Shown here in pieces: positions 1 through 64,000 of a stretch of 64,000 nt of DNA. Made by a program: the position numbers and the translations under genes. The DNA is from Schistosoma haematobium. Taxonomy: Eukaryota > Platyhelminthes > Trematoda > Strigeidida > Schistosomatidae. The stretch's first letter is position 1; each line of letters begins with the position of its first letter. A model generated the notes under the pieces. It was not told the origin of the DNA. It did no database searches and saw only the letters and a list, made by a program, of their open reading frames with translations. Where the stretch lies: positions 14,824,510 to 14,888,509 of the forward strand of contig NC_067200.1 of the NCBI RefSeq assembly GCF_000699445.3, in the 5' to 3' direction.

Positions 1-80
1 ACGGCCATCCAGTGCTTCCACGTTCTCCATAGTGGTCTAGCTTCAATTGACTCATGATGTCAATTATTGAAATTAATTTA
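1..80 (+). mobile_element. Smalpha-type SINE, 3' part, cut by window start
   Basis: The window opens in the hammerhead/3' part of a schistosome Smalpha-like SINE. The stem III/cleavage region (ACGGCCATCCAGTGCTT) is followed by the family's conserved tail, GTGGTCTAGCTTCAATTGA and an ATTATTGAAATT end. The same tail recurs at 12.4 and 22.6 kb on this strand and, reversed, at 3.1, 11.5, 14.1 and 17.5 kb. The tRNA-like head lies outside the window. Confidence 0.7.
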
Positions 81-398
81 AAATCATTAAGAATTATAGA
101 TTGGAAATATGGTTGAATATTAACTTTTAAAATATGTTTCAATCTGACTGTTAATTTGTATCCATCCAGGTTATAACAAAAAACCCATACAATCTTATTG
201 ATCAGATTTTAGATAAATTCAAATACCACAATTATAAAAATGAATGAAGTTTGAAAATGATTTAAGAAACAATAAGTGTCCAAGGTAATTTATGAACAAA
301 TACCGAAATGATTGGAATGCAATATGATATTGAATAAGTTTCTGGATTGTATAATTAATGATAAGAGTAAATATGCATAACATGGAGTAAGAGAAATT

Positions 399-901
399 TG
401 TTAGAACTTATGGCTTTGTACTCTATTAATATATAAAGTAGTAATAATACCAATTAGAGAACAGTGAATTATCGACCGGACCAATGATGCATAAAACAAG
501 TACGAACAGACTAGAGTCCTTATCGGTCCTTCTTCCTGTCTGTTGAGTTCCGAGCACTAATCTCAGCCTCTGAAATATGAATCGTTTATTTCAAACATAC
601 CGGGTTTATATACAAAACAAACAGATCACATCGCATTACAAAATAGAAAACGACATTTGTACAAGATGTAGCCAAAAGTGGTTGTGAATGTGGGAGACTG
701 TAATTAATAAACTGGGTATAACTCAAGAATGGTAAATCGTATAATAATAGTTCATAGGTCAAAACAAAGCTATTAATAAATGGAACATGAATATACATAG
801 TCTAGCTACTTAATAATTATACAATAAAAATATATGTATCGTATTGGTCTGTACCTAGTTTTCAAAAGTTATCATTCATAATTCTCGTCAGGATATGAAC
901 A
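399..901 (-). mobile_element. Solo LTR-like copy A (array-LTR family)
   Basis: This 503-bp copy aligns along most of its length, reversed, with the LTR at 8803-9296 and with the LTR in every unit of the tandem array. Shared landmarks are TTATATACAAAACAAACAG, the segment ending ACTCAAGAATGGTAAA, and the end TGAACA. The outer bases are TGTTAG and GAACA, fitting TG...CA. A TATA-like box lies near 605 on the minus strand. I see no internal retrotransposon sequence beside it. The adjacent 5-mers (AAATT, AACTA) do not match, so a target-site duplication is not visible and the exact ends are uncertain. Confidence 0.65.
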
Positions 902-995
902 AACTATAAATCAGATCAAATTTAAAGTCTTAGACAATTTAGTGTTTACAGTTATATGAATTCAGTAAGAAATAATAAGGTTTGAATAATTTTTT

Positions 996-1370
996 TTGGT
1001 TAGCGTCCTTTTAGTGAGTTAGTTTTCTACGGGATGGGGTCGCTAACCCCGTCCCCAACCCTCCTCCTTTATCCGGGCTTTGGACCGGCAGTAGCCTCCG
1101 GAGGGACTCCAGGCGGAAGAAACTAGGAAGAAGCGCTGGAAGTGGATAGGACACACATTGAGGAAAGCACCCAACTGCGTCACAAGGCAAACCCTCACAT
1201 GGAATCCTCAGGGCCAAAGGAAAAGAGGAAGACCAAAGGAGATAGACATGAGAAAAATGAACAAGAATTGGATGGAATTAGAAAAGAAGGCCCAGGGCAG
1301 AGTGGGTTGGAGAGTGCTGGTCGGCGGCCTATGCTCCATTGTGAGTAACAGGATTAAGTAAGTAAGTAAG
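996..1370 (+). mobile_element. RTE-clade non-LTR element, internally deleted 3' end
   Basis: Positions about 1115-1350 encode the C-terminal tail of an RTE-clade (SR2-like) reverse transcriptase. It includes the [27 protein letters not shown] and [13 protein letters not shown] segments, split across two frames by a shift. It ends in a short (TAAG)n tail at 1352-1369, as RTE elements do. The left part (about 996-1110) is a G/C-rich segment, TTTATCCGGGCTTTGGACCG and onward, unlike the RT region of the other two copies here. It is plausibly the element's 5' region joined directly to its 3' end. Non-functional. Confidence 0.7.
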
Positions 1371-1496
1371 AAATAATAAGGTATGGTGAATGCTGGCTAA
1401 ATTATCCATGTATTTGGAAGATGCTGGCATAATAATAATACTACTGATAATGAGGAAGAGCAGTTATAATAATAATAGTTATATCATCATTAGCAA

Positions 1497-1697
1497 TTTT
1501 ATTTTAATAGTTGAGATTATGAGTCAATTGAAGCTAGACTGTAATAGAAAACCTGGAAGCACTCTGAACGGTCGTTTCTTTTTAGAATGGGACTCCTCAT
1601 TAGTGCCCATTCACAATCCCGCACATAGGACTCGAACCTAGGACCTTCAATCTCATGCAAATGCTTAATCTCTATTCCTCTAAGCCGACATGAACAG
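1497..1697 (-). mobile_element. Smalpha-type SINE, diverged full-length copy
   Basis: Read on the minus strand, a tRNA-like head carries a good B box (GGTTCGAGTCC). It is followed by the hammerhead region (AATGAGGAGTCCCATTCT...) and the conserved tail (TCTAGCTTCAATTGACTCAT). The ribozyme core is damaged (CTGANGA reads CTAATGAGGA) and the stem II partner is eroded, so self-cleavage is unlikely. Confidence 0.65.
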
Positions 1698-2244
1698 CTG
1701 TTTTTCGGTTAGCTATAAATTATTGAAATTTATTAGAAATCAGTAAGAAGGTTTTAATTTTGAGCCAGAATTCATTCTATTTCAGTTTGGTCATCATCTA
1801 TATGATTAATACAATCAACTAGACAAATAAATGTGTATTGACAAAAATAAAATACCCCAAGAAATATTGAACAAAATATGTTACCATTAAACAATTAAAA
1901 AAAAAAAACTTTCATTAATTTCTAAATGATAAATGTATCCAGGTGTACATTTACATGTGGCCATTGTGTACAGTTTCTATCGATTCTTATATTATACTAA
2001 TGTTCGTAATAAGAATTTACCCCTAGCCCTCCTCCCCCCCCAAAAAAATCATTTTATTCGATTAGAAGACATCTGTGAACCGATTTCATTCTCCATCATC
2101 TATTTAGATAACTTATTCTTAATTTCATACGAACAAGTTGACTTTAAAGAAATCTCGATATTCCGAAGAAATAGAAGGAGAGTTAACTTAAACTGTTCAA
2201 TATAAAATCAATTTGGTTAAATGTCTCAACCACAGAATCAAGTT

Positions 2245-2935
2245 ATAATGTTCTGAAGACAGTGTGGATGGAGAAATAGATATACTGAAGAAAATATTAC
2301 GAAATAATGGCTATCCAGATAATTTCGTTAAAAAAATACCTAGTATAAAGTATTAGAAAAAGAAGAAATTGCGACACAGTAAAAAAGCCCATATCTGAGA
2401 CTAGACCTTAAAAGGGACATAGCGGGTGATATTTCAACACGTTGACTCAAAAGACCTATTGAAAGGACATTTCATATATAATTTCACACATAATTTTCTC
2501 AACTAAACCAGTGCTCACACAACTAATCAAGGATAGGTTACCACTGATGGGCTCCCCCATGTGTGTATACCAATTCAAGTGCTCCTGTGGAGCTACTTAC
2601 GTAGCCCGTACTCAGACGGCTTTATACTTGCGTGTTCGTAAACATGTACCAGCATAGTTGGGAAAAGGAGTTACTAAATCGATCAACAGCACTATTCTTT
2701 CTCACTTGTTAGATAGCGAACATCATATCAAAATAAAAGAAGCTTTCTCTGTTTTATATCAAGTTCCGAAAAATCTACCTCAAGAAGCTAGATTATGGTT
2801 ACTCTACATAGCTGAAGCCATTTGGACCAACTCCAGTAAACTAAACTTATGTATCCAGAATAAGTATATCCAGCCTCTATGTTTACCTTGGTCTACAATT
2901 AGATCACCGGATACGTAAACTTGATATTATTAACC
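2245..2935 (+). pseudogene. Penelope-like element, linker plus GIY-YIG endonuclease, broken
   Basis: From about 2545 the + strand encodes a GIY-YIG endonuclease of Penelope-like retroelement type. It contains CVYQFKCSCGATYVA, then RVRKH, an HLLDSEHH segment, an AEAI catalytic-Glu region and the family's C-terminal LCIQNKYIQPLCLPW. The canonical YIG triad reads YVA. A TAG at 2655-2657 stands where a Trp is expected, so the frame is open only from 2658 to 2918. Upstream (about 2245-2540) are linker remnants (DILKKILRNNGYPDNFVKK) with frameshifts and stops. The RT domain is absent. This subfamily differs from the one at 16.1 kb. Confidence 0.8.
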
Positions 2936-3084
2936 ACTTACCCCTTCCCATCTTTTTTTTATTACATCTATCTTGATTTTCATATCCATCATTCACAATT
3001 CACATGATTTCTTTTTTTATCGTAATTACGTTTATAACTCCCCTCTTATTACATATTATATTCACACAACCATATTATTATTTC

Positions 3085-3292
3085 AATGGTTGAGATCATG
3101 GGTTAATTGAAGCCAGACCACCAAGGAAGACCTAGAAACACTGGACGGCCGTTCCGTCCTATTGTGGGACTCCTCAGCAGTGCGCATCCACGATCCTGCC
3201 TTCCGCGAGATACGAACTCATGACCTATCAGTCTCGCGCGCGAGCGCTTAACCACTAGACCACCGGTGTTAATGTCTAACTTCAACCAATCC
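3085..3292 (-). mobile_element. Smalpha-type SINE, near full length
   Basis: On the minus strand the copy runs from a tRNA-like head (GGTCTAGTGGTTAAGCGCTC, then GAGTTCGTATC near the B-box position) through the hammerhead region to the tail. The hammerhead has CTGAGGAG, a TCCCACAATAGGA stem II and a GGCCGTC cleavage region. The conserved GAAAC reads GGAAC, a substitution at an essential core A, so ribozyme activity is probably lost. Confidence 0.75.
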
Positions 3293-3294
3293 AC

Positions 3295-4890
3295 GGAATT
3301 ATTATTAGTACTGTCATTACTATCTCAACTGACAAGATTATATTCTCCTACTATGGATTTTATTCTACTGGACACTTTACTCCAAATCATTCTGACCTTT
3401 ATTAAATAACCTTTCTGATTTGCAAATAACATAATTTTGAAGTATATATGTCGTAACAGATGTAAATGTTCATCATTTTTAACATTGTCAAATTCATTAA
3501 TACATGTCTTATTTTGGCCTTTGTAAAATATCACAATAATTATGGACTTATAACTGTAGAGACTGATGATGAAGTTATTGAAATCAATTGTTCGCTCAAA
3601 TATTCTTTATTTTTGAATATTGCATGGGGATTTTTAAACTACTAAACTGATTTTCAGCAGTTGAAATCATGACAAAATGATGTATACTAATTACAATGAT
3701 GTTAGGACTGCTCGATAAGGTCTTCAAAAGTTAGAAAGATCCTGAAAGTGATTCAGATATTCAGCGTTCAGCTTCTAATTGAATTCTAGAAAACGAAATG
3801 TTATATTTTCAATTTTAGCACGTTTTCTAGAAGCCCCTAGAATTTCATATATACTCTAGTAAACATCCTTTTTTTCCGTATATGATATAACTTTTAAGCT
3901 AAAACTTCTTCCATATCCCTTACATTCTATTTTCTGTTCGGAGTTCAATAGTAGAAAATTTCTGAGAACTATGAAGCCGTTAAGAAGTCAATGTTTAAGA
4001 GTAATAAATCGTAATAAAAGTCAATGTATAATATAGATCAGATGCAGATTCGAAATGACTTTTGTCATTTAATTGACACAATGATCTACCAAAGCATATT
4101 TTCTTATATTATACTTATGAAGGATACCAGATTTTTACATGTATTATATGCATTTATGAAAAGACTAGTTAATGTCTATGTTAAACTGTCAAAAAGATAT
4201 AGCTTAGACTTAAGCTTGAAAGGAACACAAATCTATATAACAAAGATTGCCGCATGATAATGAACCATGGTGCCGCCTACTATATCAAGTATGCTTCAGC
4301 TTTTAAAATTTGTCATTGGATCATTCGTAAAAAAAAAGAAAATCCAAAACTCTTCGGTAACAGTTTTGTGTTTTTTTTTAAAGAATGAATGAAAATTTTC
4401 TTCGATTTACCAGACTTTCGTATAAAACTATTCAGTACTTGAATAGTTTAGCTAAAAGTATACATTTTATAGAATGATGCTTTCGTGATCAATATTTATG
4501 GGTTCCATATTTCCATTTATAATCTATCTGCAAACATGTACACACACACACATCACAACCCTCCACTTACTACTGTATTTAAGCTAAAACACATCTTCAT
4601 GTAAGATTGTGTTAGTTGGGAAAGAGTTCATTAAACATTTCAATGGAGTTTTTTTTCTTTTTTCGAATATATTCCCAATGGTTGTACTAATCTCCTTTTA
4701 TTCTTTCCATAAAAAATATGTCCGTATAACTAACTACAATGTACAAACAATCACATATGACATAATCACTATCTTGGACAATCAAAATCAAACTTGAATG
4801 TATTTTATCATTAAAAAGAAGGTATGTATTTTGATCAATAATTTTCAAATAAATTAGAATTATCAGTTTAGGGGTTGTGGAGATTGTTAA
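3295..4890. other. A+T-rich stretch without recognisable genes
   Basis: No reading frame here resembles a known protein. The open frames at 4024-4257 and 4609-4908 are short, A+T-driven and lack motifs. A degenerate repeat of about 85 bp at 3925-4010 aligns with 12640-12730. A short (CA)n lies near 4540. Confidence 0.5.
3925..4010 (+). repeat. Short dispersed repeat, copy 1
   Basis: The segment with TTCGGAGTTCAA, GAGAACTATGAAGCCG and AGTCAATGTTTAAGAG lines up with 12640-12730 (CTCGGAGTTGAA, GGGAACTAAGGACG, AGTTGGTGTTTAAGCG) in the same orientation. Neither copy is coding. It is likely a fragment of a longer dispersed element that I cannot classify. Confidence 0.45.
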
Positions 4891-4934
4891 GTTTTTGATT
4901 GAGATCATGAACCGATTGATGCTAGACCGCCATT

Positions 4935-5160
4935 GGATTGGTTGAGGTTAGACATTAACACCGTTGGATGCCGGCCATCTCAGTGGTCTAGTGGTTAAGC
5001 GTTCACCCGCAGGACTGAAGGCCCTGGGTTCGATCCCGCGAGCGGGACTGTGGATGCGTACTGCTGAGGAGTCCCACAATAGGAAGAGACGGCCGTCCGG
5101 TGCTCCCAGGTTTTCAGTGGTGGTCTAACATCACTCGGTTCATGGTCTCAATCAATAAAT
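4935..5160 (+). mobile_element. Smalpha-type SINE, full-length copy
   Basis: This is the clearest head-to-tail copy. The A-box-like region TCAGTGGTCTAGTGGTTAAG is at about 4979-4998 and the B box GGGTTCGATCCC at about 5027-5038. The hammerhead region (CTGCTGAGGAGTCCC) is at about 5058-5110 and the tail TGGTGGTCTAACATC follows. The core GAAAC reads GAGAC, so the ribozyme is probably inactive. A short reversed tail fragment of the same family (4894-4935) abuts it on the left. Confidence 0.75.
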
Positions 5161-5504
5161 TAGAATTTATGGATTTAGTATTATAGTGCAATTTTTAAAA
5201 GAAATAATTGGATTATATAATTTCGATTGTATCCATGTATTTATTAGTTACTGATTATTATAGCCATCGATAACAACAACAACAAAATGGACCCATTTGA
5301 ATTGAATTTGGATTTTAACTCCGAGTTTTACTTTCATGTAACTAATTATGACAATTAACTAATTATGTAATTACATTTTAGTTTTAATTATAATTTCTAG
5401 TCGTTTTATTAAATTGACTGTGCATCATTAATTTTACATTGATTCAATTGTTCACAGTTATAATAATATACCCTTGTGGGACAGGGTAATTTTATATTGG
5501 TTTT

Positions 5505-5800
5505 CAGGAGAACCAGACACCATGCAGACTTTCACGTGACAGTACAGCTCAGTCCTGTTTAACAGGAGAGCCAGACACCGCCCAGGCTTAACCCAAGCAG
5601 TATAGCTCAATCCTACTAGCAAGAGAGCCAGATAATACCCAGGTTTAAAATTTGTAGCCCAAATAGTATGGCTCAATATCGTTTCCAGGAGAACCAGATA
5701 TGATCCAGGCTTAAACTTGAATCCCGCTTCACAGGAGAACCAAACACCGTATAGGCTTTAACGCTACAATCTGAATAGTACAACTCAGTCCTGTGGCGCA
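5505..5800. repeat. Diverged minisatellite, about 5 copies of a 47-65 bp unit
   Basis: The motif CAGGAGAACCAGACACC recurs in degenerate form at about 5505, 5563, 5620, 5685 and 5732. Each copy is followed by a CAGGCTTAAAC-like segment and then AGTAT/CAGCTCAGTCCTG. Spacing varies from 47 to 65 bp, so the array has decayed. On the minus strand the copies give open frames that carry the repeat (CLALLL...RTELY), which explains the two open frames at 5458-5900. Confidence 0.65.
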
Positions 5801-5900
5801 ACCACGTAGGTAACAAACACCCTGGTGGACCATTCGCACCATCCATATACACATTCACGTCACATGTATAGTTATTCCAATCAATGATCGCGTGAATCAA

Positions 5901-6448
5901 TTATGCACAGCACGAACAGGCCAAAGTTGACGTATTTCGCCTACACAACAGGCAAACTCATTAATGTTAGCAATCGTTATATGCTTTACAATGTCCCAAT
6001 GACAGTGACCCTTGAGAACACTGAAAAGCAACCACTAGTATGAATGAAATCGGTTAACCAACAAATCAATTTTGCCCATGAACAGTCAGCAAAACTTGCC
6101 AAAGTAATGCCGAACCATCCACAATATCAATGGCAAACCTCCAGTCTCATATGAGACCTTCAGCTCTACATAGCAATATATTGATTTAATAGTTAATCGT
6201 AAAACTTCTGTATATTAGTGTAGGGACTTGATGAGGAAAATATCTCTTTGCTTCACTTTAATTGTAAACTTTATCTTTGTATAGTAAGATAACATAGATA
6301 TGTATGTTACTTTCTATTGTATTCACTGCTTGACTCAATTTCATTAGTCATAGAATACAGTTTGTGTAGTAATTTAAATGGTTGCAAGAGATTTCATAGA
6401 AATACTGTTTGAAAGTCACTCACAACCTTGGTACTGAAGAGATGGCGA
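5901..6448. other. Stretch without recognisable genes
   Basis: Nothing recognisable on either strand: no long open frame, no tRNA-like fold and no strong repeat. Confidence 0.4.
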
Positions 6449-6449
6449 G

Positions 6450-6726
6450 ACTATAATTTATGGACGAACCAATCAGGTGTAAGATAACAGGTCTCGCATT
6501 TTGGCGCGAAATTCACTCATCCATTAGGATAAATAGAGTTTCGGCATTATAGCTGACGTCAGTTCGTGATGAAAACCCTAAATCGAAGTCCTGACTCTAA
6601 CCATCGACTGTAAATCATAATTGTAATTCCTCACACTGGTTTATAACCCTCATTTGGTCCTCGTTATTAGGTGAACACTGTCGAAGTCACTTTAGCGTCG
6701 CTCAAAGCTCGTCCATAAATTATAAT
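6450..6726. mobile_element. MITE-like element with 18-bp terminal inverted repeats
   Basis: The left end ACTATAATTTATGGACGA (6450-6467) and the right end TCGTCCATAAATTATAAT (6709-6726) are inverted repeats with one mismatch, enclosing about 240 bp with no coding capacity. Size and structure fit a non-autonomous DNA transposon. I see no clear target-site duplication and no transposase, so the superfamily is unknown. Confidence 0.5.
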
Positions 6727-6729
6727 CCC

Positions 6730-7440
6730 ACCGATATTCATCTAAGGTAAATAAATGTCCCATACGTGTAAACGTTGAAAAACCAACCGTAATAACAGTT
6801 TTCTTACTATTTTCTCAACAAGTTGTGAAAGTTCACATCTACCATATTCTTCTTTACTAATCTTCATTCTATTTAACATTACCTAATATTCCGTATATGA
6901 TTGTGTTGTTGTTGTTGTTGTTGAGTTATCCTCTGTTTTAATATACAATTACGTGATATTGAAATGTAAGTCATTCATTATCATTATCTTTGTATAGTTA
7001 CAATATTGTACTTACATGATCATATTTAATTCATGTAACAATAAGAAGTTATATTTCAATAGACCAATTCATCTATACATTATCGTTTCATGTATGTTCT
7101 CTATAGAGAACAAAGTATTGTCAAATTAGAAGAAATTCATTCCATATAACTAATTGATGAATTGTTTATTATTGGATAAAGTAATTGAGAAAGGGGAAAT
7201 GATAATAAAACTCATATTAATAATACATAATAATGCAATAAATTTGAGATATATTTTTCTATGGAAACCTTTATTGTCATACATCATTTGCTTTCATGTT
7301 ATCTTATTCTGTTATGGCCACATGTGTGTGCATGTGTGTGTGTACACACAAAGAATGAAGATGCATAGAGAATTAATACTTTTTAAAAAGTGGAAATAAT
7401 CTGATAGGTATTTTCTTAATTTATTATTTTTCTGTTCCCG
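6730..7440. other. A+T-rich stretch with a (GTT)n tract, no gene
   Basis: Contains a short (TTG)n tract at about 6903-6921 and a (TG)n tract near 7325-7341. The open frame at 7154-7399 is hydrophobic and A+T-driven with no motif I recognise. Confidence 0.4.
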
Positions 7441-7479
7441 GGTTGAAATTAACCACATAACCATTTATACTAAAGAAGT

Positions 7480-7632
7480 ACTGAGGAAATGAGCGAGACC
7501 GATTTTGGGTTCGATTCTGGCGTGCAAGGTCGTGGATGTGCATTGCTGAGGAGTCTCATACTAAAATGAAACGACTTTTCAGGTTTTCCATGGTGGTCTA
7601 ACTTAAATCGGTTCATTATTTGAATTGAAGAA
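7480..7632 (+). mobile_element. Smalpha-type SINE, degenerate copy
   Basis: Contains a B box (GGGTTCGATTCTGG), the hammerhead 5' half (GTGCATTGCTGAGGAGTC), GAAACGAC, and the tail TTCCATGGTGGTCTAACTT. The GGCCGTC cleavage segment has decayed to ACTTTTC, so it is not expected to cleave. Confidence 0.65.
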
Positions 7633-7825
7633 TTATTTCGTGGACACATAGACGCATAATCGCTACAAGGAGCAAATATAAGACATTTAAGTCTCATAGC
7701 TGGCTCTTTATACTTACATTAGCGAGTTGACAATCAATTAGTTACGTTTCCAACTTCTGTTAATTTATTATATCTCAGGGTATTTGATATGACAATTAAT
7801 AAAGGCCAACTATGAACTGTTGTAA

Positions 7826-8372
7826 AAGAATGCCTCCAAATGCCCTGATACGGTCAAGAGTGGGGAGAGTCAGCTCTCCCTCTCCAAATCCTCTCATATA
7901 GCCAGGCGTATACAGCCACCGCCAGGGAAGACCTACTCACTGACTTCTCTTGGCACTACTGTTGTTTACGGAATTGAGAAGACGGAAAGAATGTCCGGTG
8001 CATTAACCGGGTTGATGGACACAGAGAGTCTATACTTAGGGGAGTTGGAAAACACCGATTCCAAACCAATGGTGCACATGAGCCCCAGGATCCTAATGGA
8101 ACAAATGGAGTATGAACCTATCATTGGTTACCGGCTACTATGGGACTGCATCTCCTAACGTTGCTTCACTGCCTTGTGGATTAAACCTTCAGGTCGAAGG
8201 CTCCGGGTGTGGTCCCCTAACAAAACCACCTTCTTCGATCTGGGTACCGAGGTAGTATCACATCCTATACACAAATCAAGTGACTTATGTGGCACATATG
8301 TATTGGGCGCTCCTTTGTACCAAGATTTATGTGTTCAAATAAATGAATAAATAAATAAAAAGAATAAAATCC
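7826..8372 (+). mobile_element. Unclassified retroelement-like repeat, copy 1, with (AAAT)n tail
   Basis: Shares long near-identical blocks with 13441-13872 and 19072-19340: AATTGAGAAGACGGAAAGAA, TTAGGGGAGTTGGAAAACAC and CTACTATGGGACTGCATCTC. It ends in ATGAATAAATAAATAAAAAG (8342-8361), a short A-rich tetranucleotide tail typical of non-LTR elements or SINEs. No open frame spans it. The family is common to all three copies, but I cannot assign it to a clade. Confidence 0.6.
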
Positions 8373-8802
8373 GAAGTATAAATTCTCTGAGAACTGTTAA
8401 GGTTTCACACTTCAATTTATAAGATTCGTGTATATTTTTTGTTTTGTTATTAAACAGTTTCTATTGAAGTTATGAAGGAATGTTACCGTAAAAACCATCA
8501 GTGAAAAAATCTTCCCTATCTGAATGTCAAATAGACTAATAAGTATGTGTGTTTACTTTAATAGTCTTGTGTAGTTTTATGTGGAAAATTTACATTCTCA
8601 CTAAACTAGATAGAAAATGATATATATTGTAAGTTTTCATCTGATTAGACGTTACTTCCTATGCAAAAATCTACATCAATTATAAAGTGATAAACATTTT
8701 TATGCTATTTACAAAAACAAACTCTTTAATACTAAATCATCCATGATATGGAAAGAGTAAAGTTTACAATTATTAGGTTCTTTGAGGAAACTATTAATTA
8801 AT

Positions 8803-9296
8803 TGTTATATCCGAATGAGAATAATGAACGGTAACTGTCGGAATCCATTTCTGGACTATTACTATACATATACTTTTTATCGTATAATTGTTAAGCAACT
8901 AAACTATTCATATTCGTGTTCCTCTTATCGTAAGCTTTATTTTGACTTATGAACTGTTCTCATACGATTTACCATTCTTGAGTTATACCCAGTCTATTAA
9001 TTACAGTCTCCCACATTCATAGCCACATTTGGCCAAATCTTGTACAAATTTTGTTTCCTATTTTATGGTACGATGTAATCTGTTTGGTCTGTATATAAAC
9101 CCAGTATGTTCGAAATATAGGATTCATATCTCAGAGGCTAATATTGATGTTTCTGGACTTAACAGGCAGGGCTAGGAGGGGAGCGGGACCGGTAAGGACT
9201 GTAGTCTGTTCGTACTTGTTTTATACGTCATTAGTCCGGTCGATAATTCACTGTTCTCTAATTGGCGGTATCATCAATAGGGCATAGGGCCTAACA
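8803..9296 (+). mobile_element. Solo LTR copy B with 5-bp target-site duplication
   Basis: A 494-bp element begins TGTTATATCC and ends GGGCCTAACA. It is flanked on both sides by TTAAT (8798-8802 and 9297-9301), a 5-bp target-site duplication typical of LTR retrotransposon integration. A TATA box (TATATAAA, 9092-9099) sits in the expected sense orientation. There is no internal gag/pol, so it is a solo LTR left by LTR-LTR recombination. It is homologous, with substantial divergence, to 399-901 and to the LTR in every unit of the 24-64 kb array. Confidence 0.85.
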
Positions 9297-9301
9297 TTAA
9301 T

Positions 9302-10115
9302 AAGTTATCGACTTCAATTAGAAAGATTAACCAAGTACTACATAGTGAATGTTATATACATTCCAACCATTAAAATTCAGGATATAGTGAACAGATATTT
9401 CATCCGAGCATGGTGCTCCTCAGTAAAGAGTATTCACAGCCCGCAGGGGATTGGACACAAGACCCTTAAATCCGTCGATGAACTCTTTATCTTCATACTA
9501 CAGAGTATGCATCCATTCGAAATGGGTGTGTGATTTAATAACATCATCCAGTAATATAGCATAAACTTCGTTCATATGTGGAAATTGTAGCTTATCAACA
9601 TGAATTTTTATAGTTTGTTTCATAAATAAGGTATGTTTGGATTATCATATAGTTGTTTTTGGAAATTTCATCTTCAGATTCAACAGTAATATAACATTCA
9701 TTACCTTGATCTTATTTACCATATAGCCACTGACAATGTCAATTTTAATACTTACTTACATTGGGCTTTTCCTTCTGTGCGCGTATTGGCATAACAAGGC
9801 AGTAAATAAACATAGAGGTGTTTATTATTTTAAAGTACAAAGTCAGTCTAACTAATTAACCAGATCCATCAACGAAAGCGAAAATGAAAATCCTTACTAA
9901 TAACGGACTACTCTTTGGATATATCAATAGCTACTTGAACTCAGTAACTCAGTGCATAATGGTTTGGCGTTTGAAGAATTAATAGAATTCTTCGAGTCTC
10001 AGTTTGAACATCAACCGTAGAATGCAAGTTGAATATTCATAGATTCTTTGTTAAATGTAGTACAATAATCATTTCAATGCTAACTTCTTCACTATACTGT
10101 TTCTATCAATATAAA
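9302..10115. other. Stretch without recognisable genes
   Basis: Positions about 9400-9530 hold a somewhat G/C-richer patch (CCCGCAGGGGATTGGACACA) that may be a decayed repeat. The open frame 9345-9533 has no recognisable motif. Nothing else stands out. Confidence 0.4.
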
Positions 10116-10117
10116 TT

Positions 10118-10775
10118 GAATGTTAACTTACTTCCTTACTCCTGTTACTCCTCGTGAAGGAGTATAGACCGCCAACCAGCATTCTCCATCCAACTCTGTC
10201 CTGAGCAATCCTTTCCAGCACTTCCCAGTTGTTATTCATCCTTTTCATATCTGCTTCTATTTCCCGACATATTGTGTTCCTTGGCCTTCCTCTTTTCCTC
10301 TTTCCTTTAGGATCCCAAGTTAGGGTTTGCCTTGTGATGCAGTTTGATGATTTGCGTAATGTATGTCCTATCCATTTCCATCGTCTTTTACTAATTTCCT
10401 CTTCAGCTGGAAGCTGGTTTTTTCTCTCCCACAGTAGGCTGTTGCTGATGATATCCGGCCAGTGGATGTTGAGTATCTTGCGTAGACCTTCTTGATGATG
10501 ATTGTAGTAGTTCTCCAAGTTTCAGCTTCATACAGTAGAACTGCCTTGACATTTGTATTGAAGATTCTCACTTTGATATTGGTTGAAAGTTGTTTTGAGT
10601 TCCATATGTTCTTCAGTCGTAGGAATGCAGCTCTTACTTTGCCAATCCTCACCTTTACGTCTTCATCTGATCCTCCTTGTTCATGAATGATGCTTCCCAG
10701 GTATGTGAAGGATTCTACATCTTCCAGAGTTTTACCATCAAGTGTGATTGGGTTAGTGTTCGAAAATGCTAACTC
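10118..10775 (-). pseudogene. RTE-clade non-LTR retrotransposon, 5'-truncated RT C-terminus
   Basis: The minus strand reads from about 10770 down to 10120. It encodes the post-catalytic part of an RTE (SR2-like) reverse transcriptase: [68 protein letters not shown] and [15 protein letters not shown] frameshift near 10495 splits it into two overlapping frames (10368-10652 and 10123-10518). The catalytic fingers/palm and the endonuclease are absent, consistent with 5' truncation during reverse transcription. It ends in a GTAA-like tail (10125-10137). Confidence 0.8.
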
Positions 10776-10789
10776 AAATGTTAAAGAGA

Positions 10790-11510
10790 ATGTATATTTT
10801 TGAATTATGTAATAAACGTTTTAACTAGTAAAATAATGAGTAAAATCTTGATCGAAAAAAAACGAAGAACAATGACTTAGAACGTTGTTAATTAATGGAT
10901 ACTGTGGAAATCAAATTATTGACGTAAGCTCTACAACATAAACTAGTGTCAAAATATAACACAGCTAATCAAGAACAAAATTTATTTGTCTAAGGAAAGT
11001 AATTTACGTAGATCCAAAATATTTACCATAGAAATAAATTTGATTAAATGCCACTTGAAAAAAAAATAGATAATTGTAGAATACAAGCCTTGTATCTAAG
11101 TTACTTATTACTTCATATCTGTGGCAATCATTTCGGCAACACAATGTATAACCTGAAAATATGAATATATTTGGGTTCACTAACTGGAATTGAAGATTCG
11201 CTGCCTCTTCTAGTTGTGTAAAATAATCTAAAAGAATCATTACGTAATCAGTTACCTGTAATGTAATCAAATGACGTTTAATAACACGTACAGGGAAATT
11301 CAACTTATTATACTTAGCTTTGTTAGGGATCTTAAAATGTGAATAAACAGTTGTTGTGTTTAGTATTGGATTATAATGAAATAATTTTTGTTTTAATTTA
11401 TAAGTTAACGTTTTTCACACGTAGTAGTTCATTCTTTAATTTGAACATGGTATCTACTGATTTGAACACCAGGATTATATATCCCAGAAAAGTAATGATT
11501 ATTAGTATTT
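10790..11510. other. A+T-rich stretch without recognisable genes
   Basis: The open frames at 11004-11303 (minus) and 11339-11521 (plus) are A+T-rich and motif-free. I see no repeat shared with the rest of the window. Confidence 0.4.
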
Positions 11511-11515
11511 TCGAT

Positions 11516-11660
11516 GGTTGAGATCATGAGTCAATTGAAGCTAGACCACTATGGAAAACCTGTTGTAAGCAATGGACGGCGGTTTCGTCCTATTTTGTGA
11601 CTCCTCAGCAGTGCACATCCACGATCCCGCCTCGTAGGACTTAGAGTTTAGAGCTTCCAC
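11516..11660 (-). mobile_element. Smalpha-type SINE, head-truncated
   Basis: The minus strand carries the hammerhead region (see 11569-11614) and the tail (TGGTCTAGCTTCAATTGACT), and stops at the end of the tRNA-like head (about 11650). Confidence 0.7.
11569..11614 (-). ncRNA. Hammerhead ribozyme motif, core retained
   Basis: Minus strand: stem I 5' arm GCACTG, core CTGAGGA, a 3-bp stem II closing an AAAATA-like loop, core GAAA, a very short stem III ending CGCCGTC (predicted cleavage after C), and stem I 3' arm CATTGC with one mismatch. The core fits CUGANGA...GAAA...UH. Stem II is shortened and the GGCC of stem III reads CGCC, so activity would be weak at best. Confidence 0.55.
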
Positions 11661-11944
11661 ATAAACAAATTCATGTACATTTAAAAACATTTATATATTT
11701 CTTTTTTATACAGTTCATCAATGTATCTATGTTACATTAATTTACAGCATAAATCAGTGAATAGTAAATGTGTGTAGCACTATAGTTTAATATCAGTGCT
11801 TATTTTCAATTGATCGATATATAATTGTATCATTCTAGTTTGATTTATTAATCAGTTCTATTTTGTATATTATACATCAACAATTGAACTTACAATAAAT
11901 ACAGTATGAGGATTTGTGGAGATTGTAGTAATTTTCCTCGTTGA

Positions 11945-12125
11945 ATTCATGAGTCGATCTAAGCCAGCTCATTGTTGTAGAGGTAAAGTGTTCGCAATCG
12001 AGACCAAAGGTCCTAAGTTTAAGTCCCGAGTGTAGGACCGTGGATGTGGATTGGTAGGGAGTCATGTACTAAGACGAAACAATCGTATTCAATAGTAGTC
12101 TAGCTTAGATCAACTCATGAATTCA
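11945..12125 (+). mobile_element. Smalpha-type SINE, heavily diverged
   Basis: A tRNA-like head (GTCCTAAGTTTAAGTCCCGA at the B-box position), a decayed hammerhead region (GGTAGGGAGTCATGTACTAA, then GACGAAAC) and a tail-like TAGTCTAGCTTAGATCAACT are recognisable in order. The CTGANGA core is lost. Confidence 0.55.
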
Positions 12126-12294
12126 ACCACTAGAATTATTTTTGTCAACTAGAAGAAGAAAGTAAAATTAACTAATTTCTCCAACTTTTTTCTGATTCTA
12201 TTTTCTGCATTGTTTAATGAATGTTAAAAATTCAAAAAAACTGTGTCGCCTATTAGTTGTTGAATAAGATGATATCATTAGCATAGGAGATTTT

Positions 12295-12470
12295 GGATGT
12301 CACGGGGGCGGGATCGTGGACACACACTACTGACGAGTCCCGTACTAGGATGAAACGGCCGTCCAGTGCTTACGACAGGTTTTCCATGGTGGTCTAGCTT
12401 CAACTGACTCGCGATTTCAATTATTGAAATTTTTAAAATCTCCACAAAACCCCTTCTGACAGTTATGTAT
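12295..12470 (+). mobile_element. Smalpha-type SINE, 5'-truncated, ribozyme retained
   Basis: Begins near the end of the tRNA-like head (GGGCGGGATCGTGGACA), includes a largely intact hammerhead (12325-12368), then the tail GGTGGTCTAGCTTCAACTGA and an ATTATTGAAATTT / AAATCTCCACAAAACCCC end. That end also follows the 22.5 kb copy, so it belongs to the element rather than the flank. Confidence 0.75.
12325..12368 (+). ncRNA. Hammerhead ribozyme motif, intact CUGACGA/GAAA core
   Basis: Stem I arms CACTA (12325-12329) and CAGTG (12364-12368) pair except at the innermost position. The core is CTGACGA (12330-12336). Stem II (GTCC/GGAT) has 4 bp including one G-U and a 7-nt loop. The core GAAA is at 12352-12355. 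A very short stem III (CGGCCG) leads to GTC, with predicted cleavage after C12363. Known Smalpha ribozymes have this layout and often act through dimeric forms because stem III is short. Confidence 0.65.
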
Positions 12471-12639
12471 GTACATGTTTTGAATAGTTTGGTTGATATC
12501 ATTATGGTAAAAATGACTTTAGGTGAATTTTCATATATGAGTTAATAACTGTACATGTCATATTCAATCGTATACTGTTATTTGTTTTTTTGTAGTTAAA
12601 TTATCTCCAGGGTATAGTCCTTTCCATAGTTTCAGCATT

Positions 12640-12723
12640 TGATTTTCTACTCGGAGTTGAAGAAGGGAATATTTCACGGGAACTAAGGACGATTAGGAAG
12701 TTGGTGTTTAAGCGTTTAAGTAA

Positions 12724-12730
<7 letters not shown>
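12640..12730 (+). repeat. Short dispersed repeat, copy 2
   Basis: Pairs with 3925-4010 in the same orientation (CTCGGAGTTGAA..., GGTGTTTAAGCGTTTAAG). It runs directly into the (AT)n tract. Confidence 0.45.

Positions 12731-12770
<40 letters not shown>
12728..12770. repeat. (AT)n microsatellite
   Basis: An uninterrupted TATATA... tract of about 42 bp. Confidence 0.95.
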
Positions 12771-12772
<2 letters not shown>

Positions 12773-12774
12773 CC

Positions 12775-13440
12775 ACTAAGTTGATCTAAATAAAGCAAAT
12801 CACTGAAGAAACATCTTGGCCAACAGAAAATTTGTTGTAATTGCAAACCAATATTTAAATGTAATTTTTATCACTAACTAGTGTCAACTGAATGGTCAAA
12901 AGAAAACCAACTGGGCATTGCTCTATTTGAGATTATTATTTTCTATTATTTTTTCCTACCCTTACACTCAAACTTCATCTTGGAAACTATTGACACACAC
13001 TTTGAATACATCGTTTTTTCTATCATATATTATTGTTGGACGAATTTTTCCAGGAAAAAATCAATAAGATTTCCGTAAACAAAATATAGTTCTTCCTATT
13101 CTACTACTACTGATAATAATAATACCATTATTATCAGTACTATTATTAATATACCGCTTGCGTGACCATACTTATATACACAATCACTAAAATGATTTCT
13201 AAGAAAAAAGCCAATAAATGATTCTCATAAAAGCAACATAGAATAAGAATGTCAGTAATTGTAAACAACTTTTTATATTGACTTAAATTACTTGTGAGTA
13301 AATTAAGTAGACAAAATTCTTTGTAATCTTGTTTCATACTAAATGGACAGATGGTGAGTAGTAGTGTTTACTTTTTCATTCAATTTAATCAACTCATCGC
13401 TATACACGATGAGTTTCTGTATTTACACTGTAAACTCCAA
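12775..13440. other. A+T-rich stretch without recognisable genes
   Basis: The open frames at 12881-13078 and 13146-13337 are low-information and A+T-driven. A small palindrome (GATAATAATAATACCATTAT, from 13112) is the only structure I see. Confidence 0.4.
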
Positions 13441-13872
13441 GTTTATGTGTACAGCCCCCAAATACGGCCGACAGTTGGAAGAGTCAGCTCCTCCTCATGA
13501 AATGCTATCACATGGCCACGCGCATAAAACCACTGCCAGGGAAGTCCTACTCACTGACTTCCCGTCGTGAGGGTGTTGTTTGCGAAATTGAGAGGACGAA
13601 AAGCGAATGCCTGGAGCTTTAACCAGGTTGGTGGATATTGAGGATCCACCTAGGGGAGTTGGAAAACACTGATTACAAACCGATGATGCACATAAGCTCC
13701 AGGATCCTAGGGAAACAAATAGTGTCTTATCACTGGCTATCATGGGACTGCATCTCCTGACGTTGCCTTGTGGATTAGATCTTTAGGTTGAAGGCTCCCA
13801 GTGTGGCCTCACAAGTAAACCACCTTCTTCGGTTTGGGCACCGGGACAATATCCCAGCCCTCTTTAATAAGT
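13441..13872 (+). mobile_element. Unclassified retroelement-like repeat, copy 2
   Basis: Aligns with 7826-8300 over almost its whole length. It begins further upstream than copy 3 (GTACAGCCCCCAAATACGGC) and ends near CAATATCCCAGCCCTCTTTA, without the (AAAT)n tail present in copies 1 and 3. Confidence 0.6.
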
Positions 13873-14061
13873 TAATGTTTCATCAGATAGTTCAAAACCT
13901 GTTAAACTTAGTCTTCTTAATAAATTATACTCAAATTTTATTCGTAATTCCAATACTTGACTTAGCAAACAATAAGAACCAAACGGGATTTCATCTGTTT
14001 GTAAATCATTCAAAAATATAATCACCTCAATCGATATCATATCAGAGGGGTTTTGTGGATA

Positions 14062-14272
14062 TTGTAGTAATTTTAATGGTTAAGAACATTAGTCAATTGA
14101 AACTAGACCACCATGGAAAACCTGGAAGCATTAGATGGTCATTTCGTCCTATTGTGGGACTCCTCAGTAGTGCGCATCTATGACCCAAGACCTATCAGTC
14201 TCGCGCGCGAGCGTTTAACCTCTAGACCAATGAGCCAACCGGTATCCAATGGTGTGAATGTCTAACTTCAAC
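14062..14272 (-). mobile_element. Smalpha-type SINE, near full length
   Basis: On the minus strand a tRNA-like head (TGGTCTAGAGGTTAAACGCT, GAGACTGATAGGTCTTGGGT) leads to a hammerhead region (14128-14173) and the tail. About 15 bp normally between the B box and ATCGTGG are missing. Confidence 0.7.
14128..14173 (-). ncRNA. Hammerhead ribozyme motif, AUC cleavage triplet
   Basis: Minus strand: stem I arms GCACTA and TAATGC (one mismatch), core CTGAGGA, perfect 4-bp stem II GTCC/GGAC with a CACAATA loop, core GAAA, then TGACCATC in place of the usual CGGCCGTC. The cleavage triplet is ATC, which still fits the NUH rule, but stem III pairing is lost. Confidence 0.45.
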
Positions 14273-14274
14273 CA

Positions 14275-15105
14275 ATCCTTTGAAATTTGTTTACAATTTC
14301 TTTGTCGTCAATTGAAATTCAGTTTAAAGCTACGATAGTAAATGATAGACATTTTTTTAAAAATTAATGGTTTGTTTTCTTTTAACAAAGAAATAAAGAA
14401 TTTATGATCGATTAACCAAAGTTCTTTGTCATTTTAGTTGTCTAGGTCACTAGTATTTTACATTATCTATTTAAGTCAATACTCAAAAACTCATTGTATA
14501 AAATGAGTCCTAATCATAGGTTTGTTTATTAAAGATACCCATTGTGAAAAATTAGAAGAATTCTTTTCATTTAGATCGTTGTGGTTTTAATGTTTTATGA
14601 TGAAGTCTATTTATTCACATTTGACCTTCTATTTCCAATGTTGAACTATGGATAAGGCTTTTGTTATCGTATTTTTTATTATTATTCTTACTACTATCAG
14701 TATACCGGTCTTCCTACTATCAACTTGTACTTTTACATCTTATGTGAGGTCACCTATTCTATTTCATTGTGATTATAGACTCAAATTGCCGTGATTAGTT
14801 TAACGTTTTCGTATAACTATTCATGTTTATTAGAGTAAATGCTGATGACGATCTAATTGTGAACAATTGGTGGCTTATAGGTTTGTTTATTTGTATGTTT
14901 TACATATGAAAATGTTAAGATTAAAAGTTTTTAGTATCTTGCACACATTTACTTTCTTAAATAGTTTTAAATGGAATCAATTCGATTAGCAATGAATTGT
15001 CCAGTGTTATTGAATAAACAAGCAGAAAACAGGTAACAGGATAATATGAAATTATTTCATTAAGTAGTTTCTTATTAACTGCTTACAACGAAAGTAAAAA
15101 TACTA
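14275..15105. other. A+T-rich stretch without recognisable genes
   Basis: No open frame longer than about 60 codons and no repeat I can match elsewhere in the window. Confidence 0.4.
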
Positions 15106-15107
15106 TT

Positions 15108-15220
15108 GAAAGGGTTTTTGTAGATATTATAGTAATTTTAATAGTTGAGATGATGAGTCAATTGAAGCTAGACCATCATAGAAAACCTAGAAGCATTGGA
15201 CAGCTCAATTTCGTGGATTG
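15108..15220 (-). mobile_element. Smalpha-type SINE, 3' fragment
   Basis: Only the tail (TGGTCTAGCTTCAATTGACT on the minus strand) and the start of the region upstream (CTGTCCAATGCTTCTAGG) remain. The hammerhead core and tRNA head are gone. Confidence 0.6.
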
Positions 15221-15375
15221 TTCTTAAAAAAAAATACGGACTATGTATTTTACATTATAATATCAGGAATGTTCTCATCAACGGAGATTAATAAAAGGAG
15301 AATGTTAAGTCTTAAAAGTGATAATTATATGTGACCTAATGTGAACAATCGACCATTTTATCATTATTATTATTA

Positions 15376-15507
15376 CGAACTAAAGTATTTCCAAGTGTGT
15401 TCGTTGTTCTGTAATATGCTTTAATTCTGTATTGTTTTGAAATTCTTTGGAGCTCTTTTGTTGTACCATGGCGGTATAGTAAAACTGAAGTACCAATCCA
15501 TGGTATA
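15376..15507. repeat. Inverted repeat, left arm
   Basis: About 130 bp, reverse-complementary to 15962-16092 with scattered mismatches. Both include CATGGTACAACAAAAGA and GAATTAAAG as read on one strand or the other. It corresponds to the RT-endonuclease linker of the element. Confidence 0.85.
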
Positions 15508-15960
15508 TCACTCTAATCATTATTAAGCAGTGAAACATCTTGCACTTCTAATAATAAGGATTTCATGATTAGACCAAACGGTTAAAAAAAACATCTGTCA
15601 GAAAGAATATTATCGTTCTCTAGTAAACCACTAATGAATTCTAAGCATTTATCAATAGGAATACTAGTGTATAATGAAACAACATCATACCTTACCATGA
15701 CTTTATTCTTTTCGATAATTAATTCCGATACTTTATATTTAAGGTCATAGGAATTTTTAATTATATTGTGTAAGTTGTAGTGCCTTTAATATGGTGCTCA
15801 GGTATTTCGATAATTCATGTGTTGGTGTGTTCGTGAAGTTTACTATAGGTTTTAGAGGGATGTCCGGTTTATGAATTTTAAGTAAATCATAAAACCGTGA
15901 AGTATTGCATGATATGGTATAGACGAGACGTTTCACTGCCTAATAATAATTAGGATGAAA
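15505..15960 (-). pseudogene. Penelope-like reverse transcriptase fragment
   Basis: On the minus strand, near 15899-15833, the translation reads FYDLLKIHKPDIPLKPIVNF, the conserved early RT block of Penelope-like elements (family form K-x-HKP-x-x-PLRPIV). Near 15705-15655, in a shifted frame, it reads VRYDVVSLYTSIPID, which is RT motif A with its catalytic Asp. A frameshift near 15770 separates the two. Motif C and the thumb are missing because the sequence passes directly into the linker repeat. It cannot make an active polymerase. Confidence 0.8.
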
Positions 15961-15961
15961 T

Positions 15962-16092
15962 ACCATGGATTGTACTTCAGTTTTACCATAACGCCATGGT
16001 ACAACAAAAGAACTCCAGAGAATTTGAAAACAAAACAGAATTAAAGTATATTACAAAACAACGAACATACTTCGAAATACTTTAGTTCGCCT
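15962..16092. repeat. Inverted repeat, right arm
   Basis: Partner of 15376-15507. In this orientation it precedes and runs into the endonuclease frame. Confidence 0.85.
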
Positions 16093-16113
16093 AAAAGAAA
16101 AAAAATCCTCTTT

Positions 16114-16479
16114 ATGTCAACACAGAACTGCGTCTACAAGTTAGGTTGTGTCGATTGTGATGCCTTCTATATTGGAGGGTCATCTCACGAAATCCTGATT
16201 CGAGCCAAAGAACATCTTAAGTATACAAAGAGATCACCTAATAATCCCGTAGAACTGAATAGACTTCAAATTAAATCGGTAATAGCAGTTCACGGCATTT
16301 TCAACAACCACCAAATCGATTTCAAAAGCATCAAAATATTACAAAAAGGTTTTTCCAATTACAAAGAAAGGAGAGTAGTTGAAGCTTTCCATATAATGCT
16401 TAACCCTACTGCTCTCATTAGAAAAGAAGGTTTCACAATACATCCGACTTGGACTATCTATCCAAACTGCCATGTTTGA
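16114..16479 (+). CDS. GIY-YIG endonuclease domain of Penelope-like element (partial ORF2)
   Basis: A 121-residue open frame, the longest motif-bearing one in the window. It holds NCVYKLGCVDCDAFYIGG (the family's C-x2-C before YIG, residues 6-22), R30, the EH pair at 33-34, and the catalytic-Glu region RRVVEAFHI with E90. In Penelope-like elements this domain nicks target DNA to prime reverse transcription. The ATG is internal to what would be a longer RT-endonuclease polyprotein, so it marks only where the frame opens. Catalytic residues look intact, but no intact RT is attached. The same subfamily recurs, broken, at 23.1-23.4 kb. Confidence 0.75.
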   Translation: MSTQNCVYKLGCVDCDAFYIGGSSHEILIRAKEHLKYTKRSPNNPVELNRLQIKSVIAVHGIFNNHQIDFKSIKILQKGFSNYKERRVVEAFHIMLNPTALIRKEGFTIHPTWTIYPNCHV

Positions 16480-16819
16480 TATTAATTATTCACATTTCAC
16501 ATTATTGTCTTGCATACAGATTAAGCTCTATCCTTTCTCAAAACAAAGGTCACACTTTTTCATCGCTAACCTTGCACACATATACACACACAAATTTGCA
16601 TACATGTCGCTTATAAATCACCTTGACCGTAATGGTATGACGTTGATTTGTTCAGACCTGTTTTTTGATTGGCCGTGCCTAACATTCTTGATGTGTTCCT
16701 CTGTACTATTAAAAGTTGGATTAATTTAGTATTGGTTAATTGTTTCCTGAAGAAGTTGCTTACACCAGATCACGAAACGTCAGAAAATGTAATTTTTCTA
16801 CTCATTAGTATATTACACG

Positions 16820-17460
16820 AATGTTGATTTATTCATAATAATCTGGCCAATGCTCAATTTATTCGAATTTTTCAACTCAAACTTTGGTAATGATCCTCCT
16901 GAATAGTGATTCAAATTAACACATTCTCATACGAAAATCAGTGAAGACCAAATGGAAGGCAAAATCGAAATTCCCGAGATAAATTGATAGATTTCTAGAA
17001 TTGTTGTACAAATTGGGAGATCAATCTCATCACTGGGTGTTGTAAATTTGTAATTTCAATTAGTGATATGTAACTTCCATTAGTTCTGAAAGTTATTTGT
17101 TGAACCAGTCATTCAAGTCTAACCTCCCTTCAACCGAAATTGAGTAGGTAAAATGATTGGAATGCATCAGAGAACATCAACCGAATCTGTCGACAAATGA
17201 TATTAGATCCAGTAGTTATCATGCTTATTACTACAGACGTGAATGTTAAGTTAAATAATAAGTACAAGTGATCTATAAAATATGTGAATTTCAAGTAGAC
17301 TTAAGATAAACTTAACAATATCTTTGTTATTAGAAATAATTTTATTAATATATCTGTGATATACTGACGAAGTATAACATTTGCATATTAGAAATCATTA
17401 AGAAATGCGTTTGTTGCATGGATTCAATATGCCTTTTCTAACATGCACTTTGTAATCATT
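16820..17460. other. A+T-rich stretch without recognisable genes
   Basis: Nothing recognisable on either strand. Confidence 0.4.
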
Positions 17461-17462
17461 AG

Positions 17463-17562
17463 TTATTTCAATAATTGAGATCATGAGTCAATTGAAGCTA
17501 GGCCACTATGGAAAACCTAGACGCACTGGACAGCCGTTTTTCATTTTATTGTGGGACTATAT
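17463..17562 (-). mobile_element. Smalpha-type SINE, 3' fragment
   Basis: Tail plus part of the hammerhead region on the minus strand. CCCACAATAAAATGAAAAAC stands where stem II and GAAAC belong, and the CTGANGA half is cut off at the right. Confidence 0.6.
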
Positions 17563-17754
17563 TCTTCTTTGGTCAACTTTGAACAGTCTGAATATTTCAA
17601 TTGGTTTGTTTCTGTTTCTATGATCGTCCTGATCACATTTCATTTCAATTTCAGCGTTTTATTTTATCATGCTCAATCATCCGTTCTCAATGATAATTTC
17701 ACTTTTGATGAATACTTAAGCCTAGAACAATTAGTCTCTTTGATAAATTACGAT

Positions 17755-18150
17755 AATGCAATGAGAAGATGAAGTTTAGTGTGATATATTTGCGCAATAC
17801 ATTTCGAACAATCTGATCACACATTATATACTTGTTAAGAACATTTATAATATGAAAATTATAAGGTCAACTAGACAGGTTAAGGGTAAGTCATAACAAA
17901 GGAAAAATATTAAAGTACACAAAAAGCAAATGTGATTACCACTCTGGATAATAAATCAGTATTACCAGGGTAGGTTAAGTGTAAGGACAAATTGTTTTTG
18001 AACACATTAAGGAGGTTTCAATTTCCGTATAGCCAATGCTTCAATTAACCTTAGTATATGTCCTTGAATGCTTTTGTACAACACAACAAATGCTGATTTG
18101 ATGTCAACCTTATGACCCGTCTCAATCAAATACTTAAGGCATTAACAACC
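17755..18150 (-). pseudogene. Penelope-like element, endonuclease C-terminus and 3' end, copy 1
   Basis: From about 18145 to 17970 the minus strand reads a GIY-YIG C-terminal half: KYLIETGHKVD, SAFVVLYKSIQGHILRLIEA and QKQFVLTLNLPW, with an in-frame stop after KLKPP. A noncoding 3' end follows to about 17755. It matches 18476-18858 over its whole length. Confidence 0.75.
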
Positions 18151-18475
18151 AAACGATTATTAGTTTCCATGTTTGTTTTTAAAAAAAAGATTTTTTAAAT
18201 ACTTTTATTTATCCTACCTCCCTGTCACCATGTCTAACAGAAGTTTATTATCAGTATTATTATCATCCTGTTATAATAAGTATATATATTTGCGATTTTA
18301 AAAATGAATTCGCCAAAAAGGGAACTCTTGACTGAACCAATCTTTCTTATCTAATGTCTTAATGGGTGTATTCCGTTTACTATTTGATATATATCATACA
18401 ACAACTTATGTGGTCGAGTTAATCTTTTAATTCAGTTTTCATAACCACGACCTACTTATTCTATAAGATTCGTTA

Positions 18476-18858
18476 GTGTAGTGAGAAGGCGAAGATTATC
18501 AGAACTATGTGGTGATATATATTATCGAAATATATTATATACTTGTTAAGAACCTTTATATTATAAAAATAAAAGGTCAACTAAACTAGAAATGGAGGGT
18601 AAGATGAGATAAGGGTAATAACGAAATAATGTGAAAACAATTTGAAACCTCATCATTCTGAATAATAAGCTAATATTACCAGGGTAAGTTTAATTTGAGT
18701 ACAAACTGCTTTTGAACACATATAGGGGGTTTGAGTTTTCGTACGGTTAAGGCTTCAATAAACCTTAGTATATGCCCTTTTACACTTTTGTACAACACTA
18801 CAAATGCCGAGTTAAGATCAATCTTATGACCTGTTTCATTTATGTGTTTGGCAATATT
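18476..18858 (-). pseudogene. Penelope-like element, endonuclease C-terminus and 3' end, copy 2
   Basis: Same subfamily and orientation as the previous copy. It reads AKHINETGHKIDLN, SAFVVLYKSVKGHILRFIEA and KLKPPICVQKQFVLKLNLPW, then a stop and 3' UTR. Coding is intact over the retained stretch, whereas copy 1 has a stop. The two copies are about 330 bp apart and diverged, so they may be separate insertions or an old tandem pair. Confidence 0.75.
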
Positions 18859-19071
18859 CTATAAATCTTGTTACATTATGTCTATATTGAGAATCTTCGT
18901 ATTGGATAGATATATGTAAATCAAGACAAAATTCAGTCCACAATATTCAAAATGAGGTTATTCAAATAATGATAATAATCATAGTAAAATTCATTTCTCA
19001 ATTTTAAATTGACATAAACCAGTTTAAAACTATATACCAATATGACTTTTCAAGCTAATGAATAAATCTTA

Positions 19072-19340
19072 TGAAATTGAGAGGACGAAAAGAGAATGTC
19101 CGGTGCATTAACCGGGTTGATGGACACAGAGAGTCTACACTTAGGGGAGTTGGAAAACACCGACTCCAAACCATTGGTGCACAGGGGCTCCAGTATCCTG
19201 AAGGAACAAATGATATATGAACCAATAATTGGTCACTGGCTACTATGGGACTGCATCTCCTGACGTTGCTTCACTGCCTTATGGTGCCTCCTTGTACCAA
19301 TGTTTATATGTTTCAATAAATAAATAAATAAATAAATGAT
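19072..19340 (+). mobile_element. Unclassified retroelement-like repeat, copy 3, 5'-truncated
   Basis: Starts at AAATTGAGAGGACGAAAAGA, inside the sequence of copies 1 and 2, and carries a (AAAT)n tail at 19313-19338. A shorter 5' end with a retained tail is the pattern of target-primed reverse transcription. A segment before the tail is deleted relative to copy 1. Confidence 0.6.
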
Positions 19341-21000
19341 ATTTGGTCATGGATAATCCATACTTACATAGGTATACAACATAGAATTTTATTATAAAAA
19401 CAAAGTCATCTAACTTGGTAACAGAAAGGATTGAATCGTGATATGTCCGATATTATATCCAACATAAATGTTAAATAATTTACTATCTGAAATTTCGTTT
19501 TATTATGTAAGGTGAAAAAAAAACCCCAACCAACCAACCAAACAAACAATAACTGTCTTTCTAATGTCTTTTAAAGCTGACTATCTATTGCTGATTGGTT
19601 TTTATTCAAGGTCAGTAATAATAATGACTTGTTTAATATCCAATCCTATTAGTTAATATATAAGGTTATTGTTACATTATTGAACATGAAATTTAATGAT
19701 AACAATTTGATTGCACATAATGAATGAACTTGAAACTTTAGTTTCATGAATCAAATTATTTATAATGTGAACTTTTAATTATTTCATTGTTTAATTTATT
19801 TTAATAAAATAAAGATCTTTGTATTTCAAATGGTGGGAAATTGTCAAAGTACTATTCTGATTGAACTAAAAGATATCACTGTCAATTAGATGAAATAGAC
19901 TATCAAGTTATCGTGATAATTCGATAATTACATTTCAATAATAATGTAGGGTCAGTGAAATATCACTAAGCCCTAGCCAAATCATCCGGCGGTTGGGTTA
20001 CTGAATATCGAACTGATCATCGATCCTCGTCGAAGTCAAGGACGACCAATGCGCATCAGTTAATCGTACGCCATGGACTGGCCCATACGGTGGTGGTCTT
20101 ACTTTCGCTTGTATCTGCTTTAACTAATATATTTCTGTAATAACGTCTTCTGTGTTGTACAGTCTTCAAAGCATCTATAGTACCTTGATACGTCAATGGG
20201 GTAGTCCATATAAGGTGCTGACTATGAGGTGTGATTTCGACGTTAGCTGGCTCGTCACACCATTCCCGTCTAACTTGAATAATCCTCCAATCATTCGACA
20301 TAGATCATCTACGTTGGTGATCTACAGTAATTCTTCCATGTACATTTTTTGCCGAGTAGATTATTGTTTTACACAATATACAAGAGTTTCTAGATGACAA
20401 TTGAAGTTATTGATTGCAGAGAGTGACCATAATTTAGTTTAGACTTATTTAACTTGAAATAGATCCATGACAATGTAACAGATTAAGTATCTCTGAGCAT
20501 ATTTCACAATAGCTTAGACTAAAAAGGAAAAATATTTTTAACCATGCTACTTTCTTGACGGTGAACCTGATATTGACGTCTCAAATACTTTCATATTAAT
20601 TAATAAACGATCGAAGTCAAATTTGCTATCTTTTGCTGAAGCGGTTTATATGAAAAGATTAAAAAGATTCAATATCACTTTTGCTTTGTTATGATGACTT
20701 TATTTACATACATTTGTTACACTTTTTTTCCTATGACACTAATTGTAGTTTTATACTACATATCTCATTTGTACTCAGCTATTTTATGTTTTGATGGAGT
20801 TTTGTTCACTGAGCTGGAAGGTTCGATCGTAGAGCTTTCACTGTTCTTCTGAACGACATCATCTGTATAAAGTTTAGGTAATAACTTCATATAATATACA
20901 ACCATAAAATTGATCTTTAATTTCATCTTTAAAGAATTTGGATTCTATGCTCTTAGTTTTCATTATCCGAAATGTCCACATTAAACGTCACTTTTAGCTT
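19341..21000. other. Long stretch without recognisable genes; G/C-richer patch at 19.98-20.35 kb
   Basis: Most is A+T-rich and featureless. Positions about 19980-20350 are distinctly richer in G+C and hold overlapping open frames on both strands (20056-20301 minus, 20152-20397 plus). The minus frame, with RREWCDEPANVEITPHSQHL, looks more protein-like in composition, but I do not recognise it. It could be an exon or transposon fragment. Confidence 0.35.
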
Positions 21001-21007
21001 TTTTCAT

Positions 21008-22325
21008 ACTTATTACTTACTTACGCCTGTTACTCACAATGGAGCATAGGCCGCCGACCAGCATTCTCCAATCCACTCTGTCCTGAGCCTTCTTTTCTAG
21101 CTCCATCTAATTCTTGTTCATTTTTCTCATGTCTATCTCCATTTCCCAGCGTAATGTGTTCTTTGGTATTCCACTTTTCCTTTGGCATTGAGGATTCCAG
21201 TTGAGGGCTTGTCTTGTCACTCAGTTGAATGCATTCCTCATTGTGTGTCCTATCCACTTCCAGCACTTCTTTCTAATTTCTTCCTCTGTTGGGATCTGAT
21301 TTGTTGTCTCCCACAATAGGTTGTTGTTGATAGTGTCCAGCCAACGGATACGAAATATTTTGCTTAGGCAACTGTTAATAAACACTTGTATCTTCCAGAT
21401 GATGGCTTTCGTAGTTCTCTAAGTTTCCACCCCATACAGTAGAACTGTCTTGACATTTGTATTGAAAATTCTGACCTTGGTGTTGGTTGACAGTTGCTTT
21501 GAGTTCCAGATGTTCCTCAGTTGTAAATATGCTGCTCTTGCTTTGCCGATCCGCGCCTTCACACCTGCATCAGATAAACCATGTTCATCGATGATGCTGG
21601 CCAAATATGTAAAGGTTTTTACATCTTCCATATCTTCTCCGTCAATTGTGATTGGATTGGTGCATGCTGTGTTGTATCGGAGAATCCTGCTTTTCCCATT
21701 GTGTATATTGAGACCCACTGCTGCTGAGGCTGCTACTACACTGGTCTTCTTCTCCTGCATTTGTTGTTGCATTTGGGATAGAAGGGCCAGATCATATGCG
21801 AAGTCGAGATCGTCCAGCTGCATCCTGGCTGTCCACTGCATCCCGCGCTTCCCTTCAGATGTTGACGTCTTCATGATCCAGTCGATCACCAGAAGAGAAA
21901 GGGTGAGAGTAAGCAACCTTGCCTGACACCGGTCTCTACTTCGAACGAGTCTGTCAACTGTCCTCCATGCACAATTTTGCAGTTTAGTCCATCATAGGAA
22001 TTCCGTATGATATTGACCATCTTCTGAGACACGCCGTAGTGTTGAAGAAGCTTCTATGGTGTTGTCCTGTCCACGCTATCAAATGGTTTCTCGTAATCAA
22101 TGAAGTTGATATAGAGTGATGAATTCCTGTCAGTTGATTATTCCACAATGATCCGTAGAGTTGCGATTTGCTCAGTACACGATCTATCTTTACAGAATTC
22201 AGCTTGTTAGTCTCGAAGTTGATCGTCTACAGAGTCCTTTATTCTGTTTCACAATACCCTGTCGAAGACTTTTCCTGATATTGCGAAAAGAGTGATACCC
22301 CTGTAGCTCTCACACTAACCAGAAA
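21008..22325 (-). pseudogene. RTE-clade non-LTR retrotransposon, RT domain and 3' end, broken
   Basis: The minus strand from about 22325 to 21008 encodes, in order: SGKVFDRVLWNRIKDSVDD (with stops), YINFIDYEKPFDSVDRTT, IIRNSYDGLNCKIVHGGQL, TGVRQGCLLT, LDDLDFAYDLALLS, the IWNSKQLSTNTKVRIFNTNV block and the [11 protein letters not shown] end. This is most of an RTE (SR2-like) RT from about motif 2 onward. The catalytic FADD box reads FAYD, so an essential Asp is lost, and there are several stops. The longest open piece is 21419-21916. The 3' end carries a (GTAA)n tail at 21012-21025. Confidence 0.85.
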
Positions 22326-22424
22326 AAAACTACTTCAAACACTTATTACTCCCTTTATATTAATCTTCATCGTTAACAACATTTCTGATATTATGATGTA
22401 AGGTGTTAATTATATATAGTTGAT

Positions 22425-22635
22425 AAGAAACAAGTCTCGCACGCGAGACTGATAGGTCCTGAGTTCGAATCTTGCGGGCGGCGAGATCGTGGACATGCAC
22501 TGCTGAGGAGTCCCATACTTGGACGAAACGGCCGTCCAGTGCTTACAACAGGTCTTCCATGGTGGTCTAGCTTAAATTGACACATGACTCCAACTATTGA
22601 AATTACTAAAATCTCCGCAAAACTCCTTCTGATAA
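22425..22635 (+). mobile_element. Smalpha-type SINE with intact hammerhead
   Basis: The head is truncated but keeps GAGACTGATAGGTCCTGAGT and a B-box-like GAGTTCGAATC. The hammerhead (22497-22542) and full tail follow, ending in AAATCTCCGCAAAACTCCTT as in the 12.3 kb copy. Confidence 0.75.
22497..22542 (+). ncRNA. Hammerhead ribozyme, best-preserved copy
   Basis: Stem I arms GCACTG (22497-22502) and CAGTGC (22537-22542) pair perfectly over 6 bp. The core CTGAGGA (22503-22509) fits CUGANGA. Stem II GTCC/GGAC (22510-22513 and 22521-22524) is perfect with a 7-nt loop. GAAA is at 22525-22528, a very short stem III CGGCCG follows, and cleavage is predicted after C22536 of GTC. Position 7 is G rather than the more common U or C, which the core tolerates to a degree. 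Schistosome Smalpha RNAs are known to self-cleave with this fold. Confidence 0.75.
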
Positions 22636-22639
22636 TACC

Positions 22640-23088
22640 TCAATAAATAAATAAATAAAATAAAATTCTCTACAGTTTCATGGCTCAGTTTAAGCCAATT
22701 GTTCAAAGAATAAACAAATCAATAAACCAAATGAACCAAAGTTTAAGTTAAACAAAGTAAAGATATTCAGTACAACTAAAAATAGTTCTAAACAAGTCAA
22801 TAACATATCACTCCAATCAAATTAGATTGTATATGGCGTTCTAATTGTATGTATTTGTGTTGTATAATATTAATATGTATGAAAAATGTGAATACGTGGA
22901 ATTGAGTTTTTATATATAACAATGATGTAAAGTGTCAATAGAATCAGATTTCGTAGCTTAGATAGATGGTCCAAGTCAGATAGTCAGTAAGACCTTGTTT
23001 TCTATTTAAGGCAGGAAAGTTTTATCATTTGAAAGAGTACTTTGGTTTTTTAATTAAATAATTTTAACTATCGATTTGATGCTTATTG
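22640..23088. other. A+T-rich stretch with an (AAAT)n tract
   Basis: A tract CAATAAATAAATAAATAAAA begins near 22642, directly after the SINE. No gene or other repeat is recognisable. Confidence 0.4.
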
Positions 23089-23089
23089 T

Positions 23090-23405
23090 AATTGGTGTTT
23101 ACTTCTATTGTTGATCTAATTTTCAGTCTTTTAAGTTTCAAAGAATTATTAAGTAGTTTATATTTGTACCTAAGATGTTCTTTGACTCGAGTTGAGATTT
23201 CATGGCATGATTCTTCAATATCGAAGGTATCACAAATGATACATCCTAATTTGTATACTCAATTCTGTGTTGACATAAAAGGTATCTTATCCTTTATATG
23301 AACTAAGACAATTCGACGTATGTTCGTTGTTTTGTAATATATACTTTAATTCTATATTGTTTTAAAAATCTATAGCATTCTTCTATTGTAGTAGAGTTAC
23401 GGTAC
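23090..23405 (-). pseudogene. Penelope-like element, GIY-YIG N-terminal fragment
   Basis: Minus strand from 23405 to 23090: linker (AAAACAATATAGAATTAAAG and onward, as in the 15.4-16.1 kb inverted repeat), then VYKLGCIICDTFDIEE and RVKEHLRY. The YIG triad has decayed (FDI). There is a TGA before VYKLG and no C-terminal half. It belongs to the subfamily of the 16114-16479 frame. Confidence 0.75.
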
Positions 23406-23619
23406 CGATTTAAGTTATTTCATTCAAACTAATACTTGATAATGAATTACCTCATTTTACAACATTCTTAACAATATTCATAGGAAAATTATTAAATTAT
23501 AAAATTTTAACGCTTTACATTTGTACCGTTTGCTCAACATTATAAAGTGAGATGTTAGTTAGGTAGGCTAATACTTCTCTTGAAATAACCAATTTTATAG
23601 AAACAGATAGCGTAACTTA

Positions 23620-23815
23620 TGTTACATCCCGATGAAAATAATGAATGTTAAATGATGGAATCTATTTCTGGATTCTTACTATAAACATACGTTTAGTGTA
23701 TGATTGTTAAGTTACTAAACTATTCATATTCGTGTTCCTTTACTCATTAGATATATTTTCATTCATGAATATTCATTCTACGAATTAATATTATTGAGTT
23801 ATAAACAGTATATCA
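23620..23815 (+). mobile_element. LTR fragment, copy C
   Basis: Starts TGTTACATCCCGATGAAAAT and follows copy B (8803) through ATTGTTAAGTTACTAAACTA and CATATTCGTGTTCC, then loses similarity. It is the 5' half of the same LTR family that sits in every array unit just to the right. Confidence 0.6.
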
Positions 23816-24036
23816 CATATTATATTGCACAATTAGAGATATATTTAAAACATAGAATACAAACCTTGATTCACATGACGGTGTACGAAGTAGTGAACGT
23901 ACACTACATTCCCACTTCTAAAATTATCGTTTTACAAAAATAATAACAAACCTTTCAACTTTCCTTCCTGCAAAAACATACAATATATATATAAATACAA
24001 TAAGGAAAACGAAAATTCCGAGATAGGAATATGGAA

Positions 24037-24077
24037 AACTGAAAGCGACAGACTGACTGTAGCTTTGTGCAGTCGCT
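24037..24077 (+). repeat. Array left-edge fragment, out of order
   Basis: This 41-bp segment (CTGAAAGCGACAGACTGACT...) matches, with about four differences, the piece that lies just before the tRNA in every unit (24656-24696). Here it jumps within about 20 bp into the pyrimidine-rich block, skipping the rest of a unit. Confidence 0.65.
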
Positions 24078-24098
24078 CCAAATACCCGTTCACCTCAT

Positions 24099-24375
24099 AC
24101 TCTTCTTCATCCTCCCTCACCTACTCATCCTCCTCCTAAACCTACTCCTACTCCTCCCAATCCTAATCCTCTTCTTCATCATATTCCATATCATACACAT
24201 CAAATACACCCTCCTCCGCTTCTACTTCTTCTTCTTCTTCTTCTTCTTATTCTTCTACTTCTTCTTCTTCACCATCATTATCATCATCATCATCATCATC
24301 ATCATCATCTTCATCATATTCATCATATTCATCATATTCATCATATTCATCATATTCATCATACTCATCCCCACC
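24099..24375. repeat. Pyrimidine-rich block of unit 1 (TTC, ATC and 9-bp tracts)
   Basis: The + strand is nearly pure C/T/A. CTCCTC-type repeats are followed by (TTC)n with a TTATTCTTCTAC interruption, (ATC)n at about 24275-24310, then (ATCATATTC)n and CATCCCCACCAACC. It is the leftmost copy and enters the array partway through the block. Confidence 0.9.
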
Positions 24376-24752
24376 AACCACATCCACTCTACATGAACAC
24401 GGAATCGGCACACTCACATTGACCGATTGAGTGGTGTGTGAATATCAGGTAGTCGACTGATCGATTGGTGAATTGTCGATGTGAGATTAGAGTGATGGGA
24501 AGTGTGTGTCAATGAGGCAATGATGACGGTGATTGTGTGAAGTGAGTATGTGGTGTTGTATGGGTGTGATGACGTGAGAGGAGGCGGTGGTATGTGTGGT
24601 TGAGTTTGAGTTTGAGGTATGTGTGTGTGGACACAGAGTTGTGAATGTGGCAGACTGAATGCGACAGACTGACTGTAGGTGTGTGCAGTCGCTACGTATC
24701 ACTGTACGAGGAGGGTGAGTATTGTTTGGTCAAAGGCCGTTGCGCCCGATGG

Positions 24753-24763
24753 GGGCTCGAACC
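24753..24763 (-). promoter_or_regulatory. Pol III B box (representative, copy 1)
   Basis: GGTTCGAGCCC matches GGTTCGANNCC. It survives the T-arm deletions because those fall in the flanking homopolymers, so internal promoters are preserved in all copies. Confidence 0.9.
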
Positions 24764-24795
24764 CCCGACCCTCAGATTAAAAGTCTGATGCTCTA

Positions 24796-24807
24796 CCGAC
24801 TGAGCTA
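24796..24807 (-). promoter_or_regulatory. Pol III A box (representative, copy 1)
   Basis: TAGCTCAGTCGG matches the eukaryotic A-box consensus TRGCNNAGYNGG exactly. It is identical in all 23 copies. Confidence 0.9.
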
Positions 24808-25143
24808 ACCGGGCTCGACTGTTCGGCGCCGCTTGTCACACACATCAAAACCACCTCACACAACACACATGCACACTCACTCAAACAACACCATCTCAAT
24901 CATCATACACCCTACAACTAACACCAAGCCACACTCAACATCCTCTCACACAATCGCACACACACGCACACACAAACAAACAATCACTCAGTCAATCAAC
25001 CAGACATAAATCGAGACGCGGCTCTGTGCACACACTCACACACACTCACAATAACACACACAACACACACACACAACACACAACACACACACACACTTGC
25101 TTCTCCATTGGGAATCTCTACCGAACTACTCCGATCACCATAC

Positions 25144-25622
25144 TGTTATAACTTGTGACCGCCGGTTATTGTGCAGTGACTTATCGATCGGATCAATAAC
25201 GCGTAAAATACGTGCGAGCCGCCTAGATTCCTAATTGGTCCTGCTTTCCGCCTAGCCCAGCCAGTTTAGTCCAGAACACAAGTCTCAGCCTCTGCGATAT
25301 GCATCGTTATATTACAAATATTCTGAGTTTATATACCAATCAAACAGACCACAACGTACCAATATAATATGAAACAACATTTGTACAAGAATTAGCCAGA
25401 TTTGGCTGTGAATGAGGAGGTAGAAATTCATATACTGAGTATAACTCAAGAATGGTAAAACGTATAATAATAGTTTATGGGTCAAAATAAACCTTGTAAT
25501 AAGAGGAATATGAATATGCATACTTTAGTTAATTAATAATTATACAATAGAAATATGCGTTTAGTATTGGTCCATAAAAGGATCCCAAAGTTATCATTCA
25601 TTATGTTTATCGGGATATAACA
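25144..25622 (-). mobile_element. Solo LTR in array unit, copy 1
   Basis: On the minus strand it begins TGTTATATCCCGATAAAC and ends AAGTTATAACA, with 7-bp inverted ends TGTTATA/TATAACA. CATAC flanks it on both sides (25139-25143 and 25623-25627), a 5-bp target-site duplication. Homology to the solo LTR at 8803-9296 identifies it. No gag/pol, primer-binding site or polypurine tract is present. A TATA box TATATAAA lies at 25328-25335 in sense. One base shorter than the other 22 copies, which are 480 bp. State C at the C/T marker (CCGCCTAGCCC). Confidence 0.93.
25328..25335 (-). promoter_or_regulatory. LTR TATA box (representative, copy 1)
   Basis: TATATAAA on the minus strand, placed inside the LTR as in copies A and B. 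A Pol II transcript starting about 30 nt downstream would run through the CA-rich block and then the tRNA in sense, about 490 nt away. Activity is unproven. Confidence 0.55.
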
Positions 25623-25679
25623 CATACACAATGTTCCATTGCAGCCATAAATGTTGCACGCCACACTCTTTAACCGTAT

Positions 25680-26105
25680 CTGTCTTCCCACCACTACCCG
25701 TTTGTCTCCTCTACTTACACTTCCTCCGACTCCTACCACTCCTAATAGCAATCACACTCATACTGCTGCTCCCACTATTCCCACTCTTCCTGCTCTCATT
25801 CTCCAACAACTACAAATCATCCTACAACTCCTCCTTCTCCTCATCCTCTTCTTCCTCCTCCCTCACCTACTCATCCTCCTCCTAAACCTACTCCTACTCC
25901 TCCCAATCCTAATCCTCTTCTTCATCATATTCCATATCATACACATCAAATACACCCTCCTCCGCTTCTCCTTCTTCTTCTTCTTCTTCTTATTCTTCTA
26001 CTTCTTCTTCTTCACCATCATTATCATCATCATCATCATCTTCATCATATTCATCATATTCATCATATTCATCATACTCATCCCCATCAACCACATCCAC
26101 TCTAC
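25680..26105. repeat. Pyrimidine-rich microsatellite block (representative, unit 2)
   Basis: Present once per unit between the LTR and the TG-rich block. It holds an imperfect CTC/CTA-rich stretch, then (TTC)n, an ACCATCATT spacer, (ATC)n and 3-6 copies of ATCATATTC. Tract lengths differ between units, mostly by 3 or 9 bp, and account for nearly all unit-length variation. The + strand frames it opens encode runs of Leu, Phe, Ile and His; the minus frames encode Asp/Glu or Met/Lys runs. These are composition effects, not genes. Confidence 0.9.
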
Positions 26106-26450
26106 ATGAACACGGAATCGGCACACTCACATTGACCGATTGAGTGGTGTGTGAATATCAGGTAGTCGACTGATCGATTGGTGAATTGTCGATGTGAGAT
26201 TAGAGTGATGGGAAGTGTGTGTCAATGAGGCAATGATGACGGTGATTGTGTGAAGTGAGTATGTGGTGTTGTATGGGTGTGATGACGTGAGAGGAGGCGG
26301 TGGTATGTGTGGTTGAGTTTGAGTTTGAGGTGTGTGTGTGTGGACACAGAGTTGTGAATGTGGCAGACTGAATGCGACAGACTGACTGTAGGTGTGTGCA
26401 GTCGCTACGTATCACTGTACGAGGAGGGTGAGTATTGTTTGGTCAAAGGC
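26105..26450. repeat. TG-rich block left of the tRNA (representative, unit 2)
   Basis: About 345 bp, the same in every unit, G/T-rich on the + strand with a short (TG)n (GGTGTGTGTGTGTGG). It contains GCGAC...GTCGC, an imperfect hairpin next to the tRNA 3' flank. Because the tRNA is on the minus strand, this is its downstream flank. It holds no AAAA on the + strand, so no T4 Pol III terminator. Confidence 0.8.
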
Positions 26451-26455
26451 CGTTG

Positions 26456-26526
26456 CGCCCGATGGGGGCTCGAACCCCGACCCTCAGATTAAAAGTCTGA
26501 TGCTCTACCGACTGAGCTAACCGGGC
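26456..26526 (-). tRNA. tRNA-Lys(UUU), copy 2, 71 nt
   Basis: T arm is G4/C4: one base short on each side of the T stem, leaving a symmetrical 4-bp stem. Confidence 0.8.
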
Positions 26527-26529
26527 TCG

Positions 26530-26850
26530 ACTGTTCGGCGCCGCTTGTCACACACATCAAAACCACCTCACACAACACACATGCACACTCACTCAAACAA
26601 CACCATCTCAATCATCATACACCCTACAACTAACACCAAGCCACACTCAACATCCTCTCACACAATCGCACACACACGCACACACAAACAAACAATCACT
26701 CAGTCAATCAACCAGACATAAATCGAGACGCGGCTCTGTGCACACACTCACTCACACTCACAATAACACACACAACACACACACACACAACACACAACAC
26801 ACACACACACTTGCTTCTCCATTGGGAATCTCTACCGAACTACTCCGATC
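26530..26850. repeat. CA-rich block right of the tRNA (representative, unit 2)
   Basis: About 320 bp of A/C-rich + strand with two (CA)n tracts of variable length. It is the tRNA's upstream flank. It contains GTTCGGCGCCGC next to the tRNA 5' end. Length changes here are a second, smaller source of unit variation. Confidence 0.8.
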
Positions 26851-26857
26851 ACCATAC

Positions 26858-27337
26858 TGTTATAACTTGTGACCGCCGGTTATTGTGCAGTGACTTATCG
26901 ATCGGATCAATAACGCGTAAAATACGTGCGAGCCGCCTAGATTCCTAATTGGTCCTGCTTTCCGCCTAGCCCAGCCAGTTTAGTCCAGAACACAAGTCTC
27001 AGCCTCTGCGATATGCATCGTTATATTACAAACATTCTGAGTTTATATACCAATCAAACAGACCACAACGTACCAATATAATATGAAACAACATTTGTAC
27101 AAGAATTAGCCAGATTTGGCTGTGAATGAGGGAGGTAGAAATTCATATACTGAGTATAACTCAAGAATGGTAAAACGTATAATAATAGTTTATGGGTCAA
27201 AATAAACCTTGTAATAAGAGGAATATGAATATGCATACTTTAGTTAATTAATAATTATACAATAGAAATATGCGTTTAGTATTGGTCCATAAAAGGATCC
27301 CAAAGTTATCATTCATTATGTTTATCGGGATATAACA
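26858..27337 (-). mobile_element. Solo LTR in array unit, copy 2
   Basis: 480 bp, ends and CATAC flanks as copy 1. Marker state C. Confidence 0.92.
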
Positions 27338-28161
27338 CATACACAATGTTCCATTGCAGCCATAAATGTTGCACGCCACACTCTTTAACCGTATCTGTCT
27401 TCCCACCACTACCCGTTTGTCTCCTCTACTTACACTTCCTCCGACTCCTACCACTCCTAATAGCAATCACACTCATACTGCTGCTCCCACTATTCCCACT
27501 CTTCCTGCTCTCATTCTCCAACAACTACAAATCATCCTACAACTCCTCCTTCTCCTCATCCTCTTCTTCCTCCTCCCTCACCTACTCATCCTCCTCCTAA
27601 ACCTACTCCTACTCCTCCCAATCCTAATCCTCTTCTTCATCATATTCCATATCATACACATCAAATACACCCTCCTCCGCTTCTCCTTCTTCTTCTTCTT
27701 CTTCTTCACCATCATTATCACCATCATTATCATCATCATCATCATCTTCATCATATTCATCATATTCATCATATTCATCATACTCATCCCCATCAACCAC
27801 ATCCACTCTACATGAACACGGAATCGGCACACTCACATTGACCGATTGAGTGGTGTGTGAATATCAGGTAGTCGACTGATCGATTGGTGAATTGTCGATG
27901 TGAGATTAGAGTGATGGGAAGTGTGTGTCAATGAGGCAATGATGACGGTGATTGTGTGAAGTGAGTATGTGGTGTTGTATGGGTGTGATGACGTGAGAGG
28001 AGGCGGTGGTATGTGTGGTTGAGTTTGAGTTTGAGGTGTGTGTGTGTGGACACAGAGTTGTGAATGTGGCAGACTGAATGCGACAGACTGACTGTAGGTG
28101 TGTGCAGTCGCTACGTATCACTGTACGAGGAGGGTGAGTATTGTTTGGTCAAAGGCCGTTG

Positions 28162-28233
28162 CGCCCGATGGGGGCTCGAACCCCCGACCCTCAGATTAAA
28201 AGTCTGATGCTCTACCGACTGAGCTAACCGGGC
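28162..28233 (-). tRNA. tRNA-Lys(UUU), copy 3, 72 nt
   Basis: Same T-arm state as copy 1 (one base short on the 3' side). Confidence 0.85.
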
Positions 28234-28563
28234 TCGACTGTTCGGCGCCGCTTGTCACACACATCAAAACCACCTCACACAACACACATGCACACTCACT
28301 CAAACAACACCATCTCAATCATCATACACCCTACAACTAACACCAAGCCACACTCAACATCCTCTCACACAATCGCACACACACGCACACACAAACAAAC
28401 AATCACTCAGTCAATCAACCAGACATAAATCGAGACGCGGCTCTGTGCACACACTCACTCACACTCACAATAACACACACACACACACACACACAACACA
28501 CAACACACACACACACTTGCTTCTCCATTGGGAATCTCTACCGAACTACTCCGATCACCATAC

Positions 28564-29043
28564 TGTTATAACTTGTGACCGCCGGTTATTGTGCAGTGAC
28601 TTATCGATCGGATCAATAACGCGTAAAATACGTGCGAGCCGCCTAGATTCCTAATTGGTCCTGCTTTCCGCCTAGCCCAGCCAGTTTAGTCCAGAACACA
28701 AGTCTCAGCCTCTGCGATATGCATCGTTATATTACAAACATTCTGAGTTTATATACCAATCAAACAGACCACAACGTACCAATATAATATGAAACAACAT
28801 TTGTACAAGAATTAGCCAGATTTGGCTGTGAATGAGGGAGGTAGAAATTCATATACTGAGTATAACTCAAGAATGGTAAAACGTATAATAATAGTTTATG
28901 GGTCAAAATAAACCTTGTAATAAGAGGAATATGAATATGCATACTTTAGTTAATTAATAATTATACAATAGAAATATGCGTTTAGTATTGGTCCATAAAA
29001 GGATCCCAAAGTTATCATTCATTATGTTTATCGGGATATAACA
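28564..29043 (-). mobile_element. Solo LTR in array unit, copy 3
   Basis: 480 bp. Marker state C. Confidence 0.92.
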
Positions 29044-29422
29044 CATACACAATGTTCCATTGCAGCCATAAATGTTGCACGCCACACTCTTTAACCGTAT
29101 CTGTCTTCCCACCACTACCCGTTTGTCTCCTCTACTTACACTTCCTCCGACTCCTACCACTCCTAATAGCAATCACACTCATACTGCTGCTCCCACTATT
29201 CCCACTCTTCCTGCTCTCATTCTCCAACAACTACAAATCATCCTACAACTCCTCCTTCTCCTCATCCTCTTCTTCCTCCTCCCTCACCTACTCATCCTCC
29301 TCCTAAACCTACTCCTACTCCTCCCAATCCTAATCCTCTTCTTCATCATATTCCATATCATACACATCAAATACACCCTCCTCCGCTTCTCCTTCTTCTT
29401 CTTCTTCTTCTTCACCATCATT

Positions 29423-29458
<36 letters not shown>

Positions 29459-29872
29459 TTCATCATATTCATCATATTCATCATATTCATCATACTCATC
29501 CCCACCAACCACATCCACTCTACATGAACACGGAATCGGCACACTCACATTGACCGATTGAGTGGTGTGTGAATATCAGGTAGTCGACTGATCGATTGGT
29601 GAATTGTCGATGTGAGATTAGAGTGATGGGAAGTGTGTGTCAATGAGGCAATGATGACGGTGATTGTGTGAAGTGAGTATGTGGTGTTGTATGGGTGTGA
29701 TGACGTGAGAGGAGGCGGTGGTATGTGTGGTTGAGTTTGAGTTTGAGGTGTGTGTGTGTGGACACAGAGTTGTGAATGTGGCAGACTGAATGCGACAGAC
29801 TGACTGTAGGTGTGTGCAGTCGCTACGTATCACTGTACGAGGAGGGTGAGTATTGTTTGGTCAAAGCCGTTG

Positions 29873-29943
29873 CGCCTGATGGGGGCTCGAACCCCGACCC
29901 TCAGATTAAAAGTCTGATGCTCTACCGACTGAGCTAACCGGGC
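29873..29943 (-). tRNA. tRNA-Lys(UUU), copy 4, 71 nt, acceptor mismatch
   Basis: 4-bp T stem as in copy 2. It is the only copy with a substitution in the folded body: G69 reads A, giving a C4-A69 mismatch in the acceptor stem. Most likely a defective copy. Confidence 0.75.
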
Positions 29944-30277
29944 TCGACTGTTCGGCGCCGCTTGTCACACACATCAAAACCACCTCACACAACACACATG
30001 CACACTCACTCAAACAACACCATCTCAATCATCATACACCCTACAACTAACACCAAGCCACACTCAACATCCTCTCACACAATCGCACACACACGCACAC
30101 ACAAACAAACAATCACTCAGTCAATCAACCAGACATAAATCGAGACGCGGCTCTGTGCACACACTCACACACTCACACTCACAATAACACACACACACAC
30201 ACACACACAACACACAACACACACACACACTTGCTTCTCCATTGGGAATCTCTACCGAACTACTCCGATCACCATAC

Positions 30278-30757
30278 TGTTATAACTTGTGACCGCCGGT
30301 TATTGTGCAGTGACTTATCGATCGGATCAATAACGCGTAAAATACGTGCGAGCCGCCTAGATTCCTAATTGGTCCTGCTTTCCGCCTAGCCCAGCCAGTT
30401 TAGTCCAGAACACAAGTCTCAGCCTCTGCGATATGCATCGTTATATTACAAACATTCTGAGTTTATATACCAATCAAACAGACCACAACGTACCAATATA
30501 ATATGAAACAACATTTGTACAAGAATTAGCCAGATTTGGCTGTGAATGAGGGAGGTAGAAATTCATATACTGAGTATAACTCAAGAATGGTAAAACGTAT
30601 AATAATAGTTTATGGGTCAAAATAAACCTTGTAATAAGAGGAATATGAATATGCATACTTTAGTTAATTAATAATTATACAATAGAAATATGCGTTTAGT
30701 ATTGGTCCATAAAAGGATCCCAAAGTTATCATTCATTATGTTTATCGGGATATAACA
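30278..30757 (-). mobile_element. Solo LTR in array unit, copy 4
   Basis: 480 bp. Marker state C. Confidence 0.92.
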
Positions 30758-31587
30758 CATACACAATGTTCCATTGCAGCCATAAATGTTGCACGCCACA
30801 CTCTTTAACCGTATCTGTCTTCCCACCACTACCCGTTTGTCTCCTCTACTTACACTTCCTCCGACTCCTACCACTCCTAATAGCAATCACACTCATACTG
30901 CTGCTCCCACTATTCCCACTCTTCCTGCTCTCATTCTCCAACAACTACAAATCATCCTACAACTCCTCCTTCTCCTCATCCTCTTCTTCCTCCTCCCTCA
31001 CCTACTCATCCTCCTCCTAAACCTACTCCTACTCCTCCCAATCCTAATCCTCTTCTTCATCATATTCCATATCATACACATCAAATACACACTCCTCCGC
31101 TTCTCCTTCTTCTTCTTCTTCTTCTTCACCATCATTATCATCATCATCATCATCATCATCATCTTCATCATATTCATCATATTCATCATATTCATCATAT
31201 TCATCATACTCATCCCCATCAACCACATCCACTCTACATGAACACGGAATCGGCACACTCACATTGACCGATTGAGTGGTGTGTGAATATCAGGTAGTCG
31301 ACTGATCGATTGGTGAATTGTCGATGTGAGATTAGAGTGATGGGAAGTGTGTGTCAATGAGGCAATGATGACGGTGATTGTGTGAAGTGAGTATGTGGTG
31401 TTGTATGGGTGTGATGACGTGAGAGGAGGCGGTGGTATGTGTGGTTGAGTTTGAGTTTGAGGTGTGTGTGTGTGGACACAGAGTTGTGAATGTGGCAGAC
31501 TGAATGCGACAGACTGACTGTAGGTGTGTGCAGTCGCTACGTATCACTGTACGAGGAGGGTGAGTATTGTTTGGTCAGAAGCCGTTG

Positions 31588-31659
31588 CGCCCGATGGGGG
31601 CTCGAACCCCCGACCCTCAGATTAAAAGTCTGATGCTCTACCGACTGAGCTAACCGGGC
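31588..31659 (-). tRNA. tRNA-Lys(UUU), copy 5, 72 nt
   Basis: T arm as copy 1. The immediate 3' flank is CGGCTTCTGACC rather than the CGGCCTTTGACC of copies 1-3. Confidence 0.85.
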
Positions 31660-31988
31660 TCGACTGTTCGGCGCCGCTTGTCACACACATCAAAACCACC
31701 TCACACAACACACATGCACACTCACTCAAACAACACCATCTCAATCATCATACACCCTACAACTAACACCAAGCCACACTCAACATCCTCTCACACAATC
31801 GCACACACACGCACACACAAACAAACAATCACTCAGTCAATCAACCAGACATAAATCGAGACGCGGCTCTGTGCACACACTCACACACACTCACAATAAC
31901 ACACACACAACACACACACAACACACAACACACACACACACTTGCTTCTCCATTGGGAATCTCTACCGAACTACTCCGATCACCATAC

Positions 31989-32468
31989 TGTTATAACTTG
32001 TGACCGCCGGTTATTGTGCAGTGACTTATCGATCGGATCAATAACGCGTAAAATACGTGCGAGCCGCCTAGATTCCTAATTGGTCCTGCTTTCCGCCTAG
32101 CCCAGCCAGTTTAGTCCAGAACACAAGTCTCAGCCTCTGCGATATGCATCGTTATATTACAAACATTCTGAGTTTATATACCAATCAAACAGACCACAAC
32201 GTACCAATATAATATGAAACAACATTTGTACAAGAATTAGCCAGATTTGGCTGTGAATGAGGGAGGTAGAAATTCATATACTGAGTATAACTCAAGAATG
32301 GTAAAACGTATAATAATAGTTTATGGGTCAAAATAAACCTTGTAATAAGAGGAATATGAATATGCATACTTTAGTTAATTAATAATTATACAATAGAAAT
32401 ATGCGTTTAGTATTGGTCCATAAAAGGATCCCAAAGTTATCATTCATTATGTTTATCGGGATATAACA
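31989..32468 (-). mobile_element. Solo LTR in array unit, copy 5
   Basis: 480 bp. Marker state C. Confidence 0.92.
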
Positions 32469-33279
32469 CATACACAATGTTCCATTGCAGCCATAAATGT
32501 TGCACGCCACACTCTTTAACCGTATCTGTCTTCCCACCACTACCCGTTTGTCTCCTCTACTTACACTTCCTCCGACTCCTACCACTCCTAATAGCAATCA
32601 CACTCATACTGCTGCTCCCACTATTCCCACTCTTCCTGCTCTCATTCTCCAACAACTACAAATCATCCTACAACTCCTCCTTCTCCTCATCCTCTTCTTC
32701 CTCCTCCCTCACCTACTCATCCTCCTCCTAAACCTACTCCTACTCCTCCCAATCCTAATCCTCTTCTTCATCATATTCCATATCATACACATCAAATACA
32801 CACTCCTCCGCTTCTCCTTCTTCTTCTTCTTCTTCTTCACCATCATTATCATCATCATCATCATCATCATCTTCATCATATTCATCATATTCATCATATT
32901 CATCATACTCATCCCCATCAACCACATCCACTCTACATGAACACGGAATCGGCACACTCACATTGACCGATTGAGTGGTGTGTGAATATCAGGTAGTCGA
33001 CTGATCGATTGGTGAATTGTCGATGTGAGATTAGAGTGATGGGAAGTGTGTGTCAATGAGGCAATGATGACGGTGATTGTGTGAAGTGAGTATGTGGTGT
33101 TGTATGGGTGTGATGACGTGAGAGGAGGCGGTGGTATGTGTGGTTGAGTTTGAGGTGTGTGTGTGTGGACACAGAGTTGTGAATGTGGCAGACTGAATGC
33201 GACAGACTGACTGTAGGTGTGTGCAGTCGCTACGTATCACTGTACGAGGAGGGTGAGTATTGTTTGGTCAAAGCCGTTG

Positions 33280-33351
33280 CGCCCGATGGGGGCTCGAACC
33301 CCCGACCCTCAGATTAAAAGTCTGATGCTCTACCGACTGAGCTAACCGGGC
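33280..33351 (-). tRNA. tRNA-Lys(UUU), copy 6, 72 nt
   Basis: T arm as copy 1. The 3' flank is CGGCTTTGACC, shared with copies 4 and 7. Confidence 0.85.
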
Positions 33352-33680
33352 TCGACTGTTCGGCGCCGCTTGTCACACACATCAAAACCACCTCACACAA
33401 CACACATGCACACTCACTCAAACAACACCATCTCAATCATCATACACCCTACAACTAACACCAAGCCACACTCAACATCCTCTCACACAATCGCACACAC
33501 ACGCACACACAAACAAACAATCACTCAGTCAATCAACCAGACATAAATCGAGACGCGGCTCTGTGCACACACTCACACACACTCACAATAACACACACAC
33601 AACACACACACAACACACAACACACACACACACTTGCTTCTCCATTGGGAATCTCTACCGAACTACTCCGATCACCATAC

Positions 33681-34160
33681 TGTTATAACTTGTGACCGCC
33701 GGTTATTGTGCAGTGACTTATCGATCGGATCAATAACGCGTAAAATACGTGCGAGCCGCCTAGATTCCTAATTGGTCCTGCTTTCCGCCTAGCCCAGCCA
33801 GTTTAGTCCAGAACACAAGTCTCAGCCTCTGCGATATGCATCGTTATATTACAAACATTCTGAGTTTATATACCAATCAAACAGACCACAACGTACCAAT
33901 ATAATATGAAACAACATTTGTACAAGAATTAGCCAGATTTGGCTGTGAATGAGGGAGGTAGAAATTCATATACTGAGTATAACTCAAGAATGGTAAAACG
34001 TATAATAATAGTTTATGGGTCAAAATAAACCTTGTAATAAGAGGAATATGAATATGCATACTTTAGTTAATTAATAATTATACAATAGAAATATGCGTTT
34101 AGTATTGGTCCATAAAAGGATCCCAAAGTTATCATTCATTATGTTTATCGGGATATAACA
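33681..34160 (-). mobile_element. Solo LTR in array unit, copy 6
   Basis: 480 bp. Last copy with marker state C. Confidence 0.92.
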
Positions 34161-34989
34161 CATACACAATGTTCCATTGCAGCCATAAATGTTGCACGCC
34201 ACACTCTTTAACCGTATCTGTCTTCCCACCACTACCCGTTTGTCTCCTCTACTTACACTTCCTCCGACTCCTACCACTCCTAATAGCAATCACACTCATA
34301 CTGCTGCTCCCACTATTCCCACTCTTCCTGCTCTCATTCTCCAACAACTACAAATCATCCTACAACTCCTCCTTCTCCTCATCCTCTTCTTCCTCCTCCC
34401 TCACCTACTCATCCTCCTCCTAAACCTACTCCTACTCCTCCCAATCCTAATCCTCTTCTTCATCATATTCCATATCATACACATCAAATACACCCTCCTC
34501 CGCTTCTCCTTCTTCTTCTTCTTCTTCTTCACCATCATTATCATCATCATCATCATCATCATCATCTTCATCATATTCATCATATTCATCATATTCATCA
34601 TATTCATCATACTCATCCCCACCAACCACATCCACTCTACATGAACACGGAATCGGCACACTCACATTGACCGATTGAGTGGTGTGTGAATATCAGGTAG
34701 TCGACTGATCGATTGGTGAATTGTCGATGTGAGATTAGAGTGATGGGAAGTGTGTGTCAATGAGGCAATGATGACGGTGATTGTGTGAAGTGAGTATGTG
34801 GTGTTGTATGGGTGTGATGACGTGAGAGGAGGCGGTGGTATGTGTGGTTGAGTTTGAGTTTGAGGTGTGTGTGTGTGGACACAGAGTTGTGAATGTGGCA
34901 GACTGAATGCGACAGACTGACTGTAGGTGTGTGCAGTCGCTACGTATCACTGTACGAGGAGGGTGAGTATTGTTTGGTCAAAGCCGTTG

Positions 34990-35060
34990 CGCCCGATGGG
35001 GGCTCGAACCCCGACCCTCAGATTAAAAGTCTGATGCTCTACCGACTGAGCTAACCGGGC
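34990..35060 (-). tRNA. tRNA-Lys(UUU), copy 7, 71 nt
   Basis: 4-bp T stem. It is the last copy with the CTTTGACC-type 3' flank. Confidence 0.8.
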
Positions 35061-35388
35061 TCGACTGTTCGGCGCCGCTTGTCACACACATCAAAACCAC
35101 CTCACACAACACACATGCACACTCACTCAAACAACACCATCTCAATCATCATACACCCTACAACTAACACCAAGCCACACTCAACATCCTCTCACACAAT
35201 CGCACACACACGCACACACAAACAAACAATCACTCAGTCAATCAACCAGACATAAATCGAGACGCGGCTCTGTGCACACACTCACACACACTCACAATAA
35301 CACACACACACACACACACAACACACAACACACACACACACTTGCTTCTCCATTGGGAATCTCTACCGAACTACTCCGATCACCATAC

Positions 35389-35868
35389 TGTTATAACTTG
35401 TGACCGCCGGTTATTGTGCAGTGACTTATCGATCGGATCAATAACGCGTAAAATACGTGCGAGCCGCCTAGATTCCTAATTGGTCCTGCTTTCCGTCTAG
35501 CCCAGCCAGTTTAGTCCAGAACACAAGTCTCAGCCTCTGCGATATGCATCGTTATATTACAAACATTCTGAGTTTATATACCAATCAAACAGACCACAAC
35601 GTACCAATATAATATGAAACAACATTTGTACAAGAATTAGCCAGATTTGGCTGTGAATGAGGGAGGTAGAAATTCATATACTGAGTATAACTCAAGAATG
35701 GTAAAACGTATAATAATAGTTTATGGGTCAAAATAAACCTTGTAATAAGAGGAATATGAATATGCATACTTTAGTTAATTAATAATTATACAATAGAAAT
35801 ATGCGTTTAGTATTGGTCCATAAAAGGATCCCAAAGTTATCATTCATTATGTTTATCGGGATATAACA
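35389..35868 (-). mobile_element. Solo LTR in array unit, copy 7
   Basis: 480 bp. First copy with marker state T (CCGTCTAGCCC). Confidence 0.92.
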
Positions 35869-36695
35869 CATACACAATGTTCCATTGCAGCCATAAATGT
35901 TGCACGCCACACTCTTTAACCGTATCTGTCTTCCCACCACTACCCGTTTGTCTCCTCTACTTACACTTCCTCCGACTCCTACCACTCCTAATAGCAATCA
36001 CACTCATACTGCTGCTCCCACTATTCCCACTCTTCCTGCTCTCATTCTCCAACAACTACAAATCATCCTACAACTCCTCCTTCTCCTCATCCTCTTCTTC
36101 CTCCTCCCTCACCTACTCATCCTCCTCCTAAACCTACTCCTACTCCTCCCAATCCTAATCCTCTTCTTCATCATATTCCATATCATACACATCAAATACA
36201 CCCTCCTCCGCTTCTCCTTCTTCTTCTTCTTCTTCTTCACCATCATTATCATCATCATCATCATCATCATCTTCATCATATTCATCATATTCATCATATT
36301 CATCATATTCATCATACTCATCCCCACCAACCACATCCACTCTACATGAACACGGAATCGGCACACTCACATTGACCGATTGAGTGGTGTGTGAATATCA
36401 GGTAGTCGACTGATCGATTGGTGAATTGTCGATGTGAGATTAGAGTGATGGGAAGTGTGTGTCAATGAGGCAATGATGACGGTGATTGTGTGAAGTGAGT
36501 ATGTGGTGTTGTATGGGTGTGATGACGTGAGAGGAGGCGGTGGTATGTGTGGTTGAGTTTGAGTTTGAGGTGTGTGTGTGTGGACACAGAGTTGTGAATG
36601 TGGCAGACTGAATGCGACAGACTGACTGTAGGTGTGTGCAGTCGCTACGTATCACTGTACGAGGAGGGTGAGTATTGTTTGGTCAGAAGCCGTTG

Positions 36696-36766
36696 CGCCC
36701 GATGGGGGCTCGAACCCCGACCCTCAGATTAAAAGTCTGATGCTCTACCGACTGAGCTAACCGGGC
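36696..36766 (-). tRNA. tRNA-Lys(UUU), copy 8, 71 nt
   Basis: 4-bp T stem. From here rightward every copy has the CTTCTGACC 3' flank. Confidence 0.8.
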
Positions 36767-37086
36767 TCGACTGTTCGGCGCCGCTTGTCACACACATCAA
36801 AACCACCTCACACAACACACATGCACACTCACTCAAACAACACCATCTCAATCATCATACACCCTACAACTAACACCAAGCCACACTCAACATCCTCTCA
36901 CACAATCGCACACACACGCACACACAAACAAACAATCACTCAGTCAATCAACCAGACATAAATCGAGACGCGGCTCTGTGCACACACTCACACACTCACA
37001 CTCACAATAACACACACAACACACAACACACACACACACTTGCTTCTCCATTGGGAATCTCTACCGAACTACTCCGATCACCATAC

Positions 37087-37566
37087 TGTTATAACTTGTG
37101 ACCGCCGGTTATTGTGCAGTGACTTATCGATCGGATCAATAACGCGTAAAATACGTGCGAGCCGCCTAGATTCCTAATTGGTCCTGCTTTCCGTCTAGCC
37201 CAGCCAGTTTAGTCCAGAACACAAGTCTCAGCCTCTGCGATATGCATCGTTATATTACAAACATTCTGAGTTTATATACCAATCAAACAGACCACAACGT
37301 ACCAATATAATATGAAACAACATTTGTACAAGAATTAGCCAGATTTGGCTGTGAATGAGGGAGGTAGAAATTCATATACTGAGTATAACTCAAGAATGGT
37401 AAAACGTATAATAATAGTTTATGGGTCAAAATAAACCTTGTAATAAGAGGAATATGAATATGCATACTTTAGTTAATTAATAATTATACAATAGAAATAT
37501 GCGTTTAGTATTGGTCCATAAAAGGATCCCAAAGTTATCATTCATTATGTTTATCGGGATATAACA
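37087..37566 (-). mobile_element. Solo LTR in array unit, copy 8
   Basis: 480 bp. Marker state T. Confidence 0.92.
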
Positions 37567-38393
37567 CATACACAATGTTCCATTGCAGCCATAAATGTTG
37601 CACGCCACACTCTTTAACCGTATCTGTCTTCCCACCACTACCCGTTTGTCTCCTCTACTTACACTTCCTCCGACTCCTACCACTCCTAATAGCAATCACA
37701 CTCATACTGCTGCTCCCACTATTCCCACTCTTCCTGCTCTCATTCTCCAACAACTACAAATCATCCTACAACTCCTCCTTCTCCTCATCCTCTTCTTCCT
37801 CCTCCCTCACCTACTCATCCTCCTCCTAAACCTACTCCTACTCCTCCCAATCCTAATCCTCTTCTTCATCATATTCCATATCATACACATCAAATACACC
37901 CTCCTCCGCTTCTCCTTCTTCTTCTTCTTCTTCTTCTTCACCATCATTATCATCATCATCATCATCATCTTCATCATATTCATCATATTCATCATATTCA
38001 TCATATTCATCATACTCATCCCCACCAACCACATCCACTCTACATGAACACGGAATCGGCACACTCACATTGACCGATTGAGTGGTGTGTGAATATCAGG
38101 TAGTCGACTGATCGATTGGTGAATTGTCGATGTGAGATTAGAGTGATGGGAAGTGTGTGTCAATGAGGCAATGATGACGGTGATTGTGTGAAGTGAGTAT
38201 GTGGTGTTGTATGGGTGTGATGACGTGAGAGGAGGCGGTGGTATGTGTGGTTGAGTTTGAGTTTGAGGTGTGTGTGTGTGGACACAGAGTTGTGAATGTG
38301 GCAGACTGAATGCGACAGACTGACTGTAGGTGTGTGCAGTCGCTACGTATCACTGTACGAGGAGGGTGAGTATTGTTTGGTCAGAAGCCGTTG

Positions 38394-38465
38394 CGCCCGA
38401 TGGGGGCTCGAACCCCCGACCCTCAGATTAAAAGTCTGATGCTCTACCGACTGAGCTAACCGGGC
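38394..38465 (-). tRNA. tRNA-Lys(UUU), copy 9, 72 nt
   Basis: T arm as copy 1. Confidence 0.85.
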
Positions 38466-38793
38466 TCGACTGTTCGGCGCCGCTTGTCACACACATCAAA
38501 ACCACCTCACACAACACACATGCACACTCACTCAAACAACACCATCTCAATCATCATACACCCTACAACTAACACCAAGCCACACTCAACATCCTCTCAC
38601 ACAATCGCACACACACGCACACACAAACAAACAATCACTCAGTCAATCAACCAGACATAAATCGAGACGCGGCTCTGTGCACACACTCACACACACTCAC
38701 AATAACACACACACACACACACACAACACACAACACACACACACACTTGCTTCTCCATTGGGAATCTCTACCGAACTACTCCGATCACCATAC

Positions 38794-39273
38794 TGTTATA
38801 ACTTGTGACCGCCGGTTATTGTGCAGTGACTTATCGATCGGATCAATAACGCGTAAAATACGTGCGAGCCGCCTAGATTCCTAATTGGTCCTGCTTTCCG
38901 TCTAGCCCAGCCAGTTTAGTCCAGAACACAAGTCTCAGCCTCTGCGATATGCATCGTTATATTACAAACATTCTGAGTTTATATACCAATCAAACAGACC
39001 ACAACGTACCAATATAATATGAAACAACATTTGTACAAGAATTAGCCAGATTTGGCTGTGAATGAGGGAGGTAGAAATTCATATACTGAGTATAACTCAA
39101 GAATGGTAAAACGTATAATAATAGTTTATGGGTCAAAATAAACCTTGTAATAAGAGGAATATGAATATGCATACTTTAGTTAATTAATAATTATACAATA
39201 GAAATATGCGTTTAGTATTGGTCCATAAAAGGATCCCAAAGTTATCATTCATTATGTTTATCGGGATATAACA
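38794..39273 (-). mobile_element. Solo LTR in array unit, copy 9
   Basis: 480 bp. Marker state T. Confidence 0.92.
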
Positions 39274-40092
39274 CATACACAATGTTCCATTGCAGCCATA
39301 AATGTTGCACGCCACACTCTTTAACCGTATCTGTCTTCCCACCACTACCCGTTTGTCTCCTCTACTTACACTTCCTCCGACTCCTACCACTCCTAATAGC
39401 AATCACACTCATACTGCTGCTCCCACTATTCCCACTCTTCCTGCTCTCATTCTCCAACAACTACAAATCATCCTACAACTCCTCCTTCTCCTCATCCTCT
39501 TCTTCCTCCTCCCTCACCTACTCATCCTCCTCCTAAACCTACTCCTACTCCTCCCAATCCTAATCCTCTTCTTCATCATATTCCATATCATACACATCAA
39601 ATACACCCTCCTCCGCTTCTCCTTCTTCTTCTTCTTCTTCACCTATCATCATCATCATCATCATCATATTCATCATATTCATCATATTCATCATATTCAT
39701 CATATTCATCATACTCATCCCCACCAACCACATCCACTCTACATGAACACGGAATCGGCACACTCACATTGACCGATTGAGTGGTGTGTGAATATCAGGT
39801 AGTCGACTGATCGATTGGTGAATTGTCGATGTGAGATTAGAGTGATGGGAAGTGTGTGTCAATGAGGCAATGATGACGGTGATTGTGTGAAGTGAGTATG
39901 TGGTGTTGTATGGGTGTGATGACGTGAGAGGAGGCGGTGGTATGTGTGGTTGAGTTTGAGTTTGAGGTGTGTGTGTGTGGACACAGAGTTGTGAATGTGG
40001 CAGACTGAATGCGACAGACTGACTGTAGGTGTGTGCAGTCGCTACGTATCACTGTACGAGGAGGGTGAGTATTGTTTGGTCAGAAGCCGTTG

Positions 40093-40163
40093 CGCCCGAT
40101 GGGGGCTCGAACCCCGACCCTCAGATTAAAAGTCTGATGCTCTACCGACTGAGCTAACCGGGC
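40093..40163 (-). tRNA. tRNA-Lys(UUU), copy 10, 71 nt
   Basis: 4-bp T stem. Confidence 0.8.
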
Positions 40164-40503
40164 TCGACTGTTCGGCGCCGCTTGTCACACACATCAAAAC
40201 CACCTCACACAACACACATGCACACTCACTCAAACAACACCATCTCAATCATCATACACCCTACAACTAACACCAAGCCACACTCAACATCCTCTCACAC
40301 AATCGCACACACACGCACACACACGCACACACAAACAAACAATCACTCAGTCAATCAACCAGACATAAATCGAGACGCGGCTCTGTGCACACACTCACAC
40401 ACTCACACTCACAATAACACACACAACACACACACACACACAACACACACACACACTTGCTTCTCCATTGGGAATCTCTACCGAACTACTCCGATCACCA
40501 TAC

Positions 40504-40983
40504 TGTTATAACTTGTGACCGCCGGTTATTGTGCAGTGACTTATCGATCGGATCAATAACGCGTAAAATACGTGCGAGCCGCCTAGATTCCTAATTGGTC
40601 CTGCTTTCCGTCTAGCCCAGCCAGTTTAGTCCAGAACACAAGTCTCAGCCTCTGCGATATGCATCGTTATATTACAAACATTCTGAGTTTATATACCAAT
40701 CAAACAGACCACAACGTACCAATATAATATGAAACAACATTTGTACAAGAATTAGCCAGATTTGGCTGTGAATGAGGGAGGTAGAAATTCATATACTGAG
40801 TATAACTCAAGAATGGTAAAACGTATAATAATAGTTTATGGGTCAAAATAAACCTTGTAATAAGAGGAATATGAATATGCATACTTTAGTTAATTAATAA
40901 TTATACAATAGAAATATGCGTTTAGTATTGGTCCATAAAAGGATCCCAAAGTTATCATTCATTATGTTTATCGGGATATAACA
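40504..40983 (-). mobile_element. Solo LTR in array unit, copy 10
   Basis: 480 bp. Marker state T. Confidence 0.92.
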
Positions 40984-41804
40984 CATACACAATGTTCCAT
41001 TGCAGCCATAAATGTTGCACGCCACACTCTTTAACCGTATCTGTCTTCCCACCACTACCCGTTTGTCTCCTCTACTTACACTTCCTCCGACTCCTACCAC
41101 TCCTAATAGCAATCACACTCATACTGCTGCTCCCACTATTCCCACTCTTCCTGCTCTCATTCTCCAACAACTACAAATCATCCTACAACTCCTCCTTCTC
41201 CTCATCCTCTTCTTCCTCCTCCCTCACCTACTCATCCTCCTCCTAAACCTACTCCTACTCCTCCCAATCCTAATCCTCTTCTTCATCATATTCCATATCA
41301 TACACATCAAATACACCCTCCTCCGCTTCTCCTTCTTCTTCTTCTTCTTCTTCACCATCATTATCATCATCATCATCATCATCATCATATTCATCATATT
41401 CATCATATTCATCATATTCATCATACTCATCCCCACCAACCACATCCACTCTACATGAACACGGAATCGGCACACTCACATTGACCGATTGAGTGGTGTG
41501 TGAATATCAGGTAGTCGACTGATCGATTGGTGAATTGTCGATGTGAGATTAGAGTGATGGGAAGTGTGTGTCAATGAGGCAATGATGACGGTGATTGTGT
41601 GAAGTGAGTATGTGGTGTTGTATGGGTGTGATGACGTGAGAGGAGGCGGTGGTATGTGTGGTTGAGTTTGAGTTTGAGGTGTGTGTGTGTGGACACAGAG
41701 TTGTGAATGTGGCAGACTGAATGCGACAGACTGACTGTAGGTGTGTGCAGTCGCTACGTATCACTGTACGAGGAGGGTGAGTATTGTTTGGTCAGAAGCC
41801 GTTG

Positions 41805-41875
41805 CGCCCGATGGGGGCTCGAACCCCGACCCTCAGATTAAAAGTCTGATGCTCTACCGACTGAGCTAACCGGGC
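41805..41875 (-). tRNA. tRNA-Lys(UUU), copy 11, 71 nt
   Basis: 4-bp T stem. Confidence 0.8.
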
Positions 41876-42211
41876 TCGACTGTTCGGCGCCGCTTGTCAC
41901 ACACATCAAAACCACCTCACACAACACACATGCACACTCACTCAAACAACACCATCTCAATCATCATACACCCTACAACTAACACCAAGCCACACTCAAC
42001 ATCCTCTCACACAATCGCACACACACACACACGCACACACAAACAAACAATCACTCAGTCAATCAACCAGACATAAATCGAGACGCGGCTCTGTGCACAC
42101 ACTCACACACACTCACAATAACACACACACACACACACACACAACACACAACACACACACACACTTGCTTCTCCATTGGGAATCTCTACCGAACTACTCC
42201 GATCACCATAC

Positions 42212-42691
42212 TGTTATAACTTGTGACCGCCGGTTATTGTGCAGTGACTTATCGATCGGATCAATAACGCGTAAAATACGTGCGAGCCGCCTAGATTCCT
42301 AATTGGTCCTGCTTTCCGTCTAGCCCAGCCAGTTTAGTCCAGAACACAAGTCTCAGCCTCTGCGATATGCATCGTTATATTACAAACATTCTGAGTTTAT
42401 ATACCAATCAAACAGACCACAACGTACCAATATAATATGAAACAACATTTGTACAAGAATTAGCCAGATTTGGCTGTGAATGAGGGAGGTAGAAATTCAT
42501 ATACTGAGTATAACTCAAGAATGGTAAAACGTATAATAATAGTTTATGGGTCAAAATAAACCTTGTAATAAGAGGAATATGAATATGCATACTTTAGTTA
42601 ATTAATAATTATACAATAGAAATATGCGTTTAGTATTGGTCCATAAAAGGATCCCAAAGTTATCATTCATTATGTTTATCGGGATATAACA
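42212..42691 (-). mobile_element. Solo LTR in array unit, copy 11
   Basis: 480 bp. Marker state T. Confidence 0.92.
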
Positions 42692-43517
42692 CATACACAA
42701 TGTTCCATTGCAGCCATAAATGTTGCACGCCACACTCTTTAACCGTATCTGTCTTCCCACCACTACCCGTTTGTCTCCTCTACTTACACTTCCTCCGACT
42801 CCTACCACTCCTAATAGCAATCACACTCATACTGCTGCTCCCACTATTCCCACTCTTCCTGCTCTCATTCTCCAACAACTACAAATCATCCTACAACTCC
42901 TCCTTCTCCTCATCCTCTTCTTCCTCCTCCCTCACCTACTCATCCTCCTCCTAAACCTACTCCTACTCCTCCCAATCCTAATCCTCTTCTTCATCATATT
43001 CCATATCATACACATCAAATACACCCTCCTCCGCTTCTCCTTCTTCTTCTTCTTCTTCTTCTTCACCATCATTCATCATCATCATCATCATCATCATCAT
43101 TCATCATATTCATCATATTCATCATATTCATCATATTCATCATACTCATCCCCACCAACCACATCCACTCTACATGAACACGGAATCGGCACACTCACAT
43201 TGACCGATTGAGTGGTGTGTGAATATCAGGTAGTCGACTGATCGATTGGTGAATTGTCGATGTGAGATTAGAGTGATGGGAAGTGTGTGTCAATGAGGCA
43301 ATGATGACGGTGATTGTGTGAAGTGAGTATGTGGTGTTGTATGGGTGTGATGACGTGAGAGGAGGCGGTGGTATGTGTGGTTGAGTTTGAGGTGTGTGTG
43401 TGTGGACACAGAGTTGTGAATGTGGCAGACTGAATGCGACAGACTGACTGTAGGTGTGTGCAGTCGCTACGTATCACTGTACGAGGAGGGTGAGTATTGT
43501 TTGGTCAGAAGCCGTTG

Positions 43518-43588
43518 CGCCCGATGGGGGCTCGAACCCCGACCCTCAGATTAAAAGTCTGATGCTCTACCGACTGAGCTAACCGGGC
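43518..43588 (-). tRNA. tRNA-Lys(UUU), copy 12, 71 nt
   Basis: 4-bp T stem. The TG block of this unit lacks one GAGTTT, as does that of copy 6. Confidence 0.8.
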
Positions 43589-43839
43589 TCGACTGTTCGG
43601 CGCCGCTTGTCACACACATCAAAACCACCTCACACAACACACATGCACACTCACTCAAACAACACCATCTCAATCATCATACACCCTACAACTAACACCA
43701 AGCCACACTCAACATCCTCTCACACAATCGCACACACACGCACACACAAACAAACAATCACTCAGTCAATCAACCAGACATAAATCGAGACGCGGCTCTG
43801 TGCACACACTCACACACTCACACTCACAATAACACACAC

Positions 43840-43880
<41 letters not shown>

Positions 43881-43923
43881 TTCTCCATTGGGAATCTCTA
43901 CCGAACTACTCCGATCACCATAC

Positions 43924-44403
43924 TGTTATAACTTGTGACCGCCGGTTATTGTGCAGTGACTTATCGATCGGATCAATAACGCGTAAAATACGTGCGAGCC
44001 GCCTAGATTCCTAATTGGTCCTGCTTTCCGTCTAGCCCAGCCAGTTTAGTCCAGAACACAAGTCTCAGCCTCTGCGATATGCATCGTTATATTACAAACA
44101 TTCTGAGTTTATATACCAATCAAACAGACCACAACGTACCAATATAATATGAAACAACATTTGTACAAGAATTAGCCAGATTTGGCTGTGAATGAGGGAG
44201 GTAGAAATTCATATACTGAGTATAACTCAAGAATGGTAAAACGTATAATAATAGTTTATGGGTCAAAATAAACCTTGTAATAAGAGGAATATGAATATGC
44301 ATACTTTAGTTAATTAATAATTATACAATAGAAATATGCGTTTAGTATTGGTCCATAAAAGGATCCCAAAGTTATCATTCATTATGTTTATCGGGATATA
44401 ACA
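43924..44403 (-). mobile_element. Solo LTR in array unit, copy 12
   Basis: 480 bp. Marker state T. The CA block just before it is an unusually long pure (CA)n. Confidence 0.92.
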
Positions 44404-45236
44404 CATACACAATGTTCCATTGCAGCCATAAATGTTGCACGCCACACTCTTTAACCGTATCTGTCTTCCCACCACTACCCGTTTGTCTCCTCTACTTACA
44501 CTTCCTCCGACTCCTACCACTCCTAATAGCAATCACACTCATACTGCTGCTCCCACTATTCCCACTCTTCCTGCTCTCATTCTCCAACAACTACAAATCA
44601 TCCTACAACTCCTCCTTCTCCTCATCCTCTTCTTCCTCCTCCCTCACCTACTCATCCTCCTCCTAAACCTACTCCTACTCCTCCCAATCCTAATCCTCTT
44701 CTTCATCATATTCCATATCATACACATCAAATACACCCTCCTCCGCTTCTCCTTCTTCTTCTTCTTCTTCTTCTTCTTCATCATCATCATCATCATCATC
44801 ATCTTCATCATATTCATCATATTCATCATATTCATCATATTCATCATATTCATCATACTCATCCCCACCAACCACATCCACTCTACATGAACACGGAATC
44901 GGCACACTCACATTGACCGATTGAGTGGTGTGTGAATATCAGGTAGTCGACTGATCGATTGGTGAATTGTCGATGTGAGATTAGAGTGATGGGAAGTGTG
45001 TGTCAATGAGGCAATGATGACGGTGATTGTGTGAAGTGAGTATGTGGTGTTGTATGGGTGTGATGACGTGAGAGGAGGCGGTGGTATGTGTGGTTGAGTT
45101 TGAGTTTGAGGTGTGTGTGTGTGGACACAGAGTTGTGAATGTGGCAGACTGAATGCGACAGACTGACTGTAGGTGTGTGCAGTCGCTACGTATCACTGTA
45201 CGAGGAGGGTGAGTATTGTTTGGTCAGAAGCCGTTG

Positions 45237-45307
45237 CGCCCGATGGGGGCTCGAACCCCGACCCTCAGATTAAAAGTCTGATGCTCTACCGACTGAGCTA
45301 ACCGGGC
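45237..45307 (-). tRNA. tRNA-Lys(UUU), copy 13, 71 nt
   Basis: 4-bp T stem. Confidence 0.8.
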
Positions 45308-45639
45308 TCGACTGTTCGGCGCCGCTTGTCACACACATCAAAACCACCTCACACAACACACATGCACACTCACTCAAACAACACCATCTCAATCATCATA
45401 CACCCTACAACTAACACCAAGCCACACTCAACATCCTCTCACACAATCGCACACACACGCACACACAAACAAACAATCACTCAGTCAATCAACCAGACAT
45501 AAATCGAGACGCGGCTCTGTGCACACACTCACACACTCACACTCACAATAACACACACACACACACACACAACACACAACACACACACACACTTGCTTCT
45601 CCATTGGGAATCTCTACCGAACTACTCCGATCACCATAC

Positions 45640-46119
45640 TGTTATAACTTGTGACCGCCGGTTATTGTGCAGTGACTTATCGATCGGATCAATAACGCGT
45701 AAAATACGTGCGAGCCGCCTAGATTCCTAATTGGTCCTGCTTTCCGTCTAGCCCAGCCAGTTTAGTCCAGAACACAAGTCTCAGCCTCTGCGATATGCAT
45801 CGTTATATTACAAACATTCTGAGTTTATATACCAATCAAACAGACCACAACGTACCAATATAATATGAAACAACATTTGTACAAGAATTAGCCAGATTTG
45901 GCTGTGAATGAGGGAGGTAGAAATTCATATACTGAGTATAACTCAAGAATGGTAAAACGTATAATAATAGTTTATGGGTCAAAATAAACCTTGTAATAAG
46001 AGGAATATGAATATGCATACTTTAGTTAATTAATAATTATACAATAGAAATATGCGTTTAGTATTGGTCCATAAAAGGATCCCAAAGTTATCATTCATTA
46101 TGTTTATCGGGATATAACA
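45640..46119 (-). mobile_element. Solo LTR in array unit, copy 13
   Basis: 480 bp. Marker state T. Confidence 0.92.
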
Positions 46120-46961
46120 CATACACAATGTTCCATTGCAGCCATAAATGTTGCACGCCACACTCTTTAACCGTATCTGTCTTCCCACCACTACCCGTTT
46201 GTCTCCTCTACTTACACTTCCTCCGACTCCTACCACTCCTAATAGCAATCACACTCATACTGCTGCTCCCACTATTCCCACTCTTCCTGCTCTCATTCTC
46301 CAACAACTACAAATCATCCTACAACTCCTCCTTCTCCTCATCCTCTTCTTCCTCCTCCCTCACCTACTCATCCTCCTCCTAAACCTACTCCTACTCCTCC
46401 CAATCCTAATCCTCTTCTTCATCATATTCCATATCATACACATCAAATACACCCTCCTCCGCTTCTCCTTCTTCTTCTTCTTCTTCTTCTTCTTCACCAT
46501 CATTATCATCATCATCATCATCATCATCTTCATCATATTCATCATATTCATCATATTCATCATATTCATCATATTCATCATACTCATCCCCACCAACCAC
46601 ATCCACTCTACATGAACACGGAATCGGCACACTCACATTGACCGATTGAGTGGTGTGTGAATATCAGGTAGTCGACTGATCGATTGGTGAATTGTCGATG
46701 TGAGATTAGAGTGATGGGAAGTGTGTGTCAATGAGGCAATGATGACGGTGATTGTGTGAAGTGAGTATGTGGTGTTGTATGGGTGTGATGACGTGAGAGG
46801 AGGCGGTGGTATGTGTGGTTGAGTTTGAGTTTGAGGTGTGTGTGTGTGGACACAGAGTTGTGAATGTGGCAGACTGAATGCGACAGACTGACTGTAGGTG
46901 TGTGCAGTCGCTACGTATCACTGTACGAGGAGGGTGAGTATTGTTTGGTCAGAAGCCGTTG

Positions 46962-47032
46962 CGCCCGATGGGGGCTCGAACCCCGACCCTCAGATTAAAA
47001 GTCTGATGCTCTACCGACTGAGCTAACCGGGC
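46962..47032 (-). tRNA. tRNA-Lys(UUU), copy 14, 71 nt
   Basis: 4-bp T stem. Confidence 0.8.
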
Positions 47033-47366
47033 TCGACTGTTCGGCGCCGCTTGTCACACACATCAAAACCACCTCACACAACACACATGCACACTCACTC
47101 AAACAACACCATCTCAATCATCATACACCCTACAACTAACACCAAGCCACACTCAACATCCTCTCACACAATCGCACACACACGCACACACAAACAAACA
47201 ATCACTCAGTCAATCAACCAGACATAAATCGAGACGCGGCTCTGTGCACACACTCACACACTCACACTCACAATAACACACACACACACACACACACAAC
47301 ACACAACACACACACACACTTGCTTCTCCATTGGGAATCTCTACCGAACTACTCCGATCACCATAC

Positions 47367-47846
47367 TGTTATAACTTGTGACCGCCGGTTATTGTGCAGT
47401 GACTTATCGATCGGATCAATAACGCGTAAAATACGTGCGAGCCGCCTAGATTCCTAATTGGTCCTGCTTTCCGTCTAGCCCAGCCAGTTTAGTCCAGAAC
47501 ACAAGTCTCAGCCTCTGCGATATGCATCGTTATATTACAAACATTCTGAGTTTATATACCAATCAAACAGACCACAACGTACCAATATAATATGAAACAA
47601 CATTTGTACAAGAATTAGCCAGATTTGGCTGTGAATGAGGGAGGTAGAAATTCATATACTGAGTATAACTCAAGAATGGTAAAACGTATAATAATAGTTT
47701 ATGGGTCAAAATAAACCTTGTAATAAGAGGAATATGAATATGCATACTTTAGTTAATTAATAATTATACAATAGAAATATGCGTTTAGTATTGGTCCATA
47801 AAAGGATCCCAAAGTTATCATTCATTATGTTTATCGGGATATAACA
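47367..47846 (-). mobile_element. Solo LTR in array unit, copy 14
   Basis: 480 bp. Marker state T. Confidence 0.92.
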
Positions 47847-48228
47847 CATACACAATGTTCCATTGCAGCCATAAATGTTGCACGCCACACTCTTTAACCG
47901 TATCTGTCTTCCCACCACTACCCGTTTGTCTCCTCTACTTACACTTCCTCCGACTCCTACCACTCCTAATAGCAATCACACTCATACTGCTGCTCCCACT
48001 ATTCCCACTCTTCCTGCTCTCATTCTCCAACAACTACAAATCATCCTACAACTCCTCCTTCTCCTCATCCTCTTCTTCCTCCTCCTTCACCTACTCATCC
48101 TCCTCCTAAACCTACTCCTACTCCTCCCAATCCTAATCCTCTTCTTCATCATATTCCATATCATACACATCAAATACACCCTCCTCCGCTTCTCCTTCTT
48201 CTTCTTCTTCTTCTTCTTCACCATCATT

Positions 48229-48260
<32 letters not shown>

Positions 48261-48685
48261 ATTCATCATATTCATCATATTCATCATATTCATCATATTC
48301 ATCATACTCATCCCCACCAACCACATCCACTCTACATGAACACGGAATCGGCACACTCACATTGACCGATTGAGTGGTGTGTGAATATCAGGTAGTCGAC
48401 TGATCGATTGGTGAATTGTCGATGTGAGATTAGAGTGATGGGAAGTGTGTGTCAATGAGGCAATGATGACGGTGATTGTGTGAAGTGAGTATGTGGTGTT
48501 GTATGGGTGTGATGACGTGAGAGGAGGCGGTGGTATGTGTGGTTGAGTTTGAGTTTGAGGTGTGTGTGTGTGGACACAGAGTTGTGAATGTGGCAGACTG
48601 AATGCGACAGACTGACTGTAGGTGTGTGCAGTCGCTACGTATCACTGTACGAGGAGGGTGAGTATTGTTTGGTCAGAAGCCGTTG

Positions 48686-48756
48686 CGCCCGATGGGGGCT
48701 CGAACCCCGACCCTCAGATTAAAAGTCTGATGCTCTACCGACTGAGCTAACCGGGC
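48686..48756 (-). tRNA. tRNA-Lys(UUU), copy 15, 71 nt
   Basis: 4-bp T stem. Confidence 0.8.
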
Positions 48757-49091
48757 TCGACTGTTCGGCGCCGCTTGTCACACACATCAAAACCACCTCA
48801 CACAACACACATGCACACTCACTCAAACAACACCATCTCAATCATCATACACCCTACAACTAACACCAAGCCACACTCAACATCCTCTCACACAATCGCA
48901 CACACACGCACACACAAACAAACAATCACTCAGTCAATCAACCAGACATAAATCGAGACGCGGCTCTGTGCACACACTCACACACTCACACTCACAATAA
49001 CACACACAACACACACACACACAACACACAACACACACACACACTTGCTTCTCCATTGGGAATCTCTACCGAACTACTCCGATCACCATAC

Positions 49092-49571
49092 TGTTATAAC
49101 TTGTGACCGCCGGTTATTGTGCAGTGACTTATCGATCGGATCAATAACGCGTAAAATACGTGCGAGCCGCCTAGATTCCTAATTGGTCCTGCTTTCCGTC
49201 TAGCCCAGCCAGTTTAGTCCAGAACACAAGTCTCAGCCTCTGCGATATGCATCGTTATATTACAAACATTCTGAGTTTATATACCAATCAAACAGACCAC
49301 AACGTACCAATATAATATGAAACAACATTTGTACAAGAATTAGCCAGATTTGGCTGTGAATGAGGGAGGTAGAAATTCATATACTGAGTATAACTCAAGA
49401 ATGGTAAAACGTATAATAATAGTTTATGGGTCAAAATAAACCTTGTAATAAGAGGAATATGAATATGCATACTTTAGTTAATTAATAATTATACAATAGA
49501 AATATGCGTTTAGTATTGGTCCATAAAAGGATCCCAAAGTTATCATTCATTATGTTTATCGGGATATAACA
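49092..49571 (-). mobile_element. Solo LTR in array unit, copy 15
   Basis: 480 bp. Marker state T. Confidence 0.92.
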
Positions 49572-50412
49572 CATACACAATGTTCCATTGCAGCCATAAA
49601 TGTTGCACGCCACACTCTTTAACCGTATCTGTCTTCCCACCACTACCCGTTTGTCTCCTCTACTTACACTTCCTCCGACTCCTACCACTCCTAATAGCAA
49701 TCACACTCATACTGCTGCTCCCACTATTCCCACTCTTCCTGCTCTCATTCTCCAACAACTACAAATCATCCTACAACTCCTCCTTCTCCTCATCCTCTTC
49801 TTCCTCCTCCCTCACCTACTCATCCTCCTCCTAAACCTACTCCTACTCCTCCCAATCCTAATCCTCTTCTTCATCATATTCCATATCATACACATCAAAT
49901 ACACCCTCCTCCGCTTCTCCTTCTTCTTCTTCTTCTTCTTCTTCTTCACCATCATTATCATCATCATCATCATCATCATCATATTCATCATATTCATCAT
50001 ATTCATCATATTCATCATATTCATCATATCATCATCATCCCCACCAACCACATCCACTCTACATGAACACGGAATCGGCACACTCACATTGACCGATTGA
50101 GTGGTGTGTGAATATCAGGTAGTCGACTGATCGATTGGTGAATTGTCGATGTGAGATTAGAGTGATGGGAAGTGTGTGTCAATGAGGCAATGATGACGGT
50201 GATTGTGTGAAGTGAGTATGTGGTGTTGTATGGGTGTGATGACGTGAGAGGAGGCGGTGGTATGTGTGGTTGAGTTTGAGTTTGAGGTGTGTGTGTGTGG
50301 ACACAGAGTTGTGAATGTGGCAGACTGAATGCGACAGACTGACTGTAGGTGTGTGCAGTCGCTACGTATCACTGTACGAGGAGGGTGAGTATTGTTTGGT
50401 CAGAAGCCGTTG

Positions 50413-50484
50413 CGCCCGATGGGGGCTCGAACCCCCGACCCTCAGATTAAAAGTCTGATGCTCTACCGACTGAGCTAACCGGGC
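50413..50484 (-). tRNA. tRNA-Lys(UUU), copy 16, 72 nt
   Basis: T arm as copy 1. Confidence 0.85.
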
Positions 50485-50735
50485 TCGACTGTTCGGCGCC
50501 GCTTGTCACACACATCAAAACCACCTCACACAACACACATGCACACTCACTCAAACAACACCATCTCAATCATCATACACCCTACAACTAACACCAAGCC
50601 ACACTCAACATCCTCTCACACAATCGCACACACACGCACACACAAACAAACAATCACTCAGTCAATCAACCAGACATAAATCGAGACGCGGCTCTGTGCA
50701 CACACTCACACACTCACACTCACAATAACACACAC

Positions 50736-50772
<37 letters not shown>

Positions 50773-50815
50773 TTCTCCATTGGGAATCTCTACCGAACTA
50801 CTCCGATCACCATAC

Positions 50816-51295
50816 TGTTATAACTTGTGACCGCCGGTTATTGTGCAGTGACTTATCGATCGGATCAATAACGCGTAAAATACGTGCGAGCCGCCTAGAT
50901 TCCTAATTGGTCCTGCTTTCCGTCTAGCCCAGCCAGTTTAGTCCAGAACACAAGTCTCAGCCTCTGCGATATGCATCGTTATATTACAAACATTCTGAGT
51001 TTATATACCAATCAAACAGACCACAACGTACCAATATAATATGAAACAACATTTGTACAAGAATTAGCCAGATTTGGCTGTGAATGAGGGAGGTAGAAAT
51101 TCATATACTGAGTATAACTCAAGAATGGTAAAACGTATAATAATAGTTTATGGGTCAAAATAAACCTTGTAATAAGAGGAATATGAATATGCATACTTTA
51201 GTTAATTAATAATTATACAATAGAAATATGCGTTTAGTATTGGTCCATAAAAGGATCCCAAAGTTATCATTCATTATGTTTATCGGGATATAACA
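50816..51295 (-). mobile_element. Solo LTR in array unit, copy 16
   Basis: 480 bp. Marker state T. Confidence 0.92.
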
Positions 51296-52110
51296 CATAC
51301 ACAATGTTCCATTGCAGCCATAAATGTTGCACGCCACACTCTTTAACCGTATCTGTCTTCCCACCACTACCCGTTTGTCTCCTCTACTTACACTTCCTCC
51401 GACTCCTACCACTCCTAATAGCAATCACACTCATACTGCTGCTCCCACTATTCCCACTCTTCCTGCTCTCATTCTCCAACAACTACAAATCATCCTACAA
51501 CTCCTCCTTCTCCTCATCCTCTTCTTCCTCCTCCCTCACCTACTCATCCTCCTCCTAAACCTACTCCTACTCCTCCCAATCCTAATCCTCTTCTTCATCA
51601 TATTCCATATCATACACATCAAATACACCCTCCTCCGCTTCTCCTTCTTCTTCTTCTTCTTCTTCACCATCATTATCATCATCATCATCATCATCTTCAT
51701 CATATTCATCATATTCATCATATTCATCATACTCATCCCCACCAACCACATCCACTCTACATGAACACGGAATCGGCACACTCACATTGACCGATTGAGT
51801 GGTGTGTGAATATCAGGTAGTCGACTGATCGATTGGTGAATTGTCGATGTGAGATTAGAGTGATGGGAAGTGTGTGTCAATGAGGCAATGATGACGGTGA
51901 TTGTGTGAAGTGAGTATGTGGTGTTGTATGGGTGTGATGACGTGAGAGGAGGCGGTGGTATGTGTGGTTGAGTTTGAGTTTGAGGTGTGTGTGTGTGGAC
52001 ACAGAGTTGTGAATGTGGCAGACTGAATGCGACAGACTGACTGTAGGTGTGTGCAGTCGCTACGTATCACTGTACGAGGAGGGTGAGTATTGTTTGGTCA
52101 GAAGCCGTTG

Positions 52111-52182
52111 CGCCCGATGGGGGCTCGAACCCCCGACCCTCAGATTAAAAGTCTGATGCTCTACCGACTGAGCTAACCGGGC
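52111..52182 (-). tRNA. tRNA-Lys(UUU), copy 17, 72 nt
   Basis: T arm as copy 1. Confidence 0.85.
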
Positions 52183-52522
52183 TCGACTGTTCGGCGCCGC
52201 TTGTCACACACATCAAAACCACCTCACACAACACACATGCACACTCACTCAAACAACACCATCTCAATCATCATACACCCTACAACTAACACCAAGCCAC
52301 ACTCAACATCCTCTCACACAATGCACACACACGCACACACACGCACACACAAACAAACAATCACTCAGTCAATCAACCAGACATAAATCGAGACGCGGCT
52401 CTGTGCACACACTCACACACTCACACTCACAATAACACACACAACACACACACAACACACAACACACACACACACTTGCTTCTCCATTGGGAATCTCTAC
52501 CGAACTACTCCGATCACCATAC

Positions 52523-53002
52523 TGTTATAACTTGTGACCGCCGGTTATTGTGCAGTGACTTATCGATCGGATCAATAACGCGTAAAATACGTGCGAGCCG
52601 CCTAGATTCCTAATTGGTCCTGCTTTCCGTCTAGCCCAGCCAGTTTAGTCCAGAACACAAGTCTCAGCCTCTGCGATATGCATCGTTATATTACAAACAT
52701 TCTGAGTTTATATACCAATCAAACAGACCACAACGTACCAATATAATATGAAACAACATTTGTACAAGAATTAGCCAGATTTGGCTGTGAATGAGGGAGG
52801 TAGAAATTCATATACTGAGTATAACTCAAGAATGGTAAAACGTATAATAATAGTTTATGGGTCAAAATAAACCTTGTAATAAGAGGAATATGAATATGCA
52901 TACTTTAGTTAATTAATAATTATACAATAGAAATATGCGTTTAGTATTGGTCCATAAAAGGATCCCAAAGTTATCATTCATTATGTTTATCGGGATATAA
53001 CA
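52523..53002 (-). mobile_element. Solo LTR in array unit, copy 17
   Basis: 480 bp. Marker state T. Followed by the shortened pyrimidine block at 53.2 kb. Confidence 0.92.
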
Positions 53003-53194
53003 CATACACAATGTTCCATTGCAGCCATAAATGTTGCACGCCACACTCTTTAACCGTATCTGTCTTCCCACCACTACCCGTTTGTCTCCTCTACTTACAC
53101 TTCCTCCGACTCCTACCACTCCTAATAGCAATCACACTCATACTGCTGCTCCCACTATTCCCACTCTTCCTGCTCTCATTCTCCAACAACTACA

Positions 53195-53322
53195 AATCAT
53201 CCTCCAACTACTCCTACTCCTCCCAATCCTAATCCTCTTCTTCATCATATTCCATATCATACACATCAAATACACTCCTCCTCCTCTTCTTCTTCTTCTT
53301 CTTCTTCTTCTTCACCATCATT

Positions 53323-53354
<32 letters not shown>

Positions 53355-53395
53355 ATTCATCATATTCATCATATTCATCATACTCATCCCCACCA
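53195..53395. repeat. Pyrimidine block of unit 18, with internal deletion
   Basis: At about 53203 the usual CATCCTACAACTCC... stretch jumps to CATCCTCCAACTACTCCTAC, removing roughly 70 bp that all other units keep. The downstream CCTCCTCCGCTTCTCC is also altered to CTCCTCCTCCTCTTC. This explains the short 1651-bp unit. Confidence 0.85.
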
Positions 53396-53761
53396 ACCAC
53401 ATCCACTCTACATGAACACGGAATCGGCACACTCACATTGACCGATTGAGTGGTGTGTGAATATCAGGTAGTCGACTGATCGATTGGTGAATTGTCGATG
53501 TGAGATTAGAGTGATGGGAAGTGTGTGTCAATGAGGCAATGATGACGGTGATTGTGTGAAGTGAGTATGTGGTGTTGTATGGGTGTGATGACGTGAGAGG
53601 AGGCGGTGGTATGTGTGGTTGAGTTTGAGTTTGAGGTGTGTGTGTGTGGACACAGAGTTGTGAATGTGGCAGACTGAATGCGACAGACTGACTGTAGGTG
53701 TGTGCAGTCGCTACGTATCACTGTACGAGGAGGGTGAGTATTGTTTGGTCAGAAGCCGTTG

Positions 53762-53834
53762 CGCCCGATGGGGGGCTCGAACCCCCGACCCTCAGATTAA
53801 AAGTCTGATGCTCTACCGACTGAGCTAACCGGGC
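53762..53834 (-). tRNA. tRNA-Lys(UUU), copy 18, 73 nt, canonical
   Basis: The only copy with both homopolymers full length. GGGGG (49-53) pairs with CCCCC (61-65) around the TTCGAGC loop, giving the standard 73-nt cloverleaf with a 5-bp T stem and a 5-nt variable loop. Its unit also carries the internal deletion at 53.2 kb. If the array has one certainly functional tRNA gene, it is this one. Confidence 0.95.
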
Positions 53835-54173
53835 TCGACTGTTCGGCGCCGCTTGTCACACACATCAAAACCACCTCACACAACACACATGCACACTCAC
53901 TCAAACAACACCATCTCAATCATCATACACCCTACAACTAACACCAAGCCACACTCAACATCCTCTCACACAATCGCACACACACGCACACACACACACA
54001 AACAAACAATCACTCAGTCAATCAACCAGACATAAATCGAGACGCGGCTCTGTGCACACACTCACACACTCACACTCACAATAACACACACACACACACA
54101 CACACACAACACACACACACACACACTTGCTTCTCCATTGGGAATCTCTACCGAACTACTCCGATCACCATAC

Positions 54174-54653
54174 TGTTATAACTTGTGACCGCCGGTTATT
54201 GTGCAGTGACTTATCGATCGGATCAATAACGCGTAAAATACGTGCGAGCCGCCTAGATTCCTAATTGGTCCTGCTTTCCGTCTAGCCCAGCCAGTTTAGT
54301 CCAGAACACAAGTCTCAGCCTCTGCGATATGCATCGTTATATTACAAACATTCTGAGTTTATATACCAATCAAACAGACCACAACGTACCAATATAATAT
54401 GAAACAACATTTGTACAAGAATTAGCCAGATTTGGCTGTGAATGAGGGAGGTAGAAATTCATATACTGAGTATAACTCAAGAATGGTAAAACGTATAATA
54501 ATAGTTTATGGGTCAAAATAAACCTTGTAATAAGAGGAATATGAATATGCATACTTTAGTTAATTAATAATTATACAATAGAAATATGCGTTTAGTATTG
54601 GTCCATAAAAGGATCCCAAAGTTATCATTCATTATGTTTATCGGGATATAACA
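54174..54653 (-). mobile_element. Solo LTR in array unit, copy 18
   Basis: 480 bp. Marker state T. Confidence 0.92.
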
Positions 54654-55499
54654 CATACACAATGTTCCATTGCAGCCATAAATGTTGCACGCCACACTCT
54701 TTAACCGTATCTGTCTTCCCACCACTACCCGTTTGTCTCCTCTACTTACACTTCCTCCGACTCCTACCACTCCTAATAGCAATCACACTCATACTGCTGC
54801 TCCCACTATTCCCACTCTTCCTGCTCTCATTCTCCAACAACTACAAATCATCCTACAACTCCTCCTTCTCCTCATCCTCTTCTTCCTCCTCCCTCACCTA
54901 CTCATCCTCCTCCTAAACCTACTCCTACTCCTCCCAATCCTAATCCTCTTCTTCATCATATTCCATATCATACACATCAAATACACCCTCCTCCGCTTCT
55001 CCTTCTTCTTCTTCTTCTTCTTCTTCTTCTTCTTCTTCTTTCACCATCATCATCATCATCATCATCTTCATCATATTCATCATATTCATCATATTCATCA
55101 TATTCATCATATTCATCATACTCATCCCCACCAACCACATCCACTCTACATGAACACGGAATCGGCACACTCACATTGACCGATTGAGTGGTGTGTGAAT
55201 ATCAGGTAGTCGACTGATCGATTGGTGAATTGTCGATGTGAGATTAGAGTGATGGGAAGTGTGTGTCAATGAGGCAATGATGACGGTGATTGTGTGAAGT
55301 GAGTATGTGGTGTTGTATGGGTGTGATGACGTGAGAGGAGGCGGTGGTATGTGTGGTTGAGTTTGAGTTTGAGGTGTGTGTGTGTGGACACAGAGTTGTG
55401 AATGTGGCAGACTGAATGCGACAGACTGACTGTAGGTGTGTGCAGTCGCTACGTATCACTGTACGAGGAGGGTGAGTATTGTTTGGTCAGAAGCCGTTG

Positions 55500-55570
55500 C
55501 GCCCGATGGGGGCTCGAACCCCGACCCTCAGATTAAAAGTCTGATGCTCTACCGACTGAGCTAACCGGGC
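55500..55570 (-). tRNA. tRNA-Lys(UUU), copy 19, 71 nt
   Basis: 4-bp T stem. Confidence 0.8.
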
Positions 55571-55908
55571 TCGACTGTTCGGCGCCGCTTGTCACACACA
55601 TCAAAACCACCTCACACAACACACATGCACACTCACTCAAACAACACCATCTCAATCATCATACACCCTACAACTAACACCAAGCCACACTCAACATCCT
55701 CACACTCACACACACGCACACACACGCACACACAAACAAACAATCACTCAGTCAATCAACCAGACATAAATCGAGACGCGGCTCTGTGCACACACTCACA
55801 CACTCACACTCACAATAACACACACACACACACACACACAACACACAACACACACACACACTTGCTTCTCCATTGGGAATCTCTACCGAACTACTCCGAT
55901 CACCATAC

Positions 55909-56388
55909 TGTTATAACTTGTGACCGCCGGTTATTGTGCAGTGACTTATCGATCGGATCAATAACGCGTAAAATACGTGCGAGCCGCCTAGATTCCTAAT
56001 TGGTCCTGCTTTCCGTCTAGCCCAGCCAGTTTAGTCCAGAACACAAGTCTCAGCCTCTGCGATATGCATCGTTATATTACAAACATTCTGAGTTTATATA
56101 CCAATCAAACAGACCACAACGTACCAATATAATATGAAACAACATTTGTACAAGAATTAGCCAGATTTGGCTGTGAATGAGGGAGGTAGAAATTCATATA
56201 CTGAGTATAACTCAAGAATGGTAAAACGTATAATAATAGTTTATGGGTCAAAATAAACCTTGTAATAAGAGGAATATGAATATGCATACTTTAGTTAATT
56301 AATAATTATACAATAGAAATATGCGTTTAGTATTGGTCCATAAAAGGATCCCAAAGTTATCATTCATTATGTTTATCGGGATATAACA
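55909..56388 (-). mobile_element. Solo LTR in array unit, copy 19
   Basis: 480 bp. Marker state T. Confidence 0.92.
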
Positions 56389-57230
56389 CATACACAATGT
56401 TCCATTGCAGCCATAAATGTTGCACGCCACACTCTTTAACCGTATCTGTCTTCCCACCACTACCCGTTTGTCTCCTCTACTTACACTTCCTCCGACTCCT
56501 ACCACTCCTAATAGCAATCACACTCATACTGCTGCTCCCACTATTCCCACTCTTCCTGCTCTCATTCTCCAACAACTACAAATCATCCTACAACTCCTCC
56601 TTCTCCTCATCCTCTTCTTCCTCCTCCCTCACCTACTCATCCTCCTCCTAAACCTACTCCTACTCCTCCCAATCCTAATCCTCTTCTTCATCATATTCCA
56701 TATCATACACATCAAATACACCCTCCTCCGCTTCTCCTTCTTCTTCTTCTTCTTCTTCTTCTTCACCATCATTATCATCATCATCATCATCATCATCTTC
56801 ATCATATTCATCATATTCATCATATTCATCATATTCATCATATTCATCATACTCATCCCCACCAACCACATCCACTCTACATGAACACGGAATCGGCACA
56901 CTCACATTGACCGATTGAGTGGTGTGTGAATATCAGGTAGTCGACTGATCGATTGGTGAATTGTCGATGTGAGATTAGAGTGATGGGAAGTGTGTGTCAA
57001 TGAGGCAATGATGACGGTGATTGTGTGAAGTGAGTATGTGGTGTTGTATGGGTGTGATGACGTGAGAGGAGGCGGTGGTATGTGTGGTTGAGTTTGAGTT
57101 TGAGGTGTGTGTGTGTGGACACAGAGTTGTGAATGTGGCAGACTGAATGCGACAGACTGACTGTAGGTGTGTGCAGTCGCTACGTATCACTGTACGAGGA
57201 GGGTGAGTATTGTTTGGTCAGAAGCCGTTG

Positions 57231-57301
57231 CGCCCGATGGGGGCTCGAACCCCGACCCTCAGATTAAAAGTCTGATGCTCTACCGACTGAGCTAACCGGG
57301 C
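57231..57301 (-). tRNA. tRNA-Lys(UUU), copy 20, 71 nt
   Basis: 4-bp T stem. Confidence 0.8.
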
Positions 57302-57642
57302 TCGACTGTTCGGCGCCGCTTGTCACACACATCAAAACCACCTCACACAACACACATGCACACTCACTCAAACAACACCATCTCAATCATCATACACCCT
57401 ACAACTAACACCAAGCCACACTCAACATCCTCTCACACAATCGCACACACACGCACACACACACACAAACAAACAATCACTCAGTCAATCAACCAGACAT
57501 AAATCGAGACGCGGCTCTGTGCACACACTCACACACTCACACTCACAATAACACACACAACACACACACACACAACACACAACACACACACACACTTGCT
57601 TCTCCATTGGGAATCTCTACCGAACTACTCCGATCACCATAC

Positions 57643-58122
57643 TGTTATAACTTGTGACCGCCGGTTATTGTGCAGTGACTTATCGATCGGATCAATAACG
57701 CGTAAAATACGTGCGAGCCGCCTAGATTCCTAATTGGTCCTGCTTTCCGTCTAGCCCAGCCAGTTTAGTCCAGAACACAAGTCTCAGCCTCTGCGATATG
57801 CATCGTTATATTACAAACATTCTGAGTTTATATACCAATCAAACAGACCACAACGTACCAATATAATATGAAACAACATTTGTACAAGAATTAGCCAGAT
57901 TTGGCTGTGAATGAGGGAGGTAGAAATTCATATACTGAGTATAACTCAAGAATGGTAAAACGTATAATAATAGTTTATGGGTCAAAATAAACCTTGTAAT
58001 AAGAGGAATATGAATATGCATACTTTAGTTAATTAATAATTATACAATAGAAATATGCGTTTAGTATTGGTCCATAAAAGGATCCCAAAGTTATCATTCA
58101 TTATGTTTATCGGGATATAACA
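57643..58122 (-). mobile_element. Solo LTR in array unit, copy 20
   Basis: 480 bp. Marker state T. Confidence 0.92.
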
Positions 58123-58960
58123 CATACACAATGTTCCATTGCAGCCATAAATGTTGCACGCCACACTCTTTAACCGTATCTGTCTTCCCACCACTACCCG
58201 TTTGTCTCCTCTACTTACACTTCCTCCGACTCCTACCACTCCTAATAGCAATCACACTCATACTGCTGCTCCCACTATTCCCACTCTTCCTGCTCTCATT
58301 CTCCAACAACTACAAATCATCCTACAACTCCTCCTTCTCCTCATCCTCTTCTTCCTCCTCCCTCACCTACTCATCCTCCTCCTAAACCTACTCCTACTCC
58401 TCCCAATCCTAATCCTCTTCTTCATCATATTCCATATCATACACATCAAATACACCCTCCTCCGCTTCTCCTTCTTCTTCTTCTTCTTCTTCTTCTTCTT
58501 CTTCTTCACCATCATATCATCATCATCATCATCATCTTCATCATATTCATCATATTCATCATATTCATCATATTCATCATACTCATCCCCACCAACCACA
58601 TCCACTCTACATGAACACGGAATCGGCACACTCACATTGACCGATTGAGTGGTGTGTGAATATCAGGTAGTCGACTGATCGATTGGTGAATTGTCGATGT
58701 GAGATTAGAGTGATGGGAAGTGTGTGTCAATGAGGCAATGATGACGGTGATTGTGTGAAGTGAGTATGTGGTGTTGTATGGGTGTGATGACGTGAGAGGA
58801 GGCGGTGGTATGTGTGGTTGAGTTTGAGTTTGAGGTGTGTGTGTGTGGACACAGAGTTGTGAATGTGGCAGACTGAATGCGACAGACTGACTGTAGGTGT
58901 GTGCAGTCGCTACGTATCACTGTACGAGGAGGGTGAGTATTGTTTGGTCAGAAGCCGTTG

Positions 58961-59031
58961 CGCCCGATGGGGGCTCGAACCCCGACCCTCAGATTAAAAG
59001 TCTGATGCTCTACCGACTGAGCTAACCGGGC
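58961..59031 (-). tRNA. tRNA-Lys(UUU), copy 21, 71 nt
   Basis: 4-bp T stem. Confidence 0.8.
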
Positions 59032-59372
59032 TCGACTGTTCGGCGCCGCTTGTCACACACATCAAAACCACCTCACACAACACACATGCACACTCACTCA
59101 AACAACACCATCTCAATCATCATACACCCTACAACTAACACCAAGCCACACTCAACATCCTCTCACACAATCACACACACGCACACACGCACACACAAAC
59201 AAACAATCACTCAGTCAATCAACCAGACATAAATCGAGACGCGGCTCTGTGCACACACTCACACACTCACACTCACAATAACACACACAACACACACACA
59301 CACAACACACAACACACACACACACTTGCTTCTCCATTGGGAATCTCTACCGAACTACTCCGATCACCATAC

Positions 59373-59852
59373 TGTTATAACTTGTGACCGCCGGTTATTG
59401 TGCAGTGACTTATCGATCGGATCAATAACGCGTAAAATACGTGCGAGCCGCCTAGATTCCTAATTGGTCCTGCTTTCCGTCTAGCCCAGCCAGTTTAGTC
59501 CAGAACACAAGTCTCAGCCTCTGCGATATGCATCGTTATATTACAAACATTCTGAGTTTATATACCAATCAAACAGACCACAACGTACCAATATAATATG
59601 AAACAACATTTGTACAAGAATTAGCCAGATTTGGCTGTGAATGAGGGAGGTAGAAATTCATATACTGAGTATAACTCAAGAATGGTAAAACGTATAATAA
59701 TAGTTTATGGGTCAAAATAAACCTTGTAATAAGAGGAATATGAATATGCATACTTTAGTTAATTAATAATTATACAATAGAAATATGCGTTTAGTATTGG
59801 TCCATAAAAGGATCCCAAAGTTATCATTCATTATGTTTATCGGGATATAACA
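59373..59852 (-). mobile_element. Solo LTR in array unit, copy 21
   Basis: 480 bp. Marker state T. Confidence 0.92.
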
Positions 59853-60699
59853 CATACACAATGTTCCATTGCAGCCATAAATGTTGCACGCCACACTCTT
59901 TAACCGTATCTGTCTTCCCACCACTACCCGTTTGTCTCCTCTACTTACACTTCCTCCGACTCCTACCACTCCTAATAGCAATCACACTCATACTGCTGCT
60001 CCCACTATTCCCACTCTTCCTGCTCTCATTCTCCAACAACTACAAATCATCCTACAACTCCTCCTTCTCCTCATCCTCTTCTTCCTCCTCCCTCACCTAC
60101 TCATCCTCCTCCTAAACCTACTCCTACTCCTCCCAATCCTAATCCTCTTCTTCATCATATTCCATATCATACACATCAAATACACCCTCCTCCGCTTCTC
60201 CTTCTTCTTCTTCTTCTTCTTCTTCTTCTTCTTCTTCACTTCTTCACCATCATTATCATCATCATCATCATCATCTTCATCATATTCATCATATTCATCA
60301 TATTCATCATATTCATCATACTCATCCCCACCAACCACATCCACTCTACATGAACACGGAATCGGCACACTCACATTGACCGATTGAGTGGTGTGTGAAT
60401 ATCAGGTAGTCGACTGATCGATTGGTGAATTGTCGATGTGAGATTAGAGTGATGGGAAGTGTGTGTCAATGAGGCAATGATGACGGTGATTGTGTGAAGT
60501 GAGTATGTGGTGTTGTATGGGTGTGATGACGTGAGAGGAGGCGGTGGTATGTGTGGTTGAGTTTGAGTTTGAGGTGTGTGTGTGTGGACACAGAGTTGTG
60601 AATGTGGCAGACTGAATGCGACAGACTGACTGTAGGTGTGTGCAGTCGCTACGTATCACTGTACGAGGAGGGTGAGTATTGTTTGGTCAGAAGCCGTTG

Positions 60700-60770
60700 C
60701 GCCCGATGGGGGCTCGAACCCCGACCCTCAGATTAAAAGTCTGATGCTCTACCGACTGAGCTAACCGGGC
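60700..60770 (-). tRNA. tRNA-Lys(UUU), copy 22, 71 nt
   Basis: 4-bp T stem. Confidence 0.8.
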
Positions 60771-61106
60771 TCGACTGTTCGGCGCCGCTTGTCACACACA
60801 TCAAAACCACCTCACACAACACACATGCACACTCACTCAAACAACACCATCTCAATCATCATACACCCTACAACTAACACCAAGCCACACTCAACATCCT
60901 CTCACACAATCGCACACACACGCACACACAAACAAACAATCACTCAGTCAATCAACCAGACATAAATCGAGACGCGGCTCTGTGCACACACTCACACACT
61001 CACACTCACAATAACACACACACACACACACACACACAACACACAACACACACACACACTTGCTTCTCCATTGGGAATCTCTACCGAACTACTCCGATCA
61101 CCATAC

Positions 61107-61586
61107 TGTTATAACTTGTGACCGCCGGTTATTGTGCAGTGACTTATCGATCGGATCAATAACGCGTAAAATACGTGCGAGCCGCCTAGATTCCTAATTG
61201 GTCCTGCTTTCCGTCTAGCCCAGCCAGTTTAGTCCAGAACACAAGTCTCAGCCTCTGCGATATGCATCGTTATATTACAAACATTCTGAGTTTATATACC
61301 AATCAAACAGACCACAACGTACCAATATAATATGAAACAACATTTGTACAAGAATTAGCCAGATTTGGCTGTGAATGAGGGAGGTAGAAATTCATATACT
61401 GAGTATAACTCAAGAATGGTAAAACGTATAATAATAGTTTATGGGTCAAAATAAACCTTGTAATAAGAGGAATATGAATATGCATACTTTAGTTAATTAA
61501 TAATTATACAATAGAAATATGCGTTTAGTATTGGTCCATAAAAGGATCCCAAAGTTATCATTCATTATGTTTATCGGGATATAACA
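61107..61586 (-). mobile_element. Solo LTR in array unit, copy 22
   Basis: 480 bp. Marker state T. Confidence 0.92.
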
Positions 61587-62428
61587 CATACACAATGTTC
61601 CATTGCAGCCATAAATGTTGCACGCCACACTCTTTAACCGTATCTGTCTTCCCACCACTACCCGTTTGTCTCCTCTACTTACACTTCCTCCGACTCCTAC
61701 CACTCCTAATAGCAATCACACTCATACTGCTGCTCCCACTATTCCCACTCTTCCTGCTCTCATTCTCCAACAACTACAAATCATCCTACAACTCCTCCTT
61801 CTCCTCATCCTCTTCTTCCTCCTCCCTCACCTACTCATCCTCCTCCTAAACCTACTCCTACTCCTCCCAATCCTAATCCTCTTCTTCATCATATTCCATA
61901 TCATACACATCAAATACACCCTCCTCCGCTTCTCCTTCTTCTCCTTCTTCTTCTTCTTCTTCTTCTACTTCTTCACCATCATTATCATCATCATCATCAT
62001 CATCTTCATCATATTCATCATATTCATCATATTCATCATATTCATCATACTCATCCCCACCAACCACATCCACTCTACATGAACACGGAATCGGCACACT
62101 CACATTGACCGATTGAGTGGTGTGTGAATATCAGGTAGTCGACTGATCGATTGGTGAATTGTCGATGTGAGATTAGAGTGATGGGAAGTGTGTGTCAATG
62201 AGGCAATGATGACGGTGATTGTGTGAAGTGAGTATGTGGTGTTGTATGGGTGTGATGACGTGAGAGGAGGCGGTGGTATGTGTGGTTGAGTTTGAGTTTG
62301 AGGTGTGTGTGTGTGGACACAGAGTTGTGAATGTGGCAGACTGAATGCGACAGACTGACTGTAGGTGTGTGCAGTCGCTACGTATCACTGTACGAGGAGG
62401 GTGAGTATTGTTTGGTCAGAAGCCGTTG

Positions 62429-62500
62429 CGCCCGATGGGGGCTCGAACCCCCGACCCTCAGATTAAAAGTCTGATGCTCTACCGACTGAGCTAACCGGGC
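62429..62500 (-). tRNA. tRNA-Lys(UUU), copy 23, 72 nt
   Basis: T arm as copy 1. Last tRNA in the window; unit 24 is cut before its tRNA. Confidence 0.85.
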
Positions 62501-62844
62501 TCGACTGTTCGGCGCCGCTTGTCACACACATCAAAACCACCTCACACAACACACATGCACACTCACTCAAACAACACCATCTCAATCATCATACACCCTA
62601 CAACTAACACCAAGCCACACTCAACATCCTCTCACACAATGCACACACACGCACACACACGCACACACAAACAAACAATCACTCAGTCAATCAACCAGAC
62701 ATAAATCGAGACGCGGCTCTGTGCACACACTCACACACTCACACTCACAATAACACACACAACACACACACACACAACACACAACACACACACACACTTG
62801 CTTCTCCATTGGGAATCTCTACCGAACTACTCCGATCACCATAC

Positions 62845-63324
62845 TGTTATAACTTGTGACCGCCGGTTATTGTGCAGTGACTTATCGATCGGATCAATAA
62901 CGCGTAAAATACGTGCGAGCCGCCTAGATTCCTAATTGGTCCTGCTTTCCGTCTAGCCCAGCCAGTTTAGTCCAGAACACAAGTCTCAGCCTCTGCGATA
63001 TGCATCGTTATATTACAAACATTCTGAGTTTATATACCAATCAAACAGACCACAACGTACCAATATAATATGAAACAACATTTGTACAAGAATTAGCCAG
63101 ATTTGGCTGTGAATGAGGGAGGTAGAAATTCATATACTGAGTATAACTCAAGAATGGTAAAACGTATAATAATAGTTTATGGGTCAAAATAAACCTTGTA
63201 ATAAGAGGAATATGAATATGCATACTTTAGTTAATTAATAATTATACAATAGAAATATACGTTTAGTATTGGTCCATAAAAGGATCCCAAAGTTATCATT
63301 CATTATGTTTATCGGGATATAACA
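62845..63324 (-). mobile_element. Solo LTR in array unit, copy 23
   Basis: 480 bp. Marker state T, plus a private G-to-A change (AAATATACG instead of AAATATGCG) near 63258. Confidence 0.92.
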
Positions 63325-64000
63325 CATACACAATGTTCCATTGCAGCCATAAATGTTGCACGCCACACTCTTTAACCGTATCTGTCTTCCCACCACTACC
63401 CGTTTGTCTCCTCTACTTACACTTCCTCCGACTCCTACCACTCCTAATAGCAATCACACTCATACTGCTGCTCCCACTATTCCCACTCTTCCTGCTCTCA
63501 TTCTCCAACAACTACAAATCATCCTACAACTCCTCCTTCTCCTCATCCTCTTCTTCCTCCTCCCTCACCTACTCATCCTCCTCCTAAACCTACTCCTACT
63601 CCTCCCAATCCTAATCCTCTTCTTCATCATATTCCATATCATACACATCAAATACACCCTCCTCCGCTTCTCCTTCTTCTTCTTCTTCTTCTTCTTCTTC
63701 TTCTTCTTCTTCATCATCATCATCATCATCATCATCATCTTCATCATATTCATCATATTCATCATATTCATCATATTCATCATACTCATCCCCACCAACC
63801 ACATCCACTCTACATGAACACGGAATCGGCACACTCACATTGACCGATTGAGTGGTGTGTGAATATCAGGTAGTCGACTGATCGATTGGTGAATTGTCGA
63901 TGTGAGATTAGAGTGATGGGAAGTGTGTGTCAATGAGGCAATGATGACGGTGATTGTGTGAAGTGAGTATGTGGTGTTGTATGGGTGTGATGACGTGAGA

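What the first reader, a model, noticed from the sequence alone, without database searches (positions are those of the whole stretch)
24037..64000. Macrosatellite of at least 23 tRNA-Lys(UUU) genes, one per 1.7-kb unit
The sequence shows 23 head-to-tail units over at least 40 kb, each with one tRNA-Lys on the minus strand, a solo LTR, and blocks of microsatellites. The right boundary is outside the window, so the true size is unknown. Tandem tRNA units separated by short tandem repeats are well known from Entamoeba; I am not aware of a described equivalent in a flatworm, though I cannot search. Possible roles (dosage of one tRNA, a heterochromatin or boundary structure, sex-chromosome repeat) are inference.
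Basis: partly seen in the sequence, partly recalled or inferred. Interest (0 to 1): 0.9.

Follow-up and report, generated by a model that had tools for sequence, protein, structure and literature searches.

The report
Tandem array of lysine tRNA genes
A blood-fluke chromosome carries a 70-kilobase block of about 40 near-identical head-to-tail repeats with 41 copies of one lysine tRNA gene, and the characteristic core of that gene was found nowhere else in the assembled genome, so this block may be how the worm makes most or all of this essential tRNA.

Summary
The window lies in the Schistosoma haematobium Shae.V3 assembly. All 23 tRNA-Lys(UUU) genes are there, one per 1.65-1.74 kb unit, with a 480-bp solo LTR flanked by CATAC. 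The sequence to the right closes the array: 41 tRNA genes over 69.7 kb, no N, ending inside a 41st, truncated LTR. No two of 40 full units are identical, and 10 of 11 testable substitution sites cluster in neighbouring units, as unequal exchange predicts. An exact pattern search of the 400-Mb assembly found the tRNA anticodon-arm core 41 times, all in this array. I read it as an rDNA-like multicopy source of tRNA-Lys(UUU), possibly the only one. Two points go against easy function. As assembled, 38 of 41 copies have a shortened T-arm run; this is scattered at random along the array, unlike true variants, so nanopore consensus error is the likelier cause. And no copy has a TTTT terminator within 700 nt. 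tRNA tandem arrays are known in Entamoeba and at human 1q23.3; a single-isoacceptor array that may be the sole locus in an animal is a new variant. Searches for variant Lys-UUU genes, Lys-CUU genes and a full tRNA census did not complete; copy number was not tested on reads.

The parts
24027..64000 (.). in-window part of the tRNA-Lys(UUU) tandem array (whole array: window coordinates 24027-93733, G000:C6:14848536-14918242, 69,707 bp, 41 tRNA genes)
24027..24077 (+). left edge: 51-bp copy (88%) of the tRNA-side motif, fused to the CTC block of the first, partial unit
24742..24814 (-). tRNA-Lys(UUU) 1
26455..26526 (-). tRNA-Lys(UUU) 2
28161..28233 (-). tRNA-Lys(UUU) 3
29872..29943 (-). tRNA-Lys(UUU) 4 (also one acceptor-stem substitution)
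31587..31659 (-). tRNA-Lys(UUU) 5
33279..33351 (-). tRNA-Lys(UUU) 6
34989..35060 (-). tRNA-Lys(UUU) 7
36695..36766 (-). tRNA-Lys(UUU) 8
38393..38465 (-). tRNA-Lys(UUU) 9
40092..40163 (-). tRNA-Lys(UUU) 10
41804..41875 (-). tRNA-Lys(UUU) 11
43517..43588 (-). tRNA-Lys(UUU) 12
45236..45307 (-). tRNA-Lys(UUU) 13
46961..47032 (-). tRNA-Lys(UUU) 14
48685..48756 (-). tRNA-Lys(UUU) 15
50412..50484 (-). tRNA-Lys(UUU) 16
52110..52182 (-). tRNA-Lys(UUU) 17
53761..53834 (-). tRNA-Lys(UUU) 18, the only in-window copy with a canonical T-arm
55499..55570 (-). tRNA-Lys(UUU) 19
57230..57301 (-). tRNA-Lys(UUU) 20
58960..59031 (-). tRNA-Lys(UUU) 21
60699..60770 (-). tRNA-Lys(UUU) 22
62428..62500 (-). tRNA-Lys(UUU) 23
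25144..25622 (.). solo LTR-like element of unit 1 (479 bp, TG...CA, CATAC on both sides); the other in-window copies start at 26858, 28564, 30278, 31989, 33681, 35389, 37087, 38794, 40504, 42212, 43924, 45640, 47367, 49092, 50816, 52523, 54174, 55909, 57643, 59373, 61107, 62845, 480 bp each
26858..28563 (.). representative whole unit (1706 bp): LTR, unique stretch, microsatellites, tRNA-side motif, tRNA, CA-rich block
27542..27632 (+). CTC-rich block of the representative unit (period 21/3)
27706..27788 (+). TCA / TCATCATAT microsatellite of the representative unit, in the most variable part of the unit
28062..28112 (+). tRNA-side motif, copied at the left edge of the array
28448..28517 (+). 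CA-rich microsatellite of the representative unit, upstream of the tRNA in its own direction

Best explanation
A real tandem array with 41 tRNA genes on a 22-Mb scaffold of Schistosoma haematobium acts, like an rDNA array, as the main and possibly the only gene source of tRNA-Lys(UUU). Shown: structure, extent in the assembly, near-identity, local clustering of variants, intact A and B boxes, and absence elsewhere in the assembly of the exact 19-base anticodon-arm core. Inferred: one founding unit, already carrying the LTR insertion, was amplified; unequal exchange, perhaps helped by the microsatellites, homogenises neighbours; Pol III transcribes at least some copies from internal promoters; most T-arm length differences are nanopore consensus errors. 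How transcription ends without a TTTT run is not explained.
For: Whole-assembly exact pattern search of the anticodon stem, loop and variable-loop core: 41 matches, all in this array, 0 elsewhere, 0 for the reversed control. 41 tRNA-Lys in window plus 200 kb to the right; array closed on both sides with no N. 40 full units: none identical to another, 19 of 1371 gap-free columns variable. Of 11 two-allele sites with minor count 3 or more, 10 are clustered in neighbouring units (P 0.021 or less; one site P 0.146), while the T-arm G4/G5 state is random along the array (20 runs, 20.04 expected): inherited variants and T-arm lengths behave differently. Assembly made from nanopore reads with Canu and Medaka, then short-read polishing (passages of PMC8846543). 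A box and B box sequences present in 41 of 41. CATAC on both sides of 40 of 40 complete LTRs: one insertion before amplification. PMC2770079 passages say Lys-CTT is absent or rare in S. mansoni and Schmidtea, so UUU genes may carry lysine decoding in relatives.
Against: As assembled, 38 of 41 copies lack a canonical T-arm (26 with G4/C5, 12 with G5/C5; 3 canonical). No TTTT nearer than 703-897 nt downstream in 41 of 41, and TTT within 60 nt in only 7 of 41; random positions in the AT-richer left flank meet TTTT at a median of 78 nt, 95th percentile 449. A Lys-UUU gene with a changed core, or Lys-CUU genes, could exist elsewhere: the three searches for them (3-mismatch UUU pattern, CUU pattern, RF00005) did not complete. 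45 gaps in the assembly could hide copies. Variable columns are no rarer in the tRNA (1 in 72 bases) than in the LTR (6 in 480), so no selection on the tRNA alone is visible. No expression data.
Confidence: 0.6

Rival explanations
1. Passive macrosatellite: the tRNA gene is a passenger in a satellite that grows by microsatellite- or LTR-driven unequal exchange; lysine tRNA comes mainly from sequence-divergent genes elsewhere.
For: No TTTT terminator nearby; microsatellites fill much of the unit; variable columns are similarly rare in LTR (6 in 480) and tRNA (1 in 72), so no sign of selection limited to the tRNA; the LTR family is dispersed (38 of 41 listed matches at 88-90% identity, three short ones at 78-81%).
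Against: Exact tRNA core absent elsewhere in the assembly; promoter boxes present in 41 of 41; one tRNA substitution outside the T-arm runs in 41 copies.
Confidence: 0.2
2. Chromatin or boundary element: Pol III factors on the repeated tRNA genes form an insulator or heterochromatin barrier, as proposed for human 1q23.3.
For: The human tRNA VNTR binds CTCF, and its authors cite barrier activity for part of the mouse cluster (passages of PMC4041453); GC is 43.5% in the array against 34.2% in the flanks held.
Against: No binding or Hi-C data here; CTCF in schistosomes not examined; would not explain absence of the tRNA core elsewhere.
Confidence: 0.08
3. Assembly artefact: a short array inflated by mis-joined reads.
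For: Long near-identical repeats are hard to assemble; no read evidence available here.
Against: No two of 40 units identical; 10 of 11 testable substitution sites lie in ordered blocks; distance grows with separation, mean 9.0 at lag 1 to 13.3 at lag 14 with a dip at lag 6, in the 22 complete in-window units; no N.
Confidence: 0.07
4. Degenerate tRNA pseudogene satellite: the shortened T-arms are real and most copies are dead.
For: 38 of 41 copies have a shortened T-arm run as assembled; no oligo-T terminator.
Against: T-arm state is random along the array while 10 of 11 substitution sites are clustered; the T-arm G run is the longest homopolymer of the reference unit, and its six A4 runs do not vary in 22 of 22 in-window units; nanopore assembly; other stems unmutated bar one copy.
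Confidence: 0.05

Closest known systems
Entamoeba tRNA gene arrays (PMC2652664: abstract and section 'Function' seen)
   Same: tandem arrays of tRNA genes with short tandem repeats between them; units mostly uniform in sequence with small variation in the repeats; function unclear
   Different: E. histolytica arranges almost all tRNA genes in 25 unit types of up to 5 tRNAs making over 10% of the genome; here one isoacceptor, one gene per unit, one array seen, with an LTR in each unit, in an animal
Human tRNA VNTR at 1q23.3 and mouse counterpart (PMC4041453: abstract and passages seen)
   Same: animal macrosatellite with tRNA genes, head to tail, 9-43 units in human alleles, LTRs beside the array, simple repeats in units
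   Different: 7.3-kb GC-rich unit with several different tRNAs that also have copies elsewhere; CTCF sites; here a 1.7-kb unit with tRNA-Lys(UUU) only, an LTR inside each unit, tRNA core not found elsewhere
tDNA clusters across eukaryotes (PMC2888827: 12 of 17 matching places seen)
   Same: clustered tRNA genes of one amino acid occur in several lineages
   Different: a 2010 survey, so on early assemblies; the passages I saw describe no schistosome array
Eimeria tenella chromosome 6 tRNA cluster with TGTTGC repeats between genes (PMC9131526 passage)
   Same: simple repeats between clustered tRNA genes
   Different: one sentence seen; unit structure not described there
Xenopus 3.18-kb tDNA repeat (recalled; one search found no paper on it, and the passages do not treat it)
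   Same: tandem tRNA gene unit in an animal, high copy (recalled)
   Different: several tRNAs per unit (recalled)
Schistosome SL RNA 595-nt tandem repeat and rDNA (PMC2770079 passages)
   Same: essential non-coding RNA genes in tandem, near-identical copies, in the same genus
   Different: not tRNA; no tRNA array is reported in the passages I saw

Membership tests
tRNA tandem array / macrosatellite (general kind) | head-to-tail units of kilobase size each with tRNA gene(s) | tested here: met
   41 genes, 1652-1746 bp spacing
tRNA tandem array / macrosatellite (general kind) | units near-identical through concerted evolution | tested here: met
   (mechanism inferred from clustering)
tRNA tandem array / macrosatellite (general kind) | copy-number variation between individuals | not testable with these tools
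   no reads, one assembly
Entamoeba-type tRNA arrays | short tandem repeats between tRNA genes | tested here: met
Entamoeba-type tRNA arrays | almost all tRNA genes of the genome arrayed | not tested
   genome-wide RF00005 search asked 9 times, never answered
Human 1q23.3-type tRNA VNTR | several different tRNA genes per unit | tested here: not met
   only tRNA-Lys(ttt) in the array, 41 of 41
Human 1q23.3-type tRNA VNTR | CTCF site in each unit | not tested
   no motif or binding test made
functional tRNA-Lys(UUU) gene | A and B boxes | tested here: met
   41 of 41 (box consensus recalled)
functional tRNA-Lys(UUU) gene | canonical 5-bp T-stem and 7-nt T-loop | tested here: inconclusive
   3 of 41 as assembled; the rest probably consensus error
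functional tRNA-Lys(UUU) gene | Pol III terminator, four or more T shortly downstream (recalled criterion) | tested here: not met
   0 of 41 within 100 nt; nearest 703-897 nt
solo LTR | TG...CA ends and short target duplication | tested here: met
   40 of 40 complete copies with CATAC both sides; of 8 dispersed relatives read by eye, 3 show an exact 5-bp duplication (L002, L004, L008), L003 matches in 4 of 5 bases, L006 does not, and in L001, L005, L007 the aligned end falls short
solo LTR | a full-length relative with two LTRs and an interior | not tested
   only about 1.5-kb flanks fetched; interior not looked for

The most novel reading that the evidence does not exclude
All tRNA-Lys(UUU) of an animal comes from one rDNA-like 70-kb tandem array; if Lys-CUU genes are absent or rare as reported for S. 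mansoni, nearly all lysine decoding rests on one repeat locus whose genes end without the usual oligo-T terminator.
Probability: 0.4. Interest if true: 0.8.

Novelty: new variant of a known kind. Interest (0 to 1): 0.62.

Why it matters
Homogeneous tandem repeats of tRNA genes are called uncommon outside Entamoeba (PMC4041453 passage). If one essential tRNA of an animal depends on a single tandem array, its dose can change by unequal exchange, its copies evolve in concert, and parasite populations could vary in lysine-tRNA dose; the array would also be a variable marker like the Entamoeba repeats. The missing TTTT terminator would make schistosome Pol III termination directly testable. The assembly lesson is practical too: nanopore homopolymer errors in repeats that short reads cannot polish can make live tRNA genes look dead.

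Tried and rejected
Tested and dropped: (1) primer-site link between the LTR family and tRNA-Lys: no TGGCGCCC on either strand in the loci held (L001-L008 with about 1.5-kb flanks, L009-L028) or in the 264-kb stretch, so no sign. (2) Higher-order repeat: slight dip at lag 6 (9.73 against 11.25 at lag 5 and 10.82 at lag 7); not taken as a higher-order unit. (3) Hairpin in the tRNA-side motif as a terminator: z-score 0.20, no support. The same call folds all three T-arm variants into four-armed forms, so folding does not tell live from dead copies. (4) Coding: the long frames in the array are low-complexity repeats by eye. (5) Sex-chromosome repeat: wrong-sized scaffold. (6) Papers: 10 searches, of which several list only the top of long rankings (25 of 28, 20 of 43, 25 of 232, 15 of 27, 10 of 11, 20 of 1,774, 6 of 2,922 papers); passages of PMC2770079, PMC2888827, PMC9131526, PMC10900676, PMC4041453, PMC8846543 and PMC2695483, and abstract plus one section of PMC2652664. 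No schistosome or flatworm nuclear tRNA array was seen; subscription papers and preprints are mostly not in that library. (7) Other schistosome genomes are not held here, so conservation was not tested.
Full report
What is there. ARAGORN finds 23 tRNA-Lys(UUU) genes in the window, all on the minus strand, and no other tRNA; Rfam agrees for 23 of 23 and adds five hammerhead ribozymes in the left flank. Each sits in a unit of 1652-1739 bp. In the plus direction a unit holds a 480-bp TG...CA element flanked by CATAC, a unique stretch, CTC-, CTT- and TCA-rich microsatellites, a second unique stretch with a 51-bp motif, the tRNA gene on the minus strand, and a CA-rich block.

Where it is. The window is C6:14824510-14888509 of an assembly of 400,267,458 bases in 163 contigs; C6 is 22,148,653 bases long. 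Passages of PMC8846543 give 163 scaffolds, 400.27 Mb (400,271,889 in its table, 4,431 more than held here) and an N90 of exactly 22,148,653 for Schistosoma haematobium Shae.V3, so I identify the assembly as that one. It was made from nanopore reads with Canu and Medaka, scaffolded, gap-closed, and polished with short reads.

Full extent. The 200 kb to the right close the array: 41 tRNA-Lys(UUU) in all, with no N in the 264-kb stretch. 40 LTRs are complete with CATAC on both sides; the 41st stops after about 87 bases, where unrelated sequence begins. The left edge is a 51-bp copy of the tRNA-side motif joined to the CTC block. Span: 24027-93733 in continued window coordinates, 69,707 bp, GC 43.5% against 34.2% in the flanks held.

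How alike the units are. In 40 full units, 1371 alignment columns have no gap within 5 columns and 19 of them vary; no two units are identical. Microsatellite lengths carry most of the variation (first 22 units). Substitutions come in blocks: the first six units share one, the last seven share another, the last four share two. Of 11 two-allele sites with a minor count of at least 3, 10 are more clustered than shuffled orders (P 0.021 or less) and one is not (P 0.146). That is the pattern of local unequal exchange or conversion. It also speaks against an assembly loop, though no reads were available to count units. Variable columns are no rarer in the tRNA (1 in 72 bases) than in the LTR (6 in 480), so the data show homogenisation, not selection on the tRNA alone.

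The T-arm problem. By run length, 26 of 41 tRNAs have G4/C5, 12 have G5/C5 and 3 have G5/C6, the only form with a canonical 5-bp stem and 7-nt loop. Taken at face value most copies would be faulty. But the G4/G5 state is random along the array (20 runs, 20.04 expected), unlike most true variants. The G run is the longest homopolymer of the reference unit, while its six A4 runs do not vary in 22 of 22 in-window units. In a nanopore assembly, where short reads are hard to place in repeats, undercalled homopolymers are the simpler account. This is inference; accurate reads would settle it.

Is it the gene source? The exact 19-base core of the anticodon arm and variable loop occurs 41 times in the whole assembly, all in this array, none elsewhere, with 0 for the reversed control. 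A 641-bp unit-core search listed 40 array units and the left-edge motif; 40 of 55 candidates were scored, and one array unit is itself missing from the list, so the cap cut true copies and that search cannot exclude outliers. So the array is the only assembled place with this exact tRNA core. Whether a Lys-UUU gene with a changed core, or Lys-CUU genes, exist elsewhere is open: the searches did not complete. PMC2770079 states that Lys-CTT is absent or rare in S. mansoni and Schmidtea, which would make UUU genes the main lysine tRNAs there.

Evidence against easy function. A and B boxes are present in 41 of 41, but the nearest TTTT downstream is 703-897 nt away in 41 of 41, and only 7 of 41 have even TTT within 60 nt. 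Random positions in the left flank, which is AT-richer, meet TTTT at a median of 78 nt, 95th percentile 449. One tRNA-Asn-like hit in the right flank has TTTTT about 45 nt downstream, a control of one that was not itself checked for function. Either these genes stop at a weak or non-canonical site, or they read through toward the LTR, or they are not the main source.

Mechanism, most likely. One unit that already carried the LTR was amplified and is kept alike by unequal exchange; the array works like rDNA as a multicopy tRNA-Lys(UUU) source. The structure is shown; transcription and supply are inferred. Confidence 0.6.

Known relatives. Entamoeba arrays share short tandem repeats and mostly uniform units but cover nearly all tRNAs (PMC2652664 abstract and Function section). 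The human 1q23.3 VNTR is an animal tRNA macrosatellite with several tRNAs per 7.3-kb unit and 9-43 units per allele; its authors call homogeneous tandem tRNA repeats uncommon outside Entamoeba (PMC4041453 abstract and passages). Membership in either is not claimed. It is a new variant of the known kind, tRNA tandem arrays. In the ten paper searches listed under Tried and rejected I saw no flatworm nuclear example; several gave capped lists, and the library lacks most subscription papers and preprints.

Noticed in passing
window 450-902, 8802-9265, 23620-23813: Other copies of the same LTR family in the left flank at about 74-78% identity to the array LTR; one truncated copy lies about 200 bp outside the array edge on the opposite strand.
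   Followed up: partly
window 3138-3183, 5058-5103, 12324-12369, 14128-14173, 22497-22542: Five type I hammerhead ribozymes in the left flank, as expected for schistosome Sm-alpha-like SINEs (ribozyme SINEs mentioned in PMC2770079).
   Followed up: no
window 21422-21991 and 10371-10820, minus strand: Two stop-to-stop frames with Pfam DUF6451; that this domain goes with retroelements is recalled.
   Followed up: no
window 26858-28563, minus strand: GC skew in tRNA direction goes from about +0.6 upstream of the tRNA to -0.81 after it, then to +1.0 further downstream (one unit).
   Followed up: no
window 52523-54173 (unit 17): Most divergent of the 22 complete in-window units (distance 18.8 or more to every other), with a shortened CTC block; its tRNA at 53761 is the only canonical one in the window.
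   Followed up: partly
L024 1175-1250 (window coordinates continued to 215175-215250), minus strand: A tRNA-Asn-like hit (gtt) about 121 kb right of the array; not checked for function.
   Followed up: no
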